A stretch of 41,435 nucleotides of DNA, taken from Clostridia bacterium. Its GTDB lineage: Bacteria; Bacillota; Clostridia; Oscillospirales; Acutalibacteraceae. Location of the stretch: contig JAFSIV010000022.1 of the NCBI GenBank assembly GCA_017439585.1, positions 1 through 41,435 of the forward strand, in the 5' to 3' direction. Shown piece by piece: positions 1-41,435 of the stretch (position 1 is the first letter of the stretch; each line of letters starts with the position of its first letter). The notes beneath the pieces are model-generated. The model was not told the origin of the DNA. It did not search any database and saw only the letters and a program-made list of their open reading frames with translations. Position numbers and translations under genes: made by a program.

Positions 1-57
1 GAACCCACGACCTCTAGCGTGACAGGCTAGCGTTCTAACCAACTGAACTACCAGGCC
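1..57 (-). tRNA. tRNA-Asp (GTC), cut by the window edge
   Basis: Reverse-complement reading gives an acceptor 5' strand GGCCTGG, a D-arm with GTTC/GAAC, an anticodon stem CTAGC/GCTAG and loop CTGTCAC, so the anticodon is GTC (Asp). The T-arm begins at the left edge and the 3' end is outside the window. It lies 3 bp downstream of tRNA-Val and is presumably in the same transcript. Confidence 0.93.
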
Positions 58-60
58 AAA

Positions 61-136
61 TGGTGGGAACAACAGGGCTCGAACCTGTGACCCTCTGCTT
101 GTAAGGCAGATGCTCTCCCAGCTGAGCTATGCTCCC
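61..136 (-). tRNA. tRNA-Val (TAC)
   Basis: A complete cloverleaf on the minus strand: acceptor GGGAGCA pairs with TGTTCCC (one G-T pair), discriminator A, and an encoded CCA at 61-63. The anticodon stem CTGC/GCAG encloses loop CTTACAA, giving anticodon TAC (Val). It is the first gene of a tRNA operon reading leftwards into tRNA-Asp. Confidence 0.95.
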
Positions 137-193
137 ACATGTGCTGGCTGTACGCTGGCGCACTAACTTGGTTACTCACCGGCGACGAACATT

Positions 194-222
194 ATAATAA
201 CATATAAATATATGTTTGTCAA
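194..222 (-). promoter_or_regulatory. Sigma-A promoter of the tRNA-Val/tRNA-Asp operon
   Basis: On the minus strand a perfect TTGACA (217-222) is followed after 17 bp by TATTAT (194-199), about 58 bp before the 5' end of tRNA-Val. Strong consensus fits a stable-RNA promoter. Confidence 0.8.
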
Positions 223-274
223 GAATTTTTTTAGAAAAATTTTAAAGTTTTTTGATTTATAAAAAAATGCATTA

Positions 275-1027
275 TTAACCTATCTTTTTTGCAACGAATA
301 TTTTGCGTTCACAGGTTAAAGAAGGCACATTTTCGGTCATATCTTCATATATGGCGACTAACTCTAAACCGGCATTTTTAAGAGCGCTTTCGAGTTCATA
401 ATCCGAATAAGCTTTCTCCAAAATATCCTCGCAATATCTATAATATGAACCGTCTTCCTCGTTTAGCACAAAAAAATCAAGCGATATTTCGGTTAAACTG
501 CTTTCTTCCTCGAAGCTGTTTTGCCAGACACAATAAACTTCCTCTTCGTCAATAACAAAAGTATTATTTCCTAAAACCTCTTTATGCTTATAAAGGGTGT
601 TTGCATCGAATATAAAAAGACAGTCTTTCTCTAAAAAAAGCGAAACCTTTTTGAAAGCTTTTTCGAGGGTTTCATAATCTGTTATATGGTTTACACTGTC
701 CATACAGCAGATAACCCCGTCAACCGTACCAAAGAGGTCTAGCTCCTCGGCTTTCTGGCAGAGAAAGAGTACATCAGTTTCAAGCGCTGCTGAGTTTTCG
801 CGAGCCTTTAACAGCATCTCCTCAGACATATCAACCCCGATAACCTCAATACCCTTTAAAGCCATTTGATTAGAAAAACCGCCCGTTCCGCAGGCTAAAT
901 CGAGCAAAAGGGTTGGAGCTTTACCGTGTTTTTTAAAAAGCTTTAAAAGATAATCGGTTCTGCCTTTATAGTTAGCATCGGTCATTAATTTATCATAAAC
1001 CTCGGCAAACTGATTATAACTTTCCAT
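275..1027 (-). CDS. Class I SAM-dependent methyltransferase
   Basis: A 250-residue protein with the Rossmann-fold methyltransferase signature. Motif I LDLACGTGG lies at about residues 42-50, and the ribose-binding acidic strand end (VIGVDMS) about 15 residues later, followed by an adenine-pocket region and a C-terminal beta-rich substrate part. This architecture is typical of small soluble methyltransferases of unknown substrate (COG2226/Methyltransf_25 type), and the substrate cannot be told from sequence. The ATG at 1025-1027 overlaps the stop codon of the upstream yerC-like gene (TAATG), so the two are translationally coupled. No clear terminator follows; an AT-rich stretch leads into the tRNA promoter. 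Confidence 0.85.
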   Translation of the reverse strand: MESYNQFAEVYDKLMTDANYKGRTDYLLKLFKKHGKAPTLLLDLACGTGGFSNQMALKGIEVIGVDMSEEMLLKARENSAALETDVLFLCQKAEELDLFGTVDGVICCMDSVNHITDYETLEKAFKKVSLFLEKDCLFIFDANTLYKHKEVLGNNTFVIDEEEVYCVWQNSFEEESSLTEISLDFFVLNEEDGSYYRYCEDILEKAYSDYELESALKNAGLELVAIYEDMTENVPSLTCERKIFVAKKIG

Positions 1028-1296
1028 TATTTATCAAGCCTCTCAAAAGCGGTTTGGAAGCCTTTATTTATAGCACGGCTCACGCGGCTTATGGTTGCGG
1101 TGGACGCGCCAGTTTCTTTAATTATTTCGTTATAAACCTTTTTTTCATTAAGCATTTTTGCAACCGCAAAGCGCTGAGCAATAGTGTCAATCTCCTTGGG
1201 AGTGCAAGCATCGTTGAAAAAATTATAACATTCTTCTTTGGTTTTAAGGGTTAGTATCGCTTCGAAAAGCTGGTCATTAAAATCGTTTTTTTGCAC
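1027..1296 (-). CDS. YerC/YecD family TrpR-like DNA-binding protein
   Basis: An 89-residue all-helical protein of the Trp-repressor superfamily. The C-terminal half holds a helix-turn-helix, with VYNEIIKETGASTATISRVS as the likely recognition segment, preceded by a TPKEIDTIAQRFAVAKML helix typical of the YerC branch. This branch lacks evidence for tryptophan binding, so the ligand and targets are unknown. It starts at GTG (1294-1296), preceded by a GGGAGGGG ribosome binding site about 9 nt away. It is first in a two-gene operon with the methyltransferase. A second family member lies at 18860-19135. Confidence 0.85.
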   Translation of the reverse strand: MQKNDFNDQLFEAILTLKTKEECYNFFNDACTPKEIDTIAQRFAVAKMLNEKKVYNEIIKETGASTATISRVSRAINKGFQTAFERLDK

Positions 1297-1327
1297 CTTT
1301 TAAATCCCCTCCCATTTATTTGGTTAC

Positions 1328-1356
1328 ATTTTAACACACAAAAGCGTTAAAGTCAA
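1328..1356 (-). promoter_or_regulatory. Sigma-A promoter of the yerC-like/methyltransferase operon
   Basis: Minus strand TTGACT (1351-1356), 17-bp spacer, TAAAAT (1328-1333). It lies back to back with the plus-strand promoter at 1367-1395, leaving about 10 bp between the -35 boxes. Confidence 0.75.
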
Positions 1357-1366
1357 ATATTACTGC

Positions 1367-1395
1367 TTGAATACTGCCATAAAAAATGGTAAAAT
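1367..1395 (+). promoter_or_regulatory. Sigma-A promoter of the yhaO-yhaN-azlCD gene group
   Basis: TTGAAT (1367-1372), 17-bp spacer, TAAAAT (1390-1395). It is divergent from the yerC promoter and about 30 bp upstream of the first start codon. Confidence 0.65.
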
Positions 1396-1424
1396 TATAA
1401 TATTAATATGAAAGGTATTTGATA

Positions 1425-2555
1425 ATGCGAAACATTAAAATTTTACATACTGCCGATATGCATATCGGTGCGGTTTTGAGTTTTTTAAAGCATAATGCGG
1501 ATAGTCGACGCTTTGAAACCCTTATAACCTTTGAGCGAATAATGGATTTGGCAGCGAGAGAAAGGGTTCAGGTTGTTGCTATCGCAGGCGATTTATTTGA
1601 TTCTAATAGAATTGAGAACAGATTTTTTGAGGCGGTTTTTAAAAAGATAGCGGCAAATCCTCAGATTAAGGTGATTTTTGCAGCAGGAAACCACGACCCG
1701 TTGGATGCAGAATCTCCGTTTTTAAGCTATGAGCTGCCTGAGAATTTATATGTTTTAGGCGCTAAGGACGAAAAAATAGTTTTTGAGGATTTAAAGCTTT
1801 GCGTTTACGGTCGTTCGTTTGAAAATGCTTCTTTAAAGGGAGAGGAAAGCTTTTCTTTAAAGACTGACGACGGTTACATAAATCTGCTTGTTCAACACGG
1901 TGAGCTTAAAAGCGACTTAAATTCCGAATACAATGCTATAACACCCGCGTTTGTTAAAACCTGCGGAATGGATTATATTGCGTTAGGTCATGTTCATAAG
2001 GCTATTCCTGTAAGTAAAATCGCGAACACATATTTTGCGTATAGCGGTTGCCCTGAGGGACAAGGGTTTGACGAGCTTGACGAAAAGGGTGTTTACATAG
2101 GTGAAATTGGTAAAAATATTTGCGATTTGAAGTTTGTGCCCGTATCACTCAGACGTCATATTCATTTAAAGGTAAACATCGAAAATCTTTCCTCAAATGA
2201 TGAAATTTCTGCCTTTTTGCTCGAAAGAATCAAGGCAGAGCAAGGCGACGGATATGAGGAAAATCTATATAAGATTGAGCTTATTGGTGAAATTTCTAGC
2301 GACACAGAGATTATAGTTTCGGAAATTGAAAGCAGATTATCCGGTCTTTTATATTTCGTTAAGGTTAAGGATTCAACCGAATTGAAGCTCGATTTAGAGA
2401 GTATTGCCAAGGATACGGGACTCAAAGGAGTTTTCGTTAGAAAAATGCTTGAAAAATTAGAGCTTTGCGATGAAACAGAGCGAGAAAAATATAAAAATGC
2501 CTTAAAAATTGGACTCAAAGCGTTTTCAGGGGAGGTGGGCTACATTGAGGATTAA
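1425..2555 (+). CDS. SbcD/Mre11-like metallophosphoesterase (YhaO family DNA nuclease subunit)
   Basis: A 376-residue calcineurin-like phosphoesterase of the DNA repair exonuclease type (COG0420). All metal-binding motifs are present: DMH at residues 11-13, GDLFDS at about 55-60, GNHD at about 88-91, QHGE at about 157-160 and GHVH at about 188-191. The C-terminal third is the cap and partner-binding region. With the SMC-like ATPase encoded next, it should form a two-subunit complex that processes DNA ends, as Mre11-Rad50 and SbcCD do. I chose ATG 1425 over TTG 1419 because GAAAGG at 1410-1415 is then 9 nt away. The 3' end overlaps the next gene by 11 nt. Confidence 0.88.
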   Translation: MRNIKILHTADMHIGAVLSFLKHNADSRRFETLITFERIMDLAARERVQVVAIAGDLFDSNRIENRFFEAVFKKIAANPQIKVIFAAGNHDPLDAESPFLSYELPENLYVLGAKDEKIVFEDLKLCVYGRSFENASLKGEESFSLKTDDGYINLLVQHGELKSDLNSEYNAITPAFVKTCGMDYIALGHVHKAIPVSKIANTYFAYSGCPEGQGFDELDEKGVYIGEIGKNICDLKFVPVSLRRHIHLKVNIENLSSNDEISAFLLERIKAEQGDGYEENLYKIELIGEISSDTEIIVSEIESRLSGLLYFVKVKDSTELKLDLESIAKDTGLKGVFVRKMLEKLELCDETEREKYKNALKIGLKAFSGEVGYIED

Positions 2556-4899
2556 CTCGATTTATATTTCGGCTTTCGGAAAAATCAAGGATTTAAAGCT
2601 CGATTTTTCGGATAATTTCAATGTGGTTTACGGTGAAAACGAAAACGGCAAAACCACGGTAATGTCATTTATAAAAATGATGTTTTACGGAAGTGAGCGC
2701 GCGAGCGGTCAAATTTCTAAAAACATAAGAAAGAAATACACACCTTGGGATTCCTCTCAAATGGCAGGAAGTATTGATTTTGAGCATAATGGCAAAAACT
2801 ACCGATTGGAAAGAGAGTTTAAGGGCTCTAATTCAACCGATAGAGTAACCCTTTGCGATTTAGAGTTAGGGGACAGGCAATCGGTTTCTGCCGATGTTGG
2901 AAAATCCTTTTTTGGACTCTCGCAGCAAAGCTTTGAGCGAAGCGTTTTTATCGGTCAGTTAGGATTTCCTGAGAAAGACAGTCAGGCTCAGGGCGAGATT
3001 AACGCAAAGCTTTCAAATATTGCTTTAACGGGGGACGAGGATGTATCCTTCGAGGAGGTAAGCTCAAAGCTTTCAAAGGCAAAGCTTTCGCTTATGTCAA
3101 AAAGCGGAAAAGCGGGGCAGTATGATAAAAATGTTAAAGCCGCTTCCGATTTAGCGATTAGAATAGAAAATGCCAAAAAATTATCGGCAGATAACGAGCG
3201 CGAAAAGGCAACTATTTCTATGGCAGAGGAAAAAATCGCGTTAATGCAAAAAAATGCCGACAATATAAAGGTTAAGCTCGATTCCGAAAAGGATATAAGA
3301 AATGCCGAAAAATTAAGAGAATATCTTGATTTAAAAACCGAGCTCGATAGTATAAATTCTAAAATTAAATTATCAGATGGCTCAGTTTTAGACGAAATGT
3401 TTTTAAACAAGCTTAAATTCTGCATTTCAAAGGTTCAAACAGCGAGGGATAAGAAAAAGGCTAAGCAAAACGAAATTGAAACCTTAAAGAAAAGCTTGGA
3501 AATAGCTCTTAGTACCGACGGTGCGAGCGGTAAAGCCCAGGCAGAAGCTTTAAAAACCGAACTTGAAACTGCCGAAAATGAGAAAACGCAGGCAAGTCTT
3601 AAATTAGAAAAGCTAAAAGGTGAAAATACAGATTTAGAAAGCAAGGGCGAAAATAAAAAGCCTCCTGTTTATATGTTAACGGCGGCATTTTGCTTTTTTG
3701 CCTCGGCGATAGCCTTCTTATTTGCGCTTGATTTTTATATTCCCTCTATTTTGTTAGGTGTAGCGGCGGTTTTAATGGTTATAAGTTATTTTATTTCAAA
3801 GCAAAAACTGGTTAAATCAGAAAAAGAGATAACTTCTCTTATTTCAGAAAATGAAAATCTTATCGCAAGTCTTGAAGATGAAATTAAGCGTTTAGAAAAT
3901 CAGATTTTCGATACTAAGGTAAAGCTAGAAACCATAAATTCTGCTTTAAACAGCAGCACTGCGGTTATAGAAAATCAGCAGAAAATGTTATCGCAGTCTT
4001 CGAGCGAATTAACTGCTTTATCTGAGCAGGTAAGTAGCGAGGAAAAGGTTTTATTTGAGCTTTTTGCAAGGTTTAAAAAAAGCGAAAGCTTAGAAGAAAT
4101 TTTGAAAAGTGTTGAAGATATATCTGCTATTTGTGAAGCTCAAAAGGAGATTAAAACAAAGCTTAATTTCCTCGCTCGCGATTTGGGTGATATAAGCTAT
4201 GAAGATGCTAAAAACAAATTAAATTCGTTACCTGACGGAGAGCTTTTATCCGAAGAGGATTTTAAACTTTTAAAGCAAAGGTATGAAGATTTAACCGCTG
4301 ATATAACTGCTCATAAAACTAAGGTTGCATCTGCAAAAGCCACTTTAAACGCGAGTATGAGCAGAGCAGAGGATATATCTGCGCTTAATGCAGAGCTATC
4401 GGTTTTAAAGAATAAAATAAACGCTCAAAAAGATTTTTGCGATAGTATTGATATTGCTCTTTCGATTTTATCAGAGAGCTTTGCAGAGGTTAGAAAAAGC
4501 TATGGCTCAGAGCTTGAAAAGGTATCAGGCGAGATATTTGCAAGACTTTCGGGTGGTAAATACGAGAGTATGGGAATATCAAAGGAATTTGATATAAATG
4601 TTTCTGAAAAGGATAAATTCGGCAGTCGCGAGATAGACTTTTTAAGCAGCGGCACTGCCGACCAGGCTTATCTTAGTTTAAGACTTGCTTTGGCTAAACT
4701 TATCACTGAGGAAAACGAAACTTTACCGATTTTGCTTGACGATACGCTTGCTCAGTATGACGATAAAAGAGCAAAGCTGGCTCTCGAATTTTTAAGCGAA
4801 TATTCCAATGATTCGCAGGCTGTTTTGTTTACTTGCCATAACAGTTTTAAGGCTTTGTCTGAGGATTTGGGAGCTAAAATTTCTGTTTTGGAAAAGTAA
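2545..4899 (+). CDS. SMC/Rad50-like ATPase with an internal membrane hairpin (YhaN family)
   Basis: 784 residues from TTG 2545. The N-terminal half-ATPase carries Walker A GENENGKTT at residues 30-38. Long coiled coils follow, interrupted by two hydrophobic segments (about 373-415) that look like a transmembrane hairpin. The C-terminal half has the ABC signature LSSGTADQAY (about 698) and Walker B LPILLDDTLAQYDD (about 727). This is the YhaN (COG4717) relative of Rad50/SbcC and the partner of the upstream phosphoesterase. TTG 2545 is supported by GGGGAGG ending about 10 nt before it and by the MRINSIYISAFGKI start typical of such ATPases; further upstream the frame runs inside yhaO. A membrane-tethered DNA-end complex is an inference from the hairpin. 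Confidence 0.87.
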   Translation: MRINSIYISAFGKIKDLKLDFSDNFNVVYGENENGKTTVMSFIKMMFYGSERASGQISKNIRKKYTPWDSSQMAGSIDFEHNGKNYRLEREFKGSNSTDRVTLCDLELGDRQSVSADVGKSFFGLSQQSFERSVFIGQLGFPEKDSQAQGEINAKLSNIALTGDEDVSFEEVSSKLSKAKLSLMSKSGKAGQYDKNVKAASDLAIRIENAKKLSADNEREKATISMAEEKIALMQKNADNIKVKLDSEKDIRNAEKLREYLDLKTELDSINSKIKLSDGSVLDEMFLNKLKFCISKVQTARDKKKAKQNEIETLKKSLEIALSTDGASGKAQAEALKTELETAENEKTQASLKLEKLKGENTDLESKGENKKPPVYMLTAAFCFFASAIAFLFALDFYIPSILLGVAAVLMVISYFISKQKLVKSEKEITSLISENENLIASLEDEIKRLENQIFDTKVKLETINSALNSSTAVIENQQKMLSQSSSELTALSEQVSSEEKVLFELFARFKKSESLEEILKSVEDISAICEAQKEIKTKLNFLARDLGDISYEDAKNKLNSLPDGELLSEEDFKLLKQRYEDLTADITAHKTKVASAKATLNASMSRAEDISALNAELSVLKNKINAQKDFCDSIDIALSILSESFAEVRKSYGSELEKVSGEIFARLSGGKYESMGISKEFDINVSEKDKFGSREIDFLSSGTADQAYLSLRLALAKLITEENETLPILLDDTLAQYDDKRAKLALEFLSEYSNDSQAVLFTCHNSFKALSEDLGAKISVLEK

Positions 4900-4920
4900 A
4901 ATGGTATTCAAGGGGAAATA

Positions 4921-5637
4921 ATGAAAGAAAATTTTAAGTTTTTTAAAAAAGGTATGCGAGACGGTATACCCATAGCGCTCGGCTATTTTGCGGTTGCTTT
5001 TGCTTTGGGAATTGAAGCAAAGCAGGCAGGGCTCACCGCCTTTGAGGCATTGCTTTTAGCAGGAACAACCAATGCTTCGGCAGGCGGTTATGCGGCTTTT
5101 AGGATTATAGGCGAGGGCGGAAGCTACATATTAATGGCTATAACTCAGCTTGTTGTTAATATAAGATATTTGCTGATGTCTGCCGCTTTAAGCCAAAAAT
5201 TCGCGCCTAAAACTTCGGTTTTTAAAAGAGCATTAGTGGCTTTCGATATAACCGACGAAATTTTTGGAATTTCTATCGCTCAGGAGGGGTATTTAAATCC
5301 CTTTTATAGTTACGGCGCAATGATAATTTCGATACCCGGTTGGGCTTTCGGTGCATTTTTCGGGGTTATAATGGGAAATGTTTTGCCTGAAAGCGTGGTT
5401 ACGGCTTTGAGCGTTGCTTTATACGGAATGTTTTTAGCAATTATAATTCCGCCAGCGCGAAAAGACAAGGTTATAGGCTTTTTGGTTGTAATATCTATGG
5501 CGCTAAGCTTTGTTTTCGAAAAGCTTACATTTCTGGGAGAGACAGTTCAGAGCTTTAAGGTTATAATTTTAACCGTTTTAATCTCGCTTGCTGCGGCTAT
5601 TTTCTTCCCAAAGGAGGACGAAGAAAATGAAGCATAA
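4921..5637 (+). CDS. azlC: AzlC family branched-chain amino acid exporter, large subunit
   Basis: A 238-residue polytopic membrane protein with the AzlC start (GMRDGIPIALGYFAVAFALG) and conserved motifs such as NASAGGYAAF and LVVNIRYLLMSAAL. Family members (COG1296) work with a small AzlD partner to export branched-chain amino acids or analogues such as azaleucine. The ATG follows AAGGGGAAAT and lies 21 bp after the yhaN stop, so it probably shares that transcript. Its last 11 nt overlap azlD. The actual substrate cannot be read from sequence. Confidence 0.9.
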   Translation: MKENFKFFKKGMRDGIPIALGYFAVAFALGIEAKQAGLTAFEALLLAGTTNASAGGYAAFRIIGEGGSYILMAITQLVVNIRYLLMSAALSQKFAPKTSVFKRALVAFDITDEIFGISIAQEGYLNPFYSYGAMIISIPGWAFGAFFGVIMGNVLPESVVTALSVALYGMFLAIIIPPARKDKVIGFLVVISMALSFVFEKLTFLGETVQSFKVIILTVLISLAAAIFFPKEDEENEA

Positions 5638-5944
5638 TGTTTATATTTATATACTTGTTATGGCGGCGGTTATCTATTTAATAAGGCTTTTGCCTGTTAC
5701 GGTTATACGCAAAAAGATAACCAATAAAACCTTAAAATCTTTTCTTTATTATGTGCCTTATGTAACTCTTGCGGTTATGACATTTCCTGATATAATTAAT
5801 GCAACAAGCTCAATTTGGTCGGGCGCGTTGGCTCTTATAATAGGCGCGGTTCTGGCATATTTTAATCTGGGACTTTTCGGTGTTGCGGTAAGCTCCTGCG
5901 CGGTGGTTTTTATATCAGAGCTTATTATAAAATATTTGGTTTGA
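5627..5944 (+). CDS. azlD: AzlD family branched-chain amino acid exporter, small subunit
   Basis: A 105-residue protein with about four hydrophobic segments, matching AzlD (small partner of AzlC). Motifs include IRLLPVTVIRKK near the N terminus and LYYVPYVTLAVMTFP centrally, both typical of the family. The start ATG 5627 is preceded by AAGGAGG at 5611-5617 and overlaps the azlC stop by 11 nt, an arrangement expected for two subunits of one transporter made in fixed proportion. It is the last gene before the hairpin at 6002-6045. Confidence 0.88.
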   Translation: MKHNVYIYILVMAAVIYLIRLLPVTVIRKKITNKTLKSFLYYVPYVTLAVMTFPDIINATSSIWSGALALIIGAVLAYFNLGLFGVAVSSCAVVFISELIIKYLV

Positions 5945-6001
5945 TTATAAAAAAACTTCTGAATGGTGAACAAGTCCAGTAAAAACGGACAATAGAAAAA
6001 A

Positions 6002-6045
6002 CCTCCTATGGTAGAATTAAAACAACTACCATAGGAGGAATTTTT
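6002..6045 (+). terminator. Perfect 13-bp hairpin after azlD, probable terminator
   Basis: CCTCCTATGGTAG (6002-6014) and its exact complement CTACCATAGGAGG (6026-6038) enclose an 11-nt loop and are followed by AATTTTT. It is the only strong stop signal after azlCD. Oddly, the 3' arm contains AGGAGG with an ATG 7 nt beyond it (see findings). Remainder of the 5945-6265 gap: a promoter at 6094-6122, an inverted repeat at 6143-6180, and no other gene seen. Confidence 0.55.
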
Positions 6046-6093
6046 ATGCCCAAAATATTGAATTTTCAAACATTGATATTTTTTTAACATTTC

Positions 6094-6122
6094 TTGATGT
6101 TAGTATACAACTATGGTATAAT
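6094..6122 (+). promoter_or_regulatory. Sigma-A promoter of the lysR gene
   Basis: TTGATG (6094-6099), 17-bp spacer, TATAAT (6117-6122). Transcription would start near 6129, giving a leader of about 135 nt that includes the 16-bp inverted repeat at 6143-6180. Confidence 0.65.
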
Positions 6123-6142
6123 ATTTTCAAACACTTATAAGA

Positions 6143-6180
6143 TTATATATTTTATAGTCAAAAAACTATAAAATATATAA
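6143..6180. repeat. Perfect 16-bp AT-rich inverted repeat upstream of lysR
   Basis: TTATATATTTTATAGT (6143-6158) and its exact complement (6165-6180) are separated by 6 nt. It lies just downstream of the predicted lysR promoter. It could be an operator (LysR-type sites are often imperfect palindromes with T-N11-A cores), or a leader stem-loop. Confidence 0.6.
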
Positions 6181-6265
6181 ATCAATTTTGGTGCTTTAAA
6201 AGTGTATTTTAAGCGCGAATGCTATTGTTTTATAAAAACAAAAAACGAAACAGGAGATAAAAAAT

Positions 6266-7201
6266 ATGGTTCGTTGGATGCAGTATGTTTATGCGGTTTA
6301 TCAGGAAAAAAGCTTTTCAAAGGCGGCGGCAAGGCTTTATATAAGTCAGCCCTCTTTGAGTAATGCGATAAAAAAGGCAGAGAAGGAGATTGGCTTCTCT
6401 ATTTTTGACCGCAGCACCGTTCCGATTCAGTTAACCGAGCTCGGTCAAGAGTATATAAGGTCGATTGAAATAATTATGGATGCCCAAAAGGGCTTGCAAA
6501 ATTATGTTAATGATATAAACGAACTGAACGCGGGTAATTTTACCATTGGCGGGACCTCGCTTTTTGCTTCCTATATAATTCCGCAGTTTCTGTTTCAGTT
6601 TATGGAAAAATATCCTAAAGTTCATATTAATCTTGTTGAGGGAGCCAGAAGCGAGCTTATCGAGAAGCTAAATGTTGGCGAAATAGACCTTTTGATTGAT
6701 AATATGTATTTTTCAAATAAGATGTTTGAAAGTAAGCATATATATGATGAGCATTTGCTTTTAACTGTGCCTAAAAGGTTTGAGGTTAATTCAGGCTTAG
6801 AGAAATACGCAATGACTGCTGATGATGTCAGAGACGGAAAGCATATAGGACCAAAAATCAAGCCGGTTGAATTAAATACTTTCAAAGATGTTCCTTTTAT
6901 AATGCAAAAGGTTGGAAACGATAGTAGAATAAGAGCAGAATATTTTTGCAAGGAAGCGGATTTTAATCCGAAAATCAGATTAGAGCCGGACGGTCAGATA
7001 ACAACATATAATGCAACCTGCACAGGACTCGGAGCTTCTTTTACGGGCGATATACTAGTTAAGCATGTTCCTGCTAACAATAATATTTTGTATTATAAAT
7101 TAGCTAGCAAAGAGGCAACTCGAATGGTTAGAATTTACCATAAACGAAACCGATACCTGCCAAAAGCCGCAAAAGAATTTTTTAAAATGGTTTCAGAGTG
7201 A
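6266..7201 (+). CDS. LysR family transcriptional regulator
   Basis: 311 residues. The N-terminal winged helix-turn-helix covers about residues 1-60, with recognition helix context SFSKAAARLYISQPSLSNAI and the wing EIGFSIFDRS. The remainder is a periplasmic-binding-protein-like effector domain. The length is normal for the family. The ATG is preceded by CAGGAGATAAAAA. LysR regulators often control neighbouring genes, but here the adjacent azlCD lies upstream on the same strand rather than divergent, so the target is not obvious; azlCD or its own gene are the closest candidates. The effector is unknown. Confidence 0.9.
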   Translation: MVRWMQYVYAVYQEKSFSKAAARLYISQPSLSNAIKKAEKEIGFSIFDRSTVPIQLTELGQEYIRSIEIIMDAQKGLQNYVNDINELNAGNFTIGGTSLFASYIIPQFLFQFMEKYPKVHINLVEGARSELIEKLNVGEIDLLIDNMYFSNKMFESKHIYDEHLLLTVPKRFEVNSGLEKYAMTADDVRDGKHIGPKIKPVELNTFKDVPFIMQKVGNDSRIRAEYFCKEADFNPKIRLEPDGQITTYNATCTGLGASFTGDILVKHVPANNNILYYKLASKEATRMVRIYHKRNRYLPKAAKEFFKMVSE

Positions 7202-7216
7202 AGATTAAAAATAATT

Positions 7217-7256
7217 ACAGCACCCTTTTCCGTTAGTGGAAAAGGGTGCTGTTTTT
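7217..7256. terminator. Intrinsic terminator between convergent lysR and lipoprotein genes
   Basis: ACAGCACCCTTTTCC (7217-7231) pairs exactly with GGAAAAGGGTGCTGT (7238-7252) around a 6-nt loop, followed by TTTTATT. A partial copy of its 3' half recurs at 8235-8258 on the other side of the next gene. Confidence 0.85.
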
Positions 7257-7297
7257 ATTGTTAAAAAACATTAATTCAGGAACTTTTAGAAAAATAC

Positions 7298-8164
7298 TTA
7301 TAAATATATATTATCATCTAAAATAGTATTTTCTTCATCGGGTTGTTCTAATGGGGTAATAGCTGAATTGTTTTTGGAAATTTGCGCTTTAATAAACATA
7401 CTGATTCTAAATATTAAATAAATTATGGCGCCAATCGGTAGCATAAATCTGATAACTTTCATACCACCGCCATAAGTAATATAAGTGTTATAAGCAAAAA
7501 GCCATGCAATATTAAAATTAAACTTGAAACTTGTTGCAGTAAGGGTTGCGCCTACTGTTATAACTCCAAGAGCAATTACAATTAACCATAACGCTTTTAA
7601 CTTAATTTTTTGACGGCAACAATCAATAAATGCAAAGATAACAAACCCTATTATAATAATGTTTGATAATAGTATTATCCATTGAAAAGCGGAAGCTTTT
7701 GACATATTACTAACTGTTCCAACACTATAATAATTTGTTTGTTCGAACGGGGTTATTGAAAATGAGTTTAAATCTGTTTGAGGGGATATAATTTTCACAT
7801 CTACAATATATGTACCAGCGGAAGAAGTCATTTTATAGGTAGCGGTTGAAGAAGTAACCGTTTCATCCAAGGTTATATTTTTATTTTGATAGGCAGAAAG
7901 TATGTTTAAATTATAGCTTTTTGTATCGGCAAGTAACTGCTTCATTTCGTCAAAAACAGGAATAAAATCTTCTTTTGTACAGGTTTCATCCACGATAGCA
8001 TAGGCCGTATCGATGTCATCTTCAATAATCGCATTAAGCATAGCCTCGGTGTTTTTTCGCATTTCATCATTTTCAAACATTTGAATAAGTGCTGAACAAC
8101 CTGTGAATGTAAACACAATGAGACCTATAAGGAGTATAACTGCAATTTTTTTAAAAACTTTCAT
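7298..8164 (-). CDS. Lipoprotein-like membrane protein of unknown function
   Basis: 288 residues, not recognised. The N terminus is a lipoprotein-type signal (hydrophobic stretch then FTFTGC, Cys at about residue 23). An acidic, helical extracytoplasmic region of about 120 residues follows (MLNAIIEDDIDTAYAIVDET), resembling the DUF4878/NTF2-like accessory domains of lipoproteins. The C-terminal half has about three membrane segments, with a charged cytoplasmic tail. ATG 8164 is favoured because AAGAGG lies 8 nt before it; the upstream GTG 8173 overlaps that site. It is a single-gene unit convergent with lysR and flanked by two similar terminator-like sequences. Confidence 0.7.
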   Translation of the reverse strand: MKVFKKIAVILLIGLIVFTFTGCSALIQMFENDEMRKNTEAMLNAIIEDDIDTAYAIVDETCTKEDFIPVFDEMKQLLADTKSYNLNILSAYQNKNITLDETVTSSTATYKMTSSAGTYIVDVKIISPQTDLNSFSITPFEQTNYYSVGTVSNMSKASAFQWIILLSNIIIIGFVIFAFIDCCRQKIKLKALWLIVIALGVITVGATLTATSFKFNFNIAWLFAYNTYITYGGGMKVIRFMLPIGAIIYLIFRISMFIKAQISKNNSAITPLEQPDEENTILDDNIYL

Positions 8165-8262
8165 ATTACGCACCTCTTATATTTATCATATTATTATTTT
8201 ATCATAGTGTTATAAAATACGCAACCGAATATTTTAGTGGAAAGAGGTGCTGTTTTTATATT

Positions 8263-8279
8263 TGTCTGCAAAGCAGACA
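8263..8279. other. Small GC-rich hairpin
   Basis: TGTCTGC/GCAGACA with a 3-nt loop. Just beyond it, 8287-8376 is an AT-rich stretch with several repeats of TATCTATTATCT and its complement (for example 8295-8315 and 8342-8372) that could form an imperfect long stem. No gene is seen in 8165-8376. Confidence 0.45.
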
Positions 8280-8376
8280 CCGAAACTTTTATCTCATATC
8301 TATTATCTTTTATCTGGAAAAGTTGCTTAATGTTTTAGAGAATAGATAAAAGAGAAGAGATAATAGATAAGAGTAC

Positions 8377-8412
8377 AAAAAGAAAAAGTCGCTAAAAAGC
8401 GACTTTTCTTTT
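8377..8412 (-). terminator. Intrinsic terminator of the tRNA-Thr/tRNA-Tyr operon
   Basis: AAAAGTCGCT (8384-8393) and AGCGACTTTT (8398-8407) form a 10-bp stem with a 4-nt loop. On the minus strand it follows the CCA of tRNA-Tyr directly and ends in TTTTTCTTTTTG. Confidence 0.85.
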
Positions 8413-8497
8413 TGGTGGGAGAGGACGGATTCGAACCATCGAAGCGAAACGCAGCAGATTTACAGTCTGTCCCCTTTGGCCACTCGGGAACTCTCCC
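8413..8497 (-). tRNA. tRNA-Tyr (GTA)
   Basis: An 85-nt class II tRNA with a long variable arm. Acceptor GGGAGAG pairs with CTCTCCC, discriminator A, CCA encoded at 8413-8415. The anticodon region CAGACTGTAAATCTG gives GTA (Tyr). It is second in the operon after tRNA-Thr. Confidence 0.95.
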
Positions 8498-8530
8498 ATA
8501 TTAATTTTTGCTTTAAACTCCTAAAAAGCA

Positions 8531-8714
8531 TGGAGCTGGTGGACGGACGCAGCCTTTTAAAAAAAGTCTGCCGCGCTCGGCGACCGCTTTGCAGTACCCG
8601 CCTTCGCGCTTCGCGGTTAAAAATATCTCACCGAGATATTTTCTTAACACCGCTCACCCTCACAGGCTTCGAGTCCGATTAAAGACTCAAAAAACTTGGA
8701 GCTGGTGGACGGAC
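8531..8714 (-). repeat. 18-bp direct repeat of the tRNA-Thr 3' end bounding a 166-bp unit
   Basis: The sequence TGGAGCTGGTGGACGGAC occurs at 8697-8714, where it is the CCA end, acceptor and T-arm part of tRNA-Thr, and again exactly at 8531-8548. The 148 bp between are locally GC-richer than the surroundings and contain a stem TTAAAAATATCTC/GAGATATTTTCTTAA (about 8617-8647) and a small GAGTC/GACTC hairpin (8671-8688). No coding sequence is evident. Confidence 0.75.
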
Positions 8715-8772
8715 TCGAACCCCCGACCTGCTGATTACAAATCAGCTGCTCTACCAACTGAGCTACACCAGC
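8697..8772 (-). tRNA. tRNA-Thr (TGT)
   Basis: A 76-nt tRNA: acceptor GCTGGTG pairs with CACCAGC, discriminator T, encoded CCA at 8697-8699. The anticodon stem GCTGA/TCAGC encloses TTTGTAA, giving TGT (Thr). It is the first gene of the tRNA-Thr/tRNA-Tyr operon. Confidence 0.95.
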
Positions 8773-8791
8773 ATTTTTAAAGCGCCTAAAT

Positions 8792-8820
8792 AATATACCA
8801 CGAAAGTATATAAATGTCAA
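8792..8820 (-). promoter_or_regulatory. Sigma-A promoter of the tRNA-Thr/tRNA-Tyr operon
   Basis: Minus strand TTGACA (8815-8820), 17-bp spacer, TATATT (8792-8797), 19 bp before the tRNA 5' end. Confidence 0.82.
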
Positions 8821-8978
8821 GCAAATTTTGCAAAAATCGTTTAATATTTTTCAAAAAAGATTTTTCACTATTTTGAGCTTTCGTCATAATATGTTATTGA
8901 AGCAGTACGGGAGTGGTAATACGCACCCTTTGAAAATGACCTCCCTACACACTTCATATTCTGATAGGAGGCATATAT

Positions 8979-9803
8979 ATGGCAGATTTAAACAACCAAA
9001 GCAGGCCGGACGGCAACTTTAAAGAAGCGGTTTGTATTGATGCCGGCAGAATTTATGATTCTTGCTGCGATAGAGATTGTCTTGAAGATTTAAGATGTTT
9101 CTTTTTACCTGAGGCGCAAGAGCTTATAAATAATGCCGTTAGCGTTAGACTTCGCAATGCAAAGGTACTTAATGTTTCAATTAATGTTGAGCCGGTTAAT
9201 TTCAACAAGGGCTTCTATTCCTGTGATTTAACCTTTTTCTTTTTGCTTGATTTCGACCTTTACACCTCACCGAACACCTGTCCTGTAAGCATTACGGGTA
9301 TCACCTCTTACAGCAAGCGGGTTATTTTATACGGTAGCGACGGAAATGTTAAGGTATTTTCTTCTACCGCTTGTTCTTCCTGCGAGGACGAAGCAAGCGC
9401 ACCGATTAAAACCTCGAACTGTCCTAAATGCGTGGTACAGGTGGTTGAACCGATACCGCTTTCTGCTCGAATTGGCGAAATTCATAATTGCTATGAGAAT
9501 TTATGCTGTGTTCCCAAAAATATTTGCGATTGCATAGGCGGAAATGTGGTTACAAATGTTAGCAATGGCAGTCCTGCAATCTTTGCATCGATAGGTTTGT
9601 TCTCAATAGTTCAATTAGTTCGCAATGTTCAGATGTTAATACCTGTATACGATTTCTGTTTACCCGAAAAGACCTGCACAGGAACTACCGAAGGTCCTTG
9701 CGATGCGTTTAAGAAAATCAAGTTCCCGACCGATGACTTTTTCCCGCCCCAAGCTCCCTGTTCAGACTGCGGATGCTGCGGCTCGGATAACGTGGAAAGC
9801 TGA
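8979..9803 (+). CDS. Cysteine-rich conserved clostridial protein, possibly spore-associated
   Basis: 274 residues without signal peptide or membrane segments. Cysteines cluster in motifs such as YDSCCDRDCLEDLRC (about 26-40), CSSCEDE, NCPKC, CYENLCC, ICDC and CSDCGCCG at the C terminus. From memory, similar proteins starting with VCIDAGRIYDSC-type sequence occur widely in spore-forming Clostridia as hypothetical proteins. A spore-coat or other disulfide or metal-linked structural role is my guess from the Cys content, not shown. The ATG is preceded by ATAGGAGG with ideal spacing. It is monocistronic: tRNA promoter upstream on the other strand, terminator at 9846-9878 downstream. Confidence 0.8.
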   Translation: MADLNNQSRPDGNFKEAVCIDAGRIYDSCCDRDCLEDLRCFFLPEAQELINNAVSVRLRNAKVLNVSINVEPVNFNKGFYSCDLTFFFLLDFDLYTSPNTCPVSITGITSYSKRVILYGSDGNVKVFSSTACSSCEDEASAPIKTSNCPKCVVQVVEPIPLSARIGEIHNCYENLCCVPKNICDCIGGNVVTNVSNGSPAIFASIGLFSIVQLVRNVQMLIPVYDFCLPEKTCTGTTEGPCDAFKKIKFPTDDFFPPQAPCSDCGCCGSDNVES

Positions 9804-9845
9804 TTATTAAAATTTGACCTTTAAAATAGGTTTAGATTAAAAAAC

Positions 9846-9878
9846 AAGGCTGTCTCATAAAAATGAGTCAGCCTTTTA
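9846..9878 (+). terminator. Intrinsic terminator of the Cys-rich protein gene
   Basis: AAGGCTGTCTCAT (9846-9858) pairs with ATGAGTCAGCCTT (9863-9875) with one mismatch, followed by TTAAC. Confidence 0.75.
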
Positions 9879-9935
9879 ACATAACGAAAAGAATGATTTT
9901 TGGTTGGATATAATACAAAATCATAGAGATTTTAT

Positions 9936-10172
9936 ATTGTCGCTCGTGTCGCGACTGGCACACCCTTTCTTATGTAGGCGAAAAGAAAGGGTGGAAAGAT
10001 TCGCCTAAGGGGGAATTTCGATTTCCCACTTAGGTGTCAAATGAAAAATTGTATAGAAACGCCGCCAAAGAGTGAAAACGGTGTTTTCAATTTGGCGGCA
10101 AGTTAGGTTTGAGGTTATAGCCTGTTTTCCGACACCTTAACCCCCTTAAACGACAAGGGCTTTGCCCTTGAC
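9936..10172 (+). repeat. Dispersed five-hairpin repeat, copy A
   Basis: The first of three related copies in the window. In order: GTCGC/GCGAC hairpin with a 7-nt loop, ACCCTTTCTT/AAGAAAGGGT hairpin, a stem CGCCTAAGGGGGA/TCCCACTTAGGTG, a long stem GCCGCCAAA...TTGGCGGC with inner GAAAAC/GTTTTC, then CAAGGGC/GCCCTTG. No start codon with a ribosome site and no sizeable ORF are seen. It fills most of the 9804-10237 gap between convergent genes; the rest of that gap is the terminator and AT-rich sequence. Confidence 0.85.
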
Positions 10173-10237
10173 CTATTTGCGAGTAGTTAAGACTGGGAAT
10201 AAAATATCTATTCAATAGATGAGTGAATATTTTTAAT

Positions 10238-11722
10238 TTAATTTTCTAATGAAGAACTGTCAAGCTCGGTATAGCTTGCAAAAAACTCTTTTAAAGCTTC
10301 AATATCCTTATTAATACCGCCTATTTTTTCGTTTTCAAAATTCATCGGCATAACAGGGTCATGCACCGAGAGTCTGAGCAAAAACCAACCGCTTTCGGTT
10401 GAAACTCTGATACCCTCGCGGTTATCATCGGCAACGGTGTATTTTTCGGGGTTATTTAAAGCGAACTGCTCTAAATCTTTAATGATTTTTTCACCGTATG
10501 CCTTGAAATCGGGGGTTTTTATATCAAAGCGAACTTCCTTTTCCTCGGCAGGCATTTTAACCTTATCAACAATAGCGTTAATATCGGTGCCGAGAGCGAG
10601 TTCAATTACTATTTTGGTAACCAAATATGCACCGTCATCAAGGAAAAAGTTTTCCTTTAAAGCGGCATGACCTGAGGTTTCGATAGCTAAGGGACATTCT
10701 TTACTCTCGTTTGTTAATTCTATCGCCTTATTTATAACATTTTTATAGCCTCGGCGATAGCGGTAATGGGTGCAGCCTAGCTCGTTTTGGAGAAAATCCT
10801 TTAAACCGTCGCTCGTAACCGAATCGGTAACAATATATGCATTTTCTTTGCCCTTGGAGGATATATATGCAGCAAGGGCGATAAGGCGATTGCGGTTTAT
10901 TTCTTTACCGAATTTATCAACACAGCCTGCGCGGTCAACATCGGTATCGAAAATAAGACCTAAATCGGCGCCCGATTCTTTAACCGCATCGCAAATGCTC
11001 TTCATAGCGGTTTTATCCTCTGGGTTTGGAATATGGTTGGGGAACATACCGTCAGGCTCTAAGAATTTACTGCCCTCTATATTAGCACCCAGCCTTGCGA
11101 GAACATCTCTCGCATAAAAACCGCCAACGCCGTTACCCGCGTCAACAACAATTTTATAGCCTTTGAGTGGCAAATCTTTTTCAGATTTACCTACTGCTTC
11201 GCAAATCATTCTTCTGAGTCTGCCGGCATATAGGGACATAAAGTTGATATTTGCAACAGTTCCTGCACAGTTGCAGATAATTTCCTCGCCATTATTTGCG
11301 AGTTTTACGATTTCTGAAATATCAGAACCGTCAAGTCCGCCCTCTCGGGTAAAAAATTTAAGACCGTTACGGTCAAACGGATGGTGGCTTGCGGTGATTT
11401 CGATAGCGGCATCGGTTCTTAAATCTATTGTTGACATAAACATAGCAGGGGTTGAGCAGAGACCGAAGTCAAGCACATTCACTCCCGCATTTATTAAAGC
11501 CTTGCGAACATTAGAGGAAATTTCTTCGCCTGTTATACGGGAATCATGTCCCACCGCGAATAAAAGCTCGTTAGGGCTTTTCTCGAATTTATTAATATAC
11601 CAAACAACAAAAGCGGCAGTTATATCGTATACTGCCTCAGAGGTTAAATTAACCTCTTTTCCTCCAAGACTGCTTGCAATACCGCGGATATCGGTACCGC
11701 TTTTTAAAGAACTGTAATCCAT
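10238..11722 (-). CDS. Phosphomannomutase/phosphoglucomutase
   Basis: A 494-residue alpha-D-phosphohexomutase interconverting hexose 1- and 6-phosphates for cell-surface sugar and glycogen metabolism. The phosphoserine loop is TASHHPFDRNG (Ser at about 112), the metal loop DTDVDR (Asp 259, 261, 263), and the sugar-binding loop ETSGH (348-352). The C-terminal domain has the phosphate-binding region around STESGWFLLRLS. The active loop reads SHHP where SHNP is usual. The length fits the ManB/Pgm (COG1109) group. Choosing between mannose and glucose substrates is not possible by eye. The ATG follows GAAAGG, and a 40-codon gene ends 12 bp upstream. Confidence 0.9.
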   Translation of the reverse strand: MDYSSLKSGTDIRGIASSLGGKEVNLTSEAVYDITAAFVVWYINKFEKSPNELLFAVGHDSRITGEEISSNVRKALINAGVNVLDFGLCSTPAMFMSTIDLRTDAAIEITASHHPFDRNGLKFFTREGGLDGSDISEIVKLANNGEEIICNCAGTVANINFMSLYAGRLRRMICEAVGKSEKDLPLKGYKIVVDAGNGVGGFYARDVLARLGANIEGSKFLEPDGMFPNHIPNPEDKTAMKSICDAVKESGADLGLIFDTDVDRAGCVDKFGKEINRNRLIALAAYISSKGKENAYIVTDSVTSDGLKDFLQNELGCTHYRYRRGYKNVINKAIELTNESKECPLAIETSGHAALKENFFLDDGAYLVTKIVIELALGTDINAIVDKVKMPAEEKEVRFDIKTPDFKAYGEKIIKDLEQFALNNPEKYTVADDNREGIRVSTESGWFLLRLSVHDPVMPMNFENEKIGGINKDIEALKEFFASYTELDSSSLEN

Positions 11723-11734
11723 AGTAAATCCTTT

Positions 11735-11857
11735 CTATGCGCCGAAAAAGAATCTTGCCGAGATATATCCAATCCCCAAAAGAGCTAAGACCGACACAGT
11801 ATAAATCAATGATTTTAAAAATAGTTTTAATGATGTTTTATCAGTTTTATTATTCAA
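11735..11857 (-). CDS. 40-residue single-pass membrane microprotein
   Basis: Read from TTG 11855-11857 to TAG 11735-11737: a basic N terminus (NNKTDKTSLKLFLKS) then one hydrophobic helix (LIYTVSVLALLGIGYISARF) and a short tail. The ribosome binding site GAGGTG (11865-11870) is well placed. The gene ends 12 bp before the phosphohexomutase start, so the two are likely co-transcribed. No family was recognised. It could be a membrane-tethering or regulatory partner, or a small orphan; only the start signal and hydrophobic pattern support it. Confidence 0.5.
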   Translation of the reverse strand: MNNKTDKTSLKLFLKSLIYTVSVLALLGIGYISARFFFGA

Positions 11858-11919
11858 TAGCCTACACCTCAAAAGAAGTTTTGGCAAAATTTTAAAATTT
11901 TAAACCTCGGGAGAAATTT

Positions 11920-12438
11920 ATGACCGTTTACGAAATACATAAAAATCGGCTTAAAATAAAGCTTAGCGATACAGAGGTTTTAGCTCTTTTCGGAAGCTAT
12001 ACGAAGCTTTTTGAAATGAAAAAAGAAACTAAAATTTTAATAAGTCTATTGCTTAAAGATATTTTGGCTAAGCGAAATAAAGGCTTTAAAAACGGAAAAA
12101 TATCTGCCGATTTAAAGGTTATAAAAAATTTCGGCTGCGAAATTTATATTTTTTGCAGCGAAGAGCCTAAAAGCCAAGCTGCCGTTTTTGAATTTAAGAG
12201 TTTTGAAAATTTAATAGGTGGAATTAAAGTCTTAAAAGAAACCGAAATTGAAAGCTCGCTTTATAAATATAATGATTGCTATTATCTCATAGCAGATAAC
12301 GGGATTTCAGATTTTCCGATAAATGATTTTTATTCTTTTCGAACCGAGTCTTATGTATTTTTAGAAAAGGTTAAAGAATACGGAAAAATGATAATTAAGG
12401 AAAACGCGGTTAAGCTTTTAGCCGAGACTTTTAATTAG
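11920..12438 (+). CDS. MecA-like adaptor protein (putative)
   Basis: 172 residues. The N-terminal segment (VYEIHKNRLKIKLSDTEVLA) and the C-terminal half, with SLYKYNDCYYLIADN, YSFRTESYVFLEKVKEYGKM and IIKENAVKLL, resemble MecA, the adaptor that delivers substrates to ClpC for degradation. Similarity is weak by eye and the acidic linker typical of Bacillus MecA is short or absent, so this may be a divergent clostridial member. The ATG follows CGGGAG. Its 3' end overlaps the convergent rpe gene by 21 bp, so neither gene has room for its own terminator beyond the stop. Confidence 0.55.
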   Translation: MTVYEIHKNRLKIKLSDTEVLALFGSYTKLFEMKKETKILISLLLKDILAKRNKGFKNGKISADLKVIKNFGCEIYIFCSEEPKSQAAVFEFKSFENLIGGIKVLKETEIESSLYKYNDCYYLIADNGISDFPINDFYSFRTESYVFLEKVKEYGKMIIKENAVKLLAETFN

Positions 12439-13065
12439 CTTAACATTTTCTTCCATTTGCTCAGAGAAAACAAAGCTTCCTGCAACCAAGACATCTGCGC
12501 CGGCTTTAACTGCCAAAGGCGCAGTTTCTTTATTTATGCCACCGTCAACCTCTAACATAATGTCAAGCCCTAATCGGTCAATTTCGCGTCTTAAAACAGT
12601 TAACTTATCCAAAGCCGAGGTTAAAAATTTCTGACCGCCAAAGCCTGGTTCTACCGACATAACCAAAACCATATCGCAAAGAGGCAAGAGGTCAAAAATT
12701 TCTTCGGGAGCGGTGCAGGGTTTAATGGTGATACAGGATTTAATACCATAAGAACGGATTTGCTTTAAGGTTTCGGCATTATCGCTTCCTGCTTCATAAT
12801 GAAATCCTAAAATATCGGAGCACTCTGCAAAATCCTTTATGTATCTATGAGGCTCGGTTATCATTAAATGAACATCTAAGGGAAGCTTGGTGTGCTTTCT
12901 GATAGATTTTATAATCGGAACACCGAAAGAAATGTTTGGAACAAAAATACCATCCATAACATCGAGGTGAAGCATATCAGTGCCCGCTTTTTCCAAGCGC
13001 TCAATATCCTTTGCTAATTCTAGAAAATCAGATGTTAACACAGAAGGAGAAATTTTAACCGACAT
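12418..13065 (-). CDS. rpe: Ribulose-phosphate 3-epimerase
   Basis: A 215-residue TIM-barrel enzyme interconverting ribulose 5-phosphate and xylulose 5-phosphate in the pentose phosphate pathway. Diagnostic motifs: ISPSVLTSDF at the start, LHLDVMDGIFVPNISFG, HLMI, MSVEPGFGGQKF and EVDGGI. Metal-binding His and Asp residues are in place. In Bacillus subtilis rpe follows rsgA in the prkC cluster; here it stands alone with its own promoter, about 16 kb away from rsgA. It overlaps the convergent mecA-like gene at the 3' end by 21 bp. Confidence 0.95.
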   Translation of the reverse strand: MSVKISPSVLTSDFLELAKDIERLEKAGTDMLHLDVMDGIFVPNISFGVPIIKSIRKHTKLPLDVHLMITEPHRYIKDFAECSDILGFHYEAGSDNAETLKQIRSYGIKSCITIKPCTAPEEIFDLLPLCDMVLVMSVEPGFGGQKFLTSALDKLTVLRREIDRLGLDIMLEVDGGINKETAPLAVKAGADVLVAGSFVFSEQMEENVKLIKSLG

Positions 13066-13118
13066 TTTTTAAACCATCCTATAAATATATGTATAAATTT
13101 TTGTATTTTTATGTATAA

Positions 13119-13147
13119 ATTTTAATATATTTTAATTGTTTTGTCAA
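13119..13147 (-). promoter_or_regulatory. Sigma-A promoter of rpe
   Basis: Minus strand TTGACA (13142-13147), 17-bp spacer, TAAAAT (13119-13124). The leader contains two copies of ATGTATAAATTT (13089-13100 and 13111-13122) 22 bp apart, the second touching the -10 box. Confidence 0.75.
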
Positions 13148-13193
13148 TATATAGTATATGCAAAAAAATTAATACATAAAGTTTAAAATTTTC

Positions 13194-13222
13194 TTGACAA
13201 ATAAAGAGTTTTTTGCTAAAAT
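13194..13222 (+). promoter_or_regulatory. Sigma-A promoter of the rplU-prp-rpmA operon
   Basis: TTGACA (13194-13199), 17-bp spacer, TAAAAT (13217-13222). It is followed by a leader of about 90 nt. Confidence 0.85.
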
Positions 13223-13227
13223 GGTTA

Positions 13228-13319
13228 AGCCGCATATTGTGGGCTTTTTAAGTTGCGCCCGAAAAATTGGGTGTGCGCCTATTGTAGCGAGACTGTAAAA
13301 TGATGGCAGGTGTAAAAAA
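13228..13319 (+). ncRNA. Structured leader of rplU (L21-leader type)
   Basis: The leader between promoter and L21 start contains an AAGCC/GGCTT hairpin (about 13227-13249), a GCGCCC/GGGTGTGCGC hairpin (about 13255-13277) and a purine-rich 3' part up to GGCAGGTG. Position and layout fit the ribosomal protein L21 leader known from Firmicutes, which is thought to mediate autoregulation. The assignment is by position and hairpins, not by a model search. Confidence 0.6.
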
Positions 13320-13625
13320 ATGTACGCAATTATTGAGACCGGCGGCAAGCAGTACCGTGTTCAAAACGGAGACGTTATCTATGTTGAGAAGCTCGGCGCC
13401 GAGGTTGACGAGGAAGTTACTTTCGACAAGGTTGTTGCTGTTAGTAACAGAACTTTAAAGGTTGGTAAGCCTTATGTGAAGGATGCTTTCGTTAAGGGTA
13501 CCGTTTTAAAGAACGGCAAGGGTAAGAAGATTACCGTTTTCACTTACAAACCCAAGAAAAGCAGCTCACGCAAAATGGGCCACAGACAGCCTTACACTAA
13601 GGTACAAATTACCGAAATCGGTTAA
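13320..13625 (+). CDS. rplU: 50S ribosomal protein L21
   Basis: A 101-residue protein with the L21 start [20 protein letters not shown] and the C-terminal [14 protein letters not shown] signature, full length for the family. It is a 23S rRNA-binding large-subunit protein. First gene of the L21-Prp-L27 operon; the leader upstream probably provides feedback control. Confidence 0.98.
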
Positions 13626-13630
13626 TTGGT

Positions 13631-13951
13631 ATGACTAGTGTGAAGTTTTTGATTGACGGAAAAGGTCTTTATGGCTTTTGCGTCAAGGGTCACAGTTCGA
13701 AAGATTGTGGCGATGAGACCGGTAAAATCGTATGCGCGGCGGTTTCCTCAGCTTGCTATATGGCAGCTAATACTATAACCGAAATTATAGGAGACGAGGC
13801 AAACGCAGTTGTTGACGATGCATTAATGGAATTTAAGGTTTTAAATCCAACCGATAGTTCGGTTAAGGTTTTAGAGGGCTTAAAGCTTCATTTAGAGGAA
13901 TTATCCGGTCAATACAGTAATAACATAACTATATTCGGAGGTGCAAAATAA
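13631..13951 (+). CDS. prp: Ribosomal-processing cysteine protease Prp
   Basis: A 106-residue protease that removes the N-terminal extension of L27 in Firmicutes and relatives. The catalytic His is in KGHSS (about residue 21) and the catalytic Cys in [10 protein letters not shown] (about residue 35). The L27 encoded immediately downstream has the matching extension, so substrate and enzyme are co-encoded. Spacing is tight: 5 bp after rplU, and its stop overlaps the rpmA start by one base. The ribosome binding site is weak, so translational coupling to rplU is likely. Confidence 0.93.
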
Positions 13952-14235
13952 TGTTAAAGCTTAATATTCAGTTGTTCGCTCATAAAAAAGGTGTGGGTTC
14001 AACCAAGAACGGCCGTGATAGTGAGTCCAAGAGACTTGGTGTAAAGCGTGCAGACGGTCAGTTTGTTTTGGCAGGCAACATTCTTGTTCGCCAAAGAGGA
14101 ACTCATATCCACGCAGGCAACAATGTTGGCCGTGGCTCTGACGATACTCTTTTTGCTCTTATCGACGGTAAGGTAAAATTCGAGCGTGTAGGCAGAGACC
14201 GTAAACAGGTAAGTATTTACGCTGTTGAGCAGTAA
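13951..14235 (+). CDS. rpmA: 50S ribosomal protein L27 with cleavable N-terminal extension
   Basis: 94 residues. The N terminus [18 protein letters not shown] contains the Prp recognition sequence; cleavage after Phe 9 leaves a mature protein starting AHKKG, whose tail reaches the peptidyl transferase centre. The rest matches L27 ([30 protein letters not shown]). The ATG follows GGAGG at a good distance. Confidence 0.98.
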
Positions 14236-14241
14236 TTTTTA

Positions 14242-14279
14242 AAATCCGGCGGCTAGCAGCTGACCGGATTTATTTTTTA
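14242..14279 (+). terminator. Intrinsic terminator after rpmA
   Basis: AAATCCGG (14242-14249) pairs with CCGGATTT (14264-14271), with a small inner hairpin, then ATTTTTTAT. It separates the ribosomal operon from the zinc-ribbon and obgE genes, probably allowing some read-through since no strong promoter is seen after it. Confidence 0.7.
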
Positions 14280-14299
14280 TTTTGAAAGGATTATGGCTT

Positions 14300-15957
<1,658 letters not shown>

Positions 15958-15967
15958 GGTGAGTTAA

Positions 15968-16360
15968 ATGGAAAATGTGAATTTGCTAAGCCCTTCGGTT
16001 TTAGCTTTTGTCGGAGATGCGGTTTACGGGCTTTATGTCAGAACAAAGCTTGCAGAGGTTAACCGACCGTCAGGTGAGCTTCATAAGCTTTCGGTAAAAT
16101 TGGTTAGCGCGCCTGCGCAGGCCAAGGCTTACGCTATTATAGAGGATAAACTTTCAGAAAAAGAAATTTCTATTTTCAAAAGAGGAAGAAATTTCCATAC
16201 CTCATCTGCTCCTAAAAGCGCAACTAAGGGAGAATATCATACTGCGACAGGTCTGGAATCCCTTTTTGGATACCTTTATTTAGAGGGCAATACTGCAAGG
16301 GCAGACGAGTTGTTTAATATAATATGGATTGGTATGAACCAAAATCAGACCGAGAATTAG
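15968..16360 (+). CDS. mrnC: Mini-ribonuclease III
   Basis: A 130-residue RNase III catalytic domain without the dsRNA-binding domain, which matures 23S rRNA ends in Firmicutes. The active-site signature is FVGDAVYGLYVRTKL, with the second acidic cluster in GLESLFGYLYLEGN. It is usually found near cysS; here it is the last gene after obgE, followed by a terminator. The ATG follows GGGTGAG 5-6 nt upstream. Confidence 0.92.
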   Translation: MENVNLLSPSVLAFVGDAVYGLYVRTKLAEVNRPSGELHKLSVKLVSAPAQAKAYAIIEDKLSEKEISIFKRGRNFHTSSAPKSATKGEYHTATGLESLFGYLYLEGNTARADELFNIIWIGMNQNQTEN

Positions 16361-16380
16361 ACTTTATAAATATAAAAATT

Positions 16381-16418
16381 TCGTATTTTTGGTAAAAATG
16401 CTGAAAATACGATTTTTT
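16381..16418 (+). terminator. Intrinsic terminator after mrnC
   Basis: TCGTATTTT (16381-16389) pairs with AAAATACGA (16404-16412), followed by TTTTTTC. Confidence 0.75.
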
Positions 16419-16429
16419 CAAAAAAACAC

Positions 16430-16458
16430 TTTACAACTTTATCTTAATAAAGTATAAT
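16430..16458 (+). promoter_or_regulatory. Sigma-A promoter of the amino acid ABC transporter operon
   Basis: TTTACA (16430-16435), 17-bp spacer, TATAAT (16453-16458), 35 bp before the start codon of the binding protein gene. Confidence 0.8.
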
Positions 16459-16492
16459 AGCAACATCAACTAAATTTTAAGGAGAAATTGAA

Positions 16493-17278
16493 ATGAAAAA
16501 AATATTAGCAGTTTTATTATGTTTAGCAATGGTATTCAGCTTTGCGGCTTGCGGCAAGGATGATACCGTAGTTGTAGGTTATACTATTTATGAGCCTATG
16601 AATTATCTTGATGAAAACGGTGACCTTATCGGTTTTGATACTGAGCTTGCTGAAAAGGTTTTCGAGAATTTAGGTATGGATGTTACATTCAAGGAAATCC
16701 AATGGGAAAACAAGTATACTGATTTAGCTTCCGGAACTATTGATTGCATCTGGAACGGTTTCACCGCTAACGCTAAGGATGATGACGGTATCGAGAGAAG
16801 CGAAAAGGTTGATTTTTCATATAACTATATGATGAATAAGCAGGTTGTTGTTTATAATCTTGATGGCGAAGAAATTAAAGAGGCTGATAGCATTAAGGGT
16901 AAGGTTGGTGCTGCTGAAAGCGGTTCTGCCGGCGAATCTTATGCAAAGGGCTTTGAAGGTATCGTATTCAAGGGCGTAACAAAGCAGACCGATGCTCTTT
17001 TAGAGGTTTTATCTAAAACAGCAGCTTTCGCAGTAGTTGATGAGCAGTTGGCTAAGAGCTATTGCGGCAAGGGCGACTATGCAAAATTAGCTTATGCTGA
17101 CGAGCTTTCAAGCGACGCAGAATATTATGCAATCGGCTTTGAAAAGGGCAGTGAGCTTACCGAAAAGGTTAATGCAGAAATCGTTAAATTAGCAGAAGAC
17201 GGCACTATCACTAAGCTTGCTAAGAAGTACGGTGTTGAAAATACCGCTATCGTAGATTACGCTGACCAAGTAAAATAA
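16493..17278 (+). CDS. Polar amino acid ABC transporter substrate-binding lipoprotein
   Basis: 261 residues. A lipoprotein signal peptide ends in FSFAACGKD (Cys at about 20), anchoring the protein to the outer face of the membrane. The rest is a type-3 solute-binding fold (SBP_bac_3), with YTIYEPMNYLDENGDLIGFD at the N terminus and the hinge and ligand segments TDLASGTIDCIWNGFT and GKVGAAESGSAGESY. The family binds glutamine, cystine, arginine and similar amino acids; specificity cannot be assigned. It is the first gene of the SBP-permease-ATPase operon, separated from the permease gene by a hairpin. Confidence 0.92.
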   Translation: MKKILAVLLCLAMVFSFAACGKDDTVVVGYTIYEPMNYLDENGDLIGFDTELAEKVFENLGMDVTFKEIQWENKYTDLASGTIDCIWNGFTANAKDDDGIERSEKVDFSYNYMMNKQVVVYNLDGEEIKEADSIKGKVGAAESGSAGESYAKGFEGIVFKGVTKQTDALLEVLSKTAAFAVVDEQLAKSYCGKGDYAKLAYADELSSDAEYYAIGFEKGSELTEKVNAEIVKLAEDGTITKLAKKYGVENTAIVDYADQVK

Positions 17279-17304
17279 TTTTTACATAATTTAAGTAGTT
17301 TGGC

Positions 17305-17335
17305 TTTGCCGACGGAAGTGATTTCCGTCGGCAAA
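17305..17335 (+). promoter_or_regulatory. Strong hairpin between the binding-protein and permease genes
   Basis: TTTGCCGACGGAA (17305-17317) pairs exactly with TTCCGTCGGCAAA (17323-17335) around a 5-nt loop. Only a weak T-run follows. It probably acts as a leaky terminator or an mRNA 3'-end stabiliser, making the binding protein more abundant than the membrane components. Confidence 0.75.
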
Positions 17336-17360
17336 TTAGTGTTTTGGAGTTATAAAAGCT

Positions 17361-18083
17361 ATGAGTTTTTTAGAAGTAACCGCGTTTTTAGCGAACGGGT
17401 TTGTTTTTTCTTTAATAATTTTTGCGGTAACGCTGCTTTGCGGAGTGCCTTTGGGTTTGCCAATTGCATTTTGCTCAATGAGCCGATATAAGCCGGTTAA
17501 GGCGGTTTCTAAGGTTATAGTTTGGATAGTTCGCGGAATTCCCTTGATGCTTCAAATTTTTATTATTTATTATGTTCCTGGTCTCTTATTTAAAACTCCG
17601 ATTTTCAGCAATATCGACCGATACATAATAAGCAATTTTAATATTCCTAATGAAGGTCTTTTGAGAATGCTTCTTATAAATGCTGGAAGCTTAGTTGCGG
17701 TGCTTATAGCGTTTAGCATAAACTATGCTTGCTATTTTTCCGAGATTTACAGAGGCGGTATAGAAAGCATTTCTAAGGGTCAGTATGAGGCGGGCTATGT
17801 TTTGGGACTTACTAAATCTCAAATTTTCAGAAAAATAGTCTTAAAACAGGTTATTAAGCGAATAGTTCCCCCGATGTCTAACGAGATTATAACATTAATT
17901 AAAGATACTGCTCTTGCAAACTGCATTATGATACCTGAAATTATAAAGCAGGCAAAAGAGCTAGCCGCAACAAAAGCTATGATTTGGCCTTTGTTTTATA
18001 CGGGCGTATTCTATCTTCTTTTCGTCGGTTTGCTTACAATTCTTTTGGGCAGATTAGAGAAAAAACTTAGCTATTTCAATTAA
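17361..18083 (+). CDS. Polar amino acid ABC transporter permease
   Basis: A 240-residue permease of the HisM/GlnP family with about five membrane segments. The EAA-loop that contacts the ATPase is GGIESISKGQYEAGYVLGLTK, followed by IVLKQVIKRIVPPMSNEII. The N-terminal conserved region VIVWIVRGIPLMLQIFIIYY is present. The start ATG 17361 is preceded by GGAGT. It partners with the binding protein upstream and the ATPase downstream; a homodimer is expected because only one permease gene is present. Confidence 0.93.
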   Translation: MSFLEVTAFLANGFVFSLIIFAVTLLCGVPLGLPIAFCSMSRYKPVKAVSKVIVWIVRGIPLMLQIFIIYYVPGLLFKTPIFSNIDRYIISNFNIPNEGLLRMLLINAGSLVAVLIAFSINYACYFSEIYRGGIESISKGQYEAGYVLGLTKSQIFRKIVLKQVIKRIVPPMSNEIITLIKDTALANCIMIPEIIKQAKELAATKAMIWPLFYTGVFYLLFVGLLTILLGRLEKKLSYFN

Positions 18084-18096
18084 GGAGGGGAAAGGC

Positions 18097-18855
18097 TTGT
18101 CTGTTTTAGAAGTTAAAGGAATTATGAAAAGCTTCGGCAAAACCGAGGTTTTAAAGGGGCTTGACTTTTCTCTTGAAAAGGGCGAGGTTTTATCTATTAT
18201 AGGCTCTTCGGGAAGTGGAAAGACTACACTTCTTCGCTGCTTGAATTTTTTGGAGTTTGCCGATAAGGGTACTATATCGGTAAACGGCAAGACTATATTT
18301 GACGGAGCCTCGCTCAAAAAATTAACCGATAATGAAATCAGAGAAAACAGACTTCATTTCGGTCTTGTTTTTCAATCGTTTAATCTTTTTCCGCAGTATA
18401 GCGTTTTAGAAAATATAACACTGGCACCAACCCTTTTAAACAGAGGAAGCGAGGAGGAAATTAAGGCTGAGGCGCTTGGTTTAATCGAGCGGGTAGGTCT
18501 TAGCGATAAAATAAACAATTATCCTTGCGAGCTTTCGGGCGGTCAGCAGCAGCGTGTTGCGATAGCAAGAGCTCTGGCTTTAAAGCCTGATATACTCTGC
18601 TTCGATGAACCGACTTCTGCATTAGACCCTGAGCTTACAGGTGAGGTTTTAAGGGTTATCCGCGACCTCAAAGATGAGGACAGCACTATGATAGTTGTAA
18701 CTCATGAAATGGAGTTTGCAAGAAATGTTTCGGATAAGGTTATCTTTATGGCAGACGGTGTTATTGAGGAAATGGGAACACCTGACGAGGTATTTTTAAA
18801 TCCAAAATCAGAAAAGACCAAGATCTTTTTAAACAAGGATATCGAAAAGGTGTAA
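18097..18855 (+). CDS. Polar amino acid ABC transporter ATP-binding protein
   Basis: A 252-residue ATPase of the GlnQ/HisP class energising amino acid uptake. Walker A GSSGSGKTT (about residues 33-41), Q-loop VFQSFNLFPQ, signature LSGGQQQRVAIARAL, Walker B ILCFDEPTSALDPE and the H-switch VVTHEMEFA are all intact. It starts at TTG 18097, supported by AGGAGGGG about 8 nt upstream and by the usual SVLEVKGI start. The yerC-like gene follows 4 bp after its stop. Confidence 0.95.
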   Translation: MSVLEVKGIMKSFGKTEVLKGLDFSLEKGEVLSIIGSSGSGKTTLLRCLNFLEFADKGTISVNGKTIFDGASLKKLTDNEIRENRLHFGLVFQSFNLFPQYSVLENITLAPTLLNRGSEEEIKAEALGLIERVGLSDKINNYPCELSGGQQQRVAIARALALKPDILCFDEPTSALDPELTGEVLRVIRDLKDEDSTMIVVTHEMEFARNVSDKVIFMADGVIEEMGTPDEVFLNPKSEKTKIFLNKDIEKV

Positions 18856-18859
18856 ATTT

Positions 18860-19135
18860 ATGCGGGATAAATCTTTAAAAAGTTCTGATTTTGATACACT
18901 TTTTGAGCTTATAGCCTCACTCGAAACTGCTGACGATTGCCGAGAGCTTTTTTCAGACCTTTGCACTAATAAGGAAATTGAGCAAATGGCTCAGAGAATT
19001 GGTGCGGCAAAGCTATTGTTAGAGGGAAAAACCTATCAGCAGGTAACCGATACCTTTGATATTTCCTCCGCAACATTAAGCCGAGTATCAAGGTGTGTTA
19101 AATATTCAAACGGATATAATAAATTTCTTAAATAA
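18860..19135 (+). CDS. Second YerC/YecD family TrpR-like regulator, downstream of the amino acid transporter
   Basis: A 91-residue member of the same family as the protein at 1027-1296. Shared positions include TNKEIEQMAQRIGAAKLLLE (versus TPKEIDTIAQRFAVAKML) and ISSATLSRVSRCV (versus ASTATISRVSRAI). The helix-turn-helix lies in about residues 54-82. The gene starts 4 bp after the ABC ATPase stop and precedes the operon terminator, so it is co-transcribed with the transporter and may regulate it. The ligand is unknown. Confidence 0.85.
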   Translation: MRDKSLKSSDFDTLFELIASLETADDCRELFSDLCTNKEIEQMAQRIGAAKLLLEGKTYQQVTDTFDISSATLSRVSRCVKYSNGYNKFLK

Positions 19136-19139
19136 AATT

Positions 19140-19168
19140 AAAACCGCCATTTAAAATGGCGGTTTTGT
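19140..19168 (+). terminator. Intrinsic terminator of the transporter operon
   Basis: AAAACCGCCATTT and AAATGGCGGTTTT form a near-perfect stem with a minimal loop, followed by GTTTATTT. The rest of the 19136-19497 gap holds repeat copy B. Confidence 0.88.
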
Positions 19169-19247
19169 TTATTTATATAACGAGAATCACGGAATAAATG
19201 CGTGGTTCAATAAAGGTTAACTGATGAAATATTTTATCGAAATAGAG

Positions 19248-19483
19248 ATTGTCGCTCATGCCGCGACAGGCACGCCCTTTCTTATGTAGGCGAAAAGAAA
19301 GGGCGAAAAGATTCGCCTGAGGGGGAATTTCGATTTCCCCCTTAGGTGACAAAATTTATTCACTTAAAAATGCCGCCAAAGAGTGAAAACAATGTTTTCA
19401 ATTTGGCGGCAAGTTTCTATATTTTTTATAGTGGCATCATTGTCACCCTAACCCCCTTAAACGACAAGGACTCCGCCCTTGAC
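19248..19483 (+). repeat. Dispersed five-hairpin repeat, copy B
   Basis: Same order of hairpins as copy A: GTCGC/GCGAC; GCCCTTTCTT/AAGAAAGGGC; TCGCCTGAGGGGGAA/TTCCCCCTTAGGTGA; GCCGCCAAA...TTGGCGGC with inner GAAAAC/GTTTTC; and a degenerate CAAGG...CCTTG. It lies between convergent genes (transporter operon and DUF4363 gene). No coding potential is seen. Confidence 0.85.
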
Positions 19484-19497
19484 TCGGGTGGTATTTA

Positions 19498-19872
19498 TTA
19501 TAATATGCTATGCATACCGAAAACGGTGTCCTCCATCATTTGATGGAGCAGGGTTTTAACTGTGGAATAATATTCATAAAACATCTTGTTATCCTTAAAA
19601 TCGCATTGGGTGTTAAGCGAGCTTATTGCAGCTTCGATTTCATCAATATGGGCGTGGTTTGCAAAAATGGAGAGAACATTTTCTTTTTCACTCCAATATT
19701 TTTCAAGTTTTTCGGCTTCTTCTTTCGCATTTTCTTCTTGCTCGTATGCTATAAGACAATTCTCTAAAAGCTTTTCGGCTTTATCGCAGGTGCGGTTTAT
19801 ATAAAAATATCCACCAAAGAAGCTTGCCGCTACTAATATTAGCAAAACTGCTGCCGCTATAAGTCTTCTCAT
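19498..19872 (-). CDS. DUF4363 family protein
   Basis: A 124-residue protein with one N-terminal membrane segment (LIAAAVLLILVAASFFGGYF) and a helical extracytoplasmic domain rich in Glu and Lys (EENAKEEAEKLEKYWSEKEN), typical of DUF4363. Its start overlaps the DUF421 stop by 4 nt (ATGA), so the two are co-translated; the pairing DUF421-DUF4363 recurs in Clostridia and sporulating Firmicutes. The function is not known. Confidence 0.82.
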   Translation of the reverse strand: MRRLIAAAVLLILVAASFFGGYFYINRTCDKAEKLLENCLIAYEQEENAKEEAEKLEKYWSEKENVLSIFANHAHIDEIEAAISSLNTQCDFKDNKMFYEYYSTVKTLLHQMMEDTVFGMHSIL

Positions 19873-20546
19873 AAATCTTTCCTTTTATTTATTATATTGT
19901 ATTTTTCATGCCTATCCATAGTCATTAGAAAAACCTCTTTTATAGAGGTTTTATTTTTTTGAAGTATTTTTTTAACCTCTTCTTCGGTTATTTTCAAGTT
20001 TTGAAGGGCATCTTTTTCCAGTTTGCCGTCAGTTATAATAGTAACGGGGAATCGGGCAGGCTCGGGTTTTAGCCCTAAATCCTTGGCGGTTGCGTTTTGT
20101 TCGGGTGATTTAAGCAGAACACTAAGGTCTCCGTTTACTTCTAAAACCGCATAAGCCACCGTATCAATATCAAAAACATTTTGCCCTCTTAATAGCTCAA
20201 CTAAATCTAAAATGGTCATTCTGACGCTTTTCATGGCCGCTTGGTCTATTTCACCGTTCTTAATAACAACAACCGATTTTCCGCTTGTTAGTCTGCGAAA
20301 GGTTTTTGATTTCATCGCTAATATCGACATACTGATTTCCAAAACAACAAGCATAAAAATAGCTGTTATACCGAAAAGTAAGGGCTGACCGGTATCCTGC
20401 AAGGGAATAGCGGCAAGCTCGGAAATAAGCAGGGTAATAACCAGCTCGTTTGGTTGCATATCTCCTATCTGCCTTTTTCCCATAAGTCTAACGCCCACGG
20501 TTAAAAACATATAAAGTATAACAGTTCTTATAATTGTTGTTATCAA
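19869..20546 (-). CDS. DUF421 (YetF-type) membrane protein
   Basis: 225 residues: about three N-terminal membrane segments containing the family hallmark RLMGKRQIGDMQPNELVITL, then cytoplasmic domains with TSGKSVVVIKNGEI and SVRMTILDLVELLRGQNVFD. YetF-like proteins are found in spore formers; some relatives are implicated in spore germination or membrane stress, but the biochemical role is unknown. The start is TTG 20546, which gives the normal N terminus (MITTIIRTVILY); its ribosome site is weak (GGTG). It is the first gene of the pair with DUF4363. Confidence 0.85.
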   Translation of the reverse strand: MITTIIRTVILYMFLTVGVRLMGKRQIGDMQPNELVITLLISELAAIPLQDTGQPLLFGITAIFMLVVLEISMSILAMKSKTFRRLTSGKSVVVIKNGEIDQAAMKSVRMTILDLVELLRGQNVFDIDTVAYAVLEVNGDLSVLLKSPEQNATAKDLGLKPEPARFPVTIITDGKLEKDALQNLKITEEEVKKILQKNKTSIKEVFLMTMDRHEKYNIINKRKDL

Positions 20547-20618
20547 AATAAATCACCAAAATTAGTGTTTCTTTAAAAAGGATTAATATTACAAATTATT
20601 AATTTTTTATTAAAATCA

Positions 20619-20647
20619 TTGAAAAATTATAATTTATGTGCTATTAT
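20619..20647 (+). promoter_or_regulatory. Sigma-A promoter of the DUF4173 gene
   Basis: TTGAAA (20619-20624), 17-bp spacer, TATTAT (20642-20647), 45 bp before ATG 20693. Confidence 0.65.
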
Positions 20648-20692
20648 GCGCTTAGAAGCCTTTGCGATTTTTAATTGAAAGGAATTGATTAT

Positions 20693-22321
20693 ATGGATGA
20701 AAAAAATATAGCTTATGAAGTTGTAGACGGCGAAGCCGTTCCTGTTTCTGAAACTAACCCGAAGCGTTTTGATATAAACGGCAAGGATAATGCTTTTAAG
20801 ATTATTATCGCGGTTTGTTCTGCCTTGCTTGCGGTTTTCGGTATTTTTGATGGTTTCAGAATGGGCTTTACTATAACCTCGATAACCTTATTTACCGCCC
20901 TTACGGTTTATCTTGCAGGTGCTAAAACAAGGTTTAGCTTTTTCGGTGTTATTTGCGGACTTATAAACTTAATTACCGCAACAAGCTTTACTATAACTTC
21001 AAACGGCGGTATAAGATTTTTAACCGTTTTGAGTATGGTTATATTGTCGGCAATATGGTTTGTTTCATTATCGGCTAATATCAATAAAAAGAGCGATTTT
21101 GCTTTGCTTTCTTATATTTTTGTGCCCTTTGCTCAGAGCTTTACGGTAAATCTTCCAAAAAGCTTAAAGGCGGTATTTTCAAGCAGACCTAAAAAACGTT
21201 GGGCTTTCGGTAAAGCACTTTTAGGTTTTATACTTGCGGTACCTGTGCTTATGATTGTTTTGCCTTTGCTCATTTTGTCCGACGAAGCCTTTTCAGGTCT
21301 TGTTACCAACCTATTAAAGAGCAATATCTTTACTGTGTTCGAGGTTTTGGTTGGACTGATTATTGGTTTCTTTATATTCAGCTATTGCTTAACTCTCAAA
21401 AAGAGAGAGGTTTATGAAGGAAAAAGTATAGAAATGGGCGCGATAGACAGCACTATTCTGGTTTCCTTTCTTTCGGTTATAAGTGTTTGCTATTTCGCAT
21501 ATCTCTTTTCTCAGTTGGCATACTTCTTTGATGCATTCAAAGGAATTTTACCTAAGGACTATTCCTTTACATTTGCTGAATATGCCCGTCGCGGTTTCTT
21601 TGAGATGTGTATTATCGCGGTTATAAACTTTGTTATTATAAGTCTAGTAATTCTTTTTGCCAGAAAGAAGGACGGTAAGCTATCCGCAGGGCTTAAAACT
21701 CTTTGCAGCTTTGTAGGCTTTTTTACATTGGTTATTATAAACACCGCTCTTTCAAAAATGTTCTTATATATTAAGAGCTACGGTATGACCGAGCTTAGAA
21801 TAACAACGAGCGCATTTATGGTATTTTTAGAAATTGTATTTTTAAGTCTTTTGCTTAAACTTTTCTTTAAACGAGTAAGGGTGCTCAGAGCAGCTATTGT
21901 AACCGCCGCTTGTGTGCTCACAGTTTTAGGCACTGTTAATATGAATTTTGTTATTGCAAATTATAATTATAATGCCTATAAATCGGGAGCTTTAAAGGAA
22001 ATGGATGTTAACACCATTTATAAGATGGGCGATGAGGGTGTTCCATATCTTGTTAAGCTAACGAAGGATGAGAATGCCGAGGTTTCAAGCGCTGCCGAGA
22101 GCAAGCTTCAAAAAATTATAGATAGCGATAAATACTATAAAACCAAGGTTAAAGAGGAAATTGATATTGAAGGCTTTAAGACCTTGAGGGTATACGAAAT
22201 TGAGGAAAAAAAGTATGACGGGGTAGGTAAGTACAGTATTTCTCGCGATAAGGTATACGAAGCATTAGATAAATATATTGAAGAAAACGGCGATGCTTTG
22301 GTTAGAGAGGAATATTTTTAA
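20693..22321 (+). CDS. DUF4173 family polytopic membrane protein
   Basis: 542 residues from ATG 20693 (AAAGGA lies at 20678-20683). A short acidic N terminus is followed by about ten hydrophobic segments and the DUF4173 motifs FAEYARRGFFEMC and YGMTELRI. A C-terminal soluble region of about 120 residues has a HEAT-like repeat (GDEGVPYLVKLTKDENAEVS). The family is of unknown function and sometimes found near two-component systems. It is monocistronic: own promoter and terminator. Confidence 0.8.
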   Translation: MDEKNIAYEVVDGEAVPVSETNPKRFDINGKDNAFKIIIAVCSALLAVFGIFDGFRMGFTITSITLFTALTVYLAGAKTRFSFFGVICGLINLITATSFTITSNGGIRFLTVLSMVILSAIWFVSLSANINKKSDFALLSYIFVPFAQSFTVNLPKSLKAVFSSRPKKRWAFGKALLGFILAVPVLMIVLPLLILSDEAFSGLVTNLLKSNIFTVFEVLVGLIIGFFIFSYCLTLKKREVYEGKSIEMGAIDSTILVSFLSVISVCYFAYLFSQLAYFFDAFKGILPKDYSFTFAEYARRGFFEMCIIAVINFVIISLVILFARKKDGKLSAGLKTLCSFVGFFTLVIINTALSKMFLYIKSYGMTELRITTSAFMVFLEIVFLSLLLKLFFKRVRVLRAAIVTAACVLTVLGTVNMNFVIANYNYNAYKSGALKEMDVNTIYKMGDEGVPYLVKLTKDENAEVSSAAESKLQKIIDSDKYYKTKVKEEIDIEGFKTLRVYEIEEKKYDGVGKYSISRDKVYEALDKYIEENGDALVREEYF

Positions 22322-22337
22322 AGTTTAGATTAATTAA

Positions 22338-22364
22338 AACCCACTTGCAGTGCAGGTGGGTTTT
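22338..22364 (+). terminator. Intrinsic terminator after the DUF4173 gene
   Basis: AAAACCCACTTGC and GCAGGTGGGTTTT form a stem with a 3-nt loop and one mismatch, and the right arm provides the T-run. Confidence 0.8.
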
Positions 22365-22374
22365 ATGGTATAAT
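22345..22374 (+). promoter_or_regulatory. Possible promoter nested in the preceding terminator
   Basis: TTGCAG (22345-22350), 18-bp spacer, TATAAT (22369-22374). It is the only candidate promoter for the gene at 22403 and overlaps the terminator stem of the previous gene. Confidence 0.4.
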
Positions 22375-22402
22375 TAGGAAAACAAAATTCAGGAGGGTTT
22401 TT

Positions 22403-23110
22403 ATGGAAAATAAAATCGATAAAAAGGTGCCGATAATAATACTAACGGCAGCATCATTTCTTTTGTCGTTTAGTCCGATTATAAATTGGATATTTAATTC
22501 TATCTTTTTTAAAGCTCGTTATTCGGGTATAAGTTCAATTAATATTATTTTATCTTTTTTAATTTCTGCTGTGCTTTATTTGGTATGGGCAGCTAATATT
22601 GCTTTTTTGGAAGAAAAATTAAATAAGCCATTCGGAATAATAGCGACCTATGGCATTTTAGTTATAAATTTTTTAGTTTCTGTGATTTTTGAAATTATTT
22701 TTACTATTCAAGGATTTCAAACAATTCGTTACAGCGGTGTTTCGGGAATAATAAGCAGTATGTCAGGTGTTTTAAATATTATAGTTTGTATTTTAGCAGC
22801 AGTTGGTTTATTGGCTGCGGGTATATTCTTATTTGTTGGCAAAGAGAAACTGGTTAAAAATATTTCTCTAATTGTTATGGCGATTTTAATAGTAGCTGCT
22901 ATTATCAGTTTGTTAATATATATTTTTACAAATGTTGTATCTTTGTTTAATGGAATTCTGTTTAATTTTATTATTACAAGAATCATTGGTGTTTTTGGAA
23001 TTATATCTGCTATTCCATTTTATGCTAGCATAATGCTTTATTTCAAAGCCAATAAAGTTCCGTCTTTTAAGAAAGTGGAAGAAACTGAGGAAGTTATAGA
23101 AGTTAGGTAA
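22403..23110 (+). CDS. Hypothetical six-pass membrane protein
   Basis: 235 residues, not recognised. About six hydrophobic segments are spread over residues 10-215 with very short loops, and the C terminus is charged (KKVEETEEVIEV). The ribosome site CAGGAGGG is strong. It is monocistronic between the DUF4173 gene and the convergent khpA operon. Base use is more AT-rich than in neighbouring housekeeping genes, which may only reflect its hydrophobic composition. Confidence 0.65.
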   Translation: MENKIDKKVPIIILTAASFLLSFSPIINWIFNSIFFKARYSGISSINIILSFLISAVLYLVWAANIAFLEEKLNKPFGIIATYGILVINFLVSVIFEIIFTIQGFQTIRYSGVSGIISSMSGVLNIIVCILAAVGLLAAGIFLFVGKEKLVKNISLIVMAILIVAAIISLLIYIFTNVVSLFNGILFNFIITRIIGVFGIISAIPFYASIMLYFKANKVPSFKKVEETEEVIEVR

Positions 23111-23132
23111 GCTGAATAATATAAAAAAACAG

Positions 23133-23156
23133 ACCCCTTTATCTGGATAAAGGGGT
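23133..23156. terminator. Bidirectional intrinsic terminator
   Basis: ACCCCTTTATC (23133-23143) pairs with GATAAAGGGGT (23146-23156). In the minus direction it is followed by a run of seven T, so it chiefly serves the ylxM-ffh-rpsP-khpA operon; in the plus direction the tail is weaker. Confidence 0.85.
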
Positions 23157-23164
23157 TTAAATAT

Positions 23165-23398
23165 TTAGTCTATTTCAACCGAAATATTTTGTTCTTGTCT
23201 GCTTGCGGCGGCGCGCATAACGGTTCTGATAGCATTAGCAATTCTGCCTTGCTTTCCTATAACTCTGCCCATATCGCTTTCAGCAACTGTTAAATGATAA
23301 ACAGTAACACCTTCTGCGTTAGGCTCGTCAACCGTTACTTTAACCTCTTCGGGTTTTTCAACCAAACCGCTAGCAAGAGAAATTAAAAGTTCTTTCAT
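23165..23398 (-). CDS. khpA: KH-domain RNA-binding protein KhpA
   Basis: A 77-residue KH domain protein. The GxxG loop is in GRVIGKQGRIANAIR. KhpA, with KhpB/Jag, binds RNA and influences cell elongation in Firmicutes. Its place directly after rpsP is conserved (ylqC position). The rimM-trmD-rplS genes that often follow are absent; a terminator ends the operon here. Confidence 0.93.
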   Translation of the reverse strand: MKELLISLASGLVEKPEEVKVTVDEPNAEGVTVYHLTVAESDMGRVIGKQGRIANAIRTVMRAAASRQEQNISVEID

Positions 23399-23434
23399 TA
23401 AAATTCCCTCACTGAATTAACTGGTAGGATTTAA

Positions 23435-23677
23435 TTAAAGTACACCGTTCTTTTTAAGTAAAGCTTTAACGGTATCGGTAGGTTGAGCACCCTTAGAAAT
23501 CCAATCCTTAGCTTTATCACCGTCGATATTAACAGCGGCGGGGTTCTTGGTAGGATCGTAAGTGCCGATTTCTTCGATAAAACGACCATCACGAGGATAT
23601 CTTGAATCTGCAACAACTACACGGTAGAAAGGAGCTTTTTTAGCGCCCATACGACGAAGTCTGATTTTAACTGCCAT
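23435..23677 (-). CDS. rpsP: 30S ribosomal protein S16
   Basis: 80 residues with the S16 signature [20 protein letters not shown] and [20 protein letters not shown]. It binds 16S rRNA in early small-subunit assembly. The ribosome site GGAGGTG is strong. It lies between ffh and khpA. Confidence 0.98.
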
Positions 23678-23726
23678 TTTTTACACCTCCGTTTTTTAAT
23701 ATTTATTTCAAGGTAATAATTTTAAC

Positions 23727-25079
23727 CTAAAAACCGAAATTACCGGGGCCTCCCGGGAAATTCATACCGCGCATCATTTTGCGCTTAGCGCCTTTTGAGT
23801 TCATTTGCTTGAACATTTTCTTCATCTGTTCATATTGCTTTAATAGTCGGTTTACGTCTTCAACCTTAACGCCAGCACCCGCCGCGATACGCTTTCTTCT
23901 TGAAGCATTTAGAATTTCGGGTTTGGCTTTTTCTTTTTTGGTCATAGACTTGATAATTGCCTCGGTGCGAAGCATAATTCTATCGTCTATATCAACATCG
24001 CGAAGCTGTTTATCCATACCCGGAAGCATTGATAAAACACTTTTTAGAGAGCCCATTTTTTTAATCTGCTCAAACTGGTCTAAAAGGTCATTTAAATCAA
24101 ATTTGTTTTCTTCGAGTTTTTTAAGCTGTTCTTCTGCTTTTTTCTCGTCAATTTCAGATTCAACCTTTTCGATAAGAGAAAGAACATCGCCCATACCTAA
24201 AATACGGGAAGCCATACGGTCGGGATGAAATTCTTCAAGCTCGTCAAGCTTCTCGCCAACACCCGCGAACATAATCGGCTTGCCTGTTACGGCTCTGACA
24301 GATAAAGCCGCGCCGCCTCTTGTATCACCGTCTAGCTTGGTTAGGATAACACCGTCAATTTCGAGTATATCATTAAAGGCTTTTGCAATGTTAACCGCGT
24401 CCTGACCGACCATAGAGTCGATAACTAATAGAATATTATCAACCTCAACCGCTTCTGTTATGCGTTTTAGCTCATCCATAAGCTCGGTATCAATATGAAG
24501 TCTACCCGCGGTATCAAGGATTAAATAATCGTGCCCATAATCGCGGGCGAAATTTACAGCTTTCTGAGCTATTATTTCGGGCTTTTCGGTTCCCATTTCA
24601 AAAACGGGAGCACCAACTGCCTCGCCTACAATCTTTAACTGCTCGATAGCAGCAGGTCTATATATATCGCAGGCGGCAAGCATAGGTCTATGCCCCTGAG
24701 ATTTTAAAAGCTTTGCAAGCTTTGCTGAATGGGTTGTTTTACCTGAACCCTGTAAACCGCACATCATAATAATAGTTGGAATTTTGTTTGCAGTTTTGAG
24801 TCTTGCCTGCTCGTTACCCATTAAGGCGGTAAGCTCTTCTTTAACAATTTTGATTACCATTTGCGGCGCGGTTAAGCTTTCCATAACATTTGCGCCAATG
24901 CATTTTTCGGTAACCTGATTTGTAAAATCCTTGGCAACTTTATAGTTAACATCGGCTTCGAGGAGAGCTAATCTAACTTCGCGCATAGCGGTTTTAACAT
25001 CCGATTCATGAAGCTTACCCTTAGAACGCAGACGCTTAAAAACGCCGCTTAGCTTATCGGATAAATTATCAAAAGCCAT
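23727..25079 (-). CDS. ffh: Signal recognition particle protein Ffh
   Basis: A 450-residue GTPase that, with 4.5S/scRNA, targets membrane and secreted proteins to FtsY and Sec. The N domain is followed by G-domain motifs GLQGSGKTTHSAKLA (about 107-121), DTAGRLHID and TKLDGDTRGG. The methionine-rich M domain occupies the C-terminal third (SVLSMLPGMDKQL, MKKMFKQMNSKG, RGMNFPGG). The SRP RNA and FtsY are not in this window. It lies 12 bp downstream of ylxM, whose product is thought to modulate SRP. Confidence 0.97.
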   Translation of the reverse strand: MAFDNLSDKLSGVFKRLRSKGKLHESDVKTAMREVRLALLEADVNYKVAKDFTNQVTEKCIGANVMESLTAPQMVIKIVKEELTALMGNEQARLKTANKIPTIIMMCGLQGSGKTTHSAKLAKLLKSQGHRPMLAACDIYRPAAIEQLKIVGEAVGAPVFEMGTEKPEIIAQKAVNFARDYGHDYLILDTAGRLHIDTELMDELKRITEAVEVDNILLVIDSMVGQDAVNIAKAFNDILEIDGVILTKLDGDTRGGAALSVRAVTGKPIMFAGVGEKLDELEEFHPDRMASRILGMGDVLSLIEKVESEIDEKKAEEQLKKLEENKFDLNDLLDQFEQIKKMGSLKSVLSMLPGMDKQLRDVDIDDRIMLRTEAIIKSMTKKEKAKPEILNASRRKRIAAGAGVKVEDVNRLLKQYEQMKKMFKQMNSKGAKRKMMRGMNFPGGPGNFGF

Positions 25080-25091
25080 AGCTCTTCTCCT

Positions 25092-25388
25092 TTACAAATT
25101 TTCTATGATTTCAAAAAGCTCGGTTTTTTTGCTATCATCAAAATTGCTTGATAATTCTTTGAGCCTCGAAAACTTTTCCAAATAACCGCATTTCTCTTCA
25201 AAGATTAAAAGCTGAGCTTCGGCGCGCTTAATAAGGTCGCAAACGGCTTGCCTTGTTATACCCTCGTTTTCGGCTATTTCGGAAAGGGATAAATCATCAT
25301 TATAATAATGTTCGGTAACAATTCTTTGCTTTTCGCTTAAAAATTCGCCATAGACATCAAGCAAAGAAGAAATTTTAAGATTTTTCAC
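25092..25388 (-). CDS. ylxM: YlxM family sigma-like HTH protein (SRP-associated)
   Basis: 98 residues with a sigma-70 region 4-like helix-turn-helix (LSLSEIAENEGITRQAVCDLI) and an N-terminal helix SEKQRIVTEHYYNDD. YlxM precedes ffh throughout Firmicutes and has been linked to the SRP system. It starts at GTG 25386-25388 with GAGG 8 nt upstream. It is the first gene of the ylxM-ffh-rpsP-khpA operon. Confidence 0.9.
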   Translation of the reverse strand: MKNLKISSLLDVYGEFLSEKQRIVTEHYYNDDLSLSEIAENEGITRQAVCDLIKRAEAQLLIFEEKCGYLEKFSRLKELSSNFDDSKKTELFEIIENL

Positions 25389-25411
25389 TTAAAACACCTC
25401 ACTAAGATAGG

Positions 25412-25440
25412 AGTATATCATAAATTTTACCCACTGTCAA
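25412..25440 (-). promoter_or_regulatory. Sigma-A promoter of the ylxM-ffh operon
   Basis: Minus strand TTGACA (25435-25440), 17-bp spacer, TATACT (25412-25417). Confidence 0.8.
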
Positions 25441-25478
25441 GTATTTTTCTTTACACCTGAAAAAAATTTAAATTTTTC

Positions 25479-25507
25479 TTTACTTTTTTAAAATTATGTG
25501 GTAAAAT
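25479..25507 (+). promoter_or_regulatory. Sigma-A promoter of rpsO
   Basis: TTTACT (25479-25484), 17-bp spacer, TAAAAT (25502-25507). Confidence 0.65.
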
Positions 25508-25511
25508 AATC

Positions 25512-25639
25512 AGGCTGATACTGTAAAAGGCAGATTTCGGCTTCTACCGTATACTATGCTTTGGGCGACTGCTCTTAAAGAGATGCCTCATGGCCTATGG
25601 CTTGGTTTGCGGAAAAATTTAAGAGAGGAGTAAACGAAA
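25512..25639 (+). ncRNA. Long leader of rpsO, possible S15 autoregulatory RNA
   Basis: About 125 nt separate the predicted start point from the S15 ATG. The leader has a GGCAGA...TCTACC hairpin (about 25529-25548) and further GC-rich segments around CATGGCCTATGGC. S15 commonly regulates its own mRNA through such leaders, with unrelated structures in different phyla; which class this belongs to is not clear by eye. Confidence 0.45.
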
Positions 25640-25903
25640 ATGACAAAAGAGATGAAGCAACAGATTATGGTTGAGTATGCAACTCACGAGGGCGACACCG
25701 GTTCTCCCGAAGTTCAGATTGCTGTGCTCACATATCGTATCAACGAGCTCAATGCTCACTTAAAGGATCATCCGAAGGATAAGCACTCTTACAGAGGTCT
25801 TCTCAAAATGGTTGGTCATAGAAGAAACCTTTTAGCATATTTGCAGAAGGTTGACATTGAGAGATACCGTTCACTTATTAAGCGTTTAGGTATCCGTAAG
25901 TAA
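25640..25903 (+). CDS. rpsO: 30S ribosomal protein S15
   Basis: 87 residues with the family core [40 protein letters not shown] and [20 protein letters not shown]. It binds the 16S central domain. The ribosome site GAGAGGAG is well placed. It is followed by its own terminator and then pnp, the conserved rpsO-pnp order. Confidence 0.98.
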
Positions 25904-25916
25904 TTATCAAATACAA

Positions 25917-25950
25917 AAGGCAGGCGACAGGAATTGTTGTCTGCCTTGTT
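25917..25950 (+). terminator. Intrinsic terminator after rpsO
   Basis: AAGGCAG and CTGCCTT (25917-25923 and 25941-25947), with inner CGACA/TGTTG pairing, then GTTGT. The T-run is weak, so read-through into pnp is likely. Confidence 0.65.
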
Positions 25951-25959
25951 GTAAATAAA

Positions 25960-26044
25960 CGGGAGTTTTTTATTGTTAGCGATAATTCGAGGGTCTGATT
26001 GATTTTATCAGGCTTTGGCATTATTGCTAAATGAAAATCTCCCG
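25960..26044 (+). ncRNA. Structured leader of pnp
   Basis: Three nested or stacked pairings: outer CGGGAG (25960-25965) with CTCCCG (26039-26044), middle TTAGCGATAAT (25976-25986) with ATTATTGCTAA (26020-26030, one G-T pair), inner CTGAT (25995-25999) with ATCAG (26007-26011). It ends about 10 nt before the pnp ribosome site. Long leader stems control pnp in other bacteria (RNase III/PNPase autoregulation in E. coli); that this one does the same is inference. Confidence 0.65.
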
Positions 26045-26067
26045 AAAATAGAAAAGGAGATATTAAG

Positions 26068-28245
26068 ATGTTTGAGAATTACAAGGTTTATGAAACCGAG
26101 CTTGCCGGCAGAGCTTTAAAGCTTGAAACCGGTATGATGGCTGGTCTTGCAAATGCTGCTGTTATGTCTTGCTATGGTGATACAAGAGTTCTTTGTACCG
26201 TAACTGCTTCTGCAAAGCCACGCGAGGGTGTTGATTTCTTCCCGTTATCAGTTGATTATGAGGAGAAAATGTATTCAGTTGGTCGTATTCCCGGCTCTTT
26301 CACAAGACGCGAGGGAAAAGCTAGCGATAAGGCTATTTTAGCTTCTCGCTGTATTGACCGTCCTATCCGTCCTTTGTTCCCTAAGGATATGAGAAACGAT
26401 TGTTCAGTTGTTGCGACCGTTATGTCGGTTGACCCTGACTGTTCACCTGAAATTGCTGCTGCTATCGGTGTTTCTGCCGCTATCGCTATTTCGGACATCC
26501 CTTGGGCAGGTCCTATTTCGAGCGTTAATGTAGGTTTGGTTGACGGTGAAATCATTATTAACCCAACCTTAGAGCAAAGAGCTAAAACCGACCTTAATTT
26601 AACCGTTTCTTCAACCGAAGATTTGGTTGCTATGATTGAGGCAGGCGCTAATGAAATTGATGATGATTTAATGTTTGACTGCATTATGGCAGGTCATGAG
26701 GAAAACAAGAAAATCGTTAAATTCATAAACGGTATCGTCGCAGAAATCGGCAAAGAAAAGTTTGCTTTTGAATCTAATGACCCCGACCCTGAAATTTTTG
26801 CAGAGATGGAAAGCTTTTGCATAGAGGGTGTTAAAAAAGCACTTGATACTGATGATAAATTAGTTCGCGATGCGGCTTTGCTTCCTATTAGCAACGCTTT
26901 GCACGAGAAGTATGACGCTCAGTTTGAGGGTCAGGAAGGTAAAATTGACGAGATTTTATATTTAATTCAGAAGCATGTTGTTCGCGCTTGGCTTAAAGAC
27001 GAGAAAAAGCGTGTTGACGGCAGAGGTATTGATGAAATCCGTCCTCTCGATGCTAAGGTTGATTTATTACCCCGAGTTCATGGCTCAGGTATGTTTACCC
27101 GCGGTCAGACTCAGGTATTATCTATTGCAACATTAGCTCCTGTTTCCGAAGCTCAAAAGCTTGACGGACTTGACGAGGAAACCTCTAAGAGATATATCCA
27201 CCATTATAATTTCCCCTCATATTCAGTTGGCGAAACCAAGCCATCCAGAGGCCCTGGTAGACGTGAAATCGGTCATGGCGCATTAGCAGAAAAGGCATTA
27301 GTTCCTGTAATTCCCTCGGTTGAGGAATTCCCTTATGCTATCCGCGTTGTTTCCGAGGTGCTTTCTTCTAACGGTTCAACCTCTCAGGGCTCTATCTGTG
27401 GTTCAACCTTGGCTCTTATGGCTGCGGGTGTTCCGATTAAGGCTCCTGTTGCAGGTATTTCTTGCGGACTTATCACCGGAGACGAGGGTGTTTACGGCGA
27501 CTTTATGACTATGGTTGATATCCAAGGTCTTGAAGATTTTTATGGCGATATGGACTTTAAGGTTGCAGGTACTCACAAGGGTATCACCGCAATTCAGATG
27601 GACTTAAAGGTTCATGGTCTTACTCCTGCTATCATTAAAGAAGCATTTGCCAAAACCCATAAAGCAAGACTTCATATTTTAGATGAGGTTATGCTAAAAT
27701 GTATCCCTGAATACAGAACTGAGCTTTCAAAATATGCTCCTAAGATGCTTTCAACCGTTATCAGTCCTGATAAAATCGGTGATGTTATCGGTAAGCAGGG
27801 TAAGGTTATTCAGTCTATCCAAGAGCAATGCGATGTTACTATTAATATCGAGGAAGACGGTCATGTATTTGTTGCAGGTCTTGATACCGAAAAGGCTAAG
27901 CAGGCTATTTCTATTATAGAGCTTATCGCAAATGACCCAGAGGTTGGCGCAGTTTATAACGGCAAGGTTACAAGACTTATGACCTTCGGCGCATTTGTTG
28001 AAATTGCTCCCGGTAAAGAGGGCTTAGTTCATATTTCAAAGCTTGATGTTAAGCGTGTTGAAAAGGTTGAAGATGTTGTTAATGTTGGCGATCAGGTACT
28101 CGTTAAGGTAACCGAGATTGATGAGCAGGGAAGAATTAATCTTTCTCGCAGAGATGCTTTGGTTGAGATTAACGGCGCGGTTGTAGAAGAGGGTGCTGAT
28201 GAAGAAGCTCCCAGAAAAAGCCGCAGAAATTTTAAGAAACATTAA
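26068..28245 (+). CDS. pnp: Polyribonucleotide nucleotidyltransferase (PNPase)
   Basis: A 725-residue phosphorolytic 3'-5' exoribonuclease, key in mRNA decay. Two RNase PH domains (about 1-215 and 310-545) flank the helical linker; the second holds RGQTQVLSIATL, GETKPSRGPGRREIGHGALA and the catalytic-site region MDLKVHGLTPAI. The KH domain (VISPDKIGDVIGKQGKVIQS) and the S1 domain (YNGKVTRLMTFGAFVEIAPG) follow. The length is normal. The start ATG is preceded by AAAGGAG. A structured leader and a strong terminator bracket it. Confidence 0.98.
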   Translation: MFENYKVYETELAGRALKLETGMMAGLANAAVMSCYGDTRVLCTVTASAKPREGVDFFPLSVDYEEKMYSVGRIPGSFTRREGKASDKAILASRCIDRPIRPLFPKDMRNDCSVVATVMSVDPDCSPEIAAAIGVSAAIAISDIPWAGPISSVNVGLVDGEIIINPTLEQRAKTDLNLTVSSTEDLVAMIEAGANEIDDDLMFDCIMAGHEENKKIVKFINGIVAEIGKEKFAFESNDPDPEIFAEMESFCIEGVKKALDTDDKLVRDAALLPISNALHEKYDAQFEGQEGKIDEILYLIQKHVVRAWLKDEKKRVDGRGIDEIRPLDAKVDLLPRVHGSGMFTRGQTQVLSIATLAPVSEAQKLDGLDEETSKRYIHHYNFPSYSVGETKPSRGPGRREIGHGALAEKALVPVIPSVEEFPYAIRVVSEVLSSNGSTSQGSICGSTLALMAAGVPIKAPVAGISCGLITGDEGVYGDFMTMVDIQGLEDFYGDMDFKVAGTHKGITAIQMDLKVHGLTPAIIKEAFAKTHKARLHILDEVMLKCIPEYRTELSKYAPKMLSTVISPDKIGDVIGKQGKVIQSIQEQCDVTINIEEDGHVFVAGLDTEKAKQAISIIELIANDPEVGAVYNGKVTRLMTFGAFVEIAPGKEGLVHISKLDVKRVEKVEDVVNVGDQVLVKVTEIDEQGRINLSRRDALVEINGAVVEEGADEEAPRKSRRNFKKH

Positions 28246-28254
28246 TATATAATG

Positions 28255-28288
28255 AAAAGGGTTGTATTGTTATAATACAACCTTTTTT
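28255..28288 (+). terminator. Intrinsic terminator of pnp
   Basis: AAAAGGGTTGTATT (28255-28268) pairs with AATACAACC (28274-28282) and the following T-run. The rest of the 28246-28813 gap holds repeat copy C, a small hairpin at 28667-28696 and the terminator at 28776. Confidence 0.88.
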
Positions 28289-28385
28289 ATATGCTTGATA
28301 TTAAGCTTTATAAGATAATTTTTAAATTTGTTGAAAACAACCCCAATACTATTATGGTACCTATTTACTGCCAGCGCTCAAATAG

Positions 28386-28621
28386 GTCAAGGGCGAAGCC
28401 CTTGTCGTTTGGGGGTTAGGGCGACAGTTATGTAACTATAAAACACATAAAAATTTGCCGCCAAATTGAAAACGCAGTTTTCACTCTTTGGCGGCGTTTT
28501 AATTGAAATTATTATTTCGTCGCCTAAGGGGGAAATCGAAATTCCCCCTCAGGCGAATCTTTCCGCCCTTTCTTTTCGCCTACATAAGAAAGGGTGTGCC
28601 CGTCGCGGCATGAGCGACAAT
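28386..28621 (-). repeat. Dispersed five-hairpin repeat, copy C (inverted)
   Basis: The same element as copies A and B, in opposite orientation. In the minus reading: GTCGC/GCGAC; CCCTTTCTT/AAGAAAGGG; TCGCCTGAGGGGGAA/TTCCCCCTTAGGCGA (fully paired apart from one G-T); GCCGCCAAA...TTGGCGGC with inner GAAAAC/GTTTTC; CAAGGGC/GCCCTTG. Just outside its end, ACCTATTT (28359-28366) can pair with AAATAGGT (28380-28387), adding a sixth stem. It lies between convergent pnp and spoVM. Confidence 0.85.
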
Positions 28622-28666
28622 ATAATATTTTATATCTAAACCCTCGCAAAATTATTCATAAATTTA

Positions 28667-28696
28667 TTGCCTTTCCAACATTTTCGGGAAGGGCAA
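28667..28696. other. Hairpin of unknown role downstream of spoVM
   Basis: TTGCCTTTCC (28667-28676) pairs with GGAAGGGCAA (28687-28696) with one G-T pair and a 10-nt loop. No T-run follows on either strand and no gene is nearby. Confidence 0.5.
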
Positions 28697-28775
28697 CTTG
28701 GCATATGCAATATTTATCAGGTTGATTTTGCATAAAATTTTACATGGTGAATTGGTTAGGCTATGAGGGAAATAA

Positions 28776-28806
28776 AATAACCACCCATACAGGTGGTTAT
28801 TTTTAT
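28776..28806. terminator. Intrinsic terminator downstream of spoVM
   Basis: AATAACCACC and GGTGGTTATT with a 6-nt loop, 8-12 bp after the spoVM stop. In the minus direction it is followed by TTATTT, ending the long operon; in the plus direction by TTTTATG. Confidence 0.82.
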
Positions 28807-28813
28807 GTTCATA

Positions 28814-28897
28814 TTAAACTTCTTGCTTTTTAATTCCAAAAATAAGTCTTAATAAACCGCTCATAAATTTAGGACTTTTAACGAGGACAACCTTCAT
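28814..28897 (-). CDS. spoVM: Stage V sporulation protein SpoVM
   Basis: A 27-codon gene, ATG 28895-28897 to TAA 28814-28816. The peptide starts MKVVLVKSPKFMSGLL and continues RLIFGIKKQEV. This matches the SpoVM pattern: a short amphipathic helix with a K-x-PKF-x-GG/SG-hydrophobic-R core. In Bacillus subtilis SpoVM recognises the convex forespore membrane and recruits SpoIVA to start coat assembly. GGAGG lies 7 nt before the start. Position is also diagnostic, at the end of the prkC-rsgA gene string as in Bacillus. Its presence suggests that the organism can sporulate. Confidence 0.88.
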   Translation of the reverse strand: MKVVLVKSPKFMSGLLRLIFGIKKQEV

Positions 28898-28919
28898 AAC
28901 CTAACCTCCATAACCGTTG

Positions 28920-29072
28920 TTAGTATTTGCAGGTGGAGATGGCTAAAATTATAACCCATATCGCCAGCACTCCAACTAAAAATTTTGGAGGACAAAAACA
29001 GCTAACAAGCAAGCCTGTTGCAAAGGTTAATGCAAGCCAACCTTTATTTATGCCTTGATGTCTTCTTCTCAT
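28920..29072 (-). CDS. 50-residue membrane protein upstream of spoVM
   Basis: ATG 29070-29072 to TAA 28920-28922, preceded by GAGGGGG. A basic N terminus (MRRRHQGINKG) is followed by one or two hydrophobic stretches (WLALTFATGLLVSCF and FLVGVLAIWVIILAIS) separated by CPP. Similar short MRRR...GWLAL proteins occur in Clostridia as far as I recall, without known function. It ends 22 bp before spoVM and probably shares its transcript, so a sporulation role is possible but unproven. Confidence 0.68.
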   Translation of the reverse strand: MRRRHQGINKGWLALTFATGLLVSCFCPPKFLVGVLAIWVIILAISTCKY

Positions 29073-29143
29073 TTTTATCCCCCTCGATGCGTTTTTTACA
29101 TCACATTACATTATATTAAAAGAGAATAAAAATGTTACAAAAG

Positions 29144-30025
29144 CTATTTTTTATTTTGCCAAGGTTTTAGGTCTTTTAGCTCGTCAAAAAGGGCTAAATA
29201 AGATTCATGGCGGCTTTTTTCAATTTTACCGTTTCCCAAAGCCTCTAAAACAGCGCAGCCTTTTTCCTTAGTATGAGTGCAGGAGGTGAATTTGCAGTCT
29301 TGCAAGTAATCCTCAAAATCGAAAAAGCAGTTTTTCAAATTTTCTTTAAGATTATAATCTGCGGTATCAAGCTCAAAGGAGGAAAAACCCGGTGTATCGG
29401 CAACAAAACCGCCGAATCCCAATTCATAAAGCTCGGTATGACGGGTGGTATGCCTTCCTCTGCCTAATTTATTGCTAACTTCGCCTGTTTCGATAACGGC
29501 ATTTATCGGCAGATTATTAAGTATACTCGATTTACCAACACCTGAATTTCCTGTAAATGCATTAACTGAGTCTTTAAGCTCAGCCTTTAAAGCTTCAATA
29601 CCTATACCTTCACTGGCAGAAAGTGTATAAACCTTAAAGCCTGCGTTTTTATAGATGTTCACAAAGGGGGTGAAATCACCCATATCGCATTTATTAAAAA
29701 CTATTATCGGCTCGATATTATTATATCTTGCTACAACCGTCATTTTATCAATAAGCAGAGTATTAGGGGAGGGATTGGTATAAGACGATACGATAAAAAG
29801 CTTATCAATATTAGCAACAGGGGGACGGTAAACAGCATTTTTTCTGGGAAGAATTTTATCTATAATACCGCTGTTTTCTGAAATTTGTTCAAATTCAACC
29901 CTATCAGCAACCAAAGGGGAAACTCCGCTTTTGCGGAAGCTTCCCCTTGCTTTACATTCAAAAACGGTTTCATCCGTTTTAACATAGTAAAATCCTGACA
30001 GAGCTTTTACTATAATTCCTGTCAT
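29144..30025 (-). CDS. rsgA: Ribosome small subunit-dependent GTPase RsgA
   Basis: A 293-residue circularly permuted GTPase for late 30S maturation (CpgA/YloQ in Bacillus). An N-terminal OB fold is followed by G4 NKCD (about 111-114), which precedes G1 GNSGVGKSS (about 159-167), then G3 DTPGF. The C-terminal zinc site is in CKFTSCTHTKEKGC. It lies 8 bp after prkC; CpgA is a PrkC substrate in Bacillus, which fits the linkage. Confidence 0.96.
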   Translation of the reverse strand: MTGIIVKALSGFYYVKTDETVFECKARGSFRKSGVSPLVADRVEFEQISENSGIIDKILPRKNAVYRPPVANIDKLFIVSSYTNPSPNTLLIDKMTVVARYNNIEPIIVFNKCDMGDFTPFVNIYKNAGFKVYTLSASEGIGIEALKAELKDSVNAFTGNSGVGKSSILNNLPINAVIETGEVSNKLGRGRHTTRHTELYELGFGGFVADTPGFSSFELDTADYNLKENLKNCFFDFEDYLQDCKFTSCTHTKEKGCAVLEALGNGKIEKSRHESYLALFDELKDLKPWQNKK

Positions 30026-30032
30026 ATAATAC

Positions 30033-32024
30033 TCACTCTATTGGCGCGGTGGAATAAGGATAATAGTGTTCTATTCTTACCCTACCTGCTTCTATATCAA
30101 CCGAAATATCGTATAATGACTCTTCTGATGTGCCGTCAGCAGAGATTTTAACTATCAAATCAAGCTTTTTATTCGTGGTTTTAACATTATCAAATGTATA
30201 GCTTGTGGTATCAACAGAGCTGATTTTATCGCCGCTATCAATCATTTTTCCGTCTTCCCAGAGGGTGAGATAATATGATTCGGTTACGAAATCGGTTGGC
30301 AAATCATCAAGCTTAACGTCAAATTTATATCCTGTGCAAACCGAGATCTTGACGGTTGTGCCCTCGTTAACCTCGGTAGCGGATTTTTTCGGGTCTTGCT
30401 TTACAACCAAGCCGACAGGATAAAATCTATCGTTAATAGAAATCTGAACCTCTTCGACCTGAGGAACTAAGCCCTCTTTTTTGAGTTCGTCCTCAGCGGC
30501 TTTTCTTTCCATACCGATAACATCAGGTATTTTAACCTTTTTAACTGTTTTACCGCTACTTACATAAACGGTGATATTCTCGCCTTCTTCAACAACCTGA
30601 GTACGCGGAGGGTCGGTTCTTATAACAATACCCTTTTCATAGTCTTCGCTGGGCTCGGTTTGAATAACGGGGTTAAGACCTTTGCTTTTTAGTTCGCCAA
30701 CTGCCGCCGATTCGGTTTTATTCGAAACATCAGGTACTTTAACTGTTTTTTGACCCATACTAACCTGCAAGGTTATTGTATGGTCTTTTTTAAGCTTAGC
30801 GCCTTCTTTTTCGGATTGACCGTAAATATAGCCATAAGCATAATCTGAATTATTGCCCCATTCAACTTCAAAATCGAAGTTATCGTTATATTCCTCGTTT
30901 TTCTCAACCTCGGTCCAGGTTTTTCCTATAAAATCAGGGCAAGAAATTTCTTTGCCTGTTCCGCCGAAAAGCTTAGGTAGGAATATGATAGCTAAAACTA
31001 TAAGAGCAATTATAAGAGCAACTGCAATACCGGCTAGTATCGGGATAATGCTGTTTTTCTCGTTTTTAGCCTCAGGCTCATCATCTATATTTGAAGCCTG
31101 TTCAGAGATAATTCCTGCACCGGCATTTACCGAAGCAGTATCAACAAATTTTGTTGGAGAACTATCCACGAAATAATTATATTCAAAGGTAAGCGCAGGG
31201 TCTTTTCTGAATTTATCTAAATCGCAAAGCATTTCTGCCGCAGACTGATAGCGTCTTTCGGGGGTTTTTTGCATTGCGTGCATAGTAATCTGTTCGAGGC
31301 CTAGCGGAATTGAGGAGTTGATTTCGGTTGGGAGCTGAGGGTCGCGTTGAAGCTGCATAATAGCAACCGAAACTGCGCTCTCGGCTTGGAAAGGGAGTTT
31401 TCCCGTTAACATTTCATATAGCATAACGCCAACCGAATAAATGTCTGCCTTTTCGTCGGTCTTTTCGCCTCTTGCTTGCTCAGGGCTTATATAATGAACC
31501 GAGCCGATTGCTTTATCGGTAATGGTGCGTTGGTCACTACGGGCAAAACGGGCAATACCGAAATCGGTAACCTTAATTGTTCCGTCAGGCAAAACCATAA
31601 TATTTTGAGGCTTAACATCGCGATGAACAATACCCTTATCGTGAGCATGCTGCAAGGCTTTGAGGATTTGAAGGGTGAAATGAACTGCATCCTTCCAACG
31701 CAGACTACCCTCTCGCTCAATAAATTCCTTTAAGGTTATGCCCTCAATATATTCCATAACAATATACTGAATAAGGTCGCCAAAGCTAACATCATAAACA
31801 TTAACTATATTTTGGTGAGAAAGCATAGCGATAGCCTTAGATTCATTTTTAAAGCGGCGCAAAAACTCCTCGTTAGAAACAAATTCGTCTTTTAATATTT
31901 TGATGGCAACGGTGCGATTTTCCTGATTATCGCGAGCCTTATAAACAACAGCCATACCGCCAACGCCGATAATTTCTTGAATTTCATATCTACCGTCAAG
32001 GCGTTTTCCAACATACTTATCCAT
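30033..32024 (-). CDS. prkC: Ser/Thr protein kinase with PASTA domains
   Basis: A 663-residue transmembrane kinase. The Hanks-type kinase domain (about 10-270) has the G-loop GVGGMAVVYKA, catalytic lysine AIKIL, HRDVKPQN and DFGIARF. A cytoplasmic linker and one membrane segment (about 329-351, IIPILAGIAVALIIALIVLA) follow, then about three extracellular PASTA repeats (starts near CPDFIGK, VPDVSNK and IPDVIGM) and a C-terminal beta-rich region. PASTA domains sense muropeptides; in Bacillus this kinase controls germination and stationary-phase functions. It is adjacent to its phosphatase prpC and substrate rsgA. Confidence 0.96.
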   Translation of the reverse strand: MDKYVGKRLDGRYEIQEIIGVGGMAVVYKARDNQENRTVAIKILKDEFVSNEEFLRRFKNESKAIAMLSHQNIVNVYDVSFGDLIQYIVMEYIEGITLKEFIEREGSLRWKDAVHFTLQILKALQHAHDKGIVHRDVKPQNIMVLPDGTIKVTDFGIARFARSDQRTITDKAIGSVHYISPEQARGEKTDEKADIYSVGVMLYEMLTGKLPFQAESAVSVAIMQLQRDPQLPTEINSSIPLGLEQITMHAMQKTPERRYQSAAEMLCDLDKFRKDPALTFEYNYFVDSSPTKFVDTASVNAGAGIISEQASNIDDEPEAKNEKNSIIPILAGIAVALIIALIVLAIIFLPKLFGGTGKEISCPDFIGKTWTEVEKNEEYNDNFDFEVEWGNNSDYAYGYIYGQSEKEGAKLKKDHTITLQVSMGQKTVKVPDVSNKTESAAVGELKSKGLNPVIQTEPSEDYEKGIVIRTDPPRTQVVEEGENITVYVSSGKTVKKVKIPDVIGMERKAAEDELKKEGLVPQVEEVQISINDRFYPVGLVVKQDPKKSATEVNEGTTVKISVCTGYKFDVKLDDLPTDFVTESYYLTLWEDGKMIDSGDKISSVDTTSYTFDNVKTTNKKLDLIVKISADGTSEESLYDISVDIEAGRVRIEHYYPYSTAPIE

Positions 32025-32039
32025 AACTGTCTATCCTTT

Positions 32040-32765
32040 CTATACCTTTAATGTTACAACTGTTATATTATCGATACCGCCGTTAAGGTTTGCCTCGTCT
32101 ATAAGCGAAGAAACCAATTCCTCGGCAGATTTTTCTTTATAAAGACTAAGTATTCTATCAGCCTCTACCATACTGGTGAGCCCGTCGGTGCAAAGAAGAA
32201 GCGTCTGACCGTCTGTTACATTAAGCTCAGAGGTATCAACAATAATATTTTCCTCAGCACCCAAAGCTCTTGTTATAACATTTTTTCTCGGGTGGCTTTT
32301 TGCCTCATCCGCCGAAATCTTGCCACTTTCAATAAGCGACTGAACAACCGAATGGTCTTTGGTTAACTGTTTTATATCGTCGCCCAATAGATAAATTCGG
32401 CTATCGCCGACATGAGCAATAACAGCTTTTGAGTTTTGAATTAAAGCTATAACAACCGTAGTTCCCATACCTTTTAATTCGCTATCGGAATTTGCAGCTT
32501 CAAAAACCTCTAAATTAGCACTTTTTATTGCGTTGCTCAGCATTTTTTCTATTTCGAATTCGTCCATCGAAAGCCTGTAAGAACGCAAAATATATTCAGA
32601 AATAAGCTTAACCGCAGTTGTGCTCGCGATATTGCCGGCATTAGCGCCTCCCATACCGTCACACACTATACCGAATACCGCGCCGTTTTCAAGCTCACCC
32701 GCAAAATATGCGTCTTGATTCGAGTGTCTTGCCTTGCCGATATCGGTTTTACTGTTAATTTTCAA
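32040..32765 (-). CDS. prpC: PP2C-type Ser/Thr protein phosphatase
   Basis: A 241-residue PPM-family phosphatase, counterpart of PrkC. Metal-binding motifs: ARHSNQDAYF, VCDGMGGANAG, HVGDSRIYLL, TKDHSV, TDGLTSMV and GGIDNITVV. The ATG overlaps the rlmN stop by 4 nt and prkC starts 15 bp after its stop, so kinase and phosphatase are co-expressed. Confidence 0.96.
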   Translation of the reverse strand: MKINSKTDIGKARHSNQDAYFAGELENGAVFGIVCDGMGGANAGNIASTTAVKLISEYILRSYRLSMDEFEIEKMLSNAIKSANLEVFEAANSDSELKGMGTTVVIALIQNSKAVIAHVGDSRIYLLGDDIKQLTKDHSVVQSLIESGKISADEAKSHPRKNVITRALGAEENIIVDTSELNVTDGQTLLLCTDGLTSMVEADRILSLYKEKSAEELVSSLIDEANLNGGIDNITVVTLKV

Positions 32766-33775
32766 AGCTTTTCCTCCTTTGCCTTGCGTCTTAGCTGACC
32801 GCAGGAAGCATCTATATCAGAACCTAAGGTTCTGCGAACAGTTGCGTTAACTCCCAAGCTTTCAAGCAGACGCTTAAAATGAAGTATTTTAGTTTTATCC
32901 GGCTTTTTAAAGGAATTTTCCTTAACAGGATTTGCCGGAATGAGATTTACATGGCACATAATGCCTTTTAATATTTTAGCTAATTGCTCGGCACATTCTT
33001 TTGAATCGTTAAGGCCTTCTATCAGGGCATATTCGAAAGAAATTCTGCGAGTTGTTACCTTTTGGTAATCCTTACAAGCCTTTAAAAGCTCTGATATATT
33101 CCATTTGCGGTTAACCTTCATCATAGAGCTTCTTATATCGTCAAAAGGTGCGTGAAGCGAAATAGAGAGGGTTATGGGGAAATTATATTCCTTTAATTTT
33201 TCGATTCCCGAAACAACACCGCTTGTTGAAAGGGAAATATGCCTAAGCCCTATATTCATACCTTTATCACTTGAAACGAGCTCTAAAAACCTAACCGAAT
33301 TATCAAAGTTATCGAGCGGCTCGCCCATACCCATCATAACAACATTAGAAACGCGAATGTTATTGTCTCTTTCGGCTGCCATTATCTGAGCTAACATTTC
33401 AGAAGCGGTAAGGTTTCGGGATAGTCCATTCAAACCTGAGGCACAAAAGCTGCAACCCATTCGGCAGCCTACCTGGGTTGAAATGCAAACGGTATATCCG
33501 TGCTCATATTTCATAAGCACCGATTCGATATACTCGCCGTCATAAAGCTCATAAACATATTTAACAGTTTCGTCTATCTTAGATTGCAACCGCTTAACGA
33601 TTTTAACATCTGCGATATAACATTCCTCTTTAAGTTTTTCTCTTAAAGCTTTTGGCATATCGGTCATACTGTCAAAATCCTGAACGCCCGACTGCAACCA
33701 TTTATATAGCTGACCTGCTCTGAATTTTGGCTGCCCCATATCGCTTAGAAGCTCTATAAGCTCAGCCTCGGTCAT
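32762..33775 (-). CDS. rlmN: 23S rRNA/tRNA adenine-C2 methyltransferase RlmN
   Basis: A radical SAM enzyme of 337 residues from ATG 33775. The iron-sulfur Cys motif is CRMGCSFCASG, and the resolving Cys lies in GSDIDASCGQLRR near the C terminus. The substrates are A2503 of 23S rRNA and A37 of some tRNAs. The recorded start is the first standard codon, but it has no ribosome site. The AGGAGG directly after rsmB points to an in-frame CTG at 33797-33799, which would add LQKIDIKS and restore the usual N terminus of the family. Confidence 0.95.
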   Translation of the reverse strand: MTEAELIELLSDMGQPKFRAGQLYKWLQSGVQDFDSMTDMPKALREKLKEECYIADVKIVKRLQSKIDETVKYVYELYDGEYIESVLMKYEHGYTVCISTQVGCRMGCSFCASGLNGLSRNLTASEMLAQIMAAERDNNIRVSNVVMMGMGEPLDNFDNSVRFLELVSSDKGMNIGLRHISLSTSGVVSGIEKLKEYNFPITLSISLHAPFDDIRSSMMKVNRKWNISELLKACKDYQKVTTRRISFEYALIEGLNDSKECAEQLAKILKGIMCHVNLIPANPVKENSFKKPDKTKILHFKRLLESLGVNATVRRTLGSDIDASCGQLRRKAKEEKL

Positions 33776-33814
33776 AGATTTGATATCTATTTTTTGCAGA
33801 GGTCATATCCTCCT

Positions 33815-35083
33815 TTACCTACTGATTAAAGCGCAGTAGAATCCGTCTGTTTTATCAATATGCGGCATAAAGGTGTGTTCATACACCTTTTGAAATTCAT
33901 TATACTCCTTTAAAAACGAATTTACAAGTTTTTCGTTTTCTCCTTTTCGTAGAGTGCAGGTTGAGTAGAGGATTTTGCCGTCTTTTTTAAGATATTTAGC
34001 CGCGTTTGAAAGAATTTTATACTGAGTGCTTTCAAGCTCGGAAAAATCGGTTTGTTCTTTATATTTAAGCTCAGGCTTTCGGCGGATAACACCAAGTCCC
34101 GAACAGGGAACATCGCATATTATGAAATCGAATTTGCCTAAGTTTTCATCATAAACAGTAGCATCGGCAACCTTTGGTTTTATAATATCAAGTCCTAAAT
34201 GCTCGGCGGTTTTCTTTATAAGCCCAACCCTTTGCTCGTATAAATCGCAGGATATAATCTCGCCCTTATTTTCCATTAAATTAGCGGCGGTAAAGCTTTT
34301 TCCACCGGGCGAGGCGCACATATCTAAAACTCTGCTATGAGGATTTGGGTTTAAAGTTTTAATGGCATTTCCCGAAGCTTTATCCTGAGCGTAAAAATAA
34401 CCTTTTTTATAAAGCTTGTTGTTTGCGATATCCATACCGCTTTTTATAATAACGCTATTGTTTTGCTCATCAAACTCAAAAGCAATATTTTCTTTTTCAA
34501 GCTCTTTCAAAAAGCTTTCAGCAGATATTTTTGCGGTATTGATTTTAAGAGAAAGCGGGGGAGTTTTTAAACTTTCATTTAAGAGCGACTTTGCGTTTTC
34601 AAAGCCATAGTCTTTTATAAAGCTTTCTATTATCCATTCGGGGCAGGAAAATTTAATGCTAAGGTTTTTTATGCTATCGTCCTCAGGAAAGTTTAATCCC
34701 TCGCGGATAACCGAATGAAGAACTGCATTTGTAAATCCTGAATTTCTGTTTTCCTTAGATTTTTTAACAAGCTTTACCGCCTCGTTAACGGCGGCAGATT
34801 CCGGCACCTTTTCCATAAAAAAGATTTGATAGACGGCAGTTCTTAAAACCGCTAAGGTGAAAGGAGAAATCTTTTTTATAGGCACTTTTATCTGTTTTCT
34901 TATTAAATAATCTATTGTTATTTTGCGGTCAAGCGTTCCGTAAACCAGTGCTGAGAAAAAGGCTTTATCCTTTGTATCTAAATCGTTATTTTCCAAAGCA
35001 GTTTTAACTGCGATATTAGAATACTTGTTATCCTTTTCAATATCGTTTAAAAGCTTAGCCGCAAGGTATCTTGGATTAGCCAT
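33815..35083 (-). CDS. rsmB: 16S rRNA cytosine-C5 methyltransferase RsmB
   Basis: 422 residues from ATG 35083. An N-terminal NusB-like domain (about 1-140) precedes a SAM methyltransferase with MCASPGGKSFT (motif I), the PC catalytic motif CDVPCSGLGVIRRKPE and YSTCTLRKGENE with the second cysteine. It methylates C967 of 16S rRNA. ATG 35083 is preferred to the upstream in-frame start because AGGAG lies 6 nt before it and the protein then begins MANPRYLAAKLL, as usual. It overlaps the fmt end by 8 nt. Confidence 0.95.
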   Translation of the reverse strand: MANPRYLAAKLLNDIEKDNKYSNIAVKTALENNDLDTKDKAFFSALVYGTLDRKITIDYLIRKQIKVPIKKISPFTLAVLRTAVYQIFFMEKVPESAAVNEAVKLVKKSKENRNSGFTNAVLHSVIREGLNFPEDDSIKNLSIKFSCPEWIIESFIKDYGFENAKSLLNESLKTPPLSLKINTAKISAESFLKELEKENIAFEFDEQNNSVIIKSGMDIANNKLYKKGYFYAQDKASGNAIKTLNPNPHSRVLDMCASPGGKSFTAANLMENKGEIISCDLYEQRVGLIKKTAEHLGLDIIKPKVADATVYDENLGKFDFIICDVPCSGLGVIRRKPELKYKEQTDFSELESTQYKILSNAAKYLKKDGKILYSTCTLRKGENEKLVNSFLKEYNEFQKVYEHTFMPHIDKTDGFYCALISR

Positions 35084-36014
35084 TGTTATCTCCTGCTTTT
35101 GTTCCAAGCTCTATTTTATTTCCGCAGAAAAACTGCTTTGCGGTCATAAGTTTAGAACCCTCGGGCTGCAAAACGGTAAATTCGATGCTAACATTATCGC
35201 CGCAGGCGATAGCCAAACTATCACTTGTATCTATAACTGTGCCGATTTCTGCATTGCAAGGTTTACCGATTTTAGCTTGGGTAACCTTAATTCGTTTGCC
35301 GTTTAGATAAAAGTAAGCGCAGGGCCAAGAATAATAGCCTCTGACCGAGTTAAAAATCTCTTTTGCAGATTTATTAAAATCTATAAGCGCCATTTCCTTT
35401 TTGATAATCGGCGCATAGGTGGCATCTGATTCGTTTTGCTTTATGGGTGTGATTTCGCCTTTTTCTAAGCCGCTTAAAGTTTCAACCATAAGCTCGGCAG
35501 AAACCCCACATAATCTATCAAAAAGCTGCTCGGCGGTCTCGTTTTCACCAATTTTAACCTTAGAAACCTTTAAAATATCACCCGTATCCATACCCTTATC
35601 CATAAGCATAGTGGTAACGCCTGTTTCGGTTTCGCCGCAAACGATACACCACTGAATAGGGGAAGCGCCTCTGTATTTGGGCAGCAGGGAAGCGTGTCCG
35701 TTAACGCAGCCATATTTAGGCAAATTTAAAATTTCTTCGGGCAAGAGCTTACCGTATGCCACAACAACTATAACATCGGGATTTATCTCTTTTAAGATTT
35801 TAAAAGCCTCACCGTCTTTAAGTGTTGAGGGCTGAAAAACGGGAATATTATATTTTTTGGCACAAATCTTAACGGGTGGCGGGGTTAAAATCTGTTTTCT
35901 GCCAACAGGTTTATCAGGTTGAGCAAAAACAGCTTCAACGCAGTGTCCCTCTTTAATAAGCGCCTCTAAGGTGGCAACCGCGTAATCAGGAGTTCCCATA
36001 AAAACTATCTTCAT
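35076..36014 (-). CDS. fmt: Methionyl-tRNA formyltransferase
   Basis: A 312-residue enzyme formylating initiator Met-tRNA. FMGTPDYAVATLEAL starts the protein; the folate and catalytic site are in CVNGHASLLPKYRGASPIQW with the following motif DKGMDTGDIL. The C-terminal tRNA-binding OB domain is present. It is directly downstream of def (2 bp), the classic def-fmt pair. Confidence 0.97.
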   Translation of the reverse strand: MKIVFMGTPDYAVATLEALIKEGHCVEAVFAQPDKPVGRKQILTPPPVKICAKKYNIPVFQPSTLKDGEAFKILKEINPDVIVVVAYGKLLPEEILNLPKYGCVNGHASLLPKYRGASPIQWCIVCGETETGVTTMLMDKGMDTGDILKVSKVKIGENETAEQLFDRLCGVSAELMVETLSGLEKGEITPIKQNESDATYAPIIKKEMALIDFNKSAKEIFNSVRGYYSWPCAYFYLNGKRIKVTQAKIGKPCNAEIGTVIDTSDSLAIACGDNVSIEFTVLQPEGSKLMTAKQFFCGNKIELGTKAGDNNG

Positions 36015-36016
36015 AA

Positions 36017-36451
36017 TTAAATCCTATCAATAAAAAGTATTCCATTTAGGTGGTCTATTTCGTGGCAAAAAGCTTTTGCTTTAAAGCCCTCCGCCGAAAT
36101 TGTTATATTATTTCCGTTTCTATCCTGAGCCTTAACGGTAACATACATAGGTCTCTCAACTTCCTCAAATCTTCCCGGAACCGATAAACAACCCTCGCTG
36201 CCTTTTTGACTTCCGCTCTGCTCTACGATTACGGGGTTTATAAGCTCGATTAGACCGTCCCCAACATCAACAACACAAAATCTTCTAAGCAACCCAACCT
36301 GAGGCGCGGCAAGACCGACGCCCTCGGCTTTATACATAGTTTCTGCCATATCGTCAAGAGTTTGAGCTAATTTTTCATCAAAGGTCATCTGAGTGCGACA
36401 GATTTTTCTTAGCACATCGTCGCCCTGTTTTACTATATTTCTAATTGCCAT
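36017..36451 (-). CDS. def: Peptide deformylase
   Basis: A 144-residue metal hydrolase that removes N-formyl groups from new proteins. The three motifs are GVGLAAPQVG, EGCLSVPG and CHEIDHLNGILF (HExxH metal site). It is short for the family, ending soon after the metal site, as common in Clostridia. It lies 9 bp after priA and 2 bp before fmt. Confidence 0.97.
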   Translation of the reverse strand: MAIRNIVKQGDDVLRKICRTQMTFDEKLAQTLDDMAETMYKAEGVGLAAPQVGLLRRFCVVDVGDGLIELINPVIVEQSGSQKGSEGCLSVPGRFEEVERPMYVTVKAQDRNGNNITISAEGFKAKAFCHEIDHLNGILFIDRI

Positions 36452-36460
36452 ATTGTCCTC

Positions 36461-38875
36461 CTACAAGACCGATTCGGGATTCATATCAACAAACGAAACG
36501 GTATCTTGCATATACTTAATATCCATAGCTTCTCTGAGCATTTTTCTAAACTCAGAGTTGTTTTTGCATTTTATAATCATACGGTAGCGGTAGCGATTGT
36601 TAATTTTTGAAATACTCGCAACCGAGGGAGCTAAGATAGAAACCTTAACGCCGCTATATTCACCGTGTATTTTTTTCTTTATGTTTTCAAAGATTTCTTT
36701 TATTGCTTTTTCGGCATTCTCTCGTATCAGAGACTGAACACTCACCATACAAATATCGCAGTATGGCGGGTAAATCATAAGCTTTCGAGTTAGAATTTCC
36801 TCGTTATAAAAGCTATCGTAATCCTGAGTGCGAGCAAGCTCGATTAGAGTGCTTTCGGGGTCGGAGGTTTGAATTATTGCTTTTCCGGCTTCATTTCCTC
36901 TACCTGCTCTGCCCACAACCTGAGCTAAAAGCGAAAACGAACGCTCAAATGAACGAAAATCCTCGCTATACATAGCCTTATCCGCACCTAAAACACCAAC
37001 CAAGGTTACATTGGGGAAGTCTAACCCCTTTGCAACCATTTGAGTTCCTATTAAAATATCGTATTCGCCCTTTGCAAAATCGGAAAGATAAGAGGAGTAA
37101 GATTCGCGCGCCACGGTACTATCCGCGTCAAGCCTTAAAACCCTCGCATTCGGGAAAACCGATTTTAATTCTTCCTCCGCCTTTTGAGTTCCTAGTCCCG
37201 AAAATTTCATATTCGGGTTAGAACATTCGGGGCATACAGTATCGGCTTTTTTTGAATATCCACAATAGTGGCACATAAGTCTTCCGTTAGCCGAATGATA
37301 GGTTAGCGAAACGCTGCAATTAGGGCAGGTTTCTATATGACCGCAAGAAGAACAAGTTACATAGGTATTATGCCCTCTGCGGTTTAAAAGCAAAATCGTT
37401 TGCTTCTTGTTTTCAAGATTTTCTTTTATAGCCTCGTAAAGTCTGCCACTTAAAACACCTGAATTTCCTTTAAGCAGCTCCTTTTTCATATCAACCGTTT
37501 CAACCTCGGGGAGAATAGCATTTCCGAAGCGATGCTTTAAGGTGAAAAGGGAATAACTTCCGATTTTGGCTTTGGTATAGCTTTCAAGCGAGGGGGTTGC
37601 TGAGGATAAGCAGGTTAAACCCTTATGATATGTCGTTCTGAATCTTGCCAAATCCCTTGCATGAAAACGGGGACTTTTTTCAGATTTATAGGTATGCTCC
37701 TGCTCTTCATCTATTATTATAAGCCCCAAATCTTTAAAGGGAGCAAAAATTGCGCTTCGGGTTCCAATAGCAATCTGAGCCTTACCGTCCTTAACTTTCC
37801 TCCATTCTTCAAGCCTTTTTCCCATAGACATTGCGCTATGAAAAACAGCAACCTTACTTCCAAAACGGGAAGTAAAAATAGATAAAAGCTGAGGTGTTAA
37901 CGAAATTTCAGGCACCATAACGATAACTCCTCGGTTTTCGTTTACTGCTTTTTCACAGAGCTTTAAGAAAACCTTGGTTTTTCCGCTACCTGTAACACCG
38001 TAAAGCAGGGCGGTTTCTGCCTTTTTAGAATCAAAATTCTGGCATAAGCCTTCATAAGCTTTTTGTTGCTCGTCATTTAAAACGATTTCGGTATTATCTC
38101 TTTCACAGTTTAAGGTATCATATCGGTACACCTTTTGAGAATAGGCTATCAAGACACCCTTTTTAATAAGGTTATCTATAACTGATACAGTAACACCCGT
38201 AAAATAGCATATTTCCTTAACCGCCGCAGAGCCGATTTCCTCTAAAAGAGAAATGATTTCCTGCTGTCTCGCGGTGGGTTTTTCGAGATTATAGTTTTCT
38301 GCCAAGCGAACCCATTTTTGAGTAGCGTCCTGAACCTTTCGCTTTAAATCACTTTCGGCAAAAACAGCTTCCTTTTCGGCTAATGCAGTTAACTGTTCGG
38401 CAGATACTGAAAACCTTTTAATCAAAGCCGATTGCTCGGTTTCGCCTTTTTTCTTTAAAAATTCAAAAATTTCGGTTTCGGTTTCATTTAAAAGAGAGGA
38501 AGAGAGAAAATTATCGTTAGCTGAATAATAAACCACCGATTTATACCCGAGACCTATGGGTAACATTGCTGCCACAGCGTCATAATAGGTGCAAAAAACG
38601 GTTTCGCGCATATATTCGCAAAGCTTAATAAGCTCTTCACTTAAAACGGGGGTTTCATCAGTCAAAGCGATTATTTTTTTAAGACCCTTTATCTCGTTTT
38701 CTTCTATTTTAAAAATAATACATTCTTTTTGAATATTGCCCCTACCGAAAGGCACGGTGGCTCTCATTCCAGCCTTTGCGGCAGAATAAAGCTCAGGGGG
38801 GAGGGCATAGGTATAAAGCTTGTCAAAAGCGTTAGTTGCACCTTTAATGGCAACGACGGCTGTCAGACCTTTCAT
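36461..38875 (-). CDS. priA: Primosomal protein N' (replication restart helicase PriA)
   Basis: An 804-residue superfamily 2 helicase that reloads the replisome at stalled forks. After the N-terminal DNA-binding domain come Walker A GVTGSGKTKVF (about 292-302), the DEEQ box (IIDEEQEHTYK) and the zinc-binding insert with paired cysteines (CSSCGHIETCPNC, CHYCGY, CPEC). Helicase motifs V and VI include GTQMVAKGLDFPNV and QVVGRAGRG. In Bacillus coaBC lies between rpoZ and priA; here it is missing. Confidence 0.97.
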   Translation of the reverse strand: MKGLTAVVAIKGATNAFDKLYTYALPPELYSAAKAGMRATVPFGRGNIQKECIIFKIEENEIKGLKKIIALTDETPVLSEELIKLCEYMRETVFCTYYDAVAAMLPIGLGYKSVVYYSANDNFLSSSLLNETETEIFEFLKKKGETEQSALIKRFSVSAEQLTALAEKEAVFAESDLKRKVQDATQKWVRLAENYNLEKPTARQQEIISLLEEIGSAAVKEICYFTGVTVSVIDNLIKKGVLIAYSQKVYRYDTLNCERDNTEIVLNDEQQKAYEGLCQNFDSKKAETALLYGVTGSGKTKVFLKLCEKAVNENRGVIVMVPEISLTPQLLSIFTSRFGSKVAVFHSAMSMGKRLEEWRKVKDGKAQIAIGTRSAIFAPFKDLGLIIIDEEQEHTYKSEKSPRFHARDLARFRTTYHKGLTCLSSATPSLESYTKAKIGSYSLFTLKHRFGNAILPEVETVDMKKELLKGNSGVLSGRLYEAIKENLENKKQTILLLNRRGHNTYVTCSSCGHIETCPNCSVSLTYHSANGRLMCHYCGYSKKADTVCPECSNPNMKFSGLGTQKAEEELKSVFPNARVLRLDADSTVARESYSSYLSDFAKGEYDILIGTQMVAKGLDFPNVTLVGVLGADKAMYSEDFRSFERSFSLLAQVVGRAGRGNEAGKAIIQTSDPESTLIELARTQDYDSFYNEEILTRKLMIYPPYCDICMVSVQSLIRENAEKAIKEIFENIKKKIHGEYSGVKVSILAPSVASISKINNRYRYRMIIKCKNNSEFRKMLREAMDIKYMQDTVSFVDMNPESVL

Positions 38876-38919
38876 TTATACCACCCCTTTAAAGTTAATA
38901 GAGTTTGTTTAAGAATTAA

Positions 38920-39096
38920 TTATTCGATTTCGCTAGCTAATTTATCAATAGCTAAGCTAACAGGCTTTTCAACGATAATTTCGCCTGCCTTTTCAGCCTC
39001 GGCTGAAACCTTTCTTGCGGTATGAGCAACATCAATTACAAGACGGTATCTGTTGTCGCAATTTTGAATAAGCTTTCCTAAGTTTGGATTTAACAT
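38920..39096 (-). CDS. rpoZ: RNA polymerase omega subunit
   Basis: A 58-codon gene, ATG 39094-39096 to TAA 38920-38922. Omega features are NCDNRYRLVIDVAHTARKVS and VEKPVSLAIDKLASEI, the conserved NRYxLV...A..R and KPV..AI.E motifs. Omega aids assembly of the beta' subunit. The start overlaps the gmk stop by 7 nt. Position between gmk and priA is conserved in Firmicutes. Confidence 0.92.
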   Translation of the reverse strand: MLNPNLGKLIQNCDNRYRLVIDVAHTARKVSAEAEKAGEIIVEKPVSLAIDKLASEIE

Positions 39097-39698
39097 TTTT
39101 CAAGCACCTCATCAATAATACTTTTTTGGTTTTTATAGTTTAATTTGCAGCTTCTGATAATAGAAACAATATCTTGAACGGCGGTATCAATTTCGCCGTT
39201 AACAACAATATAATCATATTCCTTAGCTCTCTTAATTTCACTAAGAGCCGATTTCATACGCTTTTCGATAAGCTCTTTTGCCTCGGTGCCTCTTCCAACG
39301 AGGCGGCGTTCGAGCTCAGCAAAGGAGGGAGGCATAATAAATATGCTTATAGCGTTTTTAAGCTTCTCTCTTATCTGCGCCGCGCCGTTAACATCAACCT
39401 CGATTATAATATCAAAGCCTTCGCCGACCGCTTTTTCAACCGGAGCTTTCGGAGTTCCATAATAATTTCCAACATAACAGTTATACTCTAAAAGCTCATT
39501 TTCAACTATCATTTTTTTGAAAGCATCTTGGGATATGAAGTTATATTTAACCCCTTCAACCTCGCCCTCACGCATATCGCGGGTTATCGAGGAAATAGAG
39601 AATTTAAGCTCGGGCAGGGTTTTAAAAAGCTTCACTAAAAGAGTGTCTTTACCTGAGCCTGACGGACCTGAAATTATAAAAACCTGACCTTTACTCAT
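39090..39698 (-). CDS. gmk: Guanylate kinase
   Basis: A 202-residue enzyme phosphorylating GMP to GDP. The P-loop is [10 protein letters not shown], with GMP-binding residues in [20 protein letters not shown] and lid residues near [19 protein letters not shown] 39698 (MSKGQVFII) is chosen because GGAGG lies about 7 nt upstream; the longer in-frame start would lie well inside remA. It overlaps remA by 8 nt. Confidence 0.96.
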
Positions 39699-39960
39699 CC
39701 TCTTCCTCCATATCTTCAATACTGTTCTCCTCGGCTATGCGGTTTGCAAGCGTTTCGGTTTGCAGATAGGTTAAAATTATATGGTCGCTATCTGTTATAA
39801 TAACCGCTCTTGTTCTTCTGCCATGGGTTGCGTCTATTAAATTGCCGCGTTCTCTTGCATCCTGAATAATACGCTTAATAGGCGCAGATTCGGGACTTAT
39901 AATAGCTATCATTCTATTGGCGGAAACCATATTGCCGAAGCCTATATTAACTAATTTCAT
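39691..39960 (-). CDS. remA: RemA family DNA-binding regulator (DUF370)
   Basis: An 89-residue protein with the RemA start ([20 protein letters not shown]) and the segment [20 protein letters not shown]. In Bacillus RemA activates biofilm matrix and osmoprotection genes by binding repeated sites as a ring-shaped oligomer. Location between yloC and gmk is conserved. Targets here are unknown. Confidence 0.93.
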
Positions 39961-40018
39961 TTGTTTTTCACCTTAAATAAAATATTATGTAAACCTTGTT
40001 ATATTTAATAAAATAGCT

Positions 40019-40897
40019 TTATTCAATGTTTTGTATCTGTTCTCTTATCTTTTCAATTTCCGACTTTATGTCAACCACAGTATGCGCTATCTCAATGTTT
40101 TGAGATTTAGAACCGATTGTATTTGTTTCGCGGTTCATTTCTTGAACAATAAAGTCTAACTTTTTGCCAACGGGTTCATTCAAAGAAAGCAAATTATTCA
40201 ACTGTTTTATATGGCTTCTGAGTCTAACAGTCTCTTCGTCAACCGCAACCTTATCGGCAAAAATAGCAGTTTCGGTTATGAGGCGTTGCTCGTCTACCTT
40301 AGCGTCCCCTAAAAGCTCCTTGATTTTTTCTTCAAGACGCTCTCTGTATGCCTTGACGGTTTCGGGAGTTTGGCTTTCGATAAAGCTTACCTTTTCTAAG
40401 ATAAAATCAGCTCTTTTAAGAACATCTTCTTTAAGCTTTTCGCCCTCAACCTCGCGCATGGCAATAAAGCTTTTTATTGCTTCTAAAACGGTTTCGTTAA
40501 CCGCTGCGGTTATAGTTTCCTCGTCTATTTCAGTATGGCGAGTTTTGAAAATATCAGTATTTCCGACTAGGGAAGAGGCTTTGATATCATCCTTAATTTT
40601 GCAGGTTTTTGCGATATTTTTTAATGCCGAAACATAAGCCTTTGCGTAAACTTCGTCAACCTCAAATGTAATGCTTTGGTCGGTTTTGTTTTCTATCATA
40701 ATGGAAAGCTCGGCTTTGCCGCGGGTTATACTTTGCTTGCAAAGCTGTTTTAAGCCATCCTCTAAATACTGATAAGCTCTTGGCATACGGCAACTAAATT
40801 CAAAATAGCGGTGATTAACAGATTTGATTTCGGCGGTTATATTAATACCGTCAAACTCTTTAACCGCTCTGCCAAAACCGGTCATACTTCTTATCAT
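40019..40897 (-). CDS. YicC/YloC family endoribonuclease
   Basis: 292 residues beginning MIRSMTGFGRA, the family hallmark, with central EIKSVNHRYFEFSCRMPRAY and the C-terminal DUF1732 part (DFIVQEMNRETNTIGSKS). YicC-type proteins are divalent-metal endoribonucleases acting on small RNAs in E. coli; the Bacillus orthologue is yloC. It is the first gene of the long operon reading to spoVM, with a consensus promoter upstream. Confidence 0.93.
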   Translation of the reverse strand: MIRSMTGFGRAVKEFDGINITAEIKSVNHRYFEFSCRMPRAYQYLEDGLKQLCKQSITRGKAELSIMIENKTDQSITFEVDEVYAKAYVSALKNIAKTCKIKDDIKASSLVGNTDIFKTRHTEIDEETITAAVNETVLEAIKSFIAMREVEGEKLKEDVLKRADFILEKVSFIESQTPETVKAYRERLEEKIKELLGDAKVDEQRLITETAIFADKVAVDEETVRLRSHIKQLNNLLSLNEPVGKKLDFIVQEMNRETNTIGSKSQNIEIAHTVVDIKSEIEKIREQIQNIE

Positions 40898-40944
40898 TTA
40901 AAACACTTCCTGATTTGAGGATATTACCCCATAATATTCATATT

Positions 40945-40974
40945 ATTATACCAAATTACAATACCTGTTGTCAA
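40945..40974 (-). promoter_or_regulatory. Sigma-A promoter of the yicC-to-spoVM operon
   Basis: Minus strand TTGACA (40969-40974), 18-bp spacer, TATAAT (40945-40950). The -35 box is one arm of a TGTCAA/TTGACA palindrome (40969-40984). Minus-strand genes from 40897 to about 28814 follow with short gaps or overlaps. Confidence 0.82.
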
Positions 40975-41011
40975 CTTTTTGACACAACTGTAACCTTTTT
41001 ATAACAATTAT

Positions 41012-41045
41012 AAAAAAACAAAAGACCTGATTTCTCAGGTCTTTT
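41012..41045 (-). terminator. Intrinsic terminator of tuf
   Basis: AAAAGACCTGA (41020-41030) pairs with TCAGGTCTTTT (41035-41045) around a 4-nt loop; on the minus strand it is followed by GTTTTTTT. Confidence 0.9.
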
Positions 41046-41065
41046 GAAAACTAATTTATATTAGA

Positions 41066-41435
41066 TTAGTTGATAGCGGTAACAACACCGGAACCTACGG
41101 TACGACCACCCTCACGGATAGCGAAACGAAGACCCTCTTCAATAGCGATAGGAGTGATAAGCTCAACATCCATCTCTACGTTATCGCCAGGCATACACAT
41201 TTCTGTGCCAGCGGGAAGAGTGATAACACCGGTAACGTCAGTAGTTCTGAAATAGAACTGAGGACGATAGTTGTTGAAGAAAGGAGTATGACGGCCGCCT
41301 TCCTCTTTACTAAGAACGTAAACTTGGCCATGGAATTTAGTATGGGGGTTGATAGAGCCGGGTTTGCAAAGAACCTGACCACGCTCGATCTCATCGCGGC
41401 CGATACCACGGAGAAGAGCACCCACGTTATCGCCA
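41066..41435 (-). CDS. tuf: Elongation factor Tu, C-terminal part (gene continues beyond the window)
   Basis: About 122 C-terminal residues of EF-Tu, from [11 protein letters not shown] through [34 protein letters not shown] and [19 protein letters not shown] to the stop. This is the end of domain 2 and domain 3, which contact aminoacyl-tRNA and EF-Ts. The open frame runs to the right edge, so the GTPase domain is outside the window. A strong terminator follows. Confidence 0.97.

Follow-up and report, generated by a model that had tools for sequence, protein, structure and literature searches.

Three copies of a non-coding five-hairpin core

The window, a stretch of 41,435 nucleotides that constitutes contig C18 of its genome (G000; 1.49 Mb in 23 contigs, 87% complete), contains three copies of a repeated, non-coding, intergenic core of 236 bp. 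Copy A (9936–10172) and copy B (19248–19483) lie on the forward strand and copy C (28386–28621) on the reverse strand, with pairwise identities over 236–237 bp of 82.0% (A–B), 82.9% (A–C), and 88.3% (B–C); the three places and the long near-identity described in a first-pass annotation of this DNA are thus confirmed, at 82–88%. All five hairpins that it had reported are found in each copy, at 9939–9955, 9963–9991, 10002–10036, 10061–10099, and 10154–10170 in copy A, at 19251–19267, 19275–19303, 19314–19348, 19372–19410, and 19465–19481 in copy B, and at 28602–28618, 28566–28594, 28521–28555, 28457–28495, and 28388–28404 in copy C. No terminal inverted repeats are found at the core ends of the three copies, and the core ends are sharp in copies with unrelated flanks, including those where no IS200 ends are seen.

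The genome as a whole carries 17 near-complete copies, 14 of them beyond A, B, and C; the absence of further copies, which the first-pass annotation had named as a refuting result, is thus not seen. A search with copy A returned 19 matching places, 16 of which are contiguous near-complete copies (one without its right end), and the 15 of these other than copy A itself match it at E values of 2.4e-68 to 7.5e-42. The 17th copy consists of two rejoined pieces (L017/L019), and one fragment (L018) was left uncounted. Copy C as query added one more right-end fragment, on contig C10, and had no match in phage and plasmid collections.

The predicted fold of copy C lies 8.4 s.d. below that of shuffled sequences when folded as RNA and 7.8 s.d. 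below when folded as DNA, with none of 200 shuffles as good in either case. For a structure alignment, 36 distinct copies were retained out of 40 collected, with L013, L017, L024, and L065 left out as truncated or diverged. Across the five hairpins, pairing is observed in 97.6% of the 1855 cells of this alignment and falls to 44–54% when the partners are slid out of register. Changes on both sides of a pair occur in 20 of 52 pairs, against 5.0 ± 1.5 in 500 shuffles, a comparison that does not translate into a probability because the copies are related. Such changes fall in five of the seven helices counted; neither hairpin 1 nor the foot of hairpin 3 shows any. The hairpins of the core, as predicted from the alignment, are supported by these compensatory changes.

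Hairpin 1, the head of the core, is invariant within the 36-copy set, which is hence uninformative for or against it. In other genomes, a search requiring a perfect stem recovered the variants GCCGC/GCGGC (one place), GCCAC/GTGGC (two), and GTTGC/GCAAC (one). The loop of hairpin 1 (yGCC) is complementary to the bases 3′ of its stem (GGCd), and the y–d pair is T–A in 101, G–C in 10, C–G in 9, T–G in 2, and non-complementary in 18 of 140 heads. This loop–tail complementarity could represent a pseudoknot or an alternative hairpin, though the shortness of the connection makes a pseudoknot doubtful. The count of five hairpins is itself incomplete: they are real, but a sixth, outer helix formed by GGYGAC with GTCRCC encloses hairpin 4. 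It shows changes on both sides, its third pair being C–G in 17 of 36 copies, T–A in 17, and neither in 2, and it competes with the foot of hairpin 3.

IS200-like ends and uninterrupted sites

Five copies of the genome (L002, L003, L005, L006, and L008, the last being copy B) share a conserved upstream end close to TATAACGAAAACCACGCG, which sits immediately 3′ of a terminator-like hairpin. L002, L005, and L006 additionally carry a long downstream end that closes in a hairpin of the CCACCCGC-GCGGGTGG type, and these three share both ends with a tnpA-bearing element. Such an element, locus L146 of genome G016, has a Y1 transposase frame flanked by the same left and right ends as the core units; the frame matches IS200/IS605 TnpA (NF033573, E 7e-35), has the ISHp608 transposase among its structurally solved relatives, and is open, with no clear ATG start. 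In the genome of the window itself, contigs C1 and C2 each end in part of a tnpA (PF01797) with the same flanks and no unbroken tnpA is assembled, the pattern that breakage at a repeat would produce.

With profiles built solely from the ends of tnpA-bearing copies, 11 of 41 cores have a left end upstream (E < 1e-5) and 9 have a right end downstream (E < 1e-9). A 19-base left-end motif, at 14 or more matching bases, lies upstream of 14 of 40 cores (one of the 41 has too little upstream sequence), downstream of 1 of 40, and on the reverse strand of 3 of 40; at this threshold, 26 of the 40, including copy C, lack it upstream. A left-end search of the genome itself gave eight matches at seven distinct sites, one match being the reverse of a palindrome. 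One of these seven clear left ends is followed by tnpA, and six have the head hairpin 20–61 bases further in, five as part of near-complete cores and one (on C13) as a head only. A weaker left end with a shortened core was also noted by eye at C15:33.1k. In the sister genome G041 (RGIG7186, from water buffalo caecum), the head adjoins four of five left ends and the fifth shows neither head nor tnpA within 0.8 kb, while in G042 a left end lies within about 12 bases of 6 of 13 head copies. The core thus stands in the place of tnpA.

Comparison of 14 orthologous regions between the genome and G041 revealed three that are filled in one genome and uninterrupted in the other. One is that of copy B, where the first-pass annotation's proposal to define the ends from filled and empty loci gives an insertion of about 330 bp at 19168–19497 (±2) on the forward strand, because the site is uninterrupted in G041 (L173, on its contig C17). 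The ends given by the annotation are those of the core, and the inserted unit reaches further out, by 80 bp on the left and 14 bp on the right in copy B, and probably in copy A as well. Copy B lies behind the terminator-like hairpin of a Trp-repressor-like gene (19140–19166, forward strand). The additional left sequence contains an IS200-like left end (19172–19228, forward strand; E 1.6e-8 to the profile from tnpA-bearing copies, and 81% identity at E 5e-9), and the additional right sequence contains a tip (19486–19497, forward strand) that by eye resembles the outer part of the IS200-like right end, with no match to the right-end profile, and is apparently a remnant left by internal deletion. 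The second site, L035, holds a 384-bp unit with both IS200 ends in G041 and is empty in the genome of the window. The third, L003, is empty in G041, has lost its right end, and has a junction that is ambiguous over up to nine bases. All three uninterrupted sites have T-rich terminator tails, with no fixed target word established. Neither copy B nor L035 shows a target duplication beyond a TT assignable to either side. Terminal inverted repeats, absent from cores A, B, and C, are likewise absent from the three IS200-ended units, where the ends match no better than in shuffles (as good in 278 of 500 for copy B, 173 of 500 for L035, and 80 of 500 for L002). The first-pass annotation had noted that the repeats lack terminal inverted repeats and a clear target duplication and do not look like ordinary MITEs, and on each of these points it holds.

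Among the remaining regions, five have lost the left part of the copy in one genome (copy A/L175, L015/L169, L016/L174, L017/L170, and the second L091 copy/L178), one has a deletion form common to both genomes (L081/L180), and five are uninformative (L006, L005, L012, the first L091 copy, and L053). Outside these 14, L011/L064 gives no clean site, and right parts are lost in both copies of L026/L036. Solo-head forms (L081/L180 and L188–L190) may have arisen by deletion between short direct repeats, a guess made by eye from their sequences.

For copy A, the upstream gene ends in a terminator-like hairpin and T tract seen by eye (9846–9877, forward strand), and directly 3′ of it is a decayed IS200-like left-end motif (9874–9891, forward strand) that retains 14 of 19 bases (shuffle p 0.01) and is matched by neither the left-end profile nor BLAST. 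The sister genome keeps the motif but lacks the remainder of the left half. On the other side, a possible decayed right-end hairpin was found by eye (10198–10234, forward strand), with no right-end profile match. In three other species of the genus (G021, G023, and G024), the genes flanking copy A are kept, the repeat is absent, and just a terminator or short spacer separates them; G024 has a terminator similar to that of copy A with no repeat behind it. Copy C occurs at the same site in G041 (L061), and no empty site was found for it; a search of 17 further genomes did not find the genes flanking copies B and C next to one another. Copy C has no IS200 left-end motif, and its vicinity holds solely a weak right-end-like match (28759–28803, forward strand and so opposite to copy C; E 0.003, and E 0.005 for its orthologue in L061). 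The earlier suggestion that the repeat is mobilised in trans like an IS200/IS605 derivative thus applies to about a third of copies, including B by its empty site, left end, and right-end tip and A by its motif, and does not extend to copy C or most others.

The orientation of neighboring genes, classed with a simple ORF caller script for 37 of 41 copies, is convergent for 22, codirectional for 14, and divergent for 1; these are raw counts that include orthologues. The 17 copies of the genome itself are divided into 12 convergent, 5 codirectional, and no divergent cases. Insertion behind terminators would fit this gathering between convergent genes.

The head hairpin in other genomes and known repeat families

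The distribution of the head was surveyed with a tight pattern for a GTCGC-loop-GCGAC hairpin alongside a control pattern. Allowing up to two mismatches, the head occurs at 22 places in the genome of the window, 141 in G043, 47 in G040, 26 in G051, 19 in G044, 16 each in G041 and G046, 13 in G042, and 2 in each of two assemblies, one of Bacteroidales and one of Babeliales, where misbinned contigs are possible; the control gave none in any of these. With one mismatch, 5 of 394 genomes of the order, the present one included, carry the head, three with 10 to 20 places and two with a single one, though single matches are near noise because the control pattern matches once in each of three genomes. 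Of twelve matches of a head pattern to viral contigs, L133 alone appears repeat-like by eye, the rest being GC-rich and seemingly unrelated, and among 101 genome-contig stretches, ten (L052, L063, L073–L075, L082, L090, L094, L110, and L115) were judged by eye to be unrelated. Among the matches listed for G043, heads form tandem runs about 75–100 bp apart and inverted pairs about 465–470 bp apart, some 620–740 bp. In most lineages seen, a second hairpin of other sequence follows 3′ of the head, and then different tails. Y1 genes have no match in the two head-richest genomes, G043 and G040, or in G046, where another mover would be implied unless the assemblies miss it; the head-rich G051 and G044 do contain Y1 matches.

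Comparison of the window with Rfam at gathering thresholds identified nothing but tRNAs. Copy A gave no more than sub-threshold, chance-like matches, and nine loci from other genomes gave, besides sub-threshold matches, a single RNase P gene that lies outside the repeat. A literature search judged by title and the start of the abstract gave no description of this repeat, and four typed forms of the head hairpin did not occur in the literature texts searched. A match to an Rfam family, which the first-pass annotation had named as a refuting result, is thus not seen; its suggestion of a structured RNA is compatible with the supported pairing, but no Rfam family reaches its threshold. We found no name for the core, judging from Rfam, the phage and plasmid collections, and the literature.

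The closest published counterparts of the end-bearing units are ends-only elements and PATEs, non-autonomous IS200/IS605 derivatives that are small, share their ends with a tnpA element, and have no terminal inverted repeats (PMC7290912). The core units likewise are small, have the ends of a tnpA-bearing IS200, lack terminal inverted repeats and a clear target duplication, and are presumably moved in trans. They differ in that the published PATE-like example consists of ends and a tnpB remnant (PMC7290912), whereas the interior here is a conserved multi-hairpin repeat, and in that the head of the core is found in other genera without the IS200 ends. Copy B displays those features of non-autonomous IS200 derivatives that could be settled, while copy C does not.

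Resemblance to REP elements is partial. With GTAG REPs and REPINs, the repeats share the form of extragenic multi-copy palindromes arranged as singles, tandem clusters, and, in G043, inverted pairs, as well as the presence of Y1 genes in some of the same genomes (PMC6006769, PMC3116915). Unlike GTAG REPs, the head has no GTRG foot, its foot in the alignments being TTGTCGC or close to it, and in this genus it belongs to a 236-bp five-hairpin body. The genome of the window does contain a RAYT-like gene (L151; NF047646, 80.6 bits against a cut-off of 80), within whose locus the core profile finds no match; of 24 Y1 loci, just two have any core match, L165 with a tail fragment at a distance of about 0.7 kb and L148 with a head at about 1.4 kb. 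CGTC REPs have 8–9 bp stems starting with AT pairs, loops of 4–5 bases, a mostly CCA tail, and no dedicated transposase known (PMC3733652). The head resembles them in the TGTC at its foot, in its frequent position between convergent or codirectional genes, and in that some of its carriers yielded no dedicated transposase, but its stem is 5 bp long, its loop has 7 bases, and its tail is GGC. The core passes for a member of neither super-family. The earlier description of a REP-like unit is accordingly right in kind for the head, given its arrangement in other genomes, and does not extend to the defining GTAG or CGTC tags.

Proposed mobility of the repeat and rival explanations

The core is probably a REP-like five-hairpin repeat without genes, one form of which has in this genus replaced tnpA inside an IS200/IS605 element, giving a miniature element that TnpA would move in trans. 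Directly seen are the layout of left end, core, and right end in the genome and its relatives, the tnpA elements with the same ends, and the uninterrupted sites behind terminators in the sister genome. In the proposed mechanism, the miniature element would be ordered as left-end hairpin, core, and right-end hairpin, and the IS200 TnpA (Y1, HUH) would act in trans by binding both end hairpins on single-stranded DNA, excising the unit, and pasting it 3′ of T-rich terminator tails, from which the collection of copies between convergent genes would follow. The core would travel as a passenger, kept foldable by some constraint at the single-strand level. Copies without recognizable ends, copy C included, may be old insertions whose ends have decayed, or may have arrived by some other route, perhaps that of GTAG-type REPs. 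The vehicle is documented for part of the repeat family, about a third of copies; the function and movement of the repeat we infer.

The strongest competitor, to which we assign somewhat less than an even chance, is that the core moves independently as a REP-like unit, with a mover of its own that may be a RAYT, and that its capture by IS200 is incidental, a reading compatible with the favored one and one that may hold for the end-less copies. In its favor are the sharp core ends between unrelated flanks and a head that recurs 16 to 141 times in other genomes, with tandem and inverted arrangements in G043. In G000 and G041, moreover, 9 of the 18 copies that lack an IS200 left end have GTAGGG/CCCTAC-type tags no more than 260 bp away, and none of the 9 that possess one does, though the nine tagged copies are not independent because some are orthologues or neighbors of each other; the 41-kb window contains no GTAGGG and three CCCTAC. 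Such tags may mark a second route or merely shared insertion zones. The RAYT-like gene, which barely passes its cut-off, would be a candidate mover, but its locus has no core match, any core match at all is found at only 2 of 24 Y1 loci, the GTRG that REPs moved by RAYTs have at their foot is missing from the head, and G040, G043, and G046 have no Y1 match.

That the core is instead a structured RNA, such as a 3′-UTR element or small RNA that happens to ride mobile elements, appears unlikely. Changes on both sides of five of seven helices and of the outer helix would suit it, as would the variant head stems of other genomes and the loop–tail complementarity; DNA palindromes, however, also keep their pairing through functions of single-stranded DNA or palindrome-correcting mutation, no Rfam family exceeds its threshold, and the distribution is patchy (the tight pattern finds the head in 5 of 394 genomes of the order, the present one included). 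A MITE of the ordinary kind, with terminal inverted repeats recognized by a DDE transposase, would equally be repeated, non-coding, and intergenic, yet this origin is highly improbable, as neither cores A, B, and C nor the three IS200-ended units have such repeats, copy B and L035 have no target duplication beyond the ambiguous TT, and the inverted pairs of G043 are a different arrangement.

A broader and rather doubtful reading concerns the head. The head with its loop–tail interaction, the second hairpin, and the variable tail might constitute a structured single-strand element of its own, shared in Clostridia and sporadic in Bacteroidales and Babeliales assemblies, that has been packaged repeatedly by the ends of different Y1 transposons (IS200 here, and perhaps GTAG REPs elsewhere). 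If true, this would make the head a hitch-hiker of hairpin-recognizing transposases.

Whether REPs without a dedicated transposase are perhaps moved by those of others is posed in print as an open question (PMC3733652). The repeat described here provides a natural example: between IS200 ends, a conserved non-coding sequence able to fold takes the position of the transposase gene, and a sister genome supplies filled and empty sites. With a repeat caught inside a known Y1 vehicle, one answer to the question of what moves REPs becomes testable, and an IS200 vehicle would partly explain the accumulation of such repeats 3′ of terminators where neighboring genes converge.

Truncated and head-only copies

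The left part of the repeat is the one lost in five partial orthologous pairs of loci (L001/L175, which includes copy A, L015/L169, L016/L174, L017/L170, and L091/L178), while the right parts are lost instead in one further pair (L026/L036). Short forms of ∼40 bp, in which hardly more than the head hairpin is left, are found at L081, L180, L188, L189, and L190. CGCCCTT direct repeats lie close to each end of the core, and the head forms were perhaps generated by deletion between them.

Palindromes beside the cores

Cores that lack IS200 left ends are adjoined by GTAGGG/CCCTAC-tagged stretches in the flanks of L007, L010, L011, L015, L016, L017, L053, L064, and L091, several of which are palindromes by eye. 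The window's own genome, G000, also encodes a RAYT-like gene on contig C7 (L151). At L085, a TGTCATTGCGAGCGAAGC-type palindrome, which we take to be similar to CGTC/TGTC REPs, is located 3′ of the core.

Neighboring and enclosed genes

A small gene, DUF2493-like by eye and present in several copies, adjoins the repeat or its fragments, to either side, at L007, L012, L091, L165, and L189. In genome G043 (CATNEU assembly), small genes sit between paired, mutually inverted head-bearing units at L123, L097, and L070, and comprise, by eye, a toxin-antitoxin-like pair and XRE-like regulators, as if carried as cargo by these units.
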